This document shows, one piece after another, positions 1 through 64,000 of a stretch of 64,000 nt of DNA. Numbering within the stretch: the first letter of the stretch is position 1; each line of letters opens with the position of its first letter. The notes under the pieces are model-generated. The model ran no database searches. It had not been told where the DNA came from and worked only from the letters and a program-made list of their open reading frames with translations. The stretch comes from Labedella populi. GTDB lineage: Bacteria; Actinomycetota; Actinomycetes; Actinomycetales; Microbacteriaceae. The stretch lies in assembly GCF_004078655.1 (NCBI RefSeq), contig NZ_RZNC01000004.1, positions 62,001-126,000 of the forward strand, read 5' to 3'. The position numbers and the translations under genes were made by a program.

Positions 1-1691
1 GCGAGCGATCCTCCGCCGAGGTCGAAGAAGTTCGCCTCCATCGAGGGAACCGGAACTCCGAGCACGGCCGTCCAGTCCTCGGCGAGCGCACGCACGCGAT
101 CAGGCAGCGCCGCAGTGGGACCGTCATCGACCGGGAGCGGCCACGGCAGTGCGGCCTTGTCGACTTTGCCGGAGGTCCGGGTCGGAAGCTCGTCGAGGAC
201 GGCGAGCACGGGCACGAGGGCTGCCGGCAGAGTCGCTCGCAACGCGGCGAGCGCGGCCGGTCGATCGAATGCCTCCCGTTCGGGGACGGCGAGGTATCCG
301 ACGAGCACCGGGGATTCCGACGTCGAGGTGCGCACGGCCGCGGCGGCGCCCGCGACTCCCGGCAACGAGGCGAGCGACGCCTCGATCTCCCCGAGCTCGA
401 TGCGGCGGCCTCCCACCTTCACCTGGTCGTCGACACGGCCCTGGAAGACGAGCCCGGCGGAGTCGAAGCGCACGAGGTCACCGCTGCGGTAGGCGCGTTC
501 CCAGCCGAGGGCCGGTGCCGGTGCGTACTTCTCGGCGTCCTTGGCCGGGTCGAGGTAGCGTCCGAGGCCCACACCACCGATGACGAGTTCGCCGACCTCC
601 CCCTCGTCGACGCGTCGGCCGTCCGGCCGCACGACAGCGAGGTCCCAGCCGTCGAGAGGGAGTCCGATGCGGACGGGGGCCGAGCCGTCGAGGGGCGCCG
701 CACACGCGACGACGGTCGCCTCCGTGGGCCCGTACGTGTTCCACACCTCTCGGCCATCGACCGCGAGCCTTTCGGCGAGCTCGGGAGGGCACGCCTCTCC
801 ACCGAAGATGAGCAGGCGGACGTTCTCGAGCGACTCGGCCGGCCAGAGCGCCGCCAACGTCGGGACCGTCGACACGATCGTCACGCCGCGGGCGACGAGC
901 CACGGCCCCAGGTCGACGCCACTCCGCACGAGCGAGCGGGGTGCCGGCACGAGGCAGGCGCCGTGCGCCCACGCGAGCCACATCTCCTCGCACGACGCGT
1001 CGAAAGCGACGGAGAGGCCGGCGAGGACCCGGTCGTCCGAACCGATGGGCTCGGCCTGGAGGAAGAGCCGCGCCTCGGCGTCGACGAACGCCGCCGCCGA
1101 GGCGTGAGTCACGGCGACCCCCTTCGGCACCCCCGTCGATCCGGAGGTGAAGATGATCCATGCGTCGTCGGCGGGCGCGGGGGGCGTCACGATGGCGAGT
1201 GCGGCCGTGTCCGTCGCGGGTCTGCCGGTCGCCATGATGCTGTCGGCGGTCGGGACGGACGAGGCGCCCGTGCGGGGCACGAAGACACCATCACCCTCCA
1301 GCACACCGACGACGCCGGCCTCGCCGAACACGAGCGATGCCCGCTCCTCGGGGTCGTCGGCATCGACGGGGACGTAGGCCGCCCCCGCGACGAGCACGCC
1401 GAGGATCGCGATGTAGAGCTGACGCTTCCCCGACGGCATCCGCACGCCCACGCGATCGCCGCGGCGCACGCCCGCGTCGTGGAGGGCCGCTGCGACACGG
1501 ATCGCGTGGGCGAGAAGTTCCCGGTAGCTCAGCGACACGGATCCGTCGTCGATGGCGGATGCATCGGGGTACCGCGCGGCCGTGTCGCGGAGCACATCGA
1601 CGAGGGTCCGGACGGACGGCGCCTCGGCGGAGCGCGAGAGCACGGCCTCCTGCCCGGACAGCACGCCCGCGGCGGACGATTCAGGACTCAC
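1..1691 (-). CDS. NRPS-like adenylation and carrier-domain protein (3' part outside window)
   Basis: An adenylation (A) domain followed by the start of a peptidyl-carrier domain. Such proteins activate an amino acid as aminoacyl-AMP and load it onto a phosphopantetheine arm. Read from the GTG at 1691, the phosphate loop TSGSTGVPKG lies near residue 180, YRSGDLVRF near residue 400 and GRVDDQVKVGGRRIELGE near residues 425-440. The carrier serine motif NFFDLGGGSL falls at the left edge, around residues 553-562, so the reading frame continues out of the window. No ribosome binding site precedes the GTG. The start overlaps the end of the upstream gene by 11 bp, so translational coupling is likely. 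Microbacteriaceae often carry A-carrier proteins of the Pls/PosA type with a membrane-bound C-terminal half. Whether this one does cannot be seen, and the substrate is unknown. Confidence 0.85.
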   Translation of the reverse strand, partial: MSPESSAAGVLSGQEAVLSRSAEAPSVRTLVDVLRDTAARYPDASAIDDGSVSLSYRELLAHAIRVAAALHDAGVRRGDRVGVRMPSGKRQLYIAILGVLVAGAAYVPVDADDPEERASLVFGEAGVVGVLEGDGVFVPRTGASSVPTADSIMATGRPATDTAALAIVTPPAPADDAWIIFTSGSTGVPKGVAVTHASAAAFVDAEARLFLQAEPIGSDDRVLAGLSVAFDASCEEMWLAWAHGACLVPAPRSLVRSGVDLGPWLVARGVTIVSTVPTLAALWPAESLENVRLLIFGGEACPPELAERLAVDGREVWNTYGPTEATVVACAAPLDGSAPVRIGLPLDGWDLAVVRPDGRRVDEGEVGELVIGGVGLGRYLDPAKDAEKYAPAPALGWERAYRSGDLVRFDSAGLVFQGRVDDQVKVGGRRIELGEIEASLASLPGVAGAAAAVRTSTSESPVLVGYLAVPEREAFDRPAALAALRATLPAALVPVLAVLDELPTRTSGKVDKAALPWPLPVDDGPTAALPDRVRALAEDWTAVLGVPVPSMEANFFDLGGGSL

Positions 1692-2586
1692 GTGCGGGCT
1701 GGACGAGGAGATCGAGGAGTTGCTGCTTGCGGAGCCGAGAAAGCGACGTGTACCCCTGAGCGCGGGCGAACGACCGCAAACGCGGAACGCTCCACGTCGC
1801 ATCCGGCAGGGGAACGGTGGTCGCCGGCTCGGGCAGCGCGGCGATCGCCGCTTCCGCTTCGGCCGTCCGGCGGGCCCGAGCGGAGGCCGCGGCGGTCACG
1901 GCGCGCGCCTCGTCACGAGCGCGCCGTTCGGCCTCGCGAGCCGCGGCCTTCTCGCGCGCCTTCCGCTCCGCCTTCTCGGCTTTCGCCGTCTCCTTCGCCT
2001 TCCGCTCCGCCTTCTCGGCTTTCGCCTTCTCCTTCGCCTTCCGCTCCGCCTTCTCGGCTTTCGCCTTCTCCTTCACCTTCCGCTCCGCCTTCTCGGCCTT
2101 CGCCTTCTCGCGCGCCTTCCGCTCCGCCTTCTCGGCTTTCGCCTTCTCCTTCTCAGACCCGCTCTTCGCCGCTGCGTCCTTCGGCGGCTTGTCCTTCTTC
2201 GCCTGCTTGTCCTTCTTCGCGGGCTTGTCCTTCTTCGCCTGCTTGTCCTTCTTCGCGGGCTTGTCCTTCTTCGCCTGCTTGTCCTTCTTCGCGGGTTTGT
2301 CCTTCTTCGCGGGCTTGTCCTTCTTCGCGGGTTTGTCCTTCTTCGCGGGTTTGTCCTTCGTGGCCGGCTCCGCCGCTGCACGCTCGGCGGCCTTCCGCTC
2401 CGCCTTCTTCGCGGCCTTCGCCGCCTTGTGCTTCTCCTTCACGAGACGGGCGGCGGCGTCGAGCCGGGACTGCTCACGATCGGCGCGAGCAGCATCGGCC
2501 TCGACGGCACGCTTGATGGCTTTGCGCTCGGCCTTGTCGGCGGCGGTGCGTTTCGCGTCCGTGGAGGTCGTGCCGTTCTTCGCCAT
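1681..2586 (-). CDS. Lys/Ala-repeat basic protein with C-terminal Rho_N-like motif
   Basis: A 301-residue, extremely basic protein. The N-terminal ~75 residues are charged and helical. Next come about ten hexapeptide repeats of the type KDKPAK or KDKQAK (residues ~75-135), then about five 13-residue repeats beginning EKAERKA (~145-212). The last ~45 residues contain VPRLRSFARAQGYTSLSRL and KQQLLDLL, which resemble the nucleic-acid-binding Rho N-terminal fold. The composition recalls eukaryotic H1-like or bacterial HupS/Hc1-type DNA-binding tails, so nucleoid or RNA binding is a reasonable inference. The start at 2586 is chosen because AGAAGG sits 6 nt before it; the ATG at 2592 would abut the Shine-Dalgarno sequence. 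The stop overlaps the start of the downstream adenylation protein. Repeat number may vary between strains. Confidence 0.75.
   Translation of the reverse strand: MAKNGTTSTDAKRTAADKAERKAIKRAVEADAARADREQSRLDAAARLVKEKHKAAKAAKKAERKAAERAAAEPATKDKPAKKDKPAKKDKPAKKDKPAKKDKQAKKDKPAKKDKQAKKDKPAKKDKQAKKDKPPKDAAAKSGSEKEKAKAEKAERKAREKAKAEKAERKVKEKAKAEKAERKAKEKAKAEKAERKAKETAKAEKAERKAREKAAAREAERRARDEARAVTAAASARARRTAEAEAAIAALPEPATTVPLPDATWSVPRLRSFARAQGYTSLSRLRKQQLLDLLVQPARES
1945..2150. repeat. ~39-bp in-frame tandem repeats (about 5 units)
   Basis: Tandem ~39-bp units containing ttccgctccgccttctcggc on the plus strand. They encode the 13-residue EKAERKA... repeats of the basic protein on the minus strand. 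Units differ by a few bases, so the array is old or under codon-level drift. Boundaries are approximate. Confidence 0.75.
2187..2366. repeat. 18-bp in-frame tandem repeats (about 10 units)
   Basis: About ten 18-bp units of gcttgtccttcttcgcgg or the variant ending cct, encoding alternating KDKPAK/KDKQAK hexapeptides on the minus strand. The last unit degenerates near 2360. Near-identity of the DNA suggests recent expansion by slippage or unequal recombination. Confidence 0.85.
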
Positions 2587-2692
2587 CTGCATCCTTCTCG
2601 ATACGGGGGCCCTGGGCGACGCTCGATCACGTCCGCTCCGTCCGGCCGGGTGCGCCGACACCGTAGCGGGTGAAGGTGAACGGACGGTGCCG

Positions 2693-3415
2693 TCAGTCGA
2701 GACCCAATCCGCTTTCCGGGTCGACGGCGGCCGAGCCCGGCGACGCCAGCGCGTTGTCCACGGCGCTCCGGACGAGCGACGACAGATAGGAACCCGGGTT
2801 CTCGACCCCGATGCGGGAGAGGATGGCGCTCGACTGCGCCACGATCGATCGCGAGAACGCCGTCGCCGTCGCGATCGCCTCGGCGTACGCCTTCCGGTCT
2901 TCTTCGGCGACGACGACGGGCTCACCTCCCATCTCGACGACGAGCGCCTGCGCGATCGGCAGGACCGGGGCGGGAGCGGTCACGGCGAAGTACGCCTCGC
3001 GCAGCCGCGCAAGATCGAGGGACGTCCCCGTGAACGAGATGGCGGGGTGGATCGCGAGCGGGATGGCACCGGCCCGTTGCGCCGGACGCAGGACGTCCGT
3101 TCCGAACCGCGCGGAGGTGTGGGCGACGAGTTGGCCCGGTTGCCAGACACCCGCCGCCGCGAGCCCCGTGACGAGCGGCTCGATCTCCTCGTCGGGGATC
3201 GCGACGAGGATGAGCTCCGACCGTTCGACGAGATCGGGGATCGACAGGATCGGCGCGCCCGGCAGGATGGCCTCGGCCCGCTCGCGACTGTCCGCGGAGA
3301 CGGCGGAGACCCCGACGATGGCATGGCCGGCCCCGGCGAGCGCCGCGCCGAGCACGGGACCCACATTCCCGGCACCGAGGACACCGACCCCGAGGCGACC
3401 GGCACGCGTGCTCAT
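2693..3415 (-). CDS. Rossmann-like DUF2520 oxidoreductase-family protein
   Basis: A 240-residue protein with an N-terminal dinucleotide-binding loop, GVLGAGNVGPVLGAAL (residues ~8-24), and the two-part layout of DUF2520 proteins: an NAD(P)-binding Rossmann half plus a helical C-terminal half similar to ketopantoate or pyrroline-5-carboxylate reductases. Members of this family often sit beside panC in actinobacteria, but no panC follows here. The substrate is unknown. The start ATG at 3415 overlaps the TGA of the upstream PH-domain gene in the form ATGA, so it is probably the distal gene of the folate-PH operon. A 106-bp gap separates it from the next gene downstream. Confidence 0.85.
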   Translation of the reverse strand: MSTRAGRLGVGVLGAGNVGPVLGAALAGAGHAIVGVSAVSADSRERAEAILPGAPILSIPDLVERSELILVAIPDEEIEPLVTGLAAAGVWQPGQLVAHTSARFGTDVLRPAQRAGAIPLAIHPAISFTGTSLDLARLREAYFAVTAPAPVLPIAQALVVEMGGEPVVVAEEDRKAYAEAIATATAFSRSIVAQSSAILSRIGVENPGSYLSSLVRSAVDNALASPGSAAVDPESGLGLD

Positions 3416-5046
3416 CGCACCTCCGTCGCCCAGCGGTGGCTGTGGTCGTCGGCCGCGGCGCGCACGGCCGCAGCCGAGGCGCGCTCGAAGAGCAGGGCGG
3501 CCTCGTCCTTCGCGATCGTGGGTAGCGTCGGGGTGACCGGCCCGAGGACGGTGTGCACTCGCGCGGAGGCGAGTCGCAGCACACGCTCGAGCGGCCCCTG
3601 CGAGATCTGGATGCTCTGGATGCGCGCGAGGGGCAGGATCGTGAGCTTCCTCCAGAGGACACCGGTCCGGAACACGAGCAGGCTCGCGCGCAGCGCGTAT
3701 CCGGTCCGCCGCCACGCGATCGGGTCGATCCACCGGGCTCGACGGGGCGCGAGCACGAAGCCGGACTCCTGCGGACGCATGATCGCGGACTCGACCTGGT
3801 CGAACGTCGAGTCGACATCGGCACCCTCGAGCATGAGCTGCACGACGGCGGTGGCATCGCGCAGCGTCCCGACGGGCAGCACCGTCGTGTTGGCCTTGCC
3901 TCCCATGGCCGCTTCGGCGGAGAGCCCCGCCTTGTTGATCTTCACCTGCCACCAGCCGAACGGGCGCCACAGCAGCGGTTGCGAGAGCTGAACGGCGTGG
4001 ACGCGTCCGGGTGGCAGGGTGTCGTTGCTCGTCGAGAGCAGTCCGAAGCCGATCCGGACGCCGCTCGGGGTTCCCGCGATCGAGTAGCGGAGCGACTTCG
4101 TGATCGTCGTCCAGTAGTAGCTGCCGATACCGAGCACGGCGGGGATGAGGGTGAAGATCACCCACGTCGAACCGTTCACGAGCATGACGGCTCCGACGAC
4201 GACCACGGCGAGCACGACGAGCGTGCCCTCGTTGACGATCGTCGAGGCGACGAGTCGCCCGACCGGGATCCGGACGATCGACTCGGGCGGCGCCTGATCC
4301 TCGGGGAGTTCCGGTGAGAAGAAGTCGTTGGCGCGCTCCACGACGTGGCGCGTGATGATCCCGTCCGTCGGCGAGACGACGCCGGCGGGCGCGGCGCCCG
4401 GGAGCGGCGCCTCCCCCTCGGCGAGGCGAGCGCCCGACGCGAGGGTCAACACGTCGCGGCGGAGCTTCTCCGCCGGCTTCGTCGAGAGGTACTCGAGCTT
4501 GACGTCGGCGGATTGCCCCGCGACGTTCACGTCGAGCCGTGCCGCGCCGAAGAGTCGGGGCAGGAACGGCTTCGAGAGCCCCACGCCCTGGACCCGGTCA
4601 AGCTTCGCCTTCCGGTGCGTGCGGAAGAGGACGCCGCTGCGCACCTCGACCGCTTCGTCCGTGACGCGGAACGTGTGCATGCGCCACGACAGGAAGAACA
4701 ACCCGATCACGAGTACGAGCCCCACCGCGAGCGCGAACAGTACCCAACCGATGTAGCCGTGGGTGAACGAATAGGTCAGGGGGTCGTAGTCCTCGCCGTC
4801 ATACCGGGGATCGCCGGAGAACTGCGGGAGGAACATCTCGACGAGTCGCTCGCGCAGGTTGGCGATGACGACGCCGAGGATCGCCAGGAAGGCGATCCCA
4901 CCACGAAGCAGGGGTGTCGCGGGATGGAGCCGGTGCCACTGACCGTCCGCGAGGGTGTCGCCGGCGCGCACGTGCTCGCGCGCGGCGGTCCCGGCGTCGG
5001 CGACCGCGTGGCGCGGTGCCGGGGGTGCCTGCTCGGGATCGCTCAC
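3412..5046 (-). CDS. Bacterial PH-domain membrane protein, YdbT-like
   Basis: A 544-residue membrane protein. A transmembrane pair lies at residues ~55-75 and ~105-130, followed by a bacterial PH (bPH2) domain around RVTDEAVEVRSGVLFRTHRK. A second hydrophobic pair near residues 270-310 is followed by a second PH unit around SLRYSIAGTPSGVRIGFGLL, and a third PH-like stretch near the C-terminus begins around GVLWRKLTILPLARIQSIQI. This layout matches Bacillus YdbT, which works with YdbS in a membrane-associated role that is still poorly defined. The GTG start at 5046 overlaps the upstream PH gene's stop by 4 bp (GTGA). Function beyond membrane association is not established. Confidence 0.85.
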   Translation of the reverse strand: MSDPEQAPPAPRHAVADAGTAAREHVRAGDTLADGQWHRLHPATPLLRGGIAFLAILGVVIANLRERLVEMFLPQFSGDPRYDGEDYDPLTYSFTHGYIGWVLFALAVGLVLVIGLFFLSWRMHTFRVTDEAVEVRSGVLFRTHRKAKLDRVQGVGLSKPFLPRLFGAARLDVNVAGQSADVKLEYLSTKPAEKLRRDVLTLASGARLAEGEAPLPGAAPAGVVSPTDGIITRHVVERANDFFSPELPEDQAPPESIVRIPVGRLVASTIVNEGTLVVLAVVVVGAVMLVNGSTWVIFTLIPAVLGIGSYYWTTITKSLRYSIAGTPSGVRIGFGLLSTSNDTLPPGRVHAVQLSQPLLWRPFGWWQVKINKAGLSAEAAMGGKANTTVLPVGTLRDATAVVQLMLEGADVDSTFDQVESAIMRPQESGFVLAPRRARWIDPIAWRRTGYALRASLLVFRTGVLWRKLTILPLARIQSIQISQGPLERVLRLASARVHTVLGPVTPTLPTIAKDEAALLFERASAAAVRAAADDHSHRWATEVR

Positions 5047-5720
5047 AACCCTGTCCGTCGGCTCTCGGCTACCGAAACGAGGTGATCGCGCAGACTCTCG
5101 GCCTCCTCGAGGGGAAGACCCGGGATGGTCACTCCCGTCGACGGCGACGCGGTCACGAACTTCAGCTCCGCGAGCCCGAACGCGCGGGCGAGTGGCCCCC
5201 TGTTGATGTCGACGAGCTGCATGCGCCCGTACGGCACCGCGACGAACCTCTGCCACATGATGCCGCGGCGGAACAGCAGGTCGTCGTCTCGCAAGAGGTA
5301 GCCGATCGAGCGGATGCGTCGAGGAACGAACGCGAGCGTCACGAGGGTCACGGCGATGATCGCTCCTCCTGGGAACCACGGCCACGGATGGTCGACGAGG
5401 ACGGAGACGAGTGCGGCAGCGGCGGCGACCACGACGACGGCGATCCCGTTGGTGAGGAGCTCGATCGTGATCGCCTTCGACGAGACGCGCCGCCACTCCC
5501 CCGTGATGTCGAGACGCCCGGGCGTCTCAGGAGCGGCGTCCGGCGCCGCGGCCGGACTCGCGAGGGCCTGGGCGAGCGTCGGAGCCACGCTGCCGCCGTC
5601 CGGCGACGGGTCGGGAGCGACCTCGGCACCGGGAGCTGCGGCGGGGTCGTTCTCCGGACGGGGCGCTGGGGGCGTGCTCGCGGCGTCAGCGCGCAGCTGC
5701 TCCGGCAGGGGGTTCGTCAT
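5043..5720 (-). CDS. Bacterial PH-domain membrane protein, YdbS-like
   Basis: A 225-residue protein. The first ~70 residues are a Pro/Ala-rich, probably disordered cytoplasmic segment. Two transmembrane helices follow (around VVVVAAAAALVSVLV and AIIAVTLVTLAFV), then a bPH2 domain with the typical RRGIMWQRFVAVPYGRMQLVD core. It is the expected partner of the YdbT-like protein encoded directly downstream. The ATG at 5720 is preferred over the one at 5726 because AAGG lies 6 nt before it. The gene overlaps the end of the DUF3180 gene by 35 bp. Confidence 0.85.
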   Translation of the reverse strand: MTNPLPEQLRADAASTPPAPRPENDPAAAPGAEVAPDPSPDGGSVAPTLAQALASPAAAPDAAPETPGRLDITGEWRRVSSKAITIELLTNGIAVVVVAAAAALVSVLVDHPWPWFPGGAIIAVTLVTLAFVPRRIRSIGYLLRDDDLLFRRGIMWQRFVAVPYGRMQLVDINRGPLARAFGLAELKFVTASPSTGVTIPGLPLEEAESLRDHLVSVAESRRTGL

Positions 5721-6159
5721 CGTCATCCTTCGGAAGCGTGCACAGTCTCTCGGCGACGAGCCCCGCGACCGTGAGGACGATCGCCCCCACGGCGGCCGCG
5801 ACGGCCAGCCACAACGATGCTATCCCGGGCAGCATCGAGCGTGAGAGCAGGAAGCCGAGGATCCCGACACCGAACCCCGTCAGGAGCGCGCCCGCCGAAC
5901 TCGACGCCTTCGCGAGGGACACGACCCGCGTCGCCTGGAACGGGTCGATCGATCGGTCCGACTTCCCCGACACACGGCGTCGGATCGGAATGGCGAACGC
6001 CACGACGATCGCGCCGACCGCGACGAGGGTCAGGGCGAACGTGAGAGGAGGCACGATCAGCATGGCTCCGCGGGAGGCCGTCCACACCTCGATGAGGAAG
6101 CCGACGACGAAGCCGACGACGGCGAGGATGAGCAACGATGCCGGAGACGTGCGCGTCAT
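5686..6159 (-). CDS. DUF3180 membrane protein
   Basis: A 157-residue protein with four predicted membrane segments: near residues 8-24 and 36-58, then a pair near 88-108 and 116-136. It ends in an acidic tail (KDDDDE). DUF3180 proteins are restricted to actinobacteria and are typically found directly after folK, as here. No biochemical role is known. The start ATG at 6159 overlaps the folK stop (ATGA), which indicates a shared mRNA. Confidence 0.85.
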   Translation of the reverse strand: MTRTSPASLLILAVVGFVVGFLIEVWTASRGAMLIVPPLTFALTLVAVGAIVVAFAIPIRRRVSGKSDRSIDPFQATRVVSLAKASSSAGALLTGFGVGILGFLLSRSMLPGIASLWLAVAAAVGAIVLTVAGLVAERLCTLPKDDDDEPPAGAAAR

Positions 6160-6689
6160 GCGCCGGTCCCCGTCTCCAGGCGCGCGAGCAGCTCGGCGAC
6201 GGGCCCGGCGCCGGTGAGGCGCGCGTCCGGTTCGACCGCGAGCCAGGGACCGAGAACGAACGAGCGTTCGGCCGCACGCGGGTGCGGGAGCGTGAGTCGC
6301 GCGTCGGCGAGCCGGCGCGACCCGACCTCGATGACGTCGATGTCGATCGTGCGATCGCCCCACCGCTCGGTCCGCACGCGCCCGAGCTCGTCCTCGATCG
6401 CGACGGTGGCGTCGAGCAGCCGGTGCGGCTCGAGATAGGTGTGCCCCACGAGGACGCCGTTGAGGTACGGCGGCGCGTCCGTGTCCGGCCCCGTCGTGCG
6501 CACGGCGACGCTTTCGACGAACGGCGAGACGGCTCGGACGAAGACCCCCGGGATCGCCCGGATCCGCTCGACGGCGGCGCCGAGCACGGCATGCCGGTCA
6601 CCGAGATTGCTGCCGAGAGCCAAGACGAGGCGCTCCGGTCCCCCTCGGCGGATGGGATCGTGCACGATCGGACGGGCGATGGGGCTCAT
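6156..6689 (-). CDS. folK: Hydroxymethyldihydropteridine pyrophosphokinase FolK
   Basis: 2-amino-4-hydroxy-6-hydroxymethyldihydropteridine diphosphokinase, which transfers pyrophosphate from ATP to the pterin in dihydrofolate synthesis. It has 177 residues, a normal length. LALGSNLGDR (residues ~22-31) is the family's N-terminal hallmark, and RWGDRTIDIDVIE followed by LTLPHPRAAERSFVLGPW matches the conserved metal- and pterin-binding region. ATG at 6689 overlaps the folB stop by 4 bp. It acts after FolB and supplies FolP, both encoded just upstream in the same transcription direction. Confidence 0.95.
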   Translation of the reverse strand: MSPIARPIVHDPIRRGGPERLVLALGSNLGDRHAVLGAAVERIRAIPGVFVRAVSPFVESVAVRTTGPDTDAPPYLNGVLVGHTYLEPHRLLDATVAIEDELGRVRTERWGDRTIDIDVIEVGSRRLADARLTLPHPRAAERSFVLGPWLAVEPDARLTGAGPVAELLARLETGTGA

Positions 6690-7081
6690 CGTGCCCGCAC
6701 CCCTCGGTCGGCGGGCCGGCCGCGCGTGATCCGCACGACGACGTCGTCGAACACGGCACCGATCGGGGCGTCGGGCTTGTGCACGGCCACGTCGACGAGC
6801 TGGACAGCGTCCCACGAGAGCGCGACGCCCGCCACCCGCTCGGCGACCGTCTCGATCAAATCGACCGGGTCGTTCTCGACAGCGGCGACGACCCGTTCGG
6901 CGAGTTCGCCATAGTGCACGGTGTTGGCGAGTTCGTCGTCTTCCGCCGCCGGCCTCACGTCGAGGTGGACGACGACGTCGATGACGAACGTCTGACCGTT
7001 CTCGCGTTCGAAATCGAAGACGCCGTGGCGGGCGTGGACGCGCAGGCCCAGGAGACTGATCGTGTCGAGGGGGGTGTCCAC
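6686..7081 (-). CDS. folB: Dihydroneopterin aldolase FolB
   Basis: Dihydroneopterin aldolase, which cleaves 7,8-dihydroneopterin to 6-hydroxymethyl-7,8-dihydropterin and glycolaldehyde. The 131-residue product shows the family signature ISLLGLRVHARHGVFDFERE, the conserved TVHYGELAERV segment and VAVHKPDAPIG near the end. The GTG at 7081 gives the normal family length; its Shine-Dalgarno sequence is weak. It overlaps folK downstream. Upstream, a 56-bp gap separates it from bioY, so it is probably co-transcribed with, or read through from, the bioY promoter. Confidence 0.93.
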   Translation of the reverse strand: MDTPLDTISLLGLRVHARHGVFDFERENGQTFVIDVVVHLDVRPAAEDDELANTVHYGELAERVVAAVENDPVDLIETVAERVAGVALSWDAVQLVDVAVHKPDAPIGAVFDDVVVRITRGRPADRGVRAR

Positions 7082-7137
7082 GTCACCACTCTGCCATGGC
7101 CGGACGCGCGGAGCCTGAGACCCGTCGGGGTCTCGGG

Positions 7138-7761
7138 TCAGGAGCGACGGTCGACGCGACGGACGACGGCCCAGAGGGTCGGCATGACCGAGGCGGCGAC
7201 GAGCCACTTCACGATGCCGCCGACGATGAACGGGAAGAACCCGAAGGCGAGCAGCGACCCGAGGTCGTTGGGAACGCCCATCGCGCCGAGGACGAAGCCC
7301 ATGTAGGGGATGCCGAAGAGGAACGGCACGAGGCTCGCGAGTCCGAACGCGGCGAGAGACAGGACGGGGCGACGGTCCCACGACCGCTCCGCGAGCCAAC
7401 CGACGAGGGCGGCGGCGAAGACGAAGCCGATCACGAAACCGAACGAGGGCTTGGTGAGGGCGATGAGCCCGCCGGTCGCGCCGGCGAAAACGGGGAGTCC
7501 GAGCAGACCGACTCCCATGTACGACAGGAGGCTCACGGCGCCACGCCAGGCTCCGAGGCTCGCGCCCACGAGCATGACGCCGAGCGTCTGCCCCGTGATC
7601 GGGACCGGCCACATCGGGATCTCGACCTGCGCGAGCAGGGAGACGACGGCGACGCCGGCGGCGATGAGGGCGACGTTCGCGACGGCGGTGCGGGGCACGA
7701 CGCGGTCGGCGAGGGTGGGTCGGCCGGCGACGGCGGTCGACGTGACGGGTGCGGTGCTCAT
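7138..7761 (-). CDS. bioY: Biotin transporter substrate-binding component BioY
   Basis: A 207-residue S component of an energy-coupling-factor biotin transporter. Six hydrophobic helices are recognisable, with the BioY motif PMWPVPITGQTLGVMLVGA (residues ~50-68) and LGLPVFAGATGGL. The start ATG at 7761 has GGAGATCGC directly upstream. The ECF ATPase and transmembrane genes (bioM, bioN) are not in the window, so it either uses a shared ECF module elsewhere or acts alone. It lies between folP and folB, splitting an otherwise conventional folate operon. The 181 bp upstream contains no gene, so bioY could have its own promoter there, but I could not identify a repressor site. Confidence 0.93.
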   Translation of the reverse strand: MSTAPVTSTAVAGRPTLADRVVPRTAVANVALIAAGVAVVSLLAQVEIPMWPVPITGQTLGVMLVGASLGAWRGAVSLLSYMGVGLLGLPVFAGATGGLIALTKPSFGFVIGFVFAAALVGWLAERSWDRRPVLSLAAFGLASLVPFLFGIPYMGFVLGAMGVPNDLGSLLAFGFFPFIVGGIVKWLVAASVMPTLWAVVRRVDRRS

Positions 7762-7942
7762 GCGATCTCCACGGTGTACGAGTTCCGATAACGACGAAGT
7801 GTCGTGGATCACCCTACCGAGAGCGCACGCCTCTCGCGGAATGCGACCGCGAACGACGTCGATGACGACTGACGAGCGCTGCTCCTTTCGGCGGCCGCTG
7901 CGCCGATCGCGGCAGTGCTCCGCGAACGATGCAGCGCTCGAC

Positions 7943-8764
7943 TCAGGAGCGGGAGCGGCGAAGGGCCGAGAGCGCGTCGAGCGCGACGCGCGTGGCCGCG
8001 ACATCGTGAACGCGGACCGCCCAGACGTCGTCGGCGAGGAGGGCGCTCAACACCGCGGTCGGCAGGTCCCTGGTCGGGGCGACGCCCTCGTCCCCGACGA
8101 GTTCGCCGAGGAACCGCTTCCGCGACACTCCGATCATGACGGGGAAGCCGAGCGCCGCGAGCGCGTCGAGGTGTGCAAGGAGGGTCCAGTTGTGAGGTCC
8201 TCGTTTCGCGAAACCGAGACCGGGGTCGACGACGACGCGCGCGGGCTCGACTCCGGCCGCCACGGCCGCCGACGTCTGAGCCTCGATCTCGCGGACGACG
8301 TCCGCGACGACGTCGTCGTAGTGCACACGATCCTCCATCACGGCGCTGTGACCGCGCCAGTGGCTGATGACGAAGGTCGCTCCGAGTTCCGCGACCGTCG
8401 CCGCCATGCGCGCGTCGGCGAGTCCGCCGGACACGTCGTTGACGATCGACGCCCCCGCTGCGACGGCCGCGCGCGCCGTCGCAGCGTTCATCGTGTCGAT
8501 CGACACGGTCGTGCCGTCGCCCGCGAGCGCCGTCACGACGGGGAGGATCCGGCGCAGCTCCTCGTCGAGCGCGACCCGCGTCGCACCGGGCCGCGTCGAC
8601 TCCCCGCCCACGTCGACGATGTCGGCGCCCTCCGCGACGAGCTCACGGCCGTGGGCGATCGCGTCGGCCGTGGTGAAGTAGCGGCCGCCGTCGCTGAACG
8701 AGTCGGGCGTCACGTTGAGCACACCCATGATGCGGGTCGCCCGGGGCCCGCCGTGCTCACTCAT
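7943..8764 (-). CDS. folP: Dihydropteroate synthase FolP
   Basis: Dihydropteroate synthase, which joins hydroxymethyldihydropterin pyrophosphate to p-aminobenzoate and is the sulfonamide target. The 273-residue protein has both family signatures: IMGVLNVTPDSFSDGGRY (residues ~12-29) and ADIVDVGGESTRPGA (~47-61). The SRKRFLG motif is near residue 220. ATG at 8764 overlaps the end of folE by 8 bp, which indicates coupled translation. Downstream genes folB and folK complete the branch. Confidence 0.95.
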   Translation of the reverse strand: MSEHGGPRATRIMGVLNVTPDSFSDGGRYFTTADAIAHGRELVAEGADIVDVGGESTRPGATRVALDEELRRILPVVTALAGDGTTVSIDTMNAATARAAVAAGASIVNDVSGGLADARMAATVAELGATFVISHWRGHSAVMEDRVHYDDVVADVVREIEAQTSAAVAAGVEPARVVVDPGLGFAKRGPHNWTLLAHLDALAALGFPVMIGVSRKRFLGELVGDEGVAPTRDLPTAVLSALLADDVWAVRVHDVAATRVALDALSALRRSRS

Positions 8765-9344
8765 CGCGCCCCGCCGAGCCGCCGATGAGTGCGAGCACGT
8801 CGGAACGCTCGGCGCCGCTCACGAGCGCACCCCTGCTCGCGATCGTGACGGTCGTGGAAGAGGTCTGGCGCGGCCCGCGCGCCGTGAGGCACTGGTGGCT
8901 CGCGTCGAGGACGACGAGGACACCGCGTGGGGAGAGACCCTCGTCGACCGCGTCGGCGATCTGCTCCGTCAGTCGTTCCTGCACCTGCGGCCGCGAGGCG
9001 AGAGTGTCGACGACGCGGGCGAAACGGCCGAGGCCGACGGCCGACACCCCCGGGAGGTACGCGACGTGCGCGACACCCGTGAACGGCAGGAGGTGGTGCT
9101 CGCAGACGGAACGAAAGGCGATGTCCCGCACGATCACGGCTTCGCCGGCCGTGTCGATCTCCGTCGGGATCGTCTCGCGGAGGTGATCGAGCGGGTCCTC
9201 GCCGAGGCCGCCGAAGAACTCGGCGTAGGCGTCAGCGACACGCTGCGGTGTGGACAGCAGCCCCTCACGGTCGGGCCGCTCGCCGATCGCGAGGAGCAGT
9301 TCGGTCACCGCCGCCTCGATCCGTCGGCGGTCCACGCCCGCCAC
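8757..9344 (-). CDS. folE: GTP cyclohydrolase I FolE
   Basis: GTP cyclohydrolase I, the first enzyme of the pterin branch, converting GTP to 7,8-dihydroneopterin triphosphate. The 195-residue length is typical of the unimodular enzyme. RSVCEHHLLPFTGVAHVAYL supplies the Zn-binding Cys and His, and SHQCLTARGPRQ supplies the second Zn cysteine and catalytic region. The GTG start at 9344 lies only 4 bp after the ftsH stop, so ftsH and folE are likely on one mRNA. Confidence 0.95.
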   Translation of the reverse strand: MAGVDRRRIEAAVTELLLAIGERPDREGLLSTPQRVADAYAEFFGGLGEDPLDHLRETIPTEIDTAGEAVIVRDIAFRSVCEHHLLPFTGVAHVAYLPGVSAVGLGRFARVVDTLASRPQVQERLTEQIADAVDEGLSPRGVLVVLDASHQCLTARGPRQTSSTTVTIASRGALVSGAERSDVLALIGGSAGRDE

Positions 9345-9348
9345 AGTG

Positions 9349-11355
9349 CTACGCCGTCGCCGGGCGGGGAGCGGACTGCGGGCCGCGGGCCGGTGTGGGC
9401 TCGGGGTCCGAGCTCACACCGCCGTCCGTCGCGCCGGCGTCGATCGGCGCCTTGGGGCGGGGAACGGCGATCGGGGGGCGGTCGCTCACGGGACGGTCAC
9501 GGCTCGACAGCCACTGCGGTCGCTCCGGGAGCTTCCGCACGTCGGCGAAGATCTCGGCGAGCTGGTTGTGGTCGAGGGTTTCGTGCTCGAGCAGTTGTCC
9601 CGCGAGACGGTCGAGGATGTCCCTGTTGTCGTTGATGACCTGGAACGCCTCGTTGTGGGCCTGTTCGAGCAACTCCCGCACCTGCGCGTCGACCCGCTGG
9701 GCGATCTCCTCGGAGTAGTCGCGCTGGTGCCCCATGTCGCGACCGAGGAAGACCTCGCCCGAAGACTGGCCGAGCTTGACGGGACCGACATCGGTCGTCA
9801 TGCCGTACTCCGTCACCATCTTGCGTGCGATACCCGTCGCCTTCTCGATGTCGTTCGATGCTCCCGTCGTGGGGTCGTGGAAGACGAGCTCCTCGGCGAC
9901 ACGGCCGCCCATCGCATACGTCAACTGGTCGAGGAGCTCGTTACGCGTCACCGAGTACCGGTCCTCGATGGGGATGACCATCGTGTAGCCGAGCGCTCGA
10001 CCGCGCGGGAGGATCGTGACCTTCGTGACGGGGTCGGTGTTGCGCATCGCGGCCGCGGCGAGCGCGTGCCCGCCCTCGTGGTAGGCCGTGATGAGCTTCT
10101 CCTGGTCACGCATGATCCGGGTGCGGCGCTGCGGACCGGCGATGACGCGGTCGATGGCCTCGTCGAGGGCCCGATTGTCGATGAGCTGCGCGTTGGACCG
10201 CGCCGTCAGGAGGGCCGCCTCGTTGAGGACGTTCGCGAGGTCGGCACCCGTGAAGCCCGGGGTCTTCCGTGCGACCACGTCGAGGTCGACGCTCGGAGCG
10301 AGCGGCTTGCCCTTCCCGTGCACCTCGAGCACCTTCTTGCGCCCGAGCAGGTCGGGGGCGTCGACGCCGATCTGGCGATCGAAGCGGCCGGGGCGCAGCA
10401 GGGCCGGGTCGAGGATGTCGGGACGGTTCGTCGCCGCGATGAGGATGACGTTCGTCTTCGGGTCGAAGCCGTCCATCTCGACGAGCAGCTGGTTGAGGGT
10501 CTGCTCGCGTTCGTCGTGACCGCCGCCCATGCCGGCGCCGCGGTGACGACCGACGGCGTCGATCTCGTCGACGAAGATGATCGCGGGCGAGTTCTCCTTG
10601 GCCTGCTGGAAGAGGTCGCGGACACGGCTGGCGCCGACACCGACGAACATCTCGACGAAGTCCGAACCGGAGATGGAGTAGAACGGCACGCCCGCTTCAC
10701 CCGCGACAGCACGAGCGAGCAGGGTCTTGCCTGTTCCGGGAGGACCGTAGAGCAGCACGCCCTTGGGGATGCGGGCGCCGACGGCCTGGAACTTCGCGGG
10801 CTCCTTGAGGAAGTCCTTGATCTCCTCGAGCTCCTCGATCGCCTCGTCGCTTCCGGCGACGTCGTCGAAGGTCACCTTCGGCGACTCCTTCGAGACGAGC
10901 TTCGCCTTCGACTTGCCGAACTGCATGACCTTTCCGCCGCCGCCCTGCATGCCCGAGAGCATGATCCAGAAGAAGACGCCGATGAGCAGCAGCGGGAGCA
11001 GGATCGTGAGGAGCGAACCCCAGAAGCTCGGCTGCGGGACCTTGTCGCTGAAACCGTCCGACGGGTTCGCGGCGTCGACCGCCGCGACGACGTCCTCGGC
11101 GCGCGCATCGAGGAAGTAGAACTGCACCATCGTGCCGTTCTCGCCGTCCGCCTTCTCGAGGACGAGATCGACGCGGTTGTCGCCCTGGGTGAGGGTCGCT
11201 TCGGACACCGTCTCGCCCTCGAGGAGCTCGAGACCGTGCTGCGTCGAGATTTCCCTGAAGCCGCCGATGTTGAGCAGGCTCGAGCCCACCCAGAACACGA
11301 GGACCGCGAGGAGGATGTAGGGAAGCGGGCCCTTGAAGATGCGCTTGAAGTCCAT
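9349..11355 (-). CDS. ftsH: ATP-dependent zinc metalloprotease FtsH
   Basis: Membrane-anchored AAA+ protease that degrades misfolded membrane proteins and short-lived regulators. It has 668 residues. There are two N-terminal transmembrane helices (residues ~8-25 and ~110-130) with an extracytoplasmic domain between them. Walker A is GPPGTGKT (~205), Walker B is [11 protein letters not shown] (~260), and the second region of homology is [21 protein letters not shown]. The zinc protease motif is HEGGH (HExxH), near residue 427. The C-terminal ~60 residues are Pro-rich. The upstream 145 bp contains a TAATCT -10-like box on the minus strand near 11434. First gene of the folate operon. Confidence 0.97.
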
Positions 11356-11500
11356 AGTGTTTACGGGCGGCTGAGCCCGACACCTTTCTGACAGCTGGTG
11401 TTACGGGCGCCCTGGCGCCCACAGGCCTCAAGATTAGCGGCACGCCGCTGGACGGCGCCTCCATGTTCCCCGTGGGCGTACAGAGCGTGGCCGGGACGGT

Positions 11501-12052
<552 letters not shown>

Positions 12053-12064
12053 GCTCCGATTCTA
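12053..12064 (-). promoter_or_regulatory. -10 box for hpt, leaderless spacing
   Basis: TAGAAT on the minus strand at 12064-12059, then 6 nt (CGGAGC), then the ATG of hpt. Transcription would begin at or next to the start codon. Confidence 0.55.
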
Positions 12065-12202
12065 GGGCGAGCCCTCGCTCCCCTCGTCACTCGTCGACAC
12101 CACCGTGAGGTATCGACTTCTGTCGCTTTCGGGGCCCGATTAGCGACACGGATGCGGCGGATGGAGTCGAACGCCTCCTCGACGGGGATGACCCCGCCAC
12201 CC

Positions 12203-13285
12203 TCATAGCCACGGGCGTTTGCGACGGAGTGGCTCGCACTCGCGTGCCAGCGCGCCGGTCGCCGTGAAAACGAGACGGCCACCGTTGCGGGAGACCCGGA
12301 TCCCGGGTACGTCGATCGGGCCCTGCCCCCTCCAGTCCGTCACGAGTGCCGCGATCGCGAGGGTGTGGGCGCGCGTGAGCGACGAGCCGAACTCCCCCCG
12401 TGCCACCAAACGGATGATGCGGTGGCGGATGGCCGCCGGATTCGCTGCGAGGGGTCCCACGTCGACGGACAGTCCCGCTTCCGCAGGCTCGCAGATATCC
12501 TCGATGAACTCCTCGATCATCTCGTCGAAGGCGTCGGCGTCCTCACGTGCCTGCTCGGCGGTGCGGGCGAGCGCCTCGGCGATGCCGGGTCCGAGCTCGG
12601 CCTCGAGCACCGGAAGGACCCGATGGCGGACCCGGGCGCGCGCGAACGACGCATCGGCGTTGTGCGGATCGTCCCACGCCGAGAGTCCGAGTTCGTCCAC
12701 CGCTGCACGCGTCTCGTCACGACGAATGGAGAGGAACGGCCGGACGAGCCGTCCCGTCACCTCCGCCATCCCCTTGAGACTGCCCCCACCGGAACCGCGG
12801 GCGAGACCCAGGAGCACCGTCTCGGCCTGGTCATCGAGTGTGTGGCCGAGAAGCACCGCCGACGCTCCCGTCCGCCGGGCGGCGTCGTCGAGGGCCACGT
12901 ACCGAGCAACGCGCGCCGCGGCTTCCGGCCCGCCAGCATCACCGACTGAGACGGCGGCGACCGAGGCGTCGACCCCGAGCCCGCGGACGATCGCTGCGGC
13001 ACGTTCGGCGACGGCGTCCGAGTCCGGCTGCAGGCGGTGATCGATGACGACGGCGGCGATACGGACGTCGAGAACCGGAGCCGCGTGCGCCGCGGCCGCG
13101 GTGAGTGCGAGGGAGTCCGCTCCCCCGCTCACGGCGACGAGAACGAGCGGCCGCTCTCCTGCGCCGGAGGGCGAGGCGAGGACGCCCGATGAGAGGACAC
13201 GCACGATCTCGCGGGACAAGCGGTGCACCGTCGGCGGAGCGTTCCCGGGCGAACGGGAGTCGGAGGCGGGGAGGGAGTCGGCCAC
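12203..13285 (-). CDS. tilS: tRNA(Ile)-lysidine synthetase TilS
   Basis: An ATP-dependent enzyme that changes C34 of tRNA-Ile(CAU) to lysidine, giving AUA decoding. The 360-residue protein has the PP-loop motif [13 protein letters not shown] (residues ~49-61) and the conserved [20 protein letters not shown] segment (~144-163). The length fits the short actinobacterial forms. The start is GTG at 13285, preceded by TAGCGT with a 6-nt gap (leaderless pattern). It is divergent from ppa. About 150 bp with no recognisable gene separates its stop from hpt. Confidence 0.94.
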
Positions 13286-13297
13286 GGCCCCACGCTA
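13286..13297 (-). promoter_or_regulatory. -10 box for tilS, leaderless spacing
   Basis: TAGCGT on the minus strand at 13297-13292 followed by GGGGCC and the GTG start of tilS, a 6-nt gap. On the other strand the ppa -10-like TAGGGT is at 13382-13387. Confidence 0.55.
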
Positions 13298-13443
13298 CTC
13301 GACCGTCCGAGCGGGTCCCGCGTGGCGAGAGCCACCGTGCCGGGCCCACGGCCCGCCCCGAGCCCGAATGCCGCGATCCGTTAGGGTGGGTGCCGCCGGT
13401 GTCCGACCGGAACGACCCATCGAATCAACAAGGAGAGCGCCTC

Positions 13444-13938
13444 ATGGCCGCATACGACGTCGTCGTGGAGATCCCCAAGGGCAGCCGCAACAAGTACGAG
13501 GTCGACCACGAGACGGGTCGCGTGTACCTCGACCGCGTCCTGTTCACCGCGTTCGTCTACCCCGTCGACTACGGCTACTTCGAGAACACGCTCGGACTCG
13601 ACGGCGACCCCGTCGACGCCCTCGTCCTGCTCGAGTACCCCGTCTTCCCGGGCGTCGGCGTCAAGGTGCGCCCCGTCGGCGTGCTCAACATGAGCGACGA
13701 GGCCGGCTCCGACGCGAAGGTCGTCGTGGTCCCCCACAAGGACCCGCGGTGGAGCCACATCCAGGACATCTCCGACGTCCCCGAGCAGACGCGCAATGAG
13801 ATCGAGCACTTCTTCACGCGCTACAAGGACCTCGAGCCGAACAAGTGGGTCACGATCGAGGGCTGGGGCGACGCCGCCGAGGCCGAGGAGATCGTGAAGG
13901 CGGGCTTCGCGAAGCTCGAGGCCGAGGGCTCCCACTAG
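13444..13938 (+). CDS. ppa: Inorganic pyrophosphatase
   Basis: Family I soluble inorganic pyrophosphatase, which hydrolyses PPi to two phosphates and drives biosynthetic reactions. It has 164 residues. [19 protein letters not shown] (residues ~6-24) and the Asp-rich catalytic signature [11 protein letters not shown] (~55-65) are intact. ATG at 13444 has AAGGAG 8 nt upstream. A TAGGGT -10 box at 13382-13387 implies a leader of about 50 nt. The gene ends before a very strong hairpin terminator. Confidence 0.96.
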
Positions 13939-13966
13939 AGCGACCCGTCACCGGCACGGCTCGCTT

Positions 13967-14017
13967 ACGACGAACGGGGCGCCGCACTCACCGAGAGTGC
14001 GGCGCCCCGTTCGTCGT
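13967..14017. terminator. Strong bidirectional hairpin after ppa
   Basis: Perfect 23-bp inverted repeat, arms 13967-13989 and 13995-14017 around a 5-nt loop, between the convergent ppa and M23 peptidase genes. The arms include gaacggggcgccgcactc. It should terminate transcription from both sides. Confidence 0.9.
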
Positions 14018-14046
14018 TCAGGTCCGGGTTCGTCGTTCAGGTCCGG
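14009..14046. repeat. 19-bp perfect tandem duplication
   Basis: The unit gttcgtcgttcaggtccgg occurs twice head to tail (14009-14027 and 14028-14046). It abuts the terminator arm and the intended stop of the M23 peptidase gene. It looks like a recent duplication or an assembly artefact. Confidence 0.85.
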
Positions 14047-15443
14047 GTCAGAGCGAGACGCCCCGATTGCGCATGAACGGTACCGGGTTCTGCGCCGCGC
14101 CGTTGACGCGCGTCTCGAAGTGCACGTGCGGTCCGGTCGAATTGCCGGTGCTGCCCATCGCAGCGATGTACTGACCGGCGCTCACGCTCTGGCCGCTCCG
14201 GACGGCGATCCCCCCCGGAGCGGATGTGACCGTAGGCGGTCGTCACGCCGCCGCCGTGGGATATCCGGATGAAGTAGCCGTAGCCGCCGTTCCACCCCGC
14301 GTAGGTGACGGTCCCCGACGACGCCGCGTAGAGCGGGGTCCCCGATCCGTTGGCGATGTCGACGCCGGGGTGGTTCCTGCTGCCGATTCCGCCGGGACTG
14401 TTGCGGACGCCGTAACCGGAGCTGATCCAGCCCGAGCAGGGTCGCCGCCAGCCCGAGCCTCCGCCGCCGCCACCGCTGCTGCTTCCCCCACCGCCGCTGC
14501 TGCTTCCGCCGCCGCTTCCACCGCCGCTGTTGCTGTTCTTCGCGGCCTCGGCAGCCGCAGCGGCAGCGGCAGCGGCCTCACGAGCGGCTTTCTCTCGCGC
14601 TGCCTTCTCGGCGGCCTCGCGTCGCTTGCGCTCCTCCTCGACGCCCTTCTTGTATCCCTCGACGGTTTCGGCCGTCGTGTCCTCGAGCGCCGCGAGCTGA
14701 GCCTCCAGCTCGACCTTCTTGTTCTGGGACTCCTCGAGCGCGGCCACGGCGGCATCGGCCGCCGCCTGCGCCGCGATCATGGCCTCTTCTGCGAGGGCTC
14801 GCAGCCGCTCGCGCTCTTCACGCGCCGCCGACGCCTGGTCGCTGAGCGATTGAGCGGTGTTGCGCGCGTTGACCGCCTGGTCGTAGACCGACTTGTTGTG
14901 CTCGAGCAGCTTGCTCATCGTTCCGAGAGCGCCGAGAAGAGCGTCGGGGCTCGCGGAAGAATCGAAGAACAGGCTGAGTGAGACGTCGCTACCCCCGCTG
15001 CGGTACAGCTGGGCCGCGACCTGCCCGGCCTTGGCGATCGACTCGTCGGCCTCGACCTTCTTCTCGTCGGCCTGGCCTTGAAGTGCCTCGGCGCGGACGA
15101 CCGCGTCGTCGAACGCCTGCTGCGCCTCGAAGTACTCCTGGCCCTTGCGCTCGGCTTCCGCCTGGGTCGACGCGACCTCGGCCTCGAGACCGGCGATGAG
15201 GTTCTTGATGTTCGTGACCTGCGCCGCAGCGGCGGCCTGGTTCCTCTTGGCCTTTTGGACGTCGTCCCACGAGGGGTACTTGGCGGCCCAGGCGGGGGTG
15301 ACTCCCGCGACGACACCGGCGGCGGTGAAGACACCCACGGCTCCGAGGGCGAGGACCTGACGGCGGCTCGTGTCTCCGCTGCGAGCGCGACGCGAGCGCC
15401 AGCGGAACACGCTTCCGCGCTTCGGCTTCTTCGGTTCGGACAT
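14037..15443 (-). CDS. Tat-exported M23 (LytM-type) peptidase with an apparent 3' frameshift
   Basis: A secreted cell-wall hydrolase-like protein, 468 residues as read. The N-terminus has a twin-arginine signal, SRRQVLALGAVGVF, with likely cleavage after AWA (~residue 53). A long Ala/Glu-rich coiled coil follows (~60-310), then a Gly/Ser linker and an M23 domain with HPGVDIA (HxxxD zinc motif) and AYGHIRSGG. Just after this, a run of seven Cs at 14210-14216 shifts the frame and the HxH motif is lost. In the next frame the normal domain ending is readable (PHVHFETRVNG then a stop at 14048-14050), and removing one C restores it. Either a sequencing error or a real inactivating slip. ATG at 15443 has GGAG 6 nt upstream. 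Confidence 0.85.
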   Translation of the reverse strand: MSEPKKPKRGSVFRWRSRRARSGDTSRRQVLALGAVGVFTAAGVVAGVTPAWAAKYPSWDDVQKAKRNQAAAAAQVTNIKNLIAGLEAEVASTQAEAERKGQEYFEAQQAFDDAVVRAEALQGQADEKKVEADESIAKAGQVAAQLYRSGGSDVSLSLFFDSSASPDALLGALGTMSKLLEHNKSVYDQAVNARNTAQSLSDQASAAREERERLRALAEEAMIAAQAAADAAVAALEESQNKKVELEAQLAALEDTTAETVEGYKKGVEEERKRREAAEKAAREKAAREAAAAAAAAAEAAKNSNSGGGSGGGSSSGGGGSSSGGGGGGSGWRRPCSGWISSGYGVRNSPGGIGSRNHPGVDIANGSGTPLYAASSGTVTYAGWNGGYGYFIRISHGGGVTTAYGHIRSGGDRRPERPERERRSVHRCDGQHRQFDRTARALRDARQRRGAEPGTVHAQSGRLALTRT

Positions 15444-15711
15444 CACAGACTCCGGCCACTTTCACATCAGTCACATGGGCAACATCATCAACACTAGCGA
15501 GCGGGGCCGAGAAAGCCAGTCCCCCGATCGGTGGGCGCTGCGCGCTCGCGACCGAATCTAGACCGCCGCGACGGGGGCATGGGGGAACATCCGCGGCAGG
15601 TCGGAACACCGGGTGATCGACGGTTCCCGCGGTCCGCGGGGACGGTTTTGGCATTTGGCTGCTTCACCCGTATGCTTGTACGCCGGTAGCCCTTGAGCTT
15701 TCGAGCTCGTC

Positions 15712-15784
15712 GGCCCCATCGTTTAGTGGCCTAGGACACCGCCCTTTCACGGCGGCAGCACGGGTTCGAATCCCGTTGGGGTCA
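15712..15784 (+). tRNA. tRNA-Glu (TTC)
   Basis: A 73-nt cloverleaf. The acceptor GGCCCCA pairs with TGGGGTC (one G-U), the anticodon loop CTTTCAC carries TTC, and the T arm is CGGG-TTCGAAT-CCCG. CCA is not encoded. Confidence 0.97.
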
Positions 15785-15850
15785 CGTGTTCAGACACGGC
15801 GACAGCTACCTATACAATTGAAAATCGCAGCACGAGAGTGCTGCACATAT

Positions 15851-15924
15851 GGCCCTGTAGCGCAGTTGGTTAGCGTGCCGCCCTGTCACGGCGGAGGTCG
15901 CGGGTTCAAGTCCCGTCAGGGTCG
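15851..15924 (+). tRNA. tRNA-Asp (GTC)
   Basis: A 74-nt cloverleaf. The acceptor GGCCCTG pairs with CAGGGTC, and the anticodon loop CTGTCAC carries GTC. It lies 66 bp after tRNA-Glu, and CCA is not encoded. A weak hairpin (acccttcc/ggagggt, ~15937-15961) follows it. Confidence 0.97.
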
Positions 15925-16003
15925 CCATGGCGAGGGACCCTTCCGAATACGGGAGGGTTTCTTGCCAGTGGGACCGATTCATATGAACGAGCAGCGTCCC
16001 TCC

Positions 16004-16076
16004 GGCTCTGTAGCTCAGTTGGTAGAGCGCACGACTGAAAATCGTGAGGTCACGGGATCGACGCCCGTCGGAGCCA
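16004..16076 (+). tRNA. tRNA-Phe (GAA)
   Basis: A 73-nt cloverleaf. The acceptor GGCTCTG pairs with CGGAGCC, the anticodon loop CTGAAAA carries GAA, and the T arm is ACGGG-ATCGACG-CCCGT. Last of the three-tRNA group, followed by a terminator. Confidence 0.97.
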
Positions 16077-16078
16077 CT

Positions 16079-16117
16079 GGCCCTTCTTCAGGCTTCTACT
16101 GAGGAGGGGCCTTTTTT
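16079..16117 (+). terminator. Rho-independent terminator of the tRNA group
   Basis: ggcccttcttca pairs with tgaggaggggcc (with G-U pairs) around a short loop, followed by six Ts. Confidence 0.85.
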
Positions 16118-16320
16118 CGTTCCCGGCGCGGGTTCGGTTGCCCGCTGTCGATTCGATCCCGCAGTCGAATCAAATCCGCGGGGCTGTCCCCCTTAATGCC
16201 GACACCACGGCGCTTGCAATCGAATTGCTCGTTCGGCTAACTTTCAACCGAGATGGCTTTCAGATCGCCGGCGTTCGAGTTCTTCGATGTCGTGAGCGCA
16301 TGGCCGCCATCATTTCGGGA
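16118..16320. other. Intergenic stretch without a recognised gene
   Basis: A slightly less GC-rich region after tRNA-Phe. A plus-strand reading frame crosses it but has no ribosome binding site, no family resemblance and runs into the opposite gene. No direct repeat of the tRNA-Phe 3' end was seen, so there is no sign of an integrated element. Confidence 0.5.
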
Positions 16321-16357
16321 GACAGAGGGTCGGTGTTCGGGTCATCGACCCTCTGTC
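16321..16357. terminator. Inverted repeat, probable terminator of the downstream minus-strand gene
   Basis: Perfect 12-bp arms gacagagggtcg (16321-16332) and cgaccctctgtc (16346-16357), lying 20 bp past the stop of the 16377-16691 gene. There is no long T tract on either side, so termination efficiency is uncertain. Confidence 0.6.
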
Positions 16358-16376
16358 GCTTAACCCTCGTCTTCGC

Positions 16377-16691
16377 TCAGGCGTCGAAGCCGATGTCGAA
16401 GTACGTGCTCGAGTCGTCGTAGACGACCGCAGGGTCGATCGAGCGCACCCGCGCCATTGTCGAGACGCGCGCCACGGCGGGTTCGAGGTCGGGAGCATCG
16501 ATCGCGAGCACCGGGGTGTTGGGCCCGATGAGCATCGCAGCCTGTCGTGTCGATCCGTCCTGCTGGATGACCGGGATCCGGACGACCTCCGGTTCGTGCG
16601 ATGCCGCGATGTCCCGAGCGTGCTTCAGGAGCTCCTCCCCCGCGCGATCACTCACGATGAACGTCTCCGTTCCGTAGGTGATGCGTTTCAT
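16377..16691 (-). CDS. Hypothetical protein, 104 residues
   Basis: I do not recognise a family. The protein is soluble, has no signal peptide or membrane segment, and mixes beta-like and helical stretches (MKRITYGTETFIVSDRAGEE at the start). GGAGGG lies about 8 nt before the ATG at 16691, codon use matches the neighbours, and a hairpin follows the stop, so the gene looks real. It stands alone between the tRNA group and the small-protein cluster. Confidence 0.7.
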   Translation of the reverse strand: MKRITYGTETFIVSDRAGEELLKHARDIAASHEPEVVRIPVIQQDGSTRQAAMLIGPNTPVLAIDAPDLEPAVARVSTMARVRSIDPAVVYDDSSTYFDIGFDA

Positions 16692-16940
16692 GTCTCACTC
16701 CCTCCGCTCACCGCCACCGGTCACCGCCACCGGTCACATGCCGTCGTCCGCAATTCTGCGGACTGTCCCCATCAACGACCCCTCGACCCCGAGGTTCTGA
16801 GGGTCACCTTACGCCGCGCGACGCCGTCACCTCCGGGGGTTGCACTCTCGGTCAGCCGCGTACGATCGCTCGCCAGGACCGCGGGTGAAGCCCGGTCCGG
16901 CTCGCTCCGCCACCCCATGACGCCGGGAACTCACGGCTGT

Positions 16941-16952
16941 TAGCGTCTCGGC
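16941..16952 (+). promoter_or_regulatory. -10 box with leaderless spacing
   Basis: TAGCGT at 16941-16946, then six nt, then ATG at 16953. No Shine-Dalgarno sequence is present. Confidence 0.5.
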
Positions 16953-17150
16953 ATGAGCCAATCCACGCACCACCCCACTCAGGACGAGAACCGACACGAG
17001 CAGCTCACGCGCGCCGAGAAGTCGACGGAGGCCGACGCCGCCCCCCGGGTCGAGGTGAGCCACCCGGAAGCGGGCGTCACACGGATCGACGTGTCGGAGG
17101 ACGCCGCGGTACGCCCCGGCGAGCGCAACCCGCAGATCGACGGGGCCTAG
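16953..17150 (+). CDS. Small hydrophilic hypothetical protein, 65 residues
   Basis: A charged, probably disordered protein (many Glu, Asp, His and Thr, no hydrophobic segment). It has no recognised family. Support is indirect: a -10 box with leaderless spacing, an uninterrupted frame with GC-rich third positions, and a 27-bp distance to the HhH-GPD gene that suggests an operon. Confidence 0.55.
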   Translation: MSQSTHHPTQDENRHEQLTRAEKSTEADAAPRVEVSHPEAGVTRIDVSEDAAVRPGERNPQIDGA

Positions 17151-17177
17151 CGGGCCGTCCCGCGACGCCGAACGCTC

Positions 17178-17753
17178 ATGAACACCTTGCGCATCACCGA
17201 TGACGCCGAGGCCGACCGTCTGCTCTCGGAGGACCCGCTCGCACTCCTGATCGGGATGCTGCTCGACCAGCAGATCGCGATGGAGACGGCGTTCTCTGGA
17301 CCGGCGAAGATCCGCGACCGCTTCGGAACCCTCGAGGCCCGCTCGATCGCCGACGCCGACCCGGAGGGATTCGTCGAACTCTTCCGACGGACGCCCGCAG
17401 TGCACCGATTCCCCGGATCGATGGCCGGCCGGGTGCAGTCGCTGTGCCGCGCCGTCGCGGATGAGTGGGACGGCGACGCCGCCTCGATCTGGACGCGGGG
17501 CCGTCCGGACGGTCGCGAGATACTCGACCGGCTCGTCTCCCTGCCCGGCTTCGGCGAACAGAAGGCGCGCGTCTTCCTCGCCCTCCTGGGCAAACAGTGC
17601 GGCCTCGGTGCGGACGGCTGGCGGGAGGCCGCCGGTGCTTACGGCGAAGAGGGTGCGTTCCGCTCCGTTGCCGACATCACCGATCCGGAGTCGCTCGCCC
17701 GCGTGCGGGAGACGAAGCGAGCGATGAAGGCGGCGGCCCGCTCCTCGTCGTGA
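17178..17753 (+). CDS. HhH-GPD-type base-excision repair protein
   Basis: A 191-residue member of the helix-hairpin-helix/GPD DNA glycosylase superfamily. LLIGMLLDQQIAMETAFSGP near residues 22-41 matches the family's first helices, LPGFGEQKARVFLALLGKQ (~118-136) is the HhH element, and the Asp in GLGADGW about 20 residues later is in the place of the usual catalytic aspartate. No FeS cluster cysteines are seen. The damaged base recognised is unknown. It follows the small 65-residue gene by 27 bp and ends in a strong hairpin shared with the convergent gene. Confidence 0.85.
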   Translation: MNTLRITDDAEADRLLSEDPLALLIGMLLDQQIAMETAFSGPAKIRDRFGTLEARSIADADPEGFVELFRRTPAVHRFPGSMAGRVQSLCRAVADEWDGDAASIWTRGRPDGREILDRLVSLPGFGEQKARVFLALLGKQCGLGADGWREAAGAYGEEGAFRSVADITDPESLARVRETKRAMKAAARSSS

Positions 17754-17775
17754 ATGCGGGCTGACCGACCACCGA

Positions 17776-17815
17776 CGACGGCGGGGCGGTGCTCGAGTGC
17801 ACCGCCCCGCCGTCG
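17776..17815. terminator. Bidirectional hairpin terminator
   Basis: Perfect 17-bp arms cgacggcggggcggtgc and gcaccgccccgccgtcg around a 6-nt loop, between convergent genes. Confidence 0.88.
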
Positions 17816-17829
17816 ATTCGCCTCGCGGC

Positions 17830-18027
17830 TCAGTCGCGCGCCTCGCGAGCGCGGCTCGCGGGTGACGACGAGACGTCCTCGCCGTATTCCTCGAGGACCT
17901 CCGTCGTGTCGGAGACGGTCGACTCCTGCACCGGCTCCTCGTTCTCGCGCAGGTACTCGGCCTCTTCGGCCGCCGTGCCCTCGGACTCCGCCGGGGCGTC
18001 GTTCGTCGTTCCGAATGTGTCACTCAT
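17830..18027 (-). CDS. Small acidic hypothetical protein, 65 residues
   Basis: A Glu-rich, probably disordered protein (MSDTFGTTNDAPAESEG... ending SRAREARD) without a recognised domain. GGAAGGA lies about 8 nt before the ATG at 18027, and a bidirectional terminator follows its stop, both supporting a real gene. Its style is similar to the divergent small acidic protein at 18202. Confidence 0.65.
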   Translation of the reverse strand: MSDTFGTTNDAPAESEGTAAEEAEYLRENEEPVQESTVSDTTEVLEEYGEDVSSSPASRAREARD

Positions 18028-18189
18028 GGCGCACGTCCTTCCTGTAGCGGTCACCCGACGATAGGCCGTCGACTCTCTGCGAGGCCCGCCCTTGACGCCG
18101 GGATGACCCCGCGGTAGCCCGCCGACGGTCGCGCTCGCCACGGGAGTCGCCCGATTGTCAACGGGATGGGACGGGCACGGCCACGGCGG

Positions 18190-18201
18190 TAACGTCGGCC
18201 T
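18190..18201 (+). promoter_or_regulatory. -10 box with leaderless spacing
   Basis: TAACGT at 18190-18195, six nt, then ATG at 18202. Confidence 0.5.
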
Positions 18202-18384
18202 ATGAGCGATTACAGCAGCCCGTCCCCTGAGGACGAGATCACGGGTTCCTCCGTCTCCGGCAGCGAGAACGACGCCTCGGAGAGCGACACGACCGACGAG
18301 AACATCAGCACGGATCCCATGACGGAGGAGGACACCGACTCCGGCGGGGCACCCGAAGAGCCGGACGTCACGAACCCCGCCTGA
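18202..18384 (+). CDS. Small acidic hypothetical protein, 60 residues
   Basis: A low-complexity Ser/Glu/Asp/Thr-rich protein, strongly acidic and presumably unstructured. There is no family match. The frame begins 6 nt after a TAACGT box and has no Shine-Dalgarno, consistent with a leaderless mRNA. It could be a stress-related disordered protein, but nothing in the sequence proves expression. Confidence 0.5.
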   Translation: MSDYSSPSPEDEITGSSVSGSENDASESDTTDENISTDPMTEEDTDSGGAPEEPDVTNPA

Positions 18385-18567
18385 CGGACCGGCATGGACC
18401 GCCGCAACGACCGGCGTTCCACAGGAAAAGGGGCGATCGCGACGTGGTCGTCCTTTTTTCGATATATGCCGCAAACGTTCAGCCACTCCCCCTAGCGTTG
18501 AATACATCCGGAGCAACAGGGCTCACTCCTCGGCTGGGAAGTCGACTGACCAGCAGGAGATCACTCC

Positions 18568-19668
18568 ATGGACTATGCGAGCAACCCGCCCGGCGCCATC
18601 CGTCGGACCAAACCGCGCACGAGCGCACCCGGCGACACGACGAAGAGTTTCGCCGCCGTCTCCCGTGTCGTGAAGGAGACCCATCTCCTCGACCGGACGC
18701 GCGTCTTCTACATCCTCTTGTTCTCGGGCCTGATGCTCGCGCTCGGGGGCGCCATCACCGGCTTCATCCTCCTCGGCGACAGCTGGTTCCAGCTCCTGAT
18801 CGCCGCGGCACTCGGCCTCATCTTCACACAGTTCGCGTTCCTCGCCCACGAGGCCTCGCACCGCCAGGTGTTCGCCTCGGGACCCGCGAACGACCGGGCC
18901 GGTCGCTTCATCGCGACTGCGATCGTCGGTATCAGCTACGCGTGGTGGATGAACAAGCACTCCCGGCACCACGCCAACCCGAACAAGGTCGGTAAGGACC
19001 CGGACATCGAACTCGACACCATCTCGTTCCAGGAGAAGGACGCCGAGACGGCGCGCGGCCTGCGCGCGCTCATCACCCGCAAGCAGGGCTACCTCTTCTT
19101 CCCCCTCCTCACCTTCGAGGGCGCGAATCTGCACGTGCGCTCCGTCGCCGCGCTCTTCATCCGCGAGCCCGTGAAGGGACGCTGGATCGAATTGTCGACG
19201 ATCGCGGTGCGGTTCATCGTCGTCTTCGGCGCGATCTTCTGGCTGCTCCCCCTCGGAATGGCGCTCGCCTTCATCGGCGTGCAGATGGCCGTGTTCGGCG
19301 TGTACATGGGCGCCTCGTTCGCCCCGAACCACAAGGGCATGCCGATCGTCGGCGCCGACGAGAAGCTCGATTTCTTCGCCAAGCAGGTCCGCACCTCGCG
19401 GAACATCAGCGGTGGCTGGTGGGCGAGCGCGCTCATGGGCGGGCTCAACTACCAGGTCGAGCACCACCTGTTCCCGAACATGCCGCGCCCGCATCTCGCG
19501 AAGGCCCGCGACATCGTGCGTGAGCACTGCGCGACGCTCGGGGTGCCGTACACGGAGACGACCCTCGTCGAGTCCTACTCCATCGTCATCGGCTACCTCA
19601 ACCGCGTCGGCCTCTCCGCCCGCGACCCCTTCGACTGCCCGATGGTGAACCAGTTCCGCCGCGTCTGA
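18568..19668 (+). CDS. Membrane fatty acid desaturase
   Basis: A di-iron acyl desaturase that introduces a double bond into membrane acyl chains. It has 366 residues. Histidine boxes are HEASH (~residue 95), HSRHH (~131) and QVEHH (~298), the last of the front-end/acyl-lipid type. Hydrophobic helix pairs precede and follow the second box. ATG at 18568 follows AGGAGA with 8-nt spacing. It is monocistronic, with a hairpin terminator after it. A cold-shock gene lies next, fitting a membrane-fluidity role, but no shared regulatory site was seen. Confidence 0.92.
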   Translation: MDYASNPPGAIRRTKPRTSAPGDTTKSFAAVSRVVKETHLLDRTRVFYILLFSGLMLALGGAITGFILLGDSWFQLLIAAALGLIFTQFAFLAHEASHRQVFASGPANDRAGRFIATAIVGISYAWWMNKHSRHHANPNKVGKDPDIELDTISFQEKDAETARGLRALITRKQGYLFFPLLTFEGANLHVRSVAALFIREPVKGRWIELSTIAVRFIVVFGAIFWLLPLGMALAFIGVQMAVFGVYMGASFAPNHKGMPIVGADEKLDFFAKQVRTSRNISGGWWASALMGGLNYQVEHHLFPNMPRPHLAKARDIVREHCATLGVPYTETTLVESYSIVIGYLNRVGLSARDPFDCPMVNQFRRV

Positions 19669-19680
19669 CTCGCATTTAAT

Positions 19681-19732
19681 CGGCCTCGAGGCCACGTGTT
19701 CCCTGCATCCGGGAGCACGTGGCCTCGAGCCG
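19681..19732 (+). terminator. Hairpin terminator after the desaturase gene
   Basis: Long inverted repeat: cggcctcgaggccacgtg pairs with cacgtggcctcgagccg around a loop containing ccctgcatccggg. There are one or two mismatches and no long T run. Confidence 0.75.
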
Positions 19733-19779
19733 TTCTCGGTGAGCGGAAATCCGCGCTCCCACTCGGGCTCCCAGTGCGG

Positions 19780-20162
19780 TAGGCTGAAGCCGTTATCGTT
19801 TGCCTCGTGGGTCCGTGTTTTCGTGCATCATTCCGGATCAAACCCACTAGCAGGCCCGTTTGTCAGGGACCCTCGTCTGCACAAGAGGAATCCCAGGAGA
19901 GTCCGCGTCACATCATCGTCACTGCGTTCATAGATACCGCGTTCATGGCCACCGCGTCACTCTCCGCATCACCCCTGTCCCGCTTCTCCTCGCCGAAGCG
20001 GCGTATCCGCTCGCGACCGGCTCTCGGTTCGCACGGGCGCCGCACAGGAGCAGCACTCTCATCTCTCCACGGAGCCGATCTCCGTCGGAGCGGGCTTGGT
20101 GAAACCGCCTCGCCCTTCGTCCCGCAAGCCGGGTCGGCAACACCACAAAGTAAGGAATGATC
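19780..20162 (+). promoter_or_regulatory. Promoter and ~370-nt leader of the cold-shock gene
   Basis: A TAGGCT -10 box at 19780-19785, with an alternative TATCGT at 19794, places the start about 370 nt before the coding region. The stretch holds no convincing gene. It contains paired segments such as gtgggt/acccac near 19807 and 19850. Long structured leaders are known for cold-shock mRNAs in other bacteria, where they act as temperature-sensitive switches. That role here is inference. Confidence 0.55.
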
Positions 20163-20366
20163 ATGGCTACTGGAACTGTTAAGTGGTTCAACGCGGAAAA
20201 GGGCTTCGGCTTCATCTCCCCCGATGACGGCTCTGCTGACGTCTTCGCTCACTTCTCCGCCATCGAGTCGACGGGCTACCGCTCGCTCGAGGAGAACCAG
20301 CGCGTCGAGTTCGAGACCGCTCGTGGCCCCAAGGGCCTCCAGGCCGAGAAGATCCGCGCGATCTGA
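20163..20366 (+). CDS. Cold-shock protein
   Basis: A 67-residue single cold-shock domain, an RNA/ssDNA chaperone. It begins [20 protein letters not shown], with RNP1 (KGFGFI) and RNP2-like (VFAHF) motifs intact. AAGGA lies 6 nt before the ATG at 20163, whereas the ATG at 20157 abuts it, so 20163 is preferred. It is the CspA family and is preceded by a long leader and followed by a terminator. Confidence 0.96.
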
Positions 20367-20379
20367 ATCGACCCACCCG

Positions 20380-20436
20380 GAACGCCGGGTCGTCGAGCGC
20401 CGTGAAAGCGGCGCCGACGGCCCGGCGTTCTCTTTT
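20380..20436 (+). terminator. Terminator of the cold-shock gene
   Basis: gaacgccgggtcgtcg pairs with cgacggcccggcgttc, with a nested inner hairpin, followed by tcttttc. Confidence 0.85.
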
Positions 20437-20538
20437 CGCATGCTGTGCCGTCGCCCCCTGACGCTGCCGGGGTGAACCCGTAGAATCGGAGCACGGTGCG
20501 GCGCCCCTCGGCGCCGCCTTTCACCGGACGGAGCGGCG

Positions 20539-21141
20539 ATGCTCGAAGCACTCACCGGACTCGGTCTCGCCTCGGCCGCCGGGTTGAACGCCTATATCCC
20601 GATGCTCGCGATGGGCCTGTTGTCTCGGTTCACCGATCTCCTCTCCGTTCCGCCCGGCTGGGCGTGGCTCGAGAACGAATGGGTCATGGTCGTGCTCGGC
20701 GTCCTCCTCGTCATCGACATGGTCGCCGACAAGATCCCCGCCGTCGACAGCGTCAACGACATCATCCAGACGGTCGTCCGTCCGGCTTCGGGCGGGATCG
20801 TCTTCGGCTCGGGATCCGCATCCGAGACGGTCGCCGTCACCGATCCCGAGCAATTCGTGTCGAGCGGCCAGTGGGTACCGGTCGTCACGGGTGTCGGCAT
20901 CGCCCTCCTCGTACACCTCGCGAAGGCCGCGATCCGCCCGATCGCCAACGCGGCAACCTTCGGGCTCGCCGCCCCCGTACTGAGCGCGGTCGAGGACGCG
21001 GCGAGCGTGGGGCTTGTGATCCTCGCGGTCGTCGTCCCGGTCCTCGTCGTCGTCGCGATCGCCGCGCTCGTGTGGGGTGCCGTCGTGTTCGTGAGGCGCA
21101 AGCGCCGCGCTCACGCCGCGAACGCGTCGGCCGCCGCCTGA
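20539..21141 (+). CDS. DUF4126 membrane protein
   Basis: A 200-residue protein of the DUF4126 family with four hydrophobic segments (residues ~4-28, ~48-66, ~115-135 and ~150-180). It has a family-typical beginning (LTGLGLASAAGLNAYIPML) and a basic C-terminal tail. Function unknown. GGAG lies 5-6 nt before the ATG at 20539, and a TAGAAT -10 box is at 20481-20486. The next gene, sbcD, starts 64 bp downstream with its own -10 box. Confidence 0.85.
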   Translation: MLEALTGLGLASAAGLNAYIPMLAMGLLSRFTDLLSVPPGWAWLENEWVMVVLGVLLVIDMVADKIPAVDSVNDIIQTVVRPASGGIVFGSGSASETVAVTDPEQFVSSGQWVPVVTGVGIALLVHLAKAAIRPIANAATFGLAAPVLSAVEDAASVGLVILAVVVPVLVVVAIAALVWGAVVFVRRKRRAHAANASAAA

Positions 21142-21193
21142 TGGGTCCGAGCGACGCGACCGCACGCCGCGGAAGACTGTCGGTGGGCGCGGT

Positions 21194-21205
21194 TATCGTG
21201 GTCGC
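21194..21205 (+). promoter_or_regulatory. -10 box for sbcD, leaderless spacing
   Basis: TATCGT at 21194-21199, six nt, then the ATG of sbcD at 21206. No Shine-Dalgarno sequence. Confidence 0.55.
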
Positions 21206-22357
21206 ATGAGGATCCTCCACACGTCCGACTGGCACGTCGGTCGGACCTTCCACGGTCACAGCACCACGGAGGCCCTCGAGTCGGTGCTCGACGCACTCGT
21301 CGCGATCGTGCGCGAGCGCTCCGTCGACGTCGTGATCGTCGCGGGAGACGTCTTCGACTCCACGATGCCGGCATCGGACCACTACGGTGTCCTCGAGCGC
21401 ACCCTCTCGAGGCTGCGGGGAGCGGGCACCGTCGTCATCGTCACGAGCGGCAACCACGACTCCGCGACGCGGCTCGGGTTCCAGTCGGAGTTCGCTCGAC
21501 TGGCGGACGTGCATGTCATCACACGACCGGAGCAGCACGACGTCCCCGTCACTCTCGAGGACGAGCACGGTCCCGTGCACGTGTACGGCATCCCCTACCT
21601 CGAGCCGTCGCTCGTACGGCACCGCTACCCCGACGTCGCCCTCAAACGCCATTCCGACGTCCTGGGCTTCGTCATGGACCGGATCCGGAGCGACCTCGCC
21701 GAGCGCGGCGGTCGGTCGGTCGTCGTCTCCCACTGCTTCGCGACGGGCGCCGCGGGCAGCGACGTCGAGCGCGACATCACGGCCGGCGGCCTCGACTACG
21801 TCCCCCTCGCGACGTTCGACGGGCCCGACTACGTCGCCCTGGGGCACATCCACGGTCGTGCTGCGCTCTCCGACCGTGTGCGCTACTCGGGCGCCCCGCT
21901 GCATTACTCCTTCAGCGAGGCGGACAAGCCCCGGGGAGCCTGGCTCGTCGAGCTCGACGCCTCGGGTCTCAGCACCGTCGAGTGGGTCGACCTCCCCATC
22001 CCGCGGCGACTGGTCCGCCTCACGGGGCCGATCGAGGAGCTTCTCCTCTCCCCCGACTACACCGAGTTCGAGGACGCCTGGCTCGCCGTCGTCCTCACCG
22101 ATGATGTCCGTCCGCTCGACGCGATGCCGCGCTTGCAGCGGCGGTTCCGCTGGTGCGCGCTGCTCGAGCACCGCCCCGCGACCGTGCACGACGACGGCGT
22201 CGTGAGCTACGCCGCGCGGATCGAGCAGAAGAGCGACGTCGAGATCGTCGCCGGCTTCCTCGAGCACGTCCGCAACGGCCGTGGGCCGACGAACGCCGAA
22301 GCCGAGCTGGTCGGCGACGCGTTCGCGGCCGTCGCCGCGCGCGAGGCCACCCGATGA
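21206..22357 (+). CDS. sbcD: Exonuclease SbcCD subunit D
   Basis: Mre11-type Mn-dependent nuclease subunit that with SbcC trims DNA ends, hairpins and protein-blocked ends. The 383-residue protein shows the phosphodiesterase motifs in order: HTSDWHVGR (D-x-H), AGDVFDS (GD), TSGNHDS (GNHD), VVSHCF and LGHIHGR (GHxH). Its C-terminal part is the SbcC-contacting region. The stop overlaps the sbcC start (ATGA), the usual coupled arrangement. Confidence 0.95.
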   Translation: MRILHTSDWHVGRTFHGHSTTEALESVLDALVAIVRERSVDVVIVAGDVFDSTMPASDHYGVLERTLSRLRGAGTVVIVTSGNHDSATRLGFQSEFARLADVHVITRPEQHDVPVTLEDEHGPVHVYGIPYLEPSLVRHRYPDVALKRHSDVLGFVMDRIRSDLAERGGRSVVVSHCFATGAAGSDVERDITAGGLDYVPLATFDGPDYVALGHIHGRAALSDRVRYSGAPLHYSFSEADKPRGAWLVELDASGLSTVEWVDLPIPRRLVRLTGPIEELLLSPDYTEFEDAWLAVVLTDDVRPLDAMPRLQRRFRWCALLEHRPATVHDDGVVSYAARIEQKSDVEIVAGFLEHVRNGRGPTNAEAELVGDAFAAVAAREATR

Positions 22358-25300
22358 GGATCACCCGGCTCGCCCTCGCCGGCTTCGGCCCGTACCGCGA
22401 CGAGCAGGAGATCGACTTCCGCGCCTTCGAGGACGACGGCATCTACCTCATCGGCGGCCGCACCGGGGCGGGCAAGTCGACCATCCTCGACGCGGTCTGC
22501 TTCGCCCTGTACGCCTCCGTCCCGCGCTTCGAGAAGTCCGAGGCGCGATTGCGCAGCGACCACTGCGCGCCGGAGGACCCCACATGGGTCGCCCTCGAAT
22601 TCACGGCCGGTGGCCACGACTACCGCGTGACCCGATCGCCGGCGTACGAACGACCGAAGGCGCGCGGCGAGGGGATGACCGTCTCGGCTCCGACGGCCGA
22701 ACTCGCCGTCCGCGTCGACGGCGAGTGGCACGGCGTCGCGGCTCGACCGAAAGACGTCGGCGTCCGCCTCGCCGAGATCGTCCAGCTCACGCGCGATCAG
22801 TTCCTCCAGGTGATCCTGCTCGCGCAGAACCGCTTCCAGCGCTTCCTCGCCGCAAGCCACGACGAGCGACAGGACGTGCTGCGCTCGCTGTTCGCGACCG
22901 AGAGGTTCTCGTCGTTCGAGGAGTACCTCGTCGAACGACGAAAAGCAGTGGAGGACGAACTCGGGACCGATCTCGCGACGGTCGAGCGCCTCGTCGACCG
23001 CACGCGAGAGCTCGTCGCCGCGACACTCGCCGACGCGACATCAGCCGATGTGCAGGACGACGGCGCGGATGCGGTCGTCGAACGGCACGCCGGCGGGGAC
23101 GTAGACGGCGAAGGCACCGCCTCCGCCCCCGACCTGCACTCCGACCTGGACTCCGACGCGGACGCACTCGGCGACGAGGGCCCTTGTGACGAGTCATGGT
23201 TCGCGGACCGCATCGCCCTGCTCGTCCCGCTCCTGGAGGCCGCCGAGCGTCGGCTCGAGAGTGCGGACGACGCGGCGACCCGCGCCGAGGAGCACGACCG
23301 ACGAGCCGGTGAGCTCGCGCGTCGGGTGCGGCGCCGCGACGCCGCCCGACGAGCGCACGACGAGCTCGCCGCGCGCCACGAGGCCGACGCGGCGGAGCGA
23401 GCGGAACTCGCTCGCGCTCGAGCGGCAGCTCCGCTCTGGCCCCTCGTGGCCGCAGTCGATTCGAGCCGCGAGCGTGAGCTCGCCGCCGCGGCGGCGGTCG
23501 ACCGCGCTCGGCGAGTCTTCGACGACCTGATCGCGGGAGACCGGGCGAACGGGGACGACGCCGCGGGCATCGATGCGACGACCCCGCCCGACGCGGCGGT
23601 AGAGGTATTCACGCGCGCGCTCGGGAGTCTCGCCGATGCCGCCGCGGCCGAGCGCGAGCTCCCCCACCTCGTCGCAGACGTCGAACGCGCCCTCGAGCGG
23701 GTGGAGTCCACCCGCCGAGCCGTCGACGAGGCCTCCGTTCGCCGCGCGGAGATCCCCGCGGAACTCGCCGCCGCACGCGAGAGCGTCACGGCGACCGCGG
23801 CGGTAGCGGCGGGACTCGACGCGGCGACGACCGTCGTCGAGGGCCTCAAGCGGCAGCTCGCCGCCGCGCACGACGTGCGATCACTCACCGACGAGCTTCG
23901 CCGGGCCGACGCCGCCGAAATCGCGGCCCGCTCGGCGGCGCGCGAGGCGAGCGCGCACCTCGAGCACCTCCTCACGGTGCGACTCGGGGGCTACGCCGGC
24001 GAACTCGCCGAGCGGCTCCAGGAGGGCGAGCCGTGCGCCGTCTGCGGCTCCACGGTCCACCCGTCGCCCGCCGTCCCGCCGAGCGACGACGACCGTGTGC
24101 GCGATGACGACATCGAGTCGGCCCGCGCGACGGACGCAGAGCGCTCCGCAGCCGTCGAGCGCGCGAGCCGGGCAGCACGCGACGCGGACACGGCGCAGAA
24201 GCAAGCCCTCGTCGCGGCGGGTGGGGCCACAGCGGACGAGCTCGAGACCCGCCTCGCGGATGCCGAGGCGCACCGGGACGCGTGCGCGTCGGCGAGCGCG
24301 CGGCTGTCCCGGCTCGAGGCCGCCGCCGAGGAGCTCGTGGCCGAGGCCGATCGGGTCGACGCGGTGTTCGGCGAGCGCGTCGCCGACCGCGACGTGGCGA
24401 TCGAGGAGCACGTCGCCGCGACGACCCGGCTGGAAGCCGTCCGCGCGCGGGTCGACGCCGCTCGAGGCCCGAACTCGTCCGTCGCCGACCGGGTCGCGCG
24501 TACGACGGCCCGCCGCGACGCGGCGACGGCCCTCGCGAGCGCCGTGGCGTCGCTCGAGGAGCGCGCACTCGAACACGTCACCGCGCGTGAGGCTCTCGAC
24601 GCGGCTCTCGCCGGGTCGTCCGCCGCGGAACACGACTTCCACGACGCCGACGGCGTGCGTGCCGCCCACCGCGACGAGGCGCGCATCCGCCTCCTCGACG
24701 AGCGGGTCGCCGCAGCCGCCGACGAGCGGGCGGCCACAGCGGCGACGCTCGCCGATCCCGACCTCGTCGACCTCCCGGACGACGAGCCCGACACCGCCGC
24801 CTCGGCCGCGGCCGTCTCCCGCGCCCGGGCGGCCCGCGACGCGGCCCTCTCCTCGCTGCACGCCCTGCAGGCTCGAGAGCGCGAACTGGCCTCCATCCGC
24901 CGCGACGCCCTGTCGGCGCTCTCCGCCGTGCGGGCGCGGCGGGACGAGGTCGAGGCCATCCGTGGGCTCGCGGACACCGTCGAGGGCAAGGCACCGAACA
25001 CCCGGCGGATGGATCTCGAGACGTTCGTCCTCGCGGCGCAGCTCGAGCAGATCATCGCGGCGGCCAACCGACGTTTCCATGTGATGACGAGCGGTCGTTT
25101 CACGCTCGAGCACGACGACGCCGTCGCCTACCGCAACACCGCGTCGGGCCTCGGGCTTGCGATCCGCGACGAATACACGGGGCGCGCCCGCTCTACCGCA
25201 TCGCTCTCGGGCGGCGAGACGTTCCTCGCGGCCCTCGCCCTCGCCCTGGGACTCGCCGAGGTGGTCACCGAGCGAGCCGGGGGCATCACCCTCGACACCC

Positions 25301-25530
25301 TCTTCATCGACGAGGGCTTCGGCTCGCTCGACTCCGAGACCCTCGAGATCGCGATGTCGACCCTCGATGAACTCCGCGCCGGCGGGCGCACCGTCGGGCT
25401 CATTAGCCACGTCGACGCCATGAAGGAGCGCATCTCCGCGCGACTCACCGTCGAGGTCGACGAGACGGGGGCGAGTCGCGTCCGCCAGCATGTGGCGGCT
25501 CTCCCGGGCCCACGGGGCACGTCCGTCTGA
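22354..25530 (+). CDS. sbcC: Exonuclease SbcCD subunit C (SMC-like ATPase)
   Basis: A Rad50-type ATPase of 1,058 residues. Walker A is GGRTGAGKSTILD (~33-45). Long Ala/Glu/Arg coiled coils flank a zinc-hook CAVC near residue 561, and the ABC signature LSGGETFLAALALAL (~950) and Walker B LDTLFIDEGFGSLD (~980) are present. An Asp/Gly-rich low-complexity insert sits at residues ~229-279 within the first coiled coil. It forms the SbcC2-SbcD2 complex with the upstream gene. A 21-bp-arm hairpin follows the stop. Confidence 0.95.
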   Translation: MRITRLALAGFGPYRDEQEIDFRAFEDDGIYLIGGRTGAGKSTILDAVCFALYASVPRFEKSEARLRSDHCAPEDPTWVALEFTAGGHDYRVTRSPAYERPKARGEGMTVSAPTAELAVRVDGEWHGVAARPKDVGVRLAEIVQLTRDQFLQVILLAQNRFQRFLAASHDERQDVLRSLFATERFSSFEEYLVERRKAVEDELGTDLATVERLVDRTRELVAATLADATSADVQDDGADAVVERHAGGDVDGEGTASAPDLHSDLDSDADALGDEGPCDESWFADRIALLVPLLEAAERRLESADDAATRAEEHDRRAGELARRVRRRDAARRAHDELAARHEADAAERAELARARAAAPLWPLVAAVDSSRERELAAAAAVDRARRVFDDLIAGDRANGDDAAGIDATTPPDAAVEVFTRALGSLADAAAAERELPHLVADVERALERVESTRRAVDEASVRRAEIPAELAAARESVTATAAVAAGLDAATTVVEGLKRQLAAAHDVRSLTDELRRADAAEIAARSAAREASAHLEHLLTVRLGGYAGELAERLQEGEPCAVCGSTVHPSPAVPPSDDDRVRDDDIESARATDAERSAAVERASRAARDADTAQKQALVAAGGATADELETRLADAEAHRDACASASARLSRLEAAAEELVAEADRVDAVFGERVADRDVAIEEHVAATTRLEAVRARVDAARGPNSSVADRVARTTARRDAATALASAVASLEERALEHVTAREALDAALAGSSAAEHDFHDADGVRAAHRDEARIRLLDERVAAAADERAATAATLADPDLVDLPDDEPDTAASAAAVSRARAARDAALSSLHALQARERELASIRRDALSALSAVRARRDEVEAIRGLADTVEGKAPNTRRMDLETFVLAAQLEQIIAAANRRFHVMTSGRFTLEHDDAVAYRNTASGLGLAIRDEYTGRARSTASLSGGETFLAALALALGLAEVVTERAGGITLDTLFIDEGFGSLDSETLEIAMSTLDELRAGGRTVGLISHVDAMKERISARLTVEVDETGASRVRQHVAALPGPRGTSV

Positions 25531-25591
25531 GCCGACGGGCGGAACCCGCTCGCGTGGCCGCCATGCCCTCGCGGAACGGCCAGTCCGGAGA

Positions 25592-25637
25592 CGCTCGGAA
25601 GGGCCTCGGTCGCCCACGACCGAGGCCCTTCCGAGCG
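25592..25637. terminator. Bidirectional terminator between sbcC and the symporter gene
   Basis: Perfect 21-bp arms at 25592-25612 and 25617-25637 (core ctcggaagggcctcggtc) around a 4-nt loop, between convergent genes. Confidence 0.9.
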
Positions 25638-25646
25638 GGTCGATCC

Positions 25647-27233
25647 TTAGTGGGACGTCGCCTTCTCGGCACCGTGCCCCGTCAGCGACCGCACGTCCAT
25701 CTCGGCCGCGAGCGCCGGGTCCTCCGCTGTGCGCTGCGGGATGAGCGAGCCGACGAACCCGAGGAGGAACCCGAGCGGGATGGAGACGATGCCGGGGTTG
25801 TCGAGCGGGAACCACGAGAAGTCGACCCCCCGGAACACCGACGTCTCGGCACCCGAGAACACCGGCGAGAACACGATGAGGATGAGGGCACTCCCGAGAC
25901 CGCCGTACATGCTGAAGACCGCACCCCGCGTCGTGAAGCGGCGCCAGAACAGCGAGTACACGATCGTCGGGAGGTTCGCGCTCGCGGCGATCGCGAAGGC
26001 GAGGGCCACGAGGAAGGCGACGTTCTGCCCCTGAACGGCGATCCCCCCGAGGATCGCGACGGCGCCGATCACCACGACGGTGCGGCGACCGACCTTCACC
26101 TCCATCTGCGGGTCGGCCTCGCCGCGCTTCACGACGTTCGCGTAGATGTCATGGGCGAACGACGCCGCCGCCGTGATGGTGAGCCCCGCGACGACCGCGA
26201 GAATCGTGGCGAAGGCGACGGCGGAGATGATGCCGAGCAGGATCGGTCCACCGAGCTGCAATGCCAGGAGCGGCGCTGCCGAATTCACGCCCCCCGCCGA
26301 ACCGAGGATCGTCTCGCTGCCGACGAGGGCGACGGCGCCGTAGCCGAGCACGAGCGTGAAGAGGTAGAAGATCCCGATGAGCCAGATCGCCCAGACGACG
26401 GAGCGACGAGCCTCCTTCGCCGTCGGCACGGTGTAGAAGCGCATGAGGACGTGCGGCAGTCCGGCCGTGCCGAGGATGAGGGCGAGGCCCAGCGAGACGA
26501 AGTTCAGCGGATTGGCGCCGTATTGCTTGCCCGGAGCGAGGATCTCCTCCGTGCCCGCCGACTGCACGGCCTTGTCGAGCAGCGCCGAGAGGTCGAAGCC
26601 GTGCAGGGCGAGGACCCACACCGTCATGACTGCGGCACCGGCGATGAGCAGCACGGCCTTGATGATCTGCACCCACGTCGTGCCCTTCATCCCTCCGACC
26701 AGGACGTAGAGGATCATGAGAGCGCCGACGACGGTCACGACGATCCCCGTTCCGATCCGGTCGTTGATCCCGAGGAGCAACGCCACGAGGCCGCCGGCCC
26801 CGGCCATCTGCGCGAGCAGGTAGAAGAACGTCACCGCGAGGGTCGTGATCGCCGCGGCGAGTCGCACGGGCCGCTGACGGAGCCGGAACGACAGCACGTC
26901 GGCCATGGTGAACTTCCCCGTGTTGCGCATGAGCTCGGCCACGAGCAGGAGCGCGATGATCCACGCGACGAGGAAACCGATGGAGTAGAGGAAGCCGTCG
27001 TAGCCGTTGACCGCGATCGCCCCGACGATGCCGAGGAACGACGCCGCCGAGAGGTAGTCGCCCGCGATGGCCGCGCCGTTCTGCGGCCCGGTGAAGGAGC
27101 GCCCGGCGGCGTAGTAGTCGGAAGCCGTCTTGTTGTTGCGACTCGCGCGGATGACGACGAAGAGGGTGACCCCCACGAAGAGCACGAAGATCGAGATGTT
27201 GAGGACCGGGTCGTTGAGCTCCTCGACGTTCAT
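25647..27233 (-). CDS. actP: Cation/acetate-type sodium:solute symporter
   Basis: A 528-residue member of the SSS (sodium:solute symporter) family with about 13 transmembrane helices. SASDYYAAGRSFTGPQNG-like wording at residues ~35-52 and GDYLSAASFLGIVG (~57-70) are typical of ActP-type acetate/short-chain monocarboxylate permeases. The ATG at 27233 overlaps the DUF485 stop (ATGA), and actP is usually coupled to a DUF485 gene (yjcH). The divergent LuxR-type regulator and prpBC nearby point to uptake of acetate or propionate. Exact substrate inferred. Confidence 0.88.
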   Translation of the reverse strand: MNVEELNDPVLNISIFVLFVGVTLFVVIRASRNNKTASDYYAAGRSFTGPQNGAAIAGDYLSAASFLGIVGAIAVNGYDGFLYSIGFLVAWIIALLLVAELMRNTGKFTMADVLSFRLRQRPVRLAAAITTLAVTFFYLLAQMAGAGGLVALLLGINDRIGTGIVVTVVGALMILYVLVGGMKGTTWVQIIKAVLLIAGAAVMTVWVLALHGFDLSALLDKAVQSAGTEEILAPGKQYGANPLNFVSLGLALILGTAGLPHVLMRFYTVPTAKEARRSVVWAIWLIGIFYLFTLVLGYGAVALVGSETILGSAGGVNSAAPLLALQLGGPILLGIISAVAFATILAVVAGLTITAAASFAHDIYANVVKRGEADPQMEVKVGRRTVVVIGAVAILGGIAVQGQNVAFLVALAFAIAASANLPTIVYSLFWRRFTTRGAVFSMYGGLGSALILIVFSPVFSGAETSVFRGVDFSWFPLDNPGIVSIPLGFLLGFVGSLIPQRTAEDPALAAEMDVRSLTGHGAEKATSH

Positions 27234-27586
27234 CGGGTCACCTCCCGAGCGGCGAGCTCGTCGCGCAGTCTCTCCGCGAGCGGGTCGAGCTTCCGGTTCG
27301 CGTAGGAGACGTAGACCATCGTGATCACGAAGGTCGTCACGAATTGCGCGAGCCCGAGGAGGAGGCCGATGTTGATCCTCCCCCACACCGGTGTCGCCAT
27401 GAAGTCCGAGGCGTAGGTCGCGAGCAGGACGTAGGCGAGGAACCAGACGACGGCGAGCGCGGCGACCGGGAGGACGAAGCGCCGGTGCCGTGCCTTCAAC
27501 TCGCGGAAGTCGCGGGAGTCCTCGACGGCCCGGTAGTCGATACGCCGGGCGCCGATTCCGTCCGGTCTGGGGCTGTTCGGTGTCAT
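27230..27586 (-). CDS. DUF485 membrane protein, YjcH-like
   Basis: A 118-residue partner protein of ActP-type symporters. It has two transmembrane helices (around FVLPVAALAVVWFLAYVLLA and LAQFVTTFVITMVYVSYANR) and a charged C-terminus. AAGGAG lies 5 nt before the ATG at 27586; the ATG at 27589 is only 2 nt from it. Co-transcribed with the symporter, whose start overlaps its stop. Confidence 0.88.
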   Translation of the reverse strand: MTPNSPRPDGIGARRIDYRAVEDSRDFRELKARHRRFVLPVAALAVVWFLAYVLLATYASDFMATPVWGRINIGLLLGLAQFVTTFVITMVYVSYANRKLDPLAERLRDELAAREVTR

Positions 27587-27611
27587 CATCTCTCCTTTGA
27601 AACGATTTGCC

Positions 27612-27632
27612 GCCCGCCCGCGGGTGGCGGGC
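27612..27632. promoter_or_regulatory. Inverted repeat in the actP/LuxR divergent promoter region
   Basis: GCCCGCC (27612-27618) and GGCGGGC (27626-27632) around 7 nt. It lies between the minus-strand DUF485-actP start and the TAGGGT -10-like box (27639-27644) of the plus-strand regulator. Could be an operator; not assigned to a factor. Confidence 0.45.
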
Positions 27633-27700
27633 CGGTGATAGGGTTCACGCTACGAACGTGACGGGAGCAACGACCACCCCCGAAAGTTGGTATCGCGCAG

Positions 27701-28579
27701 ATGACTCGCACGGCGATGGAGCCGATGGAAACGCGCCTGATCGACACGGCGATCTCGGAGCTCGCCTCGACGAGCGGCATCCCGGTGGCGTTCGGCGGGG
27801 CCGCAGTGGACGGCGTCGTCGCGGTGACGGCGATCGCCGGAGCCCGGACGAACGCCCTCGACGGATTGTCCGTATCGCCCCGCCTCGGACTGGGCGGGCA
27901 AGCGCTCATCGATGCACGGCCGCACTCGACGGGCGACTACGGCTCGTCTCGGCGCATCACGCACGACTACGACCGGCACATCCTCGGTGAGGGCATCGCT
28001 GCCCTGCTCGCCGTGCCCATCGTCGTCGCGGGACGGACGCGCGGCATGCTCTACGGCGGCTCGCGCGCACCGGGGACCGTCGGGGACCGCTTCGCCGCAT
28101 CGGCGCTCGCGGTCGCCGCGCGGCTCGCCCGGCAGTTCGCCGAGCACGACGCGCGTACGCGCGCCACGGACCACGGCATCGAGCCGCCGCCCGCCGCCGT
28201 GCCCACGGCCTCCCTCGAGGATGTCCGCGTCGCCTACGCAGAGTTGCGCAGCATCACCGGCACGATCTCCGATGAGGCGTTGCGGGCCCGCTTGGCCACG
28301 GTGGAGCGCCGGCTCGCCGCGCTCGGTGGAGTGACCGTGACAGGACCCGCGGCCACGCGGCCATCCGCTTCGACGTCACCCGCCGTCGCCCTCTCGCGCC
28401 GCGAGCACGACGTCCTCGGCCTCGCGGCGGTCGGTCTCACGAACGCGGACATCGCGAATCGCCTCGGGCTCCGTGAATCGACCGTCAAGAGCTATCTGGC
28501 CTCGGCGATGACGAAGCTCGACGCCTCGACACGACTGCAAGCGGTCTCCGAGGCTCGTCGCCACGGGCTCATCCCGTGA
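27701..28579 (+). CDS. GAF-LuxR transcriptional regulator, RamA-like
   Basis: A 292-residue regulator. Residues ~20-150 form a GAF-like sensor (GLGGQALIDARPHSTGDYG, then LLAVPIVVAGRTRGMLYGG). The C-terminal ~60 residues are a LuxR/GerE helix-turn-helix (LSRREHDVLGLAAVGLTNAD, RLGLRESTVKSYLASAMTKL). There is no receiver Asp region. The layout and length match RamA, the regulator of acetate metabolism of Corynebacterium. It is divergent from the acetate-type symporter and upstream of prpBC, so control of short-chain carboxylate use is a fair inference. A TAGGGT box at 27639 gives a ~50-nt leader. In-frame ATGs at 27716 and 27725 are alternative starts. Confidence 0.82.
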   Translation: MTRTAMEPMETRLIDTAISELASTSGIPVAFGGAAVDGVVAVTAIAGARTNALDGLSVSPRLGLGGQALIDARPHSTGDYGSSRRITHDYDRHILGEGIAALLAVPIVVAGRTRGMLYGGSRAPGTVGDRFAASALAVAARLARQFAEHDARTRATDHGIEPPPAAVPTASLEDVRVAYAELRSITGTISDEALRARLATVERRLAALGGVTVTGPAATRPSASTSPAVALSRREHDVLGLAAVGLTNADIANRLGLRESTVKSYLASAMTKLDASTRLQAVSEARRHGLIP

Positions 28580-28623
28580 GGTGAACGCCCCGCGGCGATC
28601 GGGCGACGTTCCCGAGGTCACGG

Positions 28624-28662
28624 TGCGCGGGCGGCGACGGCGGCCCGCGCAGTCCGTAGGCT
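28624..28662 (+). promoter_or_regulatory. Hairpin and -10 box upstream of prpB
   Basis: Arms TGCGCGGGC (28624-28632) and GCCCGCGCA (28643-28651) form a hairpin without a T tract. They are followed by a TAGGCT -10-like box at 28657-28662, which would give prpB its own start ~39 nt upstream of the ATG. A GGGG run lies just after it. Confidence 0.5.
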
Positions 28663-28707
28663 GGTGGGGAACCACACGGTTCGCGCACGCGAGTACGGAA
28701 GGCACCG

Positions 28708-29616
28708 ATGCTGTACGCCACCACGACCCCGGCAGACAAACGCAGAGCGTTCCGCGAGCGCCTCGCGAGCGGTCAGCTCCTCCAACTGCCCGGGGCGTTC
28801 ACCCCCCTCTCCGCGAAGCTCATCGAACGGAAGGGCTTCGACGGCGTCTACGTCTCGGGCGCCGTCCTGTCCGCAGAGCTCGGTCTGCCCGACATCGGTC
28901 TCACGACCCTCTCGGAAGTCGCCGGGCGTGCCGGTCAGATCGCCCGCATGACGGATCTCCCGGTCCTCGTCGACGCCGACACGGGCTTCGGCGAGCCGCT
29001 CAACGTCGCCCGGACCGTGCAGACGCTCGAGGACGCGGGCGTCGCGGGTCTCCACATCGAGGACCAGGTGAACCCGAAGCGCTGCGGACACCTCGACGGC
29101 AAAGCCGTCGTCGATCGCGCCACGGCGACCAAGCGCATCCGCGCGGCGGCCGATGCTCGTCGCGACTCGAATCTCCTCATCATGGCGCGCACCGACGTCC
29201 GCGCCATCGAGGGCCTCGATGCCGCCGTCGACCGCGCGAAGGAGTTCGTCGACGCCGGTGCCGATGCGATCTTCCCCGAGGCGATGCGCGACTTGTCGGA
29301 GTTCGAGGCGATCCGTGCGGCCGTCGACGTCCCCGTCCTCGCGAACATGACCGAGTTCGGGAAGAGCGAACTGTTCACGACGGGGCAGTTGCGCGATGTC
29401 GGGGTGAATCTCGTGATCTATCCCGTCTCGCTCCTGCGACTCGCGATGGGGGCGGCGATGCGCGCGCTCGATACTCTGAAGGCCGACGGTTCGCTCAGCG
29501 CCGAGGTCCCGAACATGCAGACGCGCGCCGAGCTCTACGACCTGCTCGCCTACGAGTCGTACTCGAGCTTCGATTCCGGGGTCTTCGACTTCACGCTCGA
29601 CGACAACCTGTCCTGA
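28708..29616 (+). CDS. prpB: Methylisocitrate lyase PrpB
   Basis: A 302-residue member of the isocitrate lyase/PEP mutase superfamily, which splits 2-methylisocitrate to pyruvate and succinate in the methylcitrate cycle of propionate breakdown. LVDADTGFGEPLNVARTVQT (metal-binding Asp), the active-site loop KRCGHLDGK near residue 120 and IMARTDVRA are all present; the Cys loop with RCGH is typical of methylisocitrate rather than isocitrate lyases. GAAGG precedes the ATG at 28708. Followed by prpC after 41 bp. Confidence 0.93.
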   Translation: MLYATTTPADKRRAFRERLASGQLLQLPGAFTPLSAKLIERKGFDGVYVSGAVLSAELGLPDIGLTTLSEVAGRAGQIARMTDLPVLVDADTGFGEPLNVARTVQTLEDAGVAGLHIEDQVNPKRCGHLDGKAVVDRATATKRIRAAADARRDSNLLIMARTDVRAIEGLDAAVDRAKEFVDAGADAIFPEAMRDLSEFEAIRAAVDVPVLANMTEFGKSELFTTGQLRDVGVNLVIYPVSLLRLAMGAAMRALDTLKADGSLSAEVPNMQTRAELYDLLAYESYSSFDSGVFDFTLDDNLS

Positions 29617-29657
29617 CCGCACGACCGCCCGAATCCTCATCGATACGAAGGAGAACG

Positions 29658-30794
29658 ATGTCAGAGTCCGAACAGGAGATCCGCAAGGGCCTCGCCGGGG
29701 TCGTCGTCGACACCACGGCCGTCTCGAAGGTCGATCCCGAGAGCAACTCGCTGCTGTATCGGGGATACCCGGTGCAGGAACTCGCCGCGACCCAGTCGTT
29801 CGAAGCCGTGGCCTGGCTGCTCTGGCACGGTGAGCTGCCCACTCCCGACGAGCTCACGGCCTTCGAGCGTCTCGAACGGGCGCAGCGGTCGCTCGCTCCC
29901 GAGGTCCGCGCCGCGATCGAGCTCACTCCCACCACGGCGCACCCGATGGACGTCGTCCGCACGGCCGTGAGCGTACTGGGCGCGACGGACCCGAACGCAG
30001 ACGACCGCTCCCCCGAGGCAACGCTCGAGAAGTCCGTCCGACTCTTCGCTGCGATCCCCGCGATCGTCGCGTTCGACGAGCGACGCCGGAAGGGCGAGGA
30101 CCTCGTCGAGCCGCGGAACGACCTCGACTACGCCCGCAACTTCCTCTGGATGACGTTCGGCGAGGTTCCGGACGACGACGTCGTCGACGCGTTCCGCGTC
30201 TCGCTCGTGCTCTACGCCGAGCACTCCTTCAACGCCTCGACCTTCGCCGCGCGAGTCATCACGTCGACGCTCGCGGACGTGTACTCCGCGGTCACGGGAG
30301 CGGTCGGTGCGCTCAAGGGTCAGCTCCACGGCGGCGCGAACGAGGCAGTCCTGCACACCTTCGTCGAGATCGGCCTCGACGAGGCTCCGGAGGGGCGCGC
30401 CGCCGACTGGCTCGACCTGGCGCTGGCCGAGAAGCGCAAGATCATGGGATTCGGACACCGGGTGTACAAGAACGGCGACTCGCGTGTTCCGACGATGCGT
30501 GCGGCGCTCGAGCGCCTCGTCGAGTACTACGACCGCCCGGAGGTGCTCGCGCTCTACGAGGAACTCGAACAGTCGATGGCCGAACGGAAGAACATCAAGC
30601 CGAATCTCGACTATCCGTCGGGACCTGCGTACCACCTGATGGGCTTCTCGACCGAGGCGTTCACGCCGCTCTTCGTCGCCGCCCGCGTCGTGGGCTGGAC
30701 AGCTCACATCCGGGAGCAGCTCGGAGCCAACGCGCTCATCCGACCGCTGTCCGCGTACGTCGGGCCGGAGGAGAGGCACGTCCCCGCGTCCTGA
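29658..30794 (+). CDS. prpC: 2-methylcitrate synthase / citrate synthase PrpC
   Basis: A 378-residue type II citrate-synthase-family enzyme that condenses propionyl-CoA (or acetyl-CoA) with oxaloacetate. Catalytic landmarks are LKGQLHGGANEAV (His), IMGFGHRVYKNGDSR (His) and the late PNLDYPSGPAYHLMGF region (Asp). The short form and position after prpB indicate the methylcitrate enzyme. GAAGGAG lies 5 nt before the ATG at 29658. The dehydratase prpD is not next to them. Confidence 0.92.
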   Translation: MSESEQEIRKGLAGVVVDTTAVSKVDPESNSLLYRGYPVQELAATQSFEAVAWLLWHGELPTPDELTAFERLERAQRSLAPEVRAAIELTPTTAHPMDVVRTAVSVLGATDPNADDRSPEATLEKSVRLFAAIPAIVAFDERRRKGEDLVEPRNDLDYARNFLWMTFGEVPDDDVVDAFRVSLVLYAEHSFNASTFAARVITSTLADVYSAVTGAVGALKGQLHGGANEAVLHTFVEIGLDEAPEGRAADWLDLALAEKRKIMGFGHRVYKNGDSRVPTMRAALERLVEYYDRPEVLALYEELEQSMAERKNIKPNLDYPSGPAYHLMGFSTEAFTPLFVAARVVGWTAHIREQLGANALIRPLSAYVGPEERHVPAS

Positions 30795-30834
30795 CCGCCG
30801 TCTGTCTGCGGCTCCGACGAGAGCGCGACCTCGA

Positions 30835-31806
30835 TCAGGCGGCGCGGCGCCGGCGCGGCGAGCGGGCGGCGCGCACGAAGCCGTCGATCGCGTCCCATGC
30901 ACCGATGCCGAGGGCGACGACCGCTGTGATGATGCCGGCGACCGACCTCGTGTTCTCTGCGTCCGCCCAGTCGAAGGCCGCGAGGAAATCCGGATTCACG
31001 AGGTCGCCCGCGAGAGCCAGCGCGGCGATCGGGACGACCGCCGCGGCGGCGAGGACGGCGTTGACGACGGCGAGCAGCCGGCTCCAGGCTCCTCGGCGGT
31101 ACGTCACGAGGACGAACACGACCTCGGCCACGATGAGCACGAGGAGGTACGGCAGCCAGAAGCCCCAGAGCGCCGGGGCGAGGAGCGGCTCGCGGACGGG
31201 TCCGTCGACGTTCCAGGCGATGGGGAAGAACTGCGCGTAGACGAGGAACGCGAGCAGGATACCGAGCCACACGATCGACGTGACGGCATCGCTGCGCAGC
31301 GCGCGCTTCTCGGGCGCGTCCGGCAGCATATCGAGGTTCCACCGCACGAGCGGACCGTTCTTCGAGGCTCCTGTCCAGTCGAGGATCGCGAAGACGAGCG
31401 TGACCCAGAACCCGATGTGCATCGCCGCCGACAGCGCGGTGACGACGGCGGCAGCGACCACCGAGCCGATTCCCTCGCCGGTGAGTGCGTGGACGAGGCC
31501 AGACCCGAGTGCTGCAATCGGCACGATGATCGCGAGCAGCGTGATCAATGAGCGCCGGTAGAACAGGAAGTTCGTCGGACCGATGAGGTACAGCGGTCGC
31601 TCGGAGAATCGAGCGGCGAGAGCCGCTGGATCACCGAGTCCGATGAGGACCTCCCGCTCGGCCGTCTCCGGATCGGCTCCGGACTCGCGCCGGGCATCGA
31701 CGTCGTCCTCGATCGACGCGCGCAGCTCGCGCTCGACGTCGGCGCGCTGGGTCTCGGGCAGGCTGCGCACGGTGGCGGCGACGTAGCGGTCGGTGAGCGA
31801 AGTCAT
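30835..31806 (-). CDS. PadR-associated multi-pass membrane protein
   Basis: A 323-residue protein. The first ~70 residues are a soluble helical domain (PETQRADVERELRASIEDD, then EREVLIGLGDPAALAARF) of the kind found at the N-terminus of permease-prefix/DUF1700-like proteins. Seven or so hydrophobic helices follow, with a basic tail. Such proteins are commonly paired with a PadR regulator, as here: its ATG overlaps the padR stop (ATGA), and GAAGGAG precedes it. The transported or sensed compound is unknown. Confidence 0.78.
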   Translation of the reverse strand: MTSLTDRYVAATVRSLPETQRADVERELRASIEDDVDARRESGADPETAEREVLIGLGDPAALAARFSERPLYLIGPTNFLFYRRSLITLLAIIVPIAALGSGLVHALTGEGIGSVVAAAVVTALSAAMHIGFWVTLVFAILDWTGASKNGPLVRWNLDMLPDAPEKRALRSDAVTSIVWLGILLAFLVYAQFFPIAWNVDGPVREPLLAPALWGFWLPYLLVLIVAEVVFVLVTYRRGAWSRLLAVVNAVLAAAAVVPIAALALAGDLVNPDFLAAFDWADAENTRSVAGIITAVVALGIGAWDAIDGFVRAARSPRRRRAA

Positions 31807-32138
31807 GACGGCTCTCCTTCAGTGAGGTCGGTGATAGCGGTGTGCAGTGCGTCCCAATCGCGTCGCAGCAGCCCCGCGAGGTCGCGGCCGGCCGGGCTCG
31901 TCCGATAGAACTTGCGGGGCCGGGCGTCGTCGGTGTTCCACTCGCTCACGAGCAGACCCTGTCGTTCCAGCCGCCGGAGCAACGGATAGAGCGTGTTGGC
32001 ATCGACCGCGAAGCCGGCATCCGCGAGCGTCTCGAGGAGGGCATAGCCGTATCCGGGGCGTTCCAGTGTGACGAGACACGCGAGGACGACCGTGCCACGG
32101 CGGAGTTCCTGGAGATGCTGAGCTGTTGTCTCGTCCAC
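31803..32138 (-). CDS. PadR-family transcriptional regulator
   Basis: A 111-residue winged-helix repressor. LQELRRGTVVLACLVTLER and GYGYALLETLADAGFAVDANT are the PadR helix-turn-helix, and LYPLLRRLERQGLLVSEW is the wing region. Possible starts are GTG at 32159, 32147 and 32138. The GTG at 32138 is chosen because a TATCGT box lies 7 nt upstream, leaderless style. The upstream GTGs fall inside the -10 box or the palindrome. The 23-bp palindrome overlapping the -10 box is probably its own operator. Operon with the membrane protein downstream. Confidence 0.85.
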   Translation of the reverse strand: MDETTAQHLQELRRGTVVLACLVTLERPGYGYALLETLADAGFAVDANTLYPLLRRLERQGLLVSEWNTDDARPRKFYRTSPAGRDLAGLLRRDWDALHTAITDLTEGEPS

Positions 32139-32147
32139 GACCGACAC

Positions 32148-32170
32148 GATATTGTGCACTGCACACTATC
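32148..32170. promoter_or_regulatory. Near-perfect 23-bp palindrome, probable PadR operator
   Basis: Left half gatattgtgca, centre c at 32159, right half tgcacactatc; only one pair is mismatched. The TGTGCA...TGCACA core fits PadR-type sites. It overlaps the TATCGT -10 box (32151-32146) of the minus-strand padR operon, so binding would block transcription. Confidence 0.7.
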
Positions 32171-32283
32171 GTCAAGCACACACCGATGGGTCATGCGCCG
32201 GCTGTGCGCCGTGGTGGTCGGCGGACACGACGAAGCACCGGTCGAAGGGAGGATCCGACCGTCGCTCCGTCATGGCATTCGGC

Positions 32284-33162
32284 TCAGAGGCGCGCCGCCG
32301 CGAACGTATCGCACGCGGCCGTGCCGTTCTCCATACCCTCGAGGAACCACGCCTGCCGCTGTTCGCTCGCGCCGTGGGTCCACGTCTCCGGGTTCACTCC
32401 CCCGCCCGCCGACTGCTGGATGTGGTCGTCGCCGACCGCTTCCGCCGCACTCAGCGCGTCCGCGATCTGCTCGCGCGAGACCGGCTCGAGGAAGACGTCC
32501 CCGTCCGCGTCGGTCGTCTCCTGCGCAGCGCGGACCCAGGCGCCCGCGTAGCAGTCGGCCTGCAGTTCGAGGCGCACGCCGTTCGACTCGGGTCCAGACC
32601 GCGACAGGTCGAGCCCGTCCATACGGCCGGTGATGTTCTGGATGTGGTGTCCCCACTCGTGTGCGACGACGTACAACTGAGCGAGAGACCCGCCCGCGGA
32701 CCCGAACCGGGTCCGGAGCTCGTCGAAGAAGCCCGTGTCGATGTAGACGCTCTGGTCCGGTGGGCAGTAAAACGGACCGACGGCGCTCGTCGCCTGCCCG
32801 CAACCCGTGTCGACGGCCTGCTGGAAGAGGACGAGTGCGGGCTGCGGGTAACCGTCGACCTCCGTGGACCAGTAGGCGTCGAGCGATGTCGCGGCCGCTT
32901 GCATCCGGCAGTCGAGATCCTCGTTCGCGTCCTCGCCCGTGACGCACTCCTCGAGCGGTGAGTCGCTCGCGGCCGTCCCGCCGCCGACACCTCCGCCGCC
33001 GCCGAGCAGCGTCGATGGGTCGATGTTGACACCGAAGAGCGGGCCGAGGAGCACGACTGCCAGTACCAGGATCCCCGCGCCTCCCGCGGCGATCCCGGTC
33101 GTCCGACCGCGCCGCCGGGAGACCTTGCCACCACGGATGTCCGCGCCCTCGTTGAACGTCAT
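32284..33162 (-). CDS. Neutral zinc metallopeptidase, YpfJ-like
   Basis: A 292-residue membrane-anchored protein. One transmembrane helix (AAGGAGILVLAVVLLGPLFG, residues ~25-44) follows a basic N-terminus. The outer domain contains the zinc motif HEWGHHIQNITG (~168-179), conserved cysteines and QADCYAGAW, as in the YpfJ/neutral zinc metallopeptidase family. Substrate unknown. The ATG at 33162 follows TAGCGT by six nt with no Shine-Dalgarno (leaderless pattern). Confidence 0.9.
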   Translation of the reverse strand: MTFNEGADIRGGKVSRRRGRTTGIAAGGAGILVLAVVLLGPLFGVNIDPSTLLGGGGGVGGGTAASDSPLEECVTGEDANEDLDCRMQAAATSLDAYWSTEVDGYPQPALVLFQQAVDTGCGQATSAVGPFYCPPDQSVYIDTGFFDELRTRFGSAGGSLAQLYVVAHEWGHHIQNITGRMDGLDLSRSGPESNGVRLELQADCYAGAWVRAAQETTDADGDVFLEPVSREQIADALSAAEAVGDDHIQQSAGGGVNPETWTHGASEQRQAWFLEGMENGTAACDTFAAARL

Positions 33163-33174
33163 GCCGACACGCTA
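33163..33174 (-). promoter_or_regulatory. -10 box of the metallopeptidase gene, leaderless spacing
   Basis: TAGCGT on the minus strand at 33174-33169, then GTCGGC, then ATG at 33162. Confidence 0.55.
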
Positions 33175-33252
33175 GCGAATGCTCGACCGACCCCGAGGAC
33201 CCTTGCGAAGCGGGGGGGGTGAGGCGGGTGACGTGAACATGAGTACCCCTCA

Positions 33253-33309
33253 CCCCCCGCAATGGGGGTGGGGACACATCTGTGCCCGATCCACTATCTG
33301 AGCTACTCT
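33253..33309 (+). promoter_or_regulatory. EPS promoter element A (C-run/G-run) and -10 of the priming transferase
   Basis: CCCCCCGCAATGGGGG at 33253-33268, 35 nt before a TACTCT -10 box (33304-33309). No recognisable -35 hexamer is present, so activation by a bound factor is likely. Same element and orientation as at 42655, 55555 and 57298. The rest of the gap 33163-33502 holds a ~190-nt leader with a short upstream frame. Confidence 0.6.
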
Positions 33310-33431
33310 CAGGTTACGGAGTTGAGGCCACCTCACATTCCGCAACCCGGACGCCTCCCGCCCACTCCCGACCCGAACCGGAGTGGTCGGGAGGCCATCC
33401 GATCTCGTCGTGACAGAGGGGGTCCACGACC

Positions 33432-33506
33432 ATGACATCAATGGTTTCCAGACATCGGGAGCTCGCATTGTGCGACGGCTCCCGGAAGGGACAGGATCCG
33501 GCATGA
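33432..33506 (+). CDS. Possible 24-residue leader peptide upstream of the priming transferase
   Basis: ATG at 33432 preceded by GAGGGGG. It runs 24 codons (begins MTSMVSRHRELALC) and its TGA at 33504-33506 overlaps the ATG of the sugar transferase (ATGA). The stop-start overlap suggests translational coupling or a leader-peptide control point. Expression is not proven. Confidence 0.4.
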   Translation: MTSMVSRHRELALCDGSRKGQDPA

Positions 33507-35014
33507 CGGAGCTCAAGCACCATCTGCCCGCCGACGACCTCGGTCGTTTCCTCCCCACCTCCTGGCTCACGCGCCGAGGGGTCCAGACCACGTCGGAGCG
33601 CCAGTGGGCGCAGTCGCACCGAGCCAGGCTGCTCGCGAACGACGTCATCGTCATCGCCTCCTCTCTGGGGCTCGCCTACCTCGTGCGCTCGCTCTTCGAA
33701 CCGGGCGCGCCGGACTCCACATGGGTCCTCACCTACGCCGTCGCGTCGACCATCATCCTCACGGTGTGGATCGCGGCGCTCGGCGCCCACCGCACTCGGG
33801 ACATCCGCGTGATCGGGATCGGGGCGAGCGAGTACAAGCGCGTGACCAACGCGAGCATCATCGCCTTCGCCGTCCTCGGCATCCTGCTCTTCACGATGCA
33901 AGCCGAGGTCTCCCGGGTCTTCTTCTTCACGGCACTCGGTGCTGGCACCGTGGGGCTCGTCTCCACCCGGTGGGCGTGGCGCCACTGGTTGCTCCGGCAG
34001 CCGGCCCGCGACCGCTTCCTCTCGCGGGCGATCGTCGTCGGCGGAGTGGACGAGGCGGAGTACGTCGTCCGCCAGATCAACGACAAGTCGCGAGCAAGCT
34101 ACAACGTCGTGGCCGCGACCGTCTCCGACAGCGCATCGTCCCACATCGAGGTCGGTGACCGTCGTGTCCCGATCGTCGGCGAGCCCGCCGGGGTCGCGAC
34201 ACTCGCTCGCAACCTGCAGGCCGACGCCGTCATCGTCGCGGGGGCCGCGAGTCGGAACCCGTCCTACATCCGGAGCCTCAGCTGGGACCTCGAAGGCACG
34301 GGAACCGAACTGGTCCTCGCCGCCCAGCTCACCGATGTCGCCGGACCGCGCATCCACTTCCGCCCCGTCGACGGACTTCCCCTCATGCACGTCGAGATCC
34401 CGCAGTTCGACGGACTCAAGCACGTCGTCAAGCGCTCGTTCGACATCGTGGCGTCCGGGATCGGCCTTCTCCTCCTGGCGCCGCTCTTCGGCATCATCGC
34501 CCTCGCCGTGAACGCCGACAGCCCGGGTGGTGTGCTCTTCCGTCAGGAACGGGTGGGCAAGGGCGAGCGCAGCTTCACCATGCTCAAGTTCCGCACGATG
34601 GTACCGACGGCCGAGCAGGACCTCGCCGCGCTCCTCGAGGCGAACGAGGGCAGCGGCCTGCTGTTCAAGATGAAGAACGACCCCCGCGTCACCCGCATCG
34701 GCCGTATCCTCCGCAAGTACTCGCTCGACGAACTTCCCCAGCTCTGGAACGTCTTCGTCGGTGACATGAGTCTCGTCGGTCCCCGGCCGCCGCTCCCTCG
34801 TGAGGTGAGCGACTACGAGAGCCACGTCCGTCGCCGCCTCTACATCAAGCCGGGCCTCACCGGCATGTGGCAAGTGGGAGGGCGGAGCGACCTCAGCTGG
34901 GAGGAGAGCGTCCGGCTCGACCTCTACTACGTCGAGAACTGGTCGCTCGTCGGCGATCTCATGATCCTGTGGCGCACCGTCAAAGTCGTCACGCAGCCCT
35001 CGGGAGCCTACTGA
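33503..35014 (+). CDS. Undecaprenyl-phosphate sugar phosphotransferase (priming transferase)
   Basis: WbaP/CpsE-type polyisoprenyl-phosphate hexose-1-phosphate transferase, 503 residues, which starts repeat-unit assembly on the lipid carrier. Four N-terminal transmembrane helices (residues ~35-190) precede a Rossmann-like middle domain, a further membrane helix (SFDIVASGIGLLLLAPLFG, ~312-330) and the C-terminal catalytic domain with LFRQERVGKGERSFTMLKFR, SLDELPQLWNVFVGDMSLVG and PRPPLPREV. The ATG at 33503 has AGGA 6 nt before it. A GTG at 33383 would give a longer form without a good binding site. First gene of the EPS locus, ending in TGATG with the next gene. Confidence 0.92.
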   Translation: MTELKHHLPADDLGRFLPTSWLTRRGVQTTSERQWAQSHRARLLANDVIVIASSLGLAYLVRSLFEPGAPDSTWVLTYAVASTIILTVWIAALGAHRTRDIRVIGIGASEYKRVTNASIIAFAVLGILLFTMQAEVSRVFFFTALGAGTVGLVSTRWAWRHWLLRQPARDRFLSRAIVVGGVDEAEYVVRQINDKSRASYNVVAATVSDSASSHIEVGDRRVPIVGEPAGVATLARNLQADAVIVAGAASRNPSYIRSLSWDLEGTGTELVLAAQLTDVAGPRIHFRPVDGLPLMHVEIPQFDGLKHVVKRSFDIVASGIGLLLLAPLFGIIALAVNADSPGGVLFRQERVGKGERSFTMLKFRTMVPTAEQDLAALLEANEGSGLLFKMKNDPRVTRIGRILRKYSLDELPQLWNVFVGDMSLVGPRPPLPREVSDYESHVRRRLYIKPGLTGMWQVGGRSDLSWEESVRLDLYYVENWSLVGDLMILWRTVKVVTQPSGAY

Positions 35015-36255
35015 TGAACGACGCCACCGACCGCACGCTCGCGGGAGAGGCCGGAAGCGCCTCCGATCGCTTGCACATCGCCATGATCGGCACGCGCGGC
35101 GTGCCCGCGGCCTACGGAGGGTTCGAGACGGCCATCGAGGAGATCGGTCGCCGACTCGTCGAGCGCGGCCACTCCGTGACCGTCTACTGCCGCTCGAAAG
35201 ACGGCGAGAAGCCGAGCGAGCACCTCGGCATGGAGCTCGTGCACCTCCCGGCCCTGCACGTCAAGATCGCCGAGACGCTCAGCCACACCGGGCTGTCGAC
35301 AGTGCACGCCGTCACCCACCGGGCCGCCGACGCCGCCTTCGTATTCAACGCCGCCAACGCGCCCTTCGTCCCGCTGCTGCGGGCCCGGGGTATCCCGACG
35401 GCGGTGCACGTCGACGGTCTCGAATGGAAGCGCGACAAGTGGGGCGGCGCCGGCAAGCGGTACTACCGCGCCGCCGAGTCTGCCGCCGTGCGCTGGTCGG
35501 ATGCCCTCATCGCCGACGCCCAGGGCATCGCGGACTACTACGACGACGAGTTCGGCGTCCCGACCGAACTCATCAGCTACGGTGCCACGATCATCGAGGA
35601 CCCCACCTCCCACAAGATCGCGGAGATCGGACTCACCCCCGGCGGCTTCCACCTCGTCGTCGCTCGGTTCGAGCCGGAGAACCACGTCCGCGAGATCGTC
35701 GAGGGCTACACCGCGAGCGATGCACACCTCCCGCTCGTCGTCGTGGGCTCGGCGCCGTACTCCGCCGAGTACACGGCCGCGATCGAGCGCATCGCGTCGG
35801 CCGACGACCGCATCATGATGCTCGGCGGCGTGTGGGACCAGCAACTGCTCGACGAGCTGTATGCCCACGCGCTCACCTACGTCCACGGACATTCCGTCGG
35901 CGGCACGAACCCGTCCCTGCTCCGAGCGATCGGAGCGGGAACGGCCGTGCTGGCCTGGGACGTCGGCTTCAACCGGGAGGTCACGCTCGAGGACGGCCGC
36001 TTCTTCGGAAGCCCCGCCGCGCTCGCTCGTCTGCTCGAGTCGGCGGAGTCCGACGTCAGCGCGACGCTCGCCACGGGTGATCGGCTGCGTGTCCGTGCCG
36101 AGACGACGTACGACTGGGACCTCGTCACGACGGGCTACGAACGCCTCGCCGCCCGGCTCGCCTCCGGCTACTCCATCCGTCCGATCGCACGATCGGCACG
36201 ACGCTCCTCGACATCGGTCCGGTCCGGCACGCCCGTCGCGACCCCCGTCTCGTGA
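35014..36255 (+). CDS. Glycosyltransferase with DUF1972 N-terminus (rhamnosyltransferase-like)
   Basis: A 413-residue GT-B glycosyltransferase. The N-terminus MIGTRGVPAAYGGFETAIEE (~residue 23) is the DUF1972 motif of Cps2T-like beta-1,4-rhamnosyltransferases, usually the enzyme adding the second sugar of an EPS or capsule unit. VARFEPENHVREIVEGY and HSVGGTNPSLLRAIGAG form the nucleotide-sugar-binding half. Its ATG overlaps the previous stop by one base and its end overlaps the next start (GTGA). Cytosolic face of the membrane. Confidence 0.88.
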   Translation: MNDATDRTLAGEAGSASDRLHIAMIGTRGVPAAYGGFETAIEEIGRRLVERGHSVTVYCRSKDGEKPSEHLGMELVHLPALHVKIAETLSHTGLSTVHAVTHRAADAAFVFNAANAPFVPLLRARGIPTAVHVDGLEWKRDKWGGAGKRYYRAAESAAVRWSDALIADAQGIADYYDDEFGVPTELISYGATIIEDPTSHKIAEIGLTPGGFHLVVARFEPENHVREIVEGYTASDAHLPLVVVGSAPYSAEYTAAIERIASADDRIMMLGGVWDQQLLDELYAHALTYVHGHSVGGTNPSLLRAIGAGTAVLAWDVGFNREVTLEDGRFFGSPAALARLLESAESDVSATLATGDRLRVRAETTYDWDLVTTGYERLAARLASGYSIRPIARSARRSSTSVRSGTPVATPVS

Positions 36256-37481
36256 GCGGCGCCACCGTGGGACGTCTCACACGGCCCGTCGAGAGGACCG
36301 TCGCACCGGCAGCGGCCGGATCCTCCTACCTGCTCGCGCATCCGAGCGCGGACCTCTACGGTTCCGACCGCGTCCTGCTCGAATCCGTCGAAGGCTTCGT
36401 CCGGGCCGGTGCCCACGTCACCGTCACCGTACCGGCCGACGGTCCACTCGTCCCCCTCCTCGAAGAGCGCGGAGCCGACGTCGTCTTCACCCCCACGCTC
36501 GTCCTGCGGAAGAGCCTGCTCACCCCCCGCGGACTCGTCGCGCTCGTCTCCCAGACCGTCGCGGGCCTGCGTGCGGGCCGACGGCTCATCCGCGAGGTGC
36601 GGCCGAACGTCGTCTGGACGAACACGATCACCATCCCTCTGTGGACGGTGCTCGCCCGCCTCTTCCGGATCCCGTCGGTCGTGCACGTGCATGAGGCCGA
36701 GGGATCCGCGTCGAGGGTCATGATGCGCGCTCTCGCACTGCCCTTGCTGCTCGCGGACCAACTCGTCGCGAACAGCAATTACAGTGCGGGAGTCCTGCGC
36801 GACTCCTTCGCTCGTCTCGGCGACCGCTGCACCGTCGTCTACAACGGCGTCATCGGTCCGGAGACGGTCAGCATGCCGCGCGACACCCTCGAGGACGAGT
36901 TGCGCGTGCTCTACGTCGGCCGACTCTCCCCCCGCAAGGGTCCTGACCTCGTCATCGAGGCGATCGCGGCGCTCCGCGAACGCGGCATCCCCGCTCGCCT
37001 CGATCTCATCGGAGCCGTCTTCCCCGGGTACGAATGGTTCGAGCAGGAGCTGCGGGACTCGATCGCGACCCACGATCTGCGCGACCGGGTGCGCCTCCGC
37101 GGCTTCCAGAACAGCCCCTGGCCGTTCCTCGCCGCGAGCGATGTGCTCGTCGTGCCGTCACGACTCGACGAGCCGTTCGGCAACACCGCGGTCGAGAGCG
37201 TGCTCGCCGCTCGCCCCGTGGTCGTGAGCGACACGTCCGGCCTGCGTGAGGCGGCGTGGGGGTACCGTTCGGCGCAACAGGTCGAACCCGGCGACGCCCG
37301 CGACATCGCCGACGCGCTCGAGCGTGTGTGGAACGACTGGGCGCGGTTCCGGAGCGAGGCGATCAGCGATGAGGCCGTCGCTCGCGAGCGCCACTCCGTC
37401 TCGACCTACCAGCACTGCATCGCCGACGCCGCGGCCGCCGTTGGGGTCGGCCGACGATCGCGGGCGCGGGCTCATGGGTGA
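36252..37481 (+). CDS. Glycosyltransferase family 4 protein
   Basis: A 409-residue GT-B enzyme. The N-terminal acceptor half contains HPSADLYGSDRVLLESVEGF. The donor half has VLYVGRLSPRKGPDLVIEAI (~220-239) and the E-x7-E-like SRLDEPFGNTAVESVLAARP (~300-319), hallmarks of GT4. It transfers a hexose in repeat-unit assembly; donor not predictable. GTG at 36252 overlaps the previous stop. The last ~60 residues are basic. Confidence 0.88.
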   Translation: MSGATVGRLTRPVERTVAPAAAGSSYLLAHPSADLYGSDRVLLESVEGFVRAGAHVTVTVPADGPLVPLLEERGADVVFTPTLVLRKSLLTPRGLVALVSQTVAGLRAGRRLIREVRPNVVWTNTITIPLWTVLARLFRIPSVVHVHEAEGSASRVMMRALALPLLLADQLVANSNYSAGVLRDSFARLGDRCTVVYNGVIGPETVSMPRDTLEDELRVLYVGRLSPRKGPDLVIEAIAALRERGIPARLDLIGAVFPGYEWFEQELRDSIATHDLRDRVRLRGFQNSPWPFLAASDVLVVPSRLDEPFGNTAVESVLAARPVVVSDTSGLREAAWGYRSAQQVEPGDARDIADALERVWNDWARFRSEAISDEAVARERHSVSTYQHCIADAAAAVGVGRRSRARAHG

Positions 37482-37544
37482 GACGGCAGCACCGGCTGCT
37501 CTCCGGCACCACGATGCGGCGGATCCCCTCGCGGCGCACACCCG

Positions 37545-38192
37545 TCAGAGCACGCCGCGGCGGAAGACGTCGAGGAGACGGTCGACCGTCGCGGTGACGT
37601 CGTCGAGGGCCGCCTCGTGTTGCCGATCGCCGAGGACGTGCCCATCGATCACGTCGAGCGGATCGCCCTCCGCACGCCCCCGGAACCAGCGCGAGAAGCT
37701 CGATCGCGCGGCCCGGACGGCGGGAGCGGCGAGGCCGCGCCGGGCGTGGGCCGAAGCGGCGAACCTCTCGAGGACCGACCCGCCGACGGCGGCCGGGGTG
37801 TCGTCGACATCCGCCTCGGCGAGCGCGACGGCTTCGCGCAGCGTGAAGGTCCTCGAGCGAGCGGACGGATCGATGCGAGCGACAGCGGCCCTCTCGGCCT
37901 TCGACGCCGTCAGGATCAGCCCCGAACCGGCCACGAGGGCAGCGGTCAGGACGCGCGACCGGTGCGCCCGGGCGAAGTCGGCGCCGTCCGGGGCCGTCGC
38001 CCACACGCGCTCGTCGACGCGCGCGCAGATCGCCGCTCCCGCGACGGCGCTCGCGCCAGCGCTCGAAGATGAGTGTCCCTCGAATTCGGGTATCGACCGC
38101 ATCCCGCGCTCCAGGAGATACTCGGCGAGAGGCGAGCGGCAGACGTTCGCAGCACACACCACCAGAAGGTTCCGGCCACGATTCTCGTCCAG
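37545..38192 (-). CDS. Low-molecular-weight protein-tyrosine phosphatase
   Basis: A 215-residue LMW-PTP-fold protein, with the active-site P-loop VVCAANVCRSPLAEYLLERG (C-x5-R) near residues 12-31. It likely dephosphorylates the Wzz/BY-kinase encoded divergently 106 bp away, the usual Wzb/Wzc pairing, and so tunes polymer length. The C-terminal third is longer than in the ~150-residue family minimum. The start is uncertain: GAAGGGAG sits 7 nt before a CTG at 38192, and a TAGGAT box lies upstream. The only other in-frame option, TTG 38219, overlaps that box. Confidence 0.82.
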   Translation of the reverse strand: MDENRGRNLLVVCAANVCRSPLAEYLLERGMRSIPEFEGHSSSSAGASAVAGAAICARVDERVWATAPDGADFARAHRSRVLTAALVAGSGLILTASKAERAAVARIDPSARSRTFTLREAVALAEADVDDTPAAVGGSVLERFAASAHARRGLAAPAVRAARSSFSRWFRGRAEGDPLDVIDGHVLGDRQHEAALDDVTATVDRLLDVFRRGVL

Positions 38193-38297
38193 GACCGCTC
38201 TCCCTTCGATACCGGCCAATCCTAACCGGCCCGTCGAAGGCACAACGCACAGGACGACCGGCGCCCGAGCCGGTCGGACCACCAGAGGGGGACTCGA

Positions 38298-39701
38298 ATG
38301 ACCATCCACGACTACATCACCGCCATCCGCAAGCAATGGATCGTCATGGTGATGCTCACGGTGCTCGGCGCCGGAGCCGGTTACGGCGTCGCGCAGACTA
38401 TGCCCGACATGTACCGCTCGACCGCGAGCACGTACGCGTCCACGGTCAACGGGGAGACGACGAGCGAACTCGTCCAGGGATCGACGTACGTGCAGAACCT
38501 CGTCCAGTCGTACGCGGCCATGGCGACCTCGCCCTACGTCCTCGAACCGGTCATCGAGGACCTCGACCTCGAGATGAGCGTCAAGGACCTCGCCCGGTCG
38601 ATCTCGGCGGACACCCCGCTCAACACCGTGATCGTCGACATCTCGGTCGCGAGCGGCGACCCGCAGCAGGCGAGGGCCATCGCCTCGGCCGTCACGCGTT
38701 CGCTCGCCGAAGCCGTCGCCGACATCTCGCCCCGTGGTGTCGAGGACGCCCCGACCGTGCAGCTCACGATCATCTCCCCCGCTTCGACACCGGCGACTCC
38801 CTTCTCGCCCGACACGAAGATGATCGCCGGGCTCGGCGCCGGCGTCGGCCTGCTCCTCGGGCTCGCGTGGGCGGTCACCCGGGAGCTCGTCGACACGCGT
38901 ATCCGGTCACCGAAGGACATCGAGATGGTGACGGACTCGCCGCTGCTCGCCGAAGTCGGCCGCGGCCCCCGGGACCGCAGCCTCGCCCAGGTCATCCGCA
39001 CCAACCCGAACGGCGCGACGGCCGAGTCGTTCCGCGGGCTCTGCATGAGCCTCGCCTTCGCGGACGTCGACAAGCCCGTCTCCGCGGTCGTGGTGACCTC
39101 GGCGATGCCGGGGGAGGGCAAGAGCTCCGTCTCCGTCGGACTGGCCCTCTCACTCGCCGAGAGCATGGGTCGTGTCATCCTCATCGACGCCGACCTGCGC
39201 AAGCCCTCCATCGCCGAGTACACGGGCCTCGACGGCAGTGTCGGCCTCACGAGCGTGCTGCTCGGAGGCTCGACGATCGCCGATGCCGTCCAGCCCTGGG
39301 GCGCACCCGGTCTCGATGTGCTGACGGCCGGCACGATCCCCCCGAACCCCAACCAGTTGCTCGCTTCCGACACGATGCGGGCGACCCTCGCGGAACTCAA
39401 GAAGCGCTACGACTTCGTGGTCATCGACACCTCCCCGCTCATCCCCGTCACCGACCCGCTCTGGCTCGTGCACGAGACGGACGGCGCAATCGTCGTGTCG
39501 CGGAACAAGAAGACCAAGCGCCCGCAGCTCTCGAAGGCGATGGCGACTCTCGGATCGGTGGGCGCACGCGTGCTGGGCGTCGTCGCGAACGACGTCAAGG
39601 GCCATGATCGGCTGACGTATTACACGGAGTCCGAGAAGGCCCCGTCGCGGTCCGCTCGCGAGGGCCGCGTACCAGCGGCCACGGCAGCCGACGACGCCTG
39701 A
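38298..39701 (+). CDS. Wzz/BY-kinase polysaccharide co-polymerase
   Basis: A 467-residue chain-length regulator fused to a bacterial tyrosine kinase. There are two membrane helices (residues ~14-34 and ~175-195) with a Wzz-type outer domain between. In the cytosolic domain Walker A is SAMPGEGKSSVSVGLALSLA (~271-290), Walker A' is VILIDADLRKPS (~294-305) and Walker B is FVVIDTSPLIPV. The C-terminal tail has only two adjacent tyrosines rather than a Tyr cluster, so autophosphorylation may be limited. ATG at 38298 follows AGGGGG. A terminator follows. Confidence 0.9.
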   Translation: MTIHDYITAIRKQWIVMVMLTVLGAGAGYGVAQTMPDMYRSTASTYASTVNGETTSELVQGSTYVQNLVQSYAAMATSPYVLEPVIEDLDLEMSVKDLARSISADTPLNTVIVDISVASGDPQQARAIASAVTRSLAEAVADISPRGVEDAPTVQLTIISPASTPATPFSPDTKMIAGLGAGVGLLLGLAWAVTRELVDTRIRSPKDIEMVTDSPLLAEVGRGPRDRSLAQVIRTNPNGATAESFRGLCMSLAFADVDKPVSAVVVTSAMPGEGKSSVSVGLALSLAESMGRVILIDADLRKPSIAEYTGLDGSVGLTSVLLGGSTIADAVQPWGAPGLDVLTAGTIPPNPNQLLASDTMRATLAELKKRYDFVVIDTSPLIPVTDPLWLVHETDGAIVVSRNKKTKRPQLSKAMATLGSVGARVLGVVANDVKGHDRLTYYTESEKAPSRSAREGRVPAATAADDA

Positions 39702-39725
39702 CACGCGCGAGCCGCACCCCGTCGG

Positions 39726-39770
39726 AAAGACCCCGTAGCTTCCCCCTTTTGGGGGGCGACGGGGTCTTTT
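39726..39770 (+). terminator. Terminator after the Wzz/BY-kinase gene
   Basis: aaagaccccgt pairs with acggggtcttt, enclosing a second hairpin (ccccc tttt ggggg), followed by TTT. The inner C-run/G-run should not be confused with the EPS promoter element. Confidence 0.88.
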
Positions 39771-39838
39771 GCCGTCTCCGAGCGCGGCATTGCATGAGTC
39801 ATCCTCGATTTCCAGTGGACCCGACACGGAGGGCTTGC

Positions 39839-39913
39839 TACTCTTTCGACTGCCGTGTACCACGTTCGGGGGACAATACCTCCGCGAGGTGCACATCTCT
39901 CCACCCCCCGAAC
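39839..39913 (+). promoter_or_regulatory. -10 box and spaced inverted repeat upstream of the beta-helix gene
   Basis: GCTACTCT at 39837-39844 contains the same -10 hexamer (TACTCT) as the priming transferase promoter. Downstream, GTTCGGGGG (39864-39872) and CCCCCCGAAC (39904-39913) form an inverted repeat 31 nt apart in the leader. Confidence 0.45.
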
Positions 39914-39968
39914 ATGTCGACGACGGTCACCATCCCGTTGGACCGTCAGCCCATCGCAGAGGACAGCA

Positions 39969-42662
39969 GTGACCCACCGCCGAAATACGTTCAACGCGCC
40001 CGAGACGGACGCCCCTGTGTCAGCCACGACCCGTCGAGCTACACGTGAGGCGCGCCGCAGATCCGCGCGCACCTCCCGCGGAGCCGCCCTCGTGACGGCC
40101 GTCGCCGCCGCGGGTGCGCTTGCGGTCGGCAACCTCGCGTACGCCCCGCAGACCGCGAGCGCGGCCGGGTACGTCGAGGGCGATGTCATCGCCTCCGATT
40201 CCTTCTCTCGCTCCCAGGCCTCGGGCTTCGGGTCCGCCGACGAGGGAGGAGCATACGCGACGTCCACGACGGCGGGCCTCTCGGTCGGCTCGGGCGTCGG
40301 CACGATCGAGTTCCCCGACGGCGGGGAGGGCCGCAGTGCGGTGCTCACCTCCGCATCGTCTGCGGACGTGAGCACGGGGATCACCATCACCGCGCCTGAC
40401 TCGCCGACGACGGGTGGTGGCTACTACACCACCCTGCAGGCCCGGTCGAGCGGCGGGGGATACTACGGAGCCAAGCTGCGGGTGTCGCCCGACGGCAACG
40501 CCTCATTACGCATCGTTCGCGTGGACCGCGCGAGCGGCGAGACGAAGACTCTCGCAGCTCCCGTCGTCGTCGCCGGCGGCGTCGACGGTGGTACCTCGCT
40601 GCGCATCGACCTCGAGGTCGTCGGCTCCGACGAGGTGACGGTCAAGGCGCGCGCCTACGTGACCGGCGGCGACGCGCCGGACTGGCAGCGGACGGGCACC
40701 GACACGAGTGATCGTCGCCTTTCCGCCGGTGGCGTCGGGCTGTGGTCATACCTGTCGATGGGTACCGAGCCGCTCGCCCTCGAGCTCGACGACCTCCGGG
40801 CGGTCGAACTCGTCGCCGACACGAGCGCTCCCGCCCCCACGACCCCGGCCCCGGTCCCCGCCCCGACGACCCCGGCCCCGAGCCCGACGACCCCGGCCCC
40901 GAGCCCCACGCCGACGGAGGAGCCGTCGACGCCTGCTCCGGCGCCCACGCCGACCCCCACACCGACCCCCGCACCCACGGAGCCGGTCTCCTCGGGGAAC
41001 CGCGGGTCCGCACCGGTCGGTTCCACGTCCTACTCCGTCCCGGCGGGAGCCGTCTACGTCTCCTCCTCCGCCCGGTCGGAGGGCAACGGCACGCTCACCT
41101 CACCGTTCGCGACGGTCGAACGGGCCGTCGACGCGTCGAAGAGCGGTGCGACGATCGTCCTGCGCGGCGGCACGTACCACGAATACGTCGAGATCCCGAA
41201 GAACAAGCGCGTCACCATCCAGTCGTATCCCGGTGAGGCCGTGTGGTTCGACGGCAGCGAGAAGATCGGCGGCTGGACGAAGAGCTCGACCGGATGGGTC
41301 GTCGACGGCTGGGACTACGACTTCGACACGAGTCCGACCTTCACGAAGGGCGCACCCGACAACACGGACGAGTCGACGAGATTCGTCGACCCGAAGTACC
41401 CGCTCGCAGCCCACCCGGATCAGGTTTGGGTCGACGGAGCCCCCCTCACCGAGGTGGGGTCGCGCTCCGCCGTCACCGACGGCACCTTCTACGTCGACCG
41501 AGGAAGGGATCAGCTCGTCCTCGGCACCAACCCCTCGGGTCGTGACGTGAGGGCGAGCACGCTTCAGGTCGGGCTCAACGTGCTCGCCGACGGCACCGTC
41601 ATCCGCGGTATCGGCGTGCAGCGCTACGCCACGTCCGTCTGGCAGAAGGCGCCCCTTTACACGCAGGCCTCCGACGTCCTCATCGAGAACGTCGTGTCGC
41701 GCGCCAATGCGGCGTCCGGCATCTACGCGTCACGCGGATCCGACGTCACCTATCGCTTCCTCACGCTCTCGGACAACGGCCGGTCGGGCGGCGGCGCCGT
41801 CTACTCCGACGACTTCGCCCTCGAGCACTCCGTCGTCGTCGACAACAACACCCAGCACTTCAAGCAGCTCCCGGGGTCCGGAGGTTTCAAGGTGACACGA
41901 GCGCGCGGTGTCACCGTCGCGGACAACGAGATCCGCGACAACCTCACGAACGGCTTGTGGTTCGATGAGTCGGTCTACGACATCCGCGTCACCGGGAACG
42001 ATATCTCGGGCAACGCCGTCGGCCTGTGCCTCGAGCTCTCCGCCAAGATCGTCGTCGCGGACAACCGCATCCACGACAACCGGTCGCTCGGCCTGTTCAT
42101 CCAGAACTCGGGTGACATCCAGGCGTGGAACAACACGATCGTGGACAACGATGGAGCTCCCGTCACCATCGTCCAAGACCCCCGGCGGCAGACGAACCCG
42201 TCCGACGCCGGCCACGACCCTCGCCAGAAGCAACCCGACATGACCGTGCCGTGGCTGACGCAGGACATCACGATCTCGAACAACGTGCTCGGTGGCGCCA
42301 CCGAGGGCGGTCTGTTCCACGTCGTCGACCAGCAGAAGAAGCTGACGGCCGAGCAGATGCGGATCACCACGAACGGCAACCTGTACCAGAACGCGAACAC
42401 CGGGCGCTACACCGTGGTGCGGTGGGCGAACGGCGGATCGGGGCTCACCTACTACCGCAGCCTCGAGGAGTTCACGCAGGACACCGGGCAGGAGAAGCGC
42501 TCCGACTTCATCCAGGGTGCCGACGCCGTCGGTCCGGACTTCTCCCTCACCGGACAGGCGAGCGACCTCGCGCGGGACATCTCCATGCCCGTCCCGTCCC
42601 GGCTCTCCGGACTGCTCGCGGCGCTCGGCCTTCCCGCCGTGGGCGCATCACCCACCCCGTGA
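39969..42662 (+). CDS. Secreted lectin-like and right-handed beta-helix protein
   Basis: An 897-residue exported protein. The basic N-terminus and hydrophobic stretch (residues ~35-60) end in a signal-peptidase-like TASA. Residues ~65-280 form a jelly-roll/concanavalin-like module (DSFSRSQASGFGSADEGG, then GGGYYTTLQARSSGGGYYG) that is repeated in the large secreted protein at 50026. A Pro/Thr linker lies at ~287-339. The rest (~357-810) is a parallel beta-helix with repeated VTVADNEIRDN/ITISNNVLGG turns, the fold of polysaccharide lyases and epimerases. A role in trimming or binding the EPS is inferred. GTG at 39969 has AGAGGA 4 nt upstream. The stop lies inside promoter element B. Confidence 0.82.
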   Translation: MTHRRNTFNAPETDAPVSATTRRATREARRRSARTSRGAALVTAVAAAGALAVGNLAYAPQTASAAGYVEGDVIASDSFSRSQASGFGSADEGGAYATSTTAGLSVGSGVGTIEFPDGGEGRSAVLTSASSADVSTGITITAPDSPTTGGGYYTTLQARSSGGGYYGAKLRVSPDGNASLRIVRVDRASGETKTLAAPVVVAGGVDGGTSLRIDLEVVGSDEVTVKARAYVTGGDAPDWQRTGTDTSDRRLSAGGVGLWSYLSMGTEPLALELDDLRAVELVADTSAPAPTTPAPVPAPTTPAPSPTTPAPSPTPTEEPSTPAPAPTPTPTPTPAPTEPVSSGNRGSAPVGSTSYSVPAGAVYVSSSARSEGNGTLTSPFATVERAVDASKSGATIVLRGGTYHEYVEIPKNKRVTIQSYPGEAVWFDGSEKIGGWTKSSTGWVVDGWDYDFDTSPTFTKGAPDNTDESTRFVDPKYPLAAHPDQVWVDGAPLTEVGSRSAVTDGTFYVDRGRDQLVLGTNPSGRDVRASTLQVGLNVLADGTVIRGIGVQRYATSVWQKAPLYTQASDVLIENVVSRANAASGIYASRGSDVTYRFLTLSDNGRSGGGAVYSDDFALEHSVVVDNNTQHFKQLPGSGGFKVTRARGVTVADNEIRDNLTNGLWFDESVYDIRVTGNDISGNAVGLCLELSAKIVVADNRIHDNRSLGLFIQNSGDIQAWNNTIVDNDGAPVTIVQDPRRQTNPSDAGHDPRQKQPDMTVPWLTQDITISNNVLGGATEGGLFHVVDQQKKLTAEQMRITTNGNLYQNANTGRYTVVRWANGGSGLTYYRSLEEFTQDTGQEKRSDFIQGADAVGPDFSLTGQASDLARDISMPVPSRLSGLLAALGLPAVGASPTP

Positions 42663-42699
42663 ATGGGGGAATGTGAGCATTCGTCACCTCGGCTAGTCT
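42655..42699 (+). promoter_or_regulatory. EPS promoter element B and -10 of the polymerase operon
   Basis: CCCCGTGAATGGGGG at 42655-42669, 24 nt before TAGTCT (42694-42699). The element overlaps the TGA stop (42660-42662) of the beta-helix gene. No good -35 hexamer. It drives the polymerase/acyltransferase/glycosyltransferase operon. Confidence 0.65.
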
Positions 42700-42752
42700 G
42701 ATGACGGCGCCACCGCACCGGTGGTGCCGTCATCGGCCGACGGGAGACGAGC

Positions 42753-44078
42753 GTGCAAACGAGCACACGAACGTCCCCGCAACGCCCGCTGCCCCCGCGC
42801 CCACTCGGCGTGCGGGACAGCGGCGACGTGCGGTTCACGGCACCGCGGCCGCTCGAGCAGATCATCGCGATCGTGCTGCCCGTGAGCCTCGGCGTCGGCT
42901 ACACGATCTCGAACGGCGTCCAGGTCGGGCACGTCGTCGCGTTCCTGCTCCTCCCGGTGTGGTTCTCGTCCGTCCGCCGCTTCCGGGGGGGCCGGATCGT
43001 CCTCACCCTCGGAGCCATCGCTCCGATCGGTGGCGCCGTCCTCACGGCGGTGGGTGCCGTGGACCATTCGGTCTCCCCCGTCGCCCTCTTCGTCAACAGC
43101 GTCGAGATCATCGGACTCGTGCTCGGCATCGGCTCGCTCTTATGGGCCCGTCGGGTCATCGGGGGACCGTGGGTCGCGGTCTTCTTCGGCCTCGGCATGG
43201 TCGCCGGTATCCCGTTCGGGAATGGCCTCAGTTCGGCCAATCCCTGGCGATTCGCCTACTCCCTCCCCCTGACGGTTCTCCTGCTCGCCATCGCCTGGCA
43301 GCTCAACAGCAGGGTGGCTGCCGTCATCGCCGCCGGTGGGTTGTGCATCGCGTCGGCGCTCAACGACGGTCGCGGGGCGAGCGCCATGCTCGCGATGACG
43401 GCCATGCTCGTCCTGTGGCAGGTCCGCCCCACCGCGGCGGGGCGTCGGGCGTCGGCCGTCCGCACGATGCTGAGCATCGCGGCGCTCGCGTCGGTCGTCT
43501 ACACCGTGGCGCAAGCGGTCATCCTCGGGGGGCTCCTCGGCGAGCGCACGCAAGAGCGCACCCAGGCCCAGATCGACACCTCGGGCAGTCTGATCCTCGG
43601 CGGTCGCCCGGAGGCCGGCGCCACCGTCAGTCTCATCGGCGAGCAGCCCCTCGGCTACGGCTCCGGTATCGTCCCGAACCTGTCGGACATCCTCACGGCG
43701 AAGACGGGCATGAGCGCCATCGGCTATTCGCCGAACAACGGGTACGTCGAGAACTACATGTTCGGGTCCACTTTCGAGGTGCACTCGATCGTCGGTGACC
43801 TCTGGATCCTGTACGGCCTTGCCGGCGCCGCGCTCGCCCTCGTGTTCTTCTTCACGACGTTCCAGATCCTCAGCCACGGGCTCGCCCATCGCGCCGCCAG
43901 TGCCCTCATCATCTGGCTCGCCGTCCGGATGCTGTGGAACCTCCTGTTCAGCCCCGTGCATTCCTCGGTACCGCTCATCATGCTCTTCCTCGGCATCGGA
44001 CTCGTCGCCCGCGCAACGGAACACACCCTCGCAGGACCCCCGCATCCCTCGCCACACCACGCGATCGGAGCCCGATGA
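42753..44078 (+). CDS. Wzy-like polysaccharide polymerase / O-antigen ligase family
   Basis: A 441-residue multi-pass membrane protein with about 11-12 helices and a large extracytoplasmic loop (ERTQERTQAQIDTSGSLILG through the IGYSPNNGYVENYMFGSTFE segment), the layout of Wzy polymerases and O-antigen ligases. It would join lipid-linked repeat units outside the membrane. GTG at 42753 has GGGAG 6 nt upstream. Its end overlaps the acyltransferase start (ATGA). The family is sequence-diverse, so the assignment rests on topology and context. Confidence 0.8.
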   Translation: MQTSTRTSPQRPLPPRPLGVRDSGDVRFTAPRPLEQIIAIVLPVSLGVGYTISNGVQVGHVVAFLLLPVWFSSVRRFRGGRIVLTLGAIAPIGGAVLTAVGAVDHSVSPVALFVNSVEIIGLVLGIGSLLWARRVIGGPWVAVFFGLGMVAGIPFGNGLSSANPWRFAYSLPLTVLLLAIAWQLNSRVAAVIAAGGLCIASALNDGRGASAMLAMTAMLVLWQVRPTAAGRRASAVRTMLSIAALASVVYTVAQAVILGGLLGERTQERTQAQIDTSGSLILGGRPEAGATVSLIGEQPLGYGSGIVPNLSDILTAKTGMSAIGYSPNNGYVENYMFGSTFEVHSIVGDLWILYGLAGAALALVFFFTTFQILSHGLAHRAASALIIWLAVRMLWNLLFSPVHSSVPLIMLFLGIGLVARATEHTLAGPPHPSPHHAIGAR

Positions 44079-45109
44079 GCGCCGCACCCGAATCCCGCGC
44101 CGGACGACACGAGTGGGTCGATGCCGGCCGCGGCCTCGCGATCGTCCTCGTCGCGCTCTACCACGCGACGGACTGGCTCTCCGTGGGTTTCGATACGACG
44201 GCATGGCATGCGGCGAGCGCCGTGCTCGCGACCCTCCGCATGCCTCTCTTCTTCGTCCTCGCCGGACTGTTCGCGGGCAAGTGGCTCGCGGCATCGTGGC
44301 GATCCCTGTGGAACAGCAAGCTGTCGCTCTTCGTCTGGGTCTTCCTCGTGTGGGGGGCGATCGGTTCACTGGCGTCCGTCGTCGGCCGACTCCTGCAGGG
44401 GTACGAGATCGCCGAGTTCAGCCCTCCGGCGATCCTCCGTGCGTGGCTGCTCTCCCCCATCGCGCCGCGGTTCGAACTCTGGTTCATCTGGGCGCTCGCC
44501 CTCTTCTTCGTCGCGGCGAAGCTCCTGCGCCGGGTCGACCCCCGTATCCAGCTCACCGTCGCGGCTCTCGTGTCCGCCGCCGCCCTGAGCGGGTGGGAGA
44601 CCCCCAACATCGGGTGGAGCGGCGTCCTCAAGTACTTCGTCTTCTTCCTCGCGGGGCTCTACCTCAAGGAGCACGTCCTGCGACTCGGGCGCCGCCGGCC
44701 CGGACCGCTCCTCTTCGGCGCCGTCGCCGCCTGGGCGGCCCTCTCGATCGCCGTCCCGCTCTTCGGTCTCCGCACCGTCCCCGGCCTGTACTTCGTGAAC
44801 TGCGTACTGGGCGTCGTCGCGGGGGTGATGATCGCCCGCGTGCTCGTCCGCGTGCCGCGTCTGCCCGCGATCGGCGCGAACACCCTGCCGGTGTACCTCA
44901 CCCACACTCCCGTCATCATCCTCACGACGGTCGTGCTCGTGCTGCTCGACGGGATCGTCCCGCTCGACGTCCTCGTCCCGGTCCTGCCGCCCCTCGTCGC
45001 GCTCACCGCGATCACACTGTCCCTCGTCCTGAGCGGACTCGCTTCGCGCGGTCTCTTCGCCATCCTCTACCGGGCGCCGCACCGCCTCAGCGTGCTCGCC
45101 GCACGATGA
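44075..45109 (+). CDS. Acyltransferase 3 family membrane protein
   Basis: A 344-residue protein with about ten transmembrane helices. WVDAGRGLAIVLVALYHATD (residues ~14-33) contains the conserved Arg/His of acyltransferase-3 (OafA-like) enzymes, which O-acetylate or succinylate surface sugars. MPLFFVLAGLFAGKWL is the usual second helix. ATG at 44075 overlaps the polymerase stop. It likely modifies the EPS repeat unit. Confidence 0.88.
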   Translation: MSAAPESRAGRHEWVDAGRGLAIVLVALYHATDWLSVGFDTTAWHAASAVLATLRMPLFFVLAGLFAGKWLAASWRSLWNSKLSLFVWVFLVWGAIGSLASVVGRLLQGYEIAEFSPPAILRAWLLSPIAPRFELWFIWALALFFVAAKLLRRVDPRIQLTVAALVSAAALSGWETPNIGWSGVLKYFVFFLAGLYLKEHVLRLGRRRPGPLLFGAVAAWAALSIAVPLFGLRTVPGLYFVNCVLGVVAGVMIARVLVRVPRLPAIGANTLPVYLTHTPVIILTTVVLVLLDGIVPLDVLVPVLPPLVALTAITLSLVLSGLASRGLFAILYRAPHRLSVLAAR

Positions 45110-45177
45110 CCACGACCGGCTCGCGCGGCGGGGCGGGTGTGCGTCAGCCCGCCGACGACCAGACGGAAGGACCGGAC

Positions 45178-46224
45178 ATGACCCGGCAGAAGCCCATCCT
45201 CGTGCAGCAGTCGTTCCCGGAGCCGCGCCCGACGACGAATCCGTACATCGTCATGCTGCGCGACAATCTCGAGGCCACTGACGGGATCGAGGTGCGCACG
45301 TTCTCCTGGCGGCGCGCGCTGCTCGGCCGCTACGACGTCTTCCATGCGCACTGGCCGGAGATCCTCGTGACGGGTCACTCCCCCGTCAAGACGGCGGCTC
45401 GGTCCCTTCTCACCGCGCTGCTCGTCGCGCGCTGGAGGGTGACCCGCACGCCCGTCGTCCGCACCGTGCACAATTTGCACCGCCCGGACGGGCTCGGGCG
45501 CACCCAGTCCGCGCTCCTCGGGGTGATCGAGCGCGCGACGGCGCACGCAATCGTCCTCAACGAATCGACGGTCCTCGACGACTCCACCGTGCTTCCGAGG
45601 CACACCCCGACGACCCTCGTCCTGCACGGGCACTACCGTGACTGGTTCGCCCGTTTCCCACAGCGGGATGCCGTGCCCGGCCGGTTCAGCTACTTCGGTC
45701 TCATCCGACGGTACAAGGGGGTCGACTCTCTCCTGCGCGCGTTCCACGGGCTCCCCGGCGCCTACAGCCTCCGTATCGCGGGCAAGGCGCGCGCCGACGA
45801 GCTGGCCCTCGAGCTCACGGCCCTCGCGAACCGGGACGAGCGGGTGGACTTGACCCTCGAGTTCCTGAGCGAGCCCGAACTCGTCGACGTCGCCCGGCAG
45901 GGTGAACTCGTCGTCCTCCCCTACCGGGAGATGCACAACTCGGGCGGCGCGCTCGCCGCCCTCTCGGTCGACCGCCCCGTGCTCGTCCCAGCCAACAAGG
46001 TCAACGCTCGCCTCGCTCACGAGGTCGGCGACGGCTGGGTGCACCAGTACGAGGGGGAACTCGACTCCGCGACGCTGCGCTCGGCGATGGCCGCTGTGCA
46101 AGCGGGCGGGCGATCCGCGCGACCGGACCTCTCGCGTCGCGACTGGGATCGAGCGGGTCGCGCCCACCTCACCGCATACCGCGAGGCCCTGTCGTCCCGG
46201 TCAGGTCGTCGACGTGGACGCTGA
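45178..46224 (+). CDS. Glycosyltransferase (GT-B fold)
   Basis: A 348-residue enzyme. DVFHAHWPEILVTGHSP and TVHNLHRPDGLGRTQSALL mark the acceptor half. YFGLIRRYKGVDSLLRAFHG and LPYREMHNSGGALAALSVDR mark a GT4-like donor half. The exact family and sugar are not clear. The ATG at 45178 has GAAGGA 6 nt before it. An ATG at 45106, overlapping the upstream stop, would add 24 residues but lacks a binding site. Its 3' end overlaps the convergent GT2 gene by 24 bp. Confidence 0.82.
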   Translation: MTRQKPILVQQSFPEPRPTTNPYIVMLRDNLEATDGIEVRTFSWRRALLGRYDVFHAHWPEILVTGHSPVKTAARSLLTALLVARWRVTRTPVVRTVHNLHRPDGLGRTQSALLGVIERATAHAIVLNESTVLDDSTVLPRHTPTTLVLHGHYRDWFARFPQRDAVPGRFSYFGLIRRYKGVDSLLRAFHGLPGAYSLRIAGKARADELALELTALANRDERVDLTLEFLSEPELVDVARQGELVVLPYREMHNSGGALAALSVDRPVLVPANKVNARLAHEVGDGWVHQYEGELDSATLRSAMAAVQAGGRSARPDLSRRDWDRAGRAHLTAYREALSSRSGRRRGR

Positions 46225-47211
46225 GTTCGTGTCGGCGCGCCGATACTCCTTGTACGAGTACCCGATGAGCCCGGATACCATGCCGGCGCCTCTCGCGACC
46301 GTCCTCACTCCCTTCGCCCGGTGGCGGAGCGAGCGTGTGACCGCGCCGAGGACGAATCGCGCGGCTCCTCCGGCGACACGGACGAGTCCCTTGACGACAC
46401 ACGTTGCTCGCACACGCCACCGCGCTGCAGCGCCGTCCGCGAGGGCGACGGAGGTGAGGGTCCAGCTGTTGCCGCTGCGGAAGGCGCGGCGCACGACCCA
46501 GTCGCGCGTCACTCGAGAGGCGGGGACGACATCCCACACGATCGCCTCGTCGCACCACACCAGTCGCCCGGTGCGCGCGAGCGTCCGCGAGAACATCGTG
46601 TCGCCGCCCCCCGTGATCCCGAACACCGGATCGAATTCGAGCCCGATCTCGCGCACGACGCGCAGGTCGAGCAGCAGGTTGTTCGTGGCAGCGACCTCGA
46701 CGGTCGTACCGGTGGTCAACCGCCTGCGGGAGAAGAACTCCCCCGCCGTGACCCACGCGTCGGGCTCCACCGCGAAGCGTGAGATGACGGGTCCGACGAC
46801 GCCCACCGCGTCGGACGCCTCGAACGTGTCGAGCAGCAGGGACAACCACCGCTCCGTCGGGCGCTCGTCGTCGTCGATGAAGACGAGGACGTCGTCCGCC
46901 GTCGCCGCTGCTTCGGCGAGCGCCCGGTTACGACCGGCCGTGATGCCGGAGACGGGCTCGACGTGGTACCGGATGGGGACCGACGGACGCGACGCCGCAT
47001 ACTTTTCGACGATCCCGCGCGCGCTCTCCTCCGGATCGTTGTCGACGACGATGACGGATGCGGAGCCCACACGGTCCCGGACGGACTCGGCCTGGTCGGC
47101 GAGCAACGGCAGCGTCTCCGCGATGTCCTCGGGGCGACGGAACGTGAGGACGGCGATACTCACTCGAGCATCGGTCAGGGCTGCACGCGGGCTGGGCGTG
47201 TCGAGGCTCAT
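46201..47211 (-). CDS. Glycosyltransferase family 2 protein
   Basis: A 336-residue GT-A enzyme. VSIAVLTFRRPEDIAETLPL (residues ~17-36) begins the nucleotide-binding fold, DDVLVFIDDDERPTERWL carries the metal-binding DxD-type aspartates (~106-115), and FGITGGGDTMFSRTLAR is the acceptor region. A short hydrophobic and basic C-terminal part may bind the membrane. ATG at 47211 has AAGGA 6 nt upstream. It is the only glycosyltransferase of the locus on the minus strand, divergent from the flippase gene. Confidence 0.88.
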   Translation of the reverse strand: MSLDTPSPRAALTDARVSIAVLTFRRPEDIAETLPLLADQAESVRDRVGSASVIVVDNDPEESARGIVEKYAASRPSVPIRYHVEPVSGITAGRNRALAEAAATADDVLVFIDDDERPTERWLSLLLDTFEASDAVGVVGPVISRFAVEPDAWVTAGEFFSRRRLTTGTTVEVAATNNLLLDLRVVREIGLEFDPVFGITGGGDTMFSRTLARTGRLVWCDEAIVWDVVPASRVTRDWVVRRAFRSGNSWTLTSVALADGAAARWRVRATCVVKGLVRVAGGAARFVLGAVTRSLRHRAKGVRTVARGAGMVSGLIGYSYKEYRRADTNSASTSTT

Positions 47212-47263
47212 CGGGGTTCCTTCTTCTCGTGAGCGGTCGGCGGCCGACGGCCGCCGTCGGATC

Positions 47264-47283
47264 GACCCCCACCCTACGGGGTC
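47264..47283. promoter_or_regulatory. Inverted repeat enclosing the -10 box of the minus-strand GT2 gene
   Basis: On the minus strand GACCCC-GTAGGGT-GGGGGTC: a TAGGGT -10-like box (47276-47271) sits between C and G runs resembling the EPS promoter element, but here the site covers the core promoter. Occupancy would be expected to repress. Confidence 0.45.
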
Positions 47284-47361
47284 TCGGCCGCCCGCCACGG
47301 GCGGTATCCACGGGAGGCCACGGCCGCTCCGCCACCACGACGACACGAAGGACCGCTCTCG

Positions 47362-48903
47362 ATGACGACGAGGACCGCTCAGCCATCCGCCGCCGGCGAG
47401 TTCGGTCGCCACGCCGCTCGTGGCGCCGTCGTCACCTTCGGCGGGCAGCTCGTGCGCATCGTCGTCCAGATCGGCGGTCTGGCCGTCCTCGCGCGACTCC
47501 TCGACAAGGAGGACTACGGCATCTTCGCGATGGTCATGGTCATCGTCGGGATCTCGGAGGTGTTCCGCGACTTCGGCCTCTCGAACGCCGCGGTGCAGGC
47601 GGCGACCCTCAGTTCGCGCCAGCGCGACGTGCTCTTCTGGGTCAACTCCGGAATCGGCCTCGCTCTCGGCGTCATCGTCTTCGGCGTCGCCTACGGCGTC
47701 GCCGCCCTCTACGGCCGACCCGAACTCGTCGCGCTCACACAGTTCATGGGCATCACGTTCGTCTTCAACGGCCTCGCGACACAGCATCGCGCCTCGCTCA
47801 ATCGCGACCTCCGGTTCCTGTCGCTGACCATCATCGACACAACGGCGGCCGTCCTCGCCCTCGTCGTCGCGATCGCGCTGTCGCTCGTCGGGTTCGACTA
47901 CTGGGCGCTCGCCTGGCAGATGGTCTCGCTCGCCTTCGTGACCCTCGTCCTGAGCCTCGGCGCCGCCCGCTGGCTCCCCCGGCTGCCGAAGCGCGGCACC
48001 GATATGACCGGGTTCTACCGGTTCGGGTGGAACACCGTCGCGACGCAACTCGTGCACTACACGGCCAACAACATGGACTCCTTCGTCATCGGACTCCGAC
48101 TCGGCGCTCGCGAACTCGGCATCTACAACCGCGGCTTCCAGCTGCTGATGAATCCGCTGAACCAACTCCGGGCGCCCGCGACCCGCGTGGCCGTCCCGCT
48201 CCTCTCGCGCCTGCAGGAGCAGCACGACCGCTTCGACGCGTACATCCTGCGCGGCCAGATCGCGCTCGGCTACACGCTCGTCGCCGGCCTCGGACTCGTC
48301 GCGGGCGCCGCTGAGCCCGTCGTCTCGATCGTCCTCGGGGAACGCTGGGCGGAGGTCACCCCCGTGCTGCGACTGCTCATCGTCGCGGGCGCGTTCCAGA
48401 CCCTCGCCTATGTCGCCTACTGGGTCTTCGTGTCCCGCGCGCTCACGGGGGCCCTCTTCCGGTTCACGCTCATCACCGCGACGATGAAGATCGTGTTCGT
48501 TCTCATCGGATCGCAATGGGGCGTCGTCGGCGTCGCCGCCGGCTACGCCCTCGAACCGGTGCTGTCCTGGCCCCTGGCGCTCTGGTGGCTCACCCGCTCC
48601 ACGCGGATCCCCGTGCGCGCCCTCGTCGCGGGCGTGATCCGCATCGCCTCGGTCTCGATCCTCGGCGGGCTCGCGGCCTACGGCGCGTCCGTTCTCGTCG
48701 ATGCGGCCGGTCCCGTCGTGCAACTCCTCGCGGCGACCACGGCCGCACTCGTCGCCTTCACACTCGCCGCCCTCGTCGTTCCCGCGGTGCGCCGTGACGT
48801 CCTCGAACTCGTGGGCATCGCCCGGGCCGCCCGGCACCGCTCACCACGCGCCGCCGCGCCCGGTGCCACCACTCCCACCGAGCCGGAGGAGACCCCGCTG
48901 TGA
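47362..48903 (+). CDS. Wzx-type lipopolysaccharide/EPS flippase
   Basis: A 513-residue member of the polysaccharide transport (MOP) superfamily with 12-14 predicted helices. The N-terminus GAVVTFGGQLVRIVVQIGGL and LARLLDKEDYGIFAMVMVIV are typical of Wzx/TuaB-like flippases, as is NMDSFVIGLRLGARELGIYN. It moves lipid-linked repeat units to the outer face. ATG at 47362 has GAAGGA 8 nt upstream. Its end overlaps the next start (GTGA). Confidence 0.92.
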   Translation: MTTRTAQPSAAGEFGRHAARGAVVTFGGQLVRIVVQIGGLAVLARLLDKEDYGIFAMVMVIVGISEVFRDFGLSNAAVQAATLSSRQRDVLFWVNSGIGLALGVIVFGVAYGVAALYGRPELVALTQFMGITFVFNGLATQHRASLNRDLRFLSLTIIDTTAAVLALVVAIALSLVGFDYWALAWQMVSLAFVTLVLSLGAARWLPRLPKRGTDMTGFYRFGWNTVATQLVHYTANNMDSFVIGLRLGARELGIYNRGFQLLMNPLNQLRAPATRVAVPLLSRLQEQHDRFDAYILRGQIALGYTLVAGLGLVAGAAEPVVSIVLGERWAEVTPVLRLLIVAGAFQTLAYVAYWVFVSRALTGALFRFTLITATMKIVFVLIGSQWGVVGVAAGYALEPVLSWPLALWWLTRSTRIPVRALVAGVIRIASVSILGGLAAYGASVLVDAAGPVVQLLAATTAALVAFTLAALVVPAVRRDVLELVGIARAARHRSPRAAAPGATTPTEPEETPL

Positions 48904-49877
48904 GCAACGACCCCTCGCGCCCCGACACCGCTCCAGACGACCAGCCGGATGCACGGTTCACCCGCTCCGCGGTCATCGTCGTCAACTACGGCTCGACCGA
49001 TCTACTCGCCTCGAACCTCACGGTCCTCACGCGCGCGGCCCCGGGCCTCACGACCGTGATCGTCGACAACTTCACGAGTGCCCTCGAGCGCGAGAACCTG
49101 CGCCACCTCGCGGCACACGAGGACTGGATCCTCGTGGAGCCACCCGTCAACCTCGGCTTCGGCGTCGGCATGAACCGGGGAGTCGACGCGGCGCACGAGC
49201 ACGGCGCCGAACGGTTCCTGCTGCTGAACCCGGACGCCGTGATCACCGCGGATGCGGCTGCCGACCTGTTTGCCACGGTCGAACGCGATCCCCGCGCCCT
49301 CGTCGCACCGCGCATCCTCCGCCCGGACGGATCGGTCTGGTTCGCCGGATCGGACCTCTACCTCGACGACGGCCGCATCCGCTCACGCCGGCGGCGACTC
49401 GACTCCGTACCCGCCGATCGCATCGAACCCTGGCTCACGGGAGCGTGCCTCGCCGTCTCACTCGAGCTCTGGACGACGGTCGGCGGCTTCTCCGACGACT
49501 ACTTCCTGTACTGGGAGGACGTCGACCTCTCACGCCGCGTCGTCGACGCGGGCGGGTCGCTCGTGCTGCGCGACGACGTCACGGCCGAGCACGCCCAAGG
49601 CGGCACCCAAGCGACCGGACACTCCTCAGCGGGTCAGCCCAAATCGGCGACCTACTACTACTACAACATCCGCAACCGCCTGCTCTTCGCCGCCGTACAT
49701 CTCGACGACGCCGACTTCCGCGCATGGAGCAGGCACTCGCGAGCCGTCGCGTGGGAGATCCTGCTCCAGGGCGGTCGCCGGCAGCTCCTCGACTCGACGG
49801 CTCCTCTCCGTGCCGCCTTCCGCGGCTTGCGCGACGGCCGGCGCCTCGCCCGTCGCATCCGACGCTCGACCCCCTGA
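48900..49877 (+). CDS. Glycosyltransferase family 2, rhamnosyltransferase-like
   Basis: A 325-residue GT-A enzyme. AVIVVNYGSTDLLASNLTVL starts the fold (residues ~23-42), VNLGFGVGMNRGVD and FLLLNPDAVIT (with the DxD-position Asp) follow, and FLYWEDVDLSRRV matches the WbbL-like rhamnosyltransferase motif. GTG at 48900 overlaps the flippase stop. Last plus-strand gene of this operon, ending in a strong terminator. Confidence 0.88.
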   Translation: MSNDPSRPDTAPDDQPDARFTRSAVIVVNYGSTDLLASNLTVLTRAAPGLTTVIVDNFTSALERENLRHLAAHEDWILVEPPVNLGFGVGMNRGVDAAHEHGAERFLLLNPDAVITADAAADLFATVERDPRALVAPRILRPDGSVWFAGSDLYLDDGRIRSRRRRLDSVPADRIEPWLTGACLAVSLELWTTVGGFSDDYFLYWEDVDLSRRVVDAGGSLVLRDDVTAEHAQGGTQATGHSSAGQPKSATYYYYNIRNRLLFAAVHLDDADFRAWSRHSRAVAWEILLQGGRRQLLDSTAPLRAAFRGLRDGRRLARRIRRSTP

Positions 49878-49885
49878 TCCCGGCC

Positions 49886-49938
49886 GCACGAGAACGGTGA
49901 TGGTGCACGTCCCACGCGCACCATCACCGTTCTCGTGC
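49886..49938. terminator. Bidirectional terminator
   Basis: Perfect 21-bp arms (49886-49906 and 49918-49938; core cgagaacggtgatggtgc), placed between the convergent GT2 and large secreted-protein genes. Confidence 0.9.
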
Positions 49939-49965
49939 ACGCACGGGTGGCGGAGACACGACGAA

Positions 49966-50003
49966 CCGGGTGCGTTTCCCTGAGGGGAGGGACCCGCACC
50001 CGG
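49966..50003 (-). terminator. Second hairpin, end of the large secreted-protein gene
   Basis: ccgggtgcg (49966-49974) pairs with cgcacccgg (49995-50003), enclosing tccct/aggga pairing. It lies 22 bp after the stop of the minus-strand gene. Confidence 0.7.
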
Positions 50004-50025
50004 TGGTCTTCGCCGATCCGACCGG

Positions 50026-53000
50026 TCAGAACCGCTTCACGACGTAGTCGGCGAACCGGATCGTGCCGGGAGCGGTGCTCGACCCGGACACGTAGAACAC
50101 GAGTCCCGTGGTCCCGGCCGTCTGCAGCGCCGCCGTGGTGTCGGTTCGCGACACCTGCCACGTCGCGGGCTCGGTCTGCGCATCAGTCCAGGCCTTCGCA
50201 CGGATCGTCGTCGGCGCCGTGCCGAACACCTGCACTCGGATCGTCACGGTGGAGTCCGCCGCGTACGTCGTGCCCGGCAGGTTGAGCGTCTGCAGCTTCG
50301 TCCCACCGCGGGCGAGCTGCAGCTGGATGGTGCCGTTCGCGGTCAACAGGGCGACGGCGGAGTACTTCTCCGATCCCACCTGGCGACCGACGACCGTGAC
50401 GTACTGGCCGCCTCCCGTCGTGAGCGCCGGGACCACGAAGGACACGACCGAATCGGTCGACGACTCGGAGACGGTGTTGAGGGCGGCCGAGCGGGAGGCG
50501 CCGGCGGCGTTCGTGATGACACCGGCACCGTTCGTGACGGAGAACCCGCTCGCACCACCGCCCACCGTCCAGGGTGCCCCGGACGAAGAGGTGCCCCATC
50601 CGCTCGTGACGGACCGCTGCTCGAACGAGTCGGCCGCGACCGTCTCGGCGTCGGGTGGCGTCGTCACGACGACCGACCGTGTGGTGGTCTCCGTCGCACC
50701 GTCGTCGTCCGTCACCGTGAGTGTCACCGTGTATGTCCCCGCGGCGGCGTACGAGTGCGTCGCCGTGGCGCCGGTCGCCGTGGCGCCATCACCGAAGTTC
50801 CAGGCGTAGCCCGCGATCGAGCCGTCTGCATCGGTCGACGCCGACGCGTCGACCGCGACCGACAGCTCGGTCGGCGTGGCCGTGAACGACGCGGTGGGCG
50901 CCTCGTTCTCGGGCGGCGTGATCACTCCGCCACCGGGGACGACGGCCGTGAAGTCGTCGAACCGGACCGGGATCGGGCCTGTGGTGGTCGAGCCGGAGAT
51001 GTAGCCGGTCGCACCGATCTGGCCGGCGGACTGGAGTGCCGCCGTCGAGTCGGTCGTACTCAACTGCCATGCCGTCGGCTCGGTCTCCCCCGACACCCAG
51101 GCCTTCGTCGTGATCGTCGTGGGCGAGGTTCCCGTCGCCTCGACCTTCAGTCGGAGGGTCGTGCTCGGAGTGACGGCGAGTCCCGGGACGTTCGACTGGG
51201 AGATCACGGTGCCGCTGCGCAGGATCTGGAGCAGGACCGCACCGTTCTGGATGCGCACTCGAGCCGAGTAGTACGCCGTGTTCACCTGGCGGGCGACGAG
51301 GGAGATGTACGCTCCGCCGCCGTTCGCGACGACCGGCGTCGCGACGTCGGCTGCGAGGGTCACATCGGTGACCGACACCTGGTTGAGGCGGGCGTTGCGG
51401 GTGTGACCGGCCGGCAGCGTCATGACGCCGTCGCCCCCCTGGACGGAGAAGGCGGACGCTCCACCCGTCACGGTCCACGGGCCTCCCGTGTCGGCGGTGC
51501 CCCACGCGCTCGTCCCGGTCCGCTCGAAGGCATCCGCGGCGATCGTCGATGAGACGGGCGGAGCGGCGACGGTCACGGACTTGGTGGTCTGCGCGGTCGC
51601 CCCCGTGTCGTCGGTCACCGTGAGGGTGACGGTGTAGTCGCCCGCGGCGGCGTAGGTGTGGTTCGCGGTCGCGCCGGTCGCTGTGCCCTCGTCGCCGAAG
51701 TCCCAGGCGTACGACGCGATCGTCCCGTCGGGGTCGTTCGACGCGGAACCGTCGACGCTCACCGTCAGGCCGGATCCGCTCGCCGTGAAGCTCGCGGTCG
51801 GATTCTGGTTCGCGGGAACCGTCGCCGAGACGATGCGGGTCGTCGTCGCGGTCCCCCCGCGGTTGTCCGTCACGGTGAGGGTCACGAGGTAGTCGCCGGC
51901 CGAACCGTAGGTGTGGGTGGTCGTCGCCCCCGTCGCGGTCTCGCCGTCACCGAAGTTCCAGGCGTAGGACGCGATGGTCCCGTCGGCGTCGCTCGAGGCC
52001 GAGGCGTCGAAGCTTCCCGCGAGGTCGTCCACGGTCGCCGTGAACGACGCGGTGGGCGCCGTGTTCGGAGCCGCCACGGCGACCTCGCGGGTCGTCGTCG
52101 CGGTGCCACCGCGATTGTCGGTCACGAGGAGGGACACCGTGTAGGTGCCGCCCTCGGCATACGAGTGGGTGATCGTCGATCCGGTACCCGTCGTCCCGTC
52201 GCCGAAGTCCCACATCGAGGACACGATCGTCCCGTCGGGGTCCGTCGACGCCGAGGCGTCGAGTGCGACGGAGAGGTCGGTCGCACCGGCCGTGAAGGAC
52301 GCCGTGGGGGCGATGTTGGGCGCGATACCGAGGCCGAGTTCGTGGTGCTGCCCGACCTGCTCGGACGTGAGGGGCGCCGCGTAGACGGCCACCTCGTCGA
52401 TGGCGCCCGCGAAGTACGGCGCGGTGCCGCCCCACGTGGTGTCGCCGCCGATCCGCCAGTAGCCGGTGTAGTCCTGCGCGCCGGTCTGCGGGTTGGTGCC
52501 GACGGAGGCGCCGTCGATGAACATGTTCATGCCCGCGTTGGACTGCTGCGCCACGACGTGGTGCCACTCACCGTCGTTGAACGCGGCGCTCGACGTGACC
52601 GTATTGGCCTGGCCCGTCCAGGTTCCGAAGGTCAGTCGACCGTCGTTCTCCATGTAGACGTGACGGTCGTAGCCGCCGGAGCCGCCGGTCGGGCTCGCTC
52701 CGAAGCCCACGATCTTGCCGCCGCGGGTCGTCGTGGTCTTGAACCAGGCCTCGACGGCATACGTCGTCGGGTTCGAGAACGTCGCGTTGCTCGCGACGCC
52801 GGCCTCGTTCCAGCCCCACCACTCCTCCGTCGGGGCGAAACGCGCCGCGGTGTCGGCGTTGCCGCGGAGCGCGCCCGTCACACCCTTCTCGACGAGTCCC
52901 GTGTACGTGCCCGGGTTGCCGAACGGACCGGAGTCGACGGCCTCCGAGCCGCTCGACTCGCCCAGCCGGTAGTAGAGCGTCGGGTCGAGGGCGAAGACGG

Positions 53001-55422
53001 AGGCGCCGTAGGCGTCCGTCGGGGCGACCGGGATCGTGGACGCGCGTCCCGAGGCCACGAAGTGCGCATCGATCTGCTGACGCGTCAGCACACTCGAGTA
53101 CACCGCGACGTCGTCGATCGCACCGGCGAAGAACTTGCTCGCCGGCTGGTTCGGCCAGCCGCCGACGTTGTCGCCGCCCACCCGCCAGTAGCCGGTGAAG
53201 GCTTGGCCTGCCGTGGTGTCGGCACGCGATGCGACCTTCTTCGAGTCGACGTAGAGTTGCATCCCGGCGGGACCCATGCTCGCCACGACGTGGTGCCACT
53301 GATCGTCGTTGTAGCTCGCGCCGCTCGTCACGACCCGCGTGTTGCCCGTGTAGACACCGAAGTTGATGCGGCCGGAGTTGTCCATGTAGACGTGCCGGTC
53401 GTAGGAGGTCGAGTCGCCGGTGCGGTTGTTGCCGAACCCGATGATCTTTCCGCCGGACGTGCTCGTCGTCTTGATCCATGCCTCGGCCGTGAACGTGTTC
53501 GGGCCGGGCTGGACAGCCGTCGAGACGCCGAATGTGCCGTCCGTCCCGCCGAAGGTCGTCGCGGTGTTCGGCGATGATGCATCCTGACCGGCCGTGCCGC
53601 GCGTCGTGGTGCCGGAGAGCGTCACGTCGTCGCCGGCCGCCCAGTCGTATCCGACCGTGCCGGAGGACTCGCCGAGCGGCCAGAACGAGGCCGGGTTGTC
53701 GTCGAGCACCTCTTGCGCGTAGTCGCTGATCTCGCCGTCCTCGGCGATCGTGACGCTCACGAGGTTGCCTTGCGTCGCGTTGCCGTACGGGTCCGTCACC
53801 CGGATCCGATACGTATAGGTGGCGCCGGGAGTGAGCCCCGTGTCCGTGAAGGACATCAGCGGTCTGGTGTAGAAGTTCGACGACGCCGTGGTCGTGTAGA
53901 CGGGGTTGTTCGTCTGGCTGTTGCGGATCACAGTGTACGTGAGTTCCGCGTTGTCACGATCGTGATTCGCCTGCCAGGCGATGCGGGCCGTGCCGCGGCT
54001 GAACGAGACGACGTTGGGGACGAAGTCGGCGCTGTTGAGGCGCGGACCGTCGTCGTTCGGCGCGATGTCCTTCGTGGCGAAGCGGACGAGGCCCTGCTGA
54101 CGCACACCGTTCACGGTCGTGAACTCACCGCCGTAGAGAACGTACTTGCCGGCGACGAGGACATCCCATGGGCCCTGCGATGCACCGGAGGCCTGACCCG
54201 TGTTGAAGGTCGGGAACCAGTTGAGGAGCGTCGGGGACGGGGTGCCGTTGAAGTTGTAGTAGCCGTGGGGGTCGGCCGTGAGCGTCCCCGTCGTGGCCTT
54301 CGTGAAGGCGATGGCGCGGTAGAAGGACCACGGGTCGGTCTGGGGGAAACCCCCGACGTTGCCGCAGTAGTGGGCGTGACCGGCGGTGTAGACGACGTCG
54401 TCGGCCGGCGAGACCGAGTAGCTGTCACCGTGGCAGTCCTCCACCCACTGCAGCTCGCCGCCGTTCCAGTCGGCCTTGAAGGTGCCCTCGAGGTTTCCGC
54501 CGGAACCGAAGACGTAGCCGGTCCCGTAGACACTCGTGCCATCGGACGCGAGGGAGTTGATGTTCGCGTCCTCTCCGCCGTTGCGGATGAGGTTGTTGAT
54601 GGCCCATGGCAGCAGGCCGCCGGTCGTCGTGTCGACGGCGGCGAGCCCGTAGCCGGGGTTGCTCGAGCCGTTGACCGTCGTGAACGCTCCACCCAGGACG
54701 ATCTTCGATCCGTCGGGCGACATCGTCATGGCGGCGACGCTGCCGCCGACGGCCGCGGGGGCCCACGGTGTCATCGCCCCGTTCGAGGCGGCGAACGCCG
54801 CCGCCCCGAAGCGGTCCTGACTGTTGATGGCCGTGAACGCTCCACCCGTGTAGACCGTCGTGTCGGTCGCGACGATCGCGTTGACGCGGCGCGTGACGTT
54901 CGGCTTGAAGGTCGTCACGAGAGCGCCGGTCGCGATGTCGAATGCCGCGATGTACGTGCGCGTGACACCGTCGACCTGCGTGAAGAGACCCCCGACGTAG
55001 AGGCGCTTGCCATCCGGCGAGGCCGCGACGGTGCGTGCCTGCTGGTTGAACTGCGGCGCGAACGGCAGCAGGGCGCCCGTCGTCAGGTCGTAGGCCAGGA
55101 AGTTCTTGCGAGCCACCGTGTTGACGCCCGCGTTCGAGCCCGCGGGGCGCGCCGTCTCGAACTTGCCGACGACATAGACGGTGTTGCCGACGACGGTCTG
55201 GTCCCACACGACGCCATCGATCTGGGGCGCGGGGAGCGGGTCACTCGATACCGTTTCGGGCGTGCCGGCAGGCGGGCGGGTGTCCGCGACCGCTGGCTGG
55301 AGGGAGAGCATGCTCAGCACGATCGCGGACACCGTGACGCCGACGAGCGCGATCAGTCGCGCTCCCCGGCGGCTGCGGGGCTCGAATGTTGAGGCTTCAG
55401 GGACCGGCAACGATGGGGTCAT
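50026..55422 (-). CDS. Large secreted beta-propeller/FN3/LamG/PKD protein
   Basis: A 1,798-residue exported protein. The signal peptide ends near residue 47 (AVAD). A propeller-like region of GGAFTTVNG-type repeats spans ~48-455 and a fibronectin-III-like domain ~466-560. Two LamG/concanavalin domains begin near 567 and 804 (FWPLGESSG, YYRLGESSG). Three PKD repeats follow at ~1037-1290 (APTASFTA, WDFGDG, TVTLTVTDD), then a jelly-roll module (~1292-1490), a fourth PKD (~1505-1590) and a second jelly-roll (~1594-1798) like the one in the beta-helix protein. There is no LPxTG or membrane anchor. Probably an extracellular, sugar-binding matrix protein of the EPS. The start ATG 55422 gives a standard signal peptide; GTG 55455 is possible. 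Confidence 0.85.
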   Translation of the reverse strand: MTPSLPVPEASTFEPRSRRGARLIALVGVTVSAIVLSMLSLQPAVADTRPPAGTPETVSSDPLPAPQIDGVVWDQTVVGNTVYVVGKFETARPAGSNAGVNTVARKNFLAYDLTTGALLPFAPQFNQQARTVAASPDGKRLYVGGLFTQVDGVTRTYIAAFDIATGALVTTFKPNVTRRVNAIVATDTTVYTGGAFTAINSQDRFGAAAFAASNGAMTPWAPAAVGGSVAAMTMSPDGSKIVLGGAFTTVNGSSNPGYGLAAVDTTTGGLLPWAINNLIRNGGEDANINSLASDGTSVYGTGYVFGSGGNLEGTFKADWNGGELQWVEDCHGDSYSVSPADDVVYTAGHAHYCGNVGGFPQTDPWSFYRAIAFTKATTGTLTADPHGYYNFNGTPSPTLLNWFPTFNTGQASGASQGPWDVLVAGKYVLYGGEFTTVNGVRQQGLVRFATKDIAPNDDGPRLNSADFVPNVVSFSRGTARIAWQANHDRDNAELTYTVIRNSQTNNPVYTTTASSNFYTRPLMSFTDTGLTPGATYTYRIRVTDPYGNATQGNLVSVTIAEDGEISDYAQEVLDDNPASFWPLGESSGTVGYDWAAGDDVTLSGTTTRGTAGQDASSPNTATTFGGTDGTFGVSTAVQPGPNTFTAEAWIKTTSTSGGKIIGFGNNRTGDSTSYDRHVYMDNSGRINFGVYTGNTRVVTSGASYNDDQWHHVVASMGPAGMQLYVDSKKVASRADTTAGQAFTGYWRVGGDNVGGWPNQPASKFFAGAIDDVAVYSSVLTRQQIDAHFVASGRASTIPVAPTDAYGASVFALDPTLYYRLGESSGSEAVDSGPFGNPGTYTGLVEKGVTGALRGNADTAARFAPTEEWWGWNEAGVASNATFSNPTTYAVEAWFKTTTTRGGKIVGFGASPTGGSGGYDRHVYMENDGRLTFGTWTGQANTVTSSAAFNDGEWHHVVAQQSNAGMNMFIDGASVGTNPQTGAQDYTGYWRIGGDTTWGGTAPYFAGAIDEVAVYAAPLTSEQVGQHHELGLGIAPNIAPTASFTAGATDLSVALDASASTDPDGTIVSSMWDFGDGTTGTGSTITHSYAEGGTYTVSLLVTDNRGGTATTTREVAVAAPNTAPTASFTATVDDLAGSFDASASSDADGTIASYAWNFGDGETATGATTTHTYGSAGDYLVTLTVTDNRGGTATTTRIVSATVPANQNPTASFTASGSGLTVSVDGSASNDPDGTIASYAWDFGDEGTATGATANHTYAAAGDYTVTLTVTDDTGATAQTTKSVTVAAPPVSSTIAADAFERTGTSAWGTADTGGPWTVTGGASAFSVQGGDGVMTLPAGHTRNARLNQVSVTDVTLAADVATPVVANGGGAYISLVARQVNTAYYSARVRIQNGAVLLQILRSGTVISQSNVPGLAVTPSTTLRLKVEATGTSPTTITTKAWVSGETEPTAWQLSTTDSTAALQSAGQIGATGYISGSTTTGPIPVRFDDFTAVVPGGGVITPPENEAPTASFTATPTELSVAVDASASTDADGSIAGYAWNFGDGATATGATATHSYAAAGTYTVTLTVTDDDGATETTTRSVVVTTPPDAETVAADSFEQRSVTSGWGTSSSGAPWTVGGGASGFSVTNGAGVITNAAGASRSAALNTVSESSTDSVVSFVVPALTTGGGQYVTVVGRQVGSEKYSAVALLTANGTIQLQLARGGTKLQTLNLPGTTYAADSTVTIRVQVFGTAPTTIRAKAWTDAQTEPATWQVSRTDTTAALQTAGTTGLVFYVSGSSTAPGTIRFADYVVKRF

Positions 55423-55512
55423 GAAAATCTCGCGTCTCTGGATAAGCGGGTGCACCGACTAGCGGGGCGATGGCTCAGAGAACTGAGGGCCGCTCACATC
55501 GGGTGTGGCTAA

Positions 55513-55555
55513 ATGCTAGCTTCCCTCACGTTTTTTCATCCCCCCCCATTCGGGG
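55513..55555 (-). promoter_or_regulatory. EPS promoter element C and -10 of the large secreted-protein gene
   Basis: Minus strand CCCCGAATGGGGGGGG (55555-55540) followed, 24 nt after the fifth G, by a TAGCAT -10 box (55518-55513). Upstream and downstream the gap 55456-55732 shows no other gene. The element and its flank (TGAGGGA) match element D. Confidence 0.65.
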
Positions 55556-55732
55556 CTGAACACGGCCCCCGAGCGGGGACGGAGTACGTCCTGCGGCCAC
55601 GGTCACCGCACCGCCGCCGCGCCGACTCCCGCCGGCCCCAACGGGCGACGACAAGGCTCGCAGCGAGGACGAAAGGGGCGGGTGCGTCGACGTCCGTCGA
55701 CCCACCCGCCCCCGCTCACCCGGGTGCTCGTC

Positions 55733-56422
55733 CTATTGCGGTGCACTTCCCTCGAAGACGACGGCCGGCTCCGCCGCCGTGTAGTCGACCGTTATCCGTA
55801 CGCGGTCGCGGTCCTCCGTCGGGACGTTGTAGACGAACGTGCCGGTGGCCGTCTCTCCGGGAGCAACCTCGGCGGGGAGCGCAACACCGCCGGGCTCGGC
55901 GAGCTCGATCGCGGGGATCTGCTCGTCTCCGTAGAACACGTTGGTGACGGCACTGATGAGCGGATACGCCTCGTCGCTGTCATTCGTGAACGTGACCGAG
56001 AATCGCAGCGACGGGCCGGCAATCTCGCCCGGCATTGACGCCTCACCCTCGACGGACTCGAGATCCGACATCGAGACGGTGACGCCGTCGTCGATGGGGG
56101 CCTCGTCGCCGAACTCGAGGATGTCGTCCGTCACCTCTCCATCGGCGGCGGGCTCCTCGGACGCATCCGTGTCCGCGCTCGCGCTCGCGCTCGGCCCGGG
56201 GTCGTCGGACGCCTCCTCGGAGGGCTCGGCCGACGCCGTGGGCGGCGCACCCGGAGCCGGGGAGTCCGCCGACGTGACCGACCAGACGACGAGCGCCGCG
56301 ACGAGCGCGAGCACGACGACGGACACGAGGATGACGAGCGCCCGACGTCGAGAGCGCGCCTCGCCGTCCTCGGCGACCGGGCTCGGATCGATCGGATCGT
56401 TCACGGGGGTCTTGTCACTCAT
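55733..56422 (-). CDS. Membrane-anchored hypothetical protein with Ig-like outer domain
   Basis: A 229-residue protein: ~25 cytosolic residues, one transmembrane helix (ALVILVSVVVLALVAALVVW), a Ser/Pro/Glu/Asp-rich spacer (~50-100) and a beta-rich outer domain (LRFSVTFTNDSDEAYPLISA, then EVAPGETATGTFVYNVP) resembling DUF4352-type Ig-like folds. ATG at 56422 overlaps the phosphotransferase stop (ATGA), so the two are made together. Function not recognised; surface role near the EPS inferred. Confidence 0.78.
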   Translation of the reverse strand: MSDKTPVNDPIDPSPVAEDGEARSRRRALVILVSVVVLALVAALVVWSVTSADSPAPGAPPTASAEPSEEASDDPGPSASASADTDASEEPAADGEVTDDILEFGDEAPIDDGVTVSMSDLESVEGEASMPGEIAGPSLRFSVTFTNDSDEAYPLISAVTNVFYGDEQIPAIELAEPGGVALPAEVAPGETATGTFVYNVPTEDRDRVRITVDYTAAEPAVVFEGSAPQ

Positions 56423-57183
56423 CGTGCATCTCCGATCTGGGGGGCGTCGAGCGCCACCATGTCTCTGAACCATTTGACTGCGGCGAGCAGGAGGAAGCCC
56501 GCGTTCGCCGCGAAGAGCAGCGTATAGACGCCGAAGAACACGAGGTGCGCCCCGAGCAGCGCGAACACGAGGCAGAGGAACCCGTAATCGGTCGGGATCA
56601 CCAGGAATGATCGCAATCGCGATCCGCCACCCGTCTCGGCCGTCCCCTTTCGGCCGCGCACGTATTTCAACTGGTCGTTGAGGATCATCGCGAAGAATGT
56701 GACGTTCGCGACGATCGAGAACCCGATCGGGACGAGCAACCAGGCCTCGGACGAGAGGTCGAAGAACCGGAAGGCGGCGATGAGCACGGCGAGGTGCAGG
56801 CTCGAGATCTTGAGCGCGTCGACGACGTGGTCGAGCCACTCCCCCGCGGCGGAGCCGCCTCCGCGCAACCGGGCGACCTGGCCGTCGGCGGAATCGAAGG
56901 CGTAGCCGATGGCGAGGAGGAGCCAGACGAGCACGCCGGACCACCACGCGGGCGGGACCGTCGCGATGATCGCGATACCCGAGAACGTGAAGGCCGCGCT
57001 GACGGCCGTCACGGCGTTGGGCGTCATTCCCGCGAGATAGGCGCCGGCCGCGATGAGGCGGCCCACACGGCGGTTGACGTAGATGGAGTACGCCGGCGCC
57101 CCGCGCGCCGCGCCCTTCTGCGCGGAGGCCAGTCGCGCGACGGTCGCGCGGTATCCCTCCACGGGTCGCTCTGTCGTGGTCAT
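56419..57183 (-). CDS. CDP-alcohol phosphatidyltransferase family protein
   Basis: A 254-residue membrane enzyme with about six helices. The catalytic motif DSADGQVARLRGGGSAAGEW...DHVVD (D-x2-D-G-x2-A-R...G-x3-D-x3-D, residues ~95-124) is intact. The family moves a phospho-alcohol from a CDP carrier to an acceptor alcohol. The divergent neighbour encodes a cytidylyltransferase that could supply the CDP-linked donor. The substrate is open: inositol, glycerol or a polymer alcohol. Under EPS promoter element D. Confidence 0.88.
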   Translation of the reverse strand: MTTTERPVEGYRATVARLASAQKGAARGAPAYSIYVNRRVGRLIAAGAYLAGMTPNAVTAVSAAFTFSGIAIIATVPPAWWSGVLVWLLLAIGYAFDSADGQVARLRGGGSAAGEWLDHVVDALKISSLHLAVLIAAFRFFDLSSEAWLLVPIGFSIVANVTFFAMILNDQLKYVRGRKGTAETGGGSRLRSFLVIPTDYGFLCLVFALLGAHLVFFGVYTLLFAANAGFLLLAAVKWFRDMVALDAPQIGDAR

Positions 57184-57232
57184 CGATCACTCCCTCGTCC
57201 GCTCGGCGCACGGCGGTGCTCCGAGTCAGGCC

Positions 57233-57298
57233 AGACTACCCGCGCGAAAAGCCGTTTAACGAGGATCCCTCATTTCATACTCCCCCCAGTTCACGGGG
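57233..57298 (-). promoter_or_regulatory. EPS promoter element D and -10 of the phosphotransferase operon
   Basis: Minus strand CCCCGTGAACTGGGGGG (57298-57282), then 44 nt after the fifth G a TAGTCT -10 box (57238-57233). The flank TATGAAATGAGGGA resembles that of element C. No -35 consensus. Confidence 0.65.
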
Positions 57299-57326
57299 TT
57301 TTCTGGCCCCGGCGCCGCCGAGTGGC

Positions 57327-57361
57327 TATCATCGTGAGTGTCCCTCACCTGAGGAACACTC
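57327..57361 (+). promoter_or_regulatory. -10 box and start-site hairpin of the cytidylyltransferase gene
   Basis: TATCAT at 57327-57332 followed by an inverted repeat, GAGTGTCCCTC (57336-57346) and GAGGAACACTC (57351-57361), with one mismatch and a 4-nt loop at the expected transcript start. Either an operator or a 5' RNA hairpin. Confidence 0.5.
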
Positions 57362-57416
57362 GACTTCCCGGCGCCTCTTCGACGCGCCGTCATCTCACGA
57401 GAGCAGGGGGTGCAGC

Positions 57417-57872
57417 GTGGTCCGAATCGGATACGCGGCCGGTGCGTTCGACCTCTTCCACGTCGGCCACCTCAACATCTTGAAGCACGCCAAGAGCGCG
57501 TGCGACTACCTCATCGCGGGCGTCGTGAGTGACGAGCTCCTCATCTCCCGCAAGCGCGTCACTCCGGTCATCCCACTCGCCGAACGCATGGAGATCGTCG
57601 GCAACATCCGCTACGTCGACCAGGTCGTCGCCGAGGACCTCTCCTCGAAGATGGAGATGTGGGAGCGGCTGCGCTTCACGACGTTCTTCAAGGGCGACGA
57701 CTGGCGCGGAACGCCTCAGGGCCTCGAACTCGAACGCCAGTTCGCCGAGGTCGGCGTCGAGGTCGTCTACTTCCCGTACACGATGTCCACGTCGAGCACG
57801 GCGCTGCGTCGCGCTCTCGCGTCGCTCGAAGCCGGCGCGGTCGTCGCGGAGCCGGTCGCCGCGCGAGGCTGA
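57417..57872 (+). CDS. Adenylyl/cytidylyltransferase family protein, TagD-like
   Basis: A 151-residue nucleotidyltransferase. YAAGAFDLFHVGHLNILKHA (residues ~6-25) carries the HxGH motif, and STSSTALRRALASL near the end is the ISTT-like nucleotide loop. It resembles glycerol-3-phosphate cytidylyltransferase, so it likely makes a CDP-activated alcohol or sugar alcohol. GTG at 57417 is preceded by AGGGGG with a 7-nt gap. It is divergent from the CDP-alcohol phosphotransferase and closes the EPS locus. Confidence 0.87.
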   Translation: MVRIGYAAGAFDLFHVGHLNILKHAKSACDYLIAGVVSDELLISRKRVTPVIPLAERMEIVGNIRYVDQVVAEDLSSKMEMWERLRFTTFFKGDDWRGTPQGLELERQFAEVGVEVVYFPYTMSTSSTALRRALASLEAGAVVAEPVAARG

Positions 57873-57876
57873 TCGA

Positions 57877-58434
57877 CTAGGAGCCGACGGCCCTCCGCTC
57901 CCGGTACGCGTTGACGTTCATGCGGTTGCCGCAGTTGCCGACGTCGCAGTAGCGCTTCGACCGATTGCGCGACAGATCGACGAGCACGGCGTCGCAGTCC
58001 GAGGCCGCGCATACTCGCATCCGCTGCCACTCATCGGCACGGACCACGTCGACGAACGCCATCGCCGCCTCGACCTGCAGCCGCGTCACGACCGGGGCCT
58101 CCGGCTCGGTCGCGTGGATGTGCCAGTCGAAGCCGTCGTGCCGCCGCAACTGCGGCAGCGCAGCCCCCTCCTTCAGGAGAGCATTGATCTCGTCGACCGC
58201 CTCGTCGCGCGCGCTCGTCCAGATCCCGCGCAGGCGAGGACGGAGGGCACGCACCGCATCGAGCTCCTCCGTCGAGCCCGACCGCGATCCGGTGAACTCC
58301 TGCTCGTCGAGGAAGGCGAAGAGGTCGGCGGGCGCTGCGAGTTCGTCGTCACCCGAGGACGACGCGCCCGGCACCGTGTTGACGAGCGCGGCCGCGCACG
58401 CGAGCGAGAGTTCCGTGTCATGGGTGAAGATCAT
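57877..58434 (-). CDS. CGNR zinc-finger (ABATE) regulator
   Basis: A 185-residue protein. The N-terminal ~130 residues are the ABATE stress-domain, and the C-terminus holds the treble-clef CGNR finger: MRVCAASDCDAVLVD, then RYCDVGNCGNRMNVNAYRER (four Cys plus CGNR). Such proteins are putative transcription factors. CAGGAG precedes the ATG at 58434. It is divergent from an EamA transporter across 69 bp holding three TCCTGACA copies, which suggests it controls both genes. Confidence 0.88.
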   Translation of the reverse strand: MIFTHDTELSLACAAALVNTVPGASSSGDDELAAPADLFAFLDEQEFTGSRSGSTEELDAVRALRPRLRGIWTSARDEAVDEINALLKEGAALPQLRRHDGFDWHIHATEPEAPVVTRLQVEAAMAFVDVVRADEWQRMRVCAASDCDAVLVDLSRNRSKRYCDVGNCGNRMNVNAYRERRAVGS

Positions 58435-58438
58435 GTTG

Positions 58439-58496
58439 ACTCCTGACAGCCGGGGGTCGTAGTGTCAGGATCATCTTAGCCTTTCACTCCTGACAG
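58439..58496. promoter_or_regulatory. Triple TCCTGACA sites between the CGNR regulator and the EamA gene
   Basis: TCCTGACA at 58441-58448 and 58488-58495 on the plus strand, and on the minus strand at 58470-58463 (TGTCAGGA). The two direct copies share ACTCCTGACAG. They lie in the short divergent promoter region and form likely regulator binding sites. Confidence 0.6.
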
Positions 58497-58503
58497 GACT
58501 CCC

Positions 58504-59460
58504 ATGCGCTCGACGACAGCACCCACGGCCGGCATCCTCGTCGGGCTCGTCTCGGCCCTCGCTTTCGGCGCGAGCGGCCCCTTCGTCAAGACCCTCCTCG
58601 AGGCCGGGTGGTCGCCCGGATCGGCGGTGTTCCTCCGGACGCTGGGTGCGGCGATCGTGCTGCTCCCGGCCGGGCTCGTCGCCCTCAGGGGCCGGCTCGC
58701 ACTCGTCCTCAGGGAGTGGCGGCTCATCGTGGGATTCGGCATCATCGCCGTCGCGGGAGCGCAACTCTGCTACTTCGCTGCGGTCTCCCGCATGCCGGTC
58801 GGCATCTCACTGCTCATCGAGTACCTCGCTCCAGTGCTCCTCGTGATCGCGGCTTGGGCGCGCAGCCGGCGGGCGCCGTCGCGACTCACGGCGATCGGGT
58901 CGATCGTGAGCATCGGTGGGCTCGTGCTCGTCATCGACATCGCCGGCGCCACACCGGATCTCCTCGGCGTGCTCTTCGCCCTCGGCGCGGCCGTGTGCCT
59001 TGGCGGCTATTTCGTGCTCTCGGCGCGCCCGACAGAGTTGCCGCCGGTCGCGCTCGCAGCCGGCGGCCTGCTCGTCGCGTCGGTCGCCCTGGGTGCGGCC
59101 CTCCTGATCGGGGTGCTGCCCGTGTCAGCCCCCCTCGTCGACGTCCGACTCCTCGGCGCGATCGTGCCGTGGTGGGTCCCGATGCTCGTCATCGTACTCG
59201 TCGCCACGGCGTTCGGCTACGTGTCGGGAATCGTCGCGGCGAGCCGAATGGGCGAGCGTCTCGCATCCTTCGTCGGTCTCTCCGAGGTGCTGTTCGCCGT
59301 GCTGATCGCCTGGCTGCTGCTCGGCGAGGTGCCGACGCTGATTCAGGCGATCGGAGGCGCGCTCATCGTGGCCGGAGTCGTGCTCGTACGCCTCGACGGC
59401 AGCCGGGCGGCGACGGCCGTCGTACCGGAACCCGTGCCGCTCGCGCGGCTGCTCGACTGA
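58504..59460 (+). CDS. EamA/DMT-family transporter
   Basis: A 318-residue inner-membrane protein with ten hydrophobic helices in two EamA repeats (GLVSALAFGASGPFVKTLLE at the start; ALGAAVCLGGYFVLSARPTE opening the second). LSEVLFAVLIAWLLLGEVPT is the family's typical ninth-helix motif. It is likely an exporter of a small metabolite. AGGA lies before the ATG at 58504. It is divergent from, and probably controlled by, the CGNR regulator. Confidence 0.9.
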   Translation: MRSTTAPTAGILVGLVSALAFGASGPFVKTLLEAGWSPGSAVFLRTLGAAIVLLPAGLVALRGRLALVLREWRLIVGFGIIAVAGAQLCYFAAVSRMPVGISLLIEYLAPVLLVIAAWARSRRAPSRLTAIGSIVSIGGLVLVIDIAGATPDLLGVLFALGAAVCLGGYFVLSARPTELPPVALAAGGLLVASVALGAALLIGVLPVSAPLVDVRLLGAIVPWWVPMLVIVLVATAFGYVSGIVAASRMGERLASFVGLSEVLFAVLIAWLLLGEVPTLIQAIGGALIVAGVVLVRLDGSRAATAVVPEPVPLARLLD

Positions 59461-59487
59461 CCCCGAACGTCGGAGCCGGACCGCGCC

Positions 59488-61629
59488 TCAGCGTGCGATG
59501 CCCGAGCGAGCGGGCTTCGCGAGTGACTTCTCCTCGATGGGGGCCGCGCCGGAGTCGCGGAGCGCGCGCTGGTAGTCGCGCGCCTCGTTCTGACGCTCGG
59601 CCTCGGCTCCCGACGTGATGGCCGCTCGCACGTGGCGCTGCTCGTAGCCGAAGGCGTGCACGAGGTCGAGGGCGTGCGGGCGGAGCCGCGCGACGAGCCG
59701 ATTCATGTACGCATCGACGGCGGCCGCCCGTTGCGGCGACAACCGGCCGTGGATGAGATACCACGAGAGGTGCTTCTCGAGGAGCGAGAGCCCGAAGAGA
59801 TCGCGCAGCCACGTGAGCACCCTCCGCGAGTTCTCGTCCTCGATCGTCTCGAGAGCATCGGTGAACGCCTCCCACTCGAGCAGTTCGCCGTGAGCCCTCG
59901 CGGCCTCGATGAGTTCGTTCTGGTGGGCGTTGAAGAGTGCGGCGGCCTCCGACTTGCCGAGGCGGCTCGCCGGCCGGAGCTGCTGCGCGACCTCCGCGAT
60001 CATCGTCTCGACGCGATCGGTGAGCAGCTCCCGCTGCACTTGCGCCTCCCGCAGCTGTCCGACGGACCGACGCACCCGGCCGAAGTCCTTGATGGTCTGG
60101 CCGAGCGACCGCAGGCCGGAGCCGTGATAGGCCCGATCGGCCGCCTGCTCGACGACGTAGCGGGCGAGCGCACCGACATCGGCTCCGCGGAACCGCTTCG
60201 AGTAGTCCGACAGCAGGCGCTTCGCGACGAGCTGCAGCAGCACGTTGTTGTCACCCTCGAAGGTGACGTAGACGTCGAGATCGGCACGGAGTCCGGTGAG
60301 GCGGTTCTCCGCGAGGAAACCGGCCCCGCCACACGCCTCGCGGGACTCCTGGATCGTGTCGAGGGCCGCCCACGTGGAGAGCGGCTTGAGCGCGGCGGCG
60401 AGCGTCTCGAGGTCTTGACGGTCGACGTCGGTGTCGGCGGCTCCGCTGAAGACCGCGTCGAACTTCACGAGCAGCTTGTCGTGCGCGAACGTGTGGGCAT
60501 ACGTCTGGGCGAGGCGCGGAAGCAACCGGCGCTGGTGGCGCTGGTAGTCGAGCAGCACCTCCTCGTCGGTGTCCGATCCCGCGGTGAACTGGCGTCGCTG
60601 CGAGCCGTATTCGATCGCGATCTGGAGGGCGAGCGCCGACGCCGCCGTCGCGGCTCCGTCGAGGGACACCCGGCCCTGAACGAGCGTGCCGAGCATCGTG
60701 AAGAAGCGTCTGCCGGGACTCTCGATGGGCGAGCTGTACGTGCCGTCAGGGGCCACGTCGCCGTACCGGTTGAGGAGATTCGTTCTCGGGACGCGGACAC
60801 CCGTGAAGTGCAACCGGCCGTTGTCGATGCCGTTCAATCCCCCCTTGAGACCGTCGTCCTCTCCGCCGATCCCGGGCAGGAACGCACCGTCCTCTCCTCG
60901 GATCGGGACGTAGAGCGCGTGTACACCGTGGTTCACTCCCTGCGTGATGAGCTGGGCGAACAACACGGCGGCCCTGCCGTGTACGGCGGCGTTGCCGAGG
61001 TAGTCCTTCCAGGCACCGCGGAACGGGGTGTCGATGACGAACTCCTCCGTCTCGGGGTCGTACGTCGCGGTCGTGCCGATCGAGGCGACGTCCGAGCCGT
61101 GGCCGGTCTCCGTCATGGCGAAGATGCCGGGGACTTCGAGCGACATGATGCCGGGGAGCCAGGCGTCGTGGTGCGGCCGTGTGCCGAGGTGGAGGACCGC
61201 GGCACCGAAGAGCCCCCACTGGACCCCCGATTTGATCTGGTGGGAGGGATCACCGACGACGAGCTCCTCGAAGCCCGCGATGTTGCCGCCGTGATCGTCA
61301 CGGCCGCCGAGGTGCGTGGGGAACGCGCGATGCACCTGCCCGTTCTCGACGAGCCGACGCAACTGATCGAGTGTGCGCTCGCGGTGCTCGGGATACGGCA
61401 GTCCCTCGATCTTCTGCATTTCGGGCGTCGCGGCGAAGTCGCGGGAGGCGAGACGTTCCTCGGGCCACGTCCCGAGGAGCAGGCGGCGCACGGCGCCGAT
61501 GTTGATCCGTGCTCCGCCGTGTGCATCGACGGAGCGCGTGTCGATGGGTCCGGTGTCGACGCGCTCCGTCACGTCGGGCGCCTCGGCGGCCTCGGCGTTG
61601 GTGTCCGTTCGATCGACTGCGTTCGACAT
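59488..61629 (-). CDS. Acyl-CoA dehydrogenase/oxidase
   Basis: A 713-residue flavoenzyme of the large acyl-CoA oxidase-like class, which catalyses the first step of fatty acid beta-oxidation. MTETGHGSDVASIGTTATYD (FAD/substrate loop, residues ~172-191), GRVSLDGAATAASALALQIA and ESREACGGAGFLAENRLTG (~425-443) are the conserved segments. A C-terminal oxidase-like helical domain follows. AGGAGA precedes the ATG at 61629. A TAGCGT box at 61721-61716 gives an ~80-nt leader. Confidence 0.92.
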   Translation of the reverse strand: MSNAVDRTDTNAEAAEAPDVTERVDTGPIDTRSVDAHGGARINIGAVRRLLLGTWPEERLASRDFAATPEMQKIEGLPYPEHRERTLDQLRRLVENGQVHRAFPTHLGGRDDHGGNIAGFEELVVGDPSHQIKSGVQWGLFGAAVLHLGTRPHHDAWLPGIMSLEVPGIFAMTETGHGSDVASIGTTATYDPETEEFVIDTPFRGAWKDYLGNAAVHGRAAVLFAQLITQGVNHGVHALYVPIRGEDGAFLPGIGGEDDGLKGGLNGIDNGRLHFTGVRVPRTNLLNRYGDVAPDGTYSSPIESPGRRFFTMLGTLVQGRVSLDGAATAASALALQIAIEYGSQRRQFTAGSDTDEEVLLDYQRHQRRLLPRLAQTYAHTFAHDKLLVKFDAVFSGAADTDVDRQDLETLAAALKPLSTWAALDTIQESREACGGAGFLAENRLTGLRADLDVYVTFEGDNNVLLQLVAKRLLSDYSKRFRGADVGALARYVVEQAADRAYHGSGLRSLGQTIKDFGRVRRSVGQLREAQVQRELLTDRVETMIAEVAQQLRPASRLGKSEAAALFNAHQNELIEAARAHGELLEWEAFTDALETIEDENSRRVLTWLRDLFGLSLLEKHLSWYLIHGRLSPQRAAAVDAYMNRLVARLRPHALDLVHAFGYEQRHVRAAITSGAEAERQNEARDYQRALRDSGAAPIEEKSLAKPARSGIAR

Positions 61630-61761
61630 CGACTCTCCTCGTCGTCTCGTCGCGGCAACGTCCGAGACGGCGGGCGGATGGGCCCGGCCGTCACGACGTG
61701 CGCGCGTGTCCCCTCACGCTACGAAGGAGCGCGGCGGAGTGGAAACGAGCCGTCCCCGGGT

Positions 61762-61798
61762 CACAAACCGGACGCCGGTGGGACCGCCGGCGTTTGTG
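61762..61798. terminator. Inverted repeat after recQ
   Basis: cacaaac (61762-61768) pairs with gtttgtg (61792-61798), enclosing cgccgg/ccggcg pairing with a small bulge. It lies 31 bp after the recQ stop. Might terminate recQ or act as an operator for the downstream gene. Confidence 0.5.
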
Positions 61799-61828
61799 TG
61801 AAGCCACAAGACGGCCTCGGTCGAGCGG

Positions 61829-63679
61829 TCAGTCGGAGTCCGACACCGGAGCTCGAGCGTGCGCGTCCACCACGGCCACGAGCGCCTCCCCGAAGCTCGC
61901 CCGCTTCTTCTCGCCGATACCGGAGATGCCGTCGAGCTCGGCCACGGAGCGCGGTCTTGCCAGGGCGACGGCGCGCAGTGTCGCGTCTCCGAAGACGATG
62001 TACGCGGGCACCCCGGCGGCCTTAGCCTCCTCGGCTCGCCACGAGCGCAAGGCCTCGAAGAGCTCCCGGTCGGCGACGTCGAGGTCGGCGGCGGCGGGGC
62101 GGACCGCCTTCGACCGCGTGACGCGGGCCGTCTCCGTCCGCATCGGGACCACGCGTGAACCGGAAAGCACCTCGCCGCTCGCCTCCGTGATGACGAGCGT
62201 GCCGTACTCGCCGTGCGTCGCGAGCAGGCCGGCTGCGAGCAGCTGCCGGACGACGCTCCGCCACTGCTGATCGGTGAGATCGGCGCCGATCCCCCACGTC
62301 GCGAGCGCGTCGTGGCCCTGCTGGCGCACGCGCTGTGTCTCGGTGCCGCGCAGGATGTCGATGAGGTGCCCGGCTCCGAACTGCTGGTTCCGCTCTCGCT
62401 TCAGCCGCACGATCGTCGAGAGGAGCTTCTGTGCCGGGACGGTGCCGTCCCACACCTCGGGCGGGACGATGCACGTGTCGCAATTGCCGCACGGCGTCGA
62501 CTCCTCCCCGAAGTAGCGGAGCAGGTTCACGCGACGACAGTCGACGGTCTCGCAGAGGGCGAGCATGGCGTCGAGGTGCGCCGACAGGCGACGCCGGTGT
62601 GCGAGGTCGCCCGGCGACTCGTCGATCATGCGGCGCTGTTGCACGACGTCGTTGAGACCGTACGCGAGCCACGCGACGGACGGCTCGCCGTCGCGGCCGG
62701 CTCTGCCCGTCTCCTGGTAGTAGCCCTCGACCGACTTCGGCAGGTCGATGTGCGCGACGAAGCGCACGTCCGGTTTGTCGATCCCCATGCCGAAGGCGAT
62801 CGTCGCGACGATGACGACGCCGTCCTCGCGGAGGAACCGCGACTGTACACGCGCGCGCTCCGACGCCTCGAGCCCCGCGTGGTAGGCGAGGGCGTCGATG
62901 CCGTTGGCGCGGAGGAACTCCGCTGTCTTCTCGACCGTGTTGCGACTGAGGGCGTAGACGATTCCGGCGCTGCCGGACCCCTCGGTGCGGATGAACTCGA
63001 GGAGCTGCTTGCGGACCTCGTTCTTCGAGACGATGCGGTACTGGATGTTCGGCCGGTCGAAGCTCGAGACGAAGTGGCGTGCTCCCCCGAGCGAGAGTCG
63101 TTCGGCGATCTCGCGGTGCGTCGCGGCCGTCGCCGTCGCAGTGAGCGCGATGCGCGGCACGTCCGGCCAGCGCTCCGCAAGCTCGCCGAGCGCGAGGTAG
63201 TCGGGCCGGAAGTCGTGCCCCCATTGCGACACGCAGTGGGCCTCGTCGATCGCGAAGAGCGAGACGCGACCGCGTTCGAGGAAGCGCTTCGTCTGTTCGG
63301 ACGACAAGCGCTCCGGCGCGATGTAGAGGAGGTCGAGCTCGCCGGCGACGTACGCGCGCTCGACCGCCTCACGCTCGTCCCGGCCCTGAGTGGAATTGAG
63401 GAACTCCGCCCGGACGCCGACGGCGCGCAATGCCTCGACCTGATCGTGCATGAGGGCGATGAGCGGGGACACGACGATGCCCGTCCCCGGCCTGAGGAGC
63501 GAGGGGATCTGGTAGCAGAGGCTCTTGCCACCACCCGTTGGCATGAGCACGACCGCGTCGCCGCCGACACTCACATGCTCCACGATGGCCTGCTGGTCGC
63601 CTCGGAACGACTCGTACCCGAAGACCCGGTGCAGCACCTCGCGAGCGGTCGGTGCATCCGGGGTGATGGTCGTCTCCAC
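61829..63679 (-). CDS. recQ: ATP-dependent DNA helicase RecQ
   Basis: A 3'-5' DNA helicase of recombination and repair, 616 residues. Walker A is [14 protein letters not shown] (~46), Walker [19 protein letters not shown] (~145-162), motif [11 protein letters not shown], motif [13 protein letters not shown] and motif [17 protein letters not shown]. The RQC zinc site is [12 protein letters not shown] with CGNCDTC, and an HRDC domain forms the last ~80 residues. The GTG at 63679 follows a TAGGGT box by 7 nt (leaderless pattern). Confidence 0.95.
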
Positions 63680-63692
63680 GCCCTGCACCCTA
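63680..63692 (-). promoter_or_regulatory. -10 box for recQ, leaderless spacing
   Basis: TAGGGT on the minus strand at 63692-63687, seven nt, then the GTG of recQ at 63679. Confidence 0.5.
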
Positions 63693-63798
63693 CCCGTCTC
63701 CGCCGACATCACCGAGTCGGGCGACGACGGCTCGGGAGCGGCGTGTGACCCGCTCGTCGGGGAGCGACGGAGCCAGCGGGCCGACCCGACGCGACGCG

Positions 63799-63811
63799 TA
63801 GGCTCGATCCC
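63799..63811 (+). promoter_or_regulatory. -10 box with leaderless spacing
   Basis: TAGGCT at 63799-63804, seven nt, then GTG at 63812. No Shine-Dalgarno sequence. Confidence 0.45.
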
Positions 63812-64000
63812 GTGATCACCGTCGCGCTGGGTCTCGTGGGTGCGCTCGTGTACGGAGCGGCCGACTTCCTCGGCGGAGTCGCCGCGCGCCGGATGCACGT
63901 CCTGCTCGCCACGGCGCTCTCCGCCGGTGCCGGGCTCGTGGTCCTCGCGACAGCCTCTCTCCTCGTGCCGGGGGCGTGGTCGCCCGGGGCGGTGTTCTGG
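63812..64000 (+). CDS. Multi-TM transporter, EamA/DMT-like (3' part outside window)
   Basis: The first 63 codons of a membrane protein. [20 protein letters not shown] and [20 protein letters not shown] are two hydrophobic helices with a short basic turn (ARRMH), typical of the start of EamA/DMT-superfamily transporters. The reading frame continues past 64000. The GTG start is set by the leaderless -10 spacing. Divergent from recQ. Confidence 0.75.

Follow-up and report, generated by a model that had tools for sequence, protein, structure and literature searches.

A C-run/G-run element at a narrow distance from the -10 box of exopolysaccharide promoters in Microbacteriaceae

Four promoters of exopolysaccharide (EPS) genes in the window, by which we mean the whole 64,000-nucleotide stretch of Labedella populi DNA analysed here, carry an element composed of a C-run and a G-run. 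The element recurs at priming-transferase promoters across the Microbacteriaceae, many times at a narrowly defined distance from the -10 box, and it most likely marks the place at which a protein switches the EPS genes on. Among the papers listed in our search of the literature, which were judged by title and start of abstract and lay mostly outside subscription, none described a cis-element for the control of EPS in Microbacteriaceae, and the same holds for the part of the Clavibacter papers that was listed.

The coordinates and strands of the four sites (elements A to D, Table 1), as well as the places of their candidate -10 boxes, proved on direct checking in the window to be those given in an earlier note on this DNA. 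That note had also remarked on the lack of good -35 hexamers, and indeed the best matches to TTGACA at a spacing of 16-18 bp reach 3, 3, 2 and 3 of 6 positions at A, B, C and D, respectively. Two further claims require qualification. The elements were said to have the same orientation relative to their genes; this is a weaker statement than it appears, since the element comes close to being a palindrome and since D stands before the -10 box of the divergent tagD-like gene as well. Likewise, the ATGA...TGAGGGA flank common to C and D is real, but it is a piece of a wider palindrome, TGAG-N5-CTCA, which had been overlooked and which forms a second conserved element flanking or overlapping the core promoters.

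Table 1. Elements, palindromes, -10 boxes and associated genes in the window.
Feature	Position	Strand	Remarks
Palindrome TGAG-N5-CTCA	33240..33252	+	adjoins C-run of A
Element A, priming transferase promoter	33253..33268	+	first G of G-run 33264, 40 bp 5' of -10
Palindrome TGAG-N5-CTCA	33299..33311	+	covers -10 of A
-10 box of A, TACTCT	33304..33309	+	TAATCT in two relatives
Palindrome TGAG-N5-CTCA	33323..33335	+	3' of A's -10
EPS priming glycosyl-phosphotransferase	33503..35014	+	TIGR03025 above cut-off; PF02397 (match obtained with longer reading frame 33383-35014)
Element B, polymerase operon promoter	42655..42669	+	overlaps 3' end of upstream beta-helix gene
Palindrome variant of B, TGAG-N5-GTCA	42673..42685	+	
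-10 box of B, TAGTCT	42694..42699	+	first G 29 bp away
Wzy-like membrane protein	42810..44078	+	first gene of B operon; named by position; no Pfam or NCBIfam match
Laminin-G-like and PKD domain protein	50026..55455	-	secreted, judging by its start
Palindrome TGAG-N5-CTCA	55484..55496	none	3' of C
-10 box of C, TAGCAT	55513..55518	-	first G 29 bp away
Element C, promoter of large secreted PKD/laminin-G protein	55540..55555	-	
CDP-alcohol phosphotransferase	56419..57183	-	PF01066
-10 box of CDP-alcohol phosphotransferase at D, TAGTCT	57233..57238	-	first G 49 bp away
Palindrome variant of D, TGAGGGATCCTCG	57260..57272	none	the earlier note's 'shared flank'
Element D	57282..57298	-	CDP-alcohol phosphotransferase (49 bp) and opposite-strand tagD-like gene (32 bp)
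-10 box of tagD-like gene, TATCAT	57327..57332	+	32 bp from element in 4 of 4 Labedella genomes
Palindrome TGAG-N5-CTCA	57335..57347	none	adjoins tagD-side -10
Cytidylyltransferase, glycerol-3-phosphate cytidylyltransferase-like (TagD-like)	57417..57872	+	divergent from D; TIGR01518 below cut-off

The pattern CCCCN(1-4)AAN(0-1)TGGGG was fitted to these four sites after the fact; independent tests of it are the counts at priming-transferase loci of the family, the spacing to the -10 box, and the counts of element plus box. It occurs at 4 distinct sites in the window, compared with a mean of 0.045 and a maximum of 1 in 200 dinucleotide shuffles of the window. In the 3.42-Mb genome it is found at 7 distinct places, four of which are A to D, and a reversed control pattern at 5. 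Given the three other places, the bare motif is not exclusive, and the unusual part is its clustering at EPS promoters. The gap between the runs ranges from 3 to 7 bp, which is unusual for one rigid dimer. We set aside a look-alike at 39742, CCCCCTTTTGGGGGG, which sits in a terminator-like hairpin. A bare C/G site at G000:C9:183976 (CCCCCGAATGGGG), lacking a TGAG palindrome and any visible -10 box at the usual distance, was left uncounted; it is conserved across three aligned Labedella genomes. Sites L001 (within an ABC transporter ATPase-like gene, judged by eye) and L002 are taken as background.

Across four Labedella genomes the sequence of element A, CCTCACCCCCCGCAATGGGGGTG, is unchanged, and the distance from element to TANNNT box is 40 bp at A, 28-30 bp at B, 29-30 bp at C and 49 bp at D in all four. 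The letters of the -10 boxes vary from genome to genome while the spacing to the element is near-constant. In one of these genomes (G002), the C-run of sites B and C is down to three C.

The earlier note had expected orthologous promoters to conserve the element. For the priming transferase, this expectation is borne out across the Microbacteriaceae: the element is present at 40 of 55 named loci and absent from 15, compared with 6.1 in shuffles and 6 for the reversed pattern. Among partly overlapping sets of unnamed loci, it is present at 24 of the 30 best-matching priming loci and absent from 6 (shuffles: mean 2.4, maximum 7, in 200 trials), and present at 28 of the next 40 matches and absent from 12 (shuffles 6.0, reversed pattern 6). 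The outgroup Micrococcaceae have it at 2 of 25 priming loci. At most promoters of B, C and D orthologues outside Labedella, by contrast, the element is not conserved, although single cases exist; where the intergenic DNA is 100 bp or longer, it is found at 0 of 12 for the CDP-alcohol phosphotransferase, 1 of 8 for the PKD protein, 0 of 2 for the Wzy-like protein and 0 of 2 for the tagD-like gene. Several sites do occur within some single loci, for example L202, L211, L217, L220 and L247, with few or no genes called next to the sites of L220 and L247.

The position of the element relative to the -10 box is the second line of evidence. The first G lies 28-30 bp 5' of TANNNT for 45 of 84 boxes, compared with 4.7 expected; counted by element, 44 of 95 have such a box and 51 do not. 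In the 54 elements preselected for a box at 26-32 bp, the distance from element centre to TANNNT is 31.3-31.5 bp, with a standard deviation of 1.07. Over the 55 loci and the window, the element combined with a box at 27-31 bp gives 54 rows; boxes placed at other distances give 3, 4 and 5 rows, and the reversed element gives 2. A -35 hexamer was sought in 51 promoters, and the mean best match, 2.27 of 6, equals that of shuffled spacers. The element centre would fall near -43 from the expected start, the geometry of a class II activator, for the main distance class as measured to predicted -10 boxes. At A, at the CDP-alcohol phosphotransferase side of D, and at a sixth site discussed below, the element stands about one or two helical turns further upstream. 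The phasing at 40 and 49 bp concerns few promoters, and A and D each have a weaker TA as well (TATCTG at 31 bp from the element in A; a TA without the final T at 29 bp in D).

We consider it probable that the C/G element is the predicted site of one activator, with a second factor on TGAG-N5-CTCA and with surface structures as targets. A single transcription activator, widespread in Microbacteriaceae, would bind the C-run/G-run element and aid RNA polymerase at promoters with a TANNNT -10 box and without a -35 hexamer; at most promoters it would be centred about 31 bp 5' of the -10 box, in a class II position. The second factor would probably modulate or repress the core promoter, and the target genes would comprise those for exopolysaccharide and other surface structures. 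Counting against this reading are the priming loci that lack the element, its scarcity at B, C and D orthologues outside Labedella, the elements with no box at 28-30 bp, the variable gap between the runs and the failure of two candidate regulator families. The TGAG palindromes, too, are less general than the C/G element at priming loci, occurring at 16 of 30, 19 of 55 and 7 of 40. A bolder version, which we hold only tentatively, makes the activator a lineage-specific master activator of the Microbacteriaceae cell surface, from a family that has so far not been linked with sites of this kind, which would replace the -35 hexamer at EPS, surface-protein, pilus and some flagellar promoters and would be countered via TGAG-N5-CTCA.

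The earlier note had proposed a small EPS regulon with a dedicated activator. A conserved, promoter-linked element at EPS promoters fits a transcription activator, but the regulon is not one of EPS alone: a sixth composite site has a surface-protein gene on one side and a lipoprotein/transporter operon on the other. Judged by eye, composite sites in other genera stand 5' of Flp pilin-like, TasA-like and flagellar-like genes. As for the dedicated activator, none was found. We grouped the genes from the window and from the 55 named loci into clusters, of which the top 75, judged by eye on the first 80 residues, included no common regulator gene beside the EPS locus; clusters present in most genera are EPS genes, and the regulator-like ones (two MerR-like, one MarR-like, one response-regulator-like) have 3-4 members with 2-3 genus labels each, too few for a common regulator. 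A RamA-like regulator encoded in the window (27716-28579) was rejected as the common regulator, though it may still act in Labedella alone. Scoring the best 16 candidates per genome gives a RamA-family gene in only 17 of 150 family genomes; scoring all candidates gives one in 1 of 38 selected genomes.

It is important to weigh these proposals against other readings of the same sites. One oligomer might read both parts, with TGAG/CTCA and GGGG/CCCC as half-sites, as in CTCACCCC...GGGGTGAG. In A, L036, L037, L039, L041 and L043 the palindrome stands directly next to the C-run with a constant 13-bp register, the sixth site shows this register in mirror image, and across 398 family genomes the joined palindrome and element give 45 rows versus 1 control row. 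We nevertheless think this unlikely, for a palindrome lies within -60 to +90 of just 32 of 91 elements, many promoters have none, and palindromes are also found at least 50 bp downstream.

Slightly less probable again is a repressor that reads G-tracts, whether CsoR-like or other, and that keeps EPS genes off by covering the -35 region. CsoR operators are G-tract pseudopalindromes in the part of PMC3902906 drawn on here, and TA stands outside the runs in some family sites (16 of 51 have it after the G-run, and 4 have it on either side). But those 4 have longer gaps, and the TAC-X9-GTA frame is not seen; a repressor does not require the narrow spacing, and the missing -35 hexamer would be left unexplained. 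Moreover, we rejected the CsoR family as the common regulator: its gene is present in 34 of 38 genomes and absent from G124, G055, G008 and G018, of which G124 and G055 have the composite at the priming transferase.

That RNA polymerase itself or an alternative sigma factor reads the element, with no separate activator, we regard as improbable: the fixed position relative to the -10 box would suit it, but the last G averages 24 bp 5' of that box, beyond the usual -35 spacing, and the 40- and 49-bp spacings, which are conserved, would not be expected of a sigma factor. Chance, or the G/C-run bias of a high-GC genome, has in its favour the three other places in the genome, with five for the control, but is refuted by the shuffles, the reversed controls, the outgroup and the spacing counts, and we give it almost no credence.

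For the activator reading that we favour, the element provides a bait with which to fish out the regulator, and the rule that its centre lies about 31 bp 5' of TANNNT allows targets to be predicted in family genomes.

Among known systems, class II activators take similar positions, CRP at -41.5 and LuxR near -42.5; the promoters studied here resemble theirs in a predicted site centre near -43 from the expected start and in the lack of a -35 hexamer. RamA targets include surface-layer genes, and RamA runs are loosely spaced. The motif of RamA, a LuxR-type regulator of Corynebacterium glutamicum, consists of GGGG and CCCC runs, each following an A, T or C (PMC4847777, in the part drawn on here). 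Such runs are present in our sites, but so short a motif does not discriminate; that part of the source gives no fixed frame from run to run or from run to -10 box. The CsoR type 2 operator, as described in the portion of PMC3902906 used here, is likewise a C-run/G-run pseudopalindrome, but differs in its TAC-X9-GTA frame and in its control of copper efflux. Finally, BldM group I sites of Streptomyces have a C-run/G-run core with TCAC/GTGA ends, TCACcCgnncGgGTGA (PMC4125116, in part), and site A of G001 and G002, TCACCCCCCGCAATGGGGGTGA, is similar. We reject a BldM-type site, since the aligned sites depart by eye from the group I consensus: BldM, so far as that part of the source describes it, has a fixed 16-bp palindrome, whereas the element here has gaps of 3-7 bp and mostly different ends, the C-run following TCA in 11 of 51 sites.

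An earlier note had read four C-run/G-run elements at EPS promoters of the window, and all four sequences (A to D) are present exactly where it placed them. The beta-helix gene upstream of element B ends at 42662, and its last codons overlap the element, so that the promoter of B is partly intragenic. A pattern fitted to the four sites, CCCCN(1-4)AAN(0-1)TGGGG, occurs four times in the window, against a mean of 0.045 and a maximum of 1 in 200 dinucleotide shuffles. Across the source Labedella genome (Microbacteriaceae; G000; 3.42 Mb, 15 contigs), however, it falls at 7 distinct places versus 5 for its reversed control, so that the bare motif is too common to find targets. Since the pattern was derived from the four sites themselves, we used relatives for the real tests. 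A sequence resembling the element, CCCCCTTTTGGGGGG, is part of a terminator-like hairpin at 39715-39772.

Elements, palindromes and a candidate regulator gene in the window
Feature	Position	Strand	Remarks
Element A	33253-33268	+	EPS priming transferase behind
Element B	42655-42669	+	Wzy-like membrane protein behind, named by position; no Pfam or NCBIfam match
Element C	55540-55555	-	large protein with laminin-G and PKD domains behind
Element D	57282-57298	-	CDP-alcohol phosphotransferase behind
TGAG-N5-CTCA at A	33240, 33299, 33323		three copies; 33299 covers the -10
TGAG-N5-CTCA near C	55484		one copy
TGAG-N5-CTCA near D	57335		one copy
TGAG-N5-CTCA variants			at B and D
RamA-like LuxR regulator	27716-28579	+	NF041673 match of 155.8 bits (E 1.2e-45), below the 500-bit cut-off; GAF and GerE domains

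The upstream regions of the 30 best loci by priming-transferase homology contain CCCCN3-7GGGG in 24 cases (3 of them Labedella), versus a mean of 2.4 and a maximum of 7 in 200 shuffles, and the TGAG palindrome in 16 (shuffles 0.8, maximum 5). Of the 40 matches that follow on this homology list, a few being second copies in one genome, 28 carry the element (mean of 6.0 and maximum of 10 in shuffles, 6 for the reversed pattern) and 7 the palindrome (shuffles 1.8). A third set of 80 named loci, 55 from Microbacteriaceae and 25 from Micrococcaceae, partly overlaps the unnamed ones (L168, for example, is the Labedella genome G001). Here the element occurs in 40 of the 55 Microbacteriaceae (shuffles 6.1, maximum 11, 60 shuffles; reversed 6) and the palindrome in 19 (shuffles 1.9), while the Micrococcaceae outgroup gives 2/25 versus 4.1 and 0/25 versus 1.0, respectively. 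The 55 include L198 (JABBOD010000007.1), which has an Acidobacteria MAG title, yet a Microbacteriaceae-type EPS priming transferase, and is probably mislabelled. Among the 15 named loci without the element, L182 and L197 retain CCCCC...GGG and have a box at roughly the usual position; L211, a miss at the priming promoter, bears the element at other EPS genes. Five loci carry two elements, 52-63 bp apart, 5' of the priming transferase, the centre of the second being TTT in L212, L220 and L247, TTCC in L221 and AGTACT in L201.

The element also keeps its distance from the -10 box. From 95 nonredundant elements of priming promoters we obtained 84 TANNNT boxes within 4-57 bp, 45 of them at 28-30 bp, where an even distribution predicts 4.7; 44 of the 95 elements have a box there. 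For the 54 elements selected for a box at 26-32 bp, a selection that limits these values, the distance between element centre and box is 31.3-31.5 bp (sd 1.07); measured instead from either end of each run, it has an sd of 1.19-1.23. When the 55 named loci and the window are scanned on both strands, 54 rows combine an element with a box at 27-31 bp; three other distance classes give 3, 4 and 5 rows, and the reversed element gives 2. A single element may account for two rows (examples: L202, L217). By cluster label, 26 of the 54 rows are followed by the priming transferase; in 3 more the gene that follows is, by eye, a fragment of it. Other EPS-type next genes encode a PKD protein (L211), glycosyltransferases (L202, L211, L217), Wzy-like proteins (L168, the window), an epimerase-like protein (L171) and an acyltransferase-like one (L193); unrelated-looking genes follow in L185 and one row each of L199 and L239, and none is called in L195, L220 and two rows of L247. 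The poor -35 hexamers remarked on previously are general: over 51 promoters the best match to TTGACA averages 2.27, equal to shuffled spacers.

All four promoter regions could be located and aligned in the other Labedella genomes, G001, G002 and G003. Across the four genomes A is invariant over 23 bp and D over 24 bp; in B and C the runs are kept and the middle varies, with only three C left in both in G002. Counted from the G that opens the G-run, the spacing to the TANNNT box is, in the order G000-G003, 40, 40, 40, 40 bp at A; 29, 28, 30, 29 bp at B; 29, 29, 29, 30 bp at C; and 49, 49, 49, 49 bp at D. The box letters change (A, TACTCT/TAATCT; B, TAGTCT/TAGAAT; C, TAGCAT/TACCAT/TACGAT; D, TAGTCT/TAACGT) while TANNNT is kept, which supports reading these boxes as -10. 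At C, G002 and G003 have an additional TANNNT 7 bp downstream of the first. Because a TA without the final T also lies at 31 bp (A) and 29 bp (D), the box used there could be either that TA or the TANNNT at 40 or 49 bp.

The aligned Labedella blocks contain a second palindrome, TGAG-N5-CTCA, which the earlier note missed. Its 5 exact copies in the window compare with a shuffle mean of 0.73 and a largest value of 3 (100 shuffles); the genome holds 16, these 5 included, versus 21 for the control. The ATGA...TGAGGGA sequence following C and D is indeed present, but it belongs to this palindrome rather than forming a separate flank. D is itself nearly palindromic and lies 32 bp upstream of the TATCAT/TATGAT box of a divergent tagD-like gene, an arrangement kept in 4/4 Labedella; from its layout, D probably controls transcription in both directions, towards the CDP-alcohol phosphotransferase and the tagD-like gene.

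A sixth site in the source genome combines both motifs. Three TGAG palindromes at G000:C2:98195-98321 adjoin CCCCGGACTGGGG (CCCCGTACTGGGG in the three Labedella relatives), and in each of the four genomes the element is 49 bp upstream of TAGCGT/TACCGT. Its neighbours, identified by eye from the translations, are on one side a small, secreted-looking protein that bears an LAVTG-type motif and ends in a hydrophobic tail, and on the other a lipoprotein-like and a large transporter-like gene (G000, G002, G003) or elongation factor Tu (G001). The reading frame of the small protein has no Pfam match. At G000:C2:98195-98330 (L073), G000 and G003 carry an extra palindrome, paired with a C/G run and oriented towards the lipoprotein side. 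Elsewhere, at G000:C9:183976-183987 (L009, L072), CCCCCGAATGGGG is kept in three aligned Labedella genomes beside a conserved CGCCCGGAnACGGG block, with no usual -10, between aminotransferase-like and membrane-protein-like genes (by eye).

As a multi-promoter set, the proposed small EPS regulon is seen in Labedella and at a few single loci; outside Labedella the element is mostly absent from orthologues of B, C and D. Requiring at least 100 bp of intergenic DNA, with gene starts from a simple caller, we find it at 29/49 priming-transferase promoters, versus 0/2 for B, 1/8 for C and 0/12 for D (many D orthologues being intra-operon) outside Labedella. The corresponding counts are 0/2 for tagD-like, 0/5 for beta-helix, 4/12 for second glycosyltransferase and 2/6 for Wzz genes, and 43/304 for other genes in the orthologue loci, some being divergent neighbours that share one intergenic stretch. 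This leaves the priming-transferase promoter as the conserved core.

As composites of the two motifs, the element followed by TGAG-N6-TCA gives 41 rows in 29/150 family genomes (control 5 rows), and a palindrome abutting the element 45 rows in 33/398 genomes (control 1 row). Among 297 genomes of the order, a stricter composite occurs in 4/23 of the family (1 control row) versus 5/274 others (2 control rows), and is therefore close to family-specific. Assuming 3.4 Mb per genome, 8 of the 35 TGAG-N6-TCA composite places outside the genus have a listed priming transferase no more than 20 kb away, against an expected 0.54, and 10 have one no more than 40 kb away, against 1.08. By eye, the genes alongside include PKD (L106) and Wzy-like (L124-L126) orthologues and, in other genera, Flp pilin (L088), TasA-like proteins (L086, L113) and a flagellar sigma factor with flagellin (L112); in L089, a relative of L088, the pilin frame is uncalled and the same genes follow. 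The regulon may also take in the composites before these pilin-like, TasA-like and flagellar-looking genes; several other composite rows are probably background.

A CsoR-family protein as the common regulator is dismissed by two genomes that bear the composite and have no such gene. RamA, according to passages of PMC4847777, reads GGGG/CCCC runs, and the RamA-like gene of the window adjoins methylisocitrate lyase and 2-methylcitrate synthase genes. Its relatives are nevertheless found in 17/150 family genomes when the 16 best candidates of each genome are scored, and the RamA family occurs in 1/38 selected genomes, both too scarce for a common regulator. Among the literature results examined by listing or passage, including PMC4125116, PMC4847777 and PMC3902906, we found no description of this element.

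The element, its conservation, its spacing, the missing -35 and the link to EPS genes are direct observations, from which we infer a protein that binds the C-run/G-run element. With the first T of the -10 taken as -12, a candidate activator would sit at about -43, in class II geometry, and at A, D and the sixth site would act from one or two turns further up. A second factor may modulate or repress from TGAG-N5-CTCA; at A this palindrome overlaps the -10, and at the tagD-like gene it lies downstream of the box. Class II activator positions are those known for CRP and LuxR.
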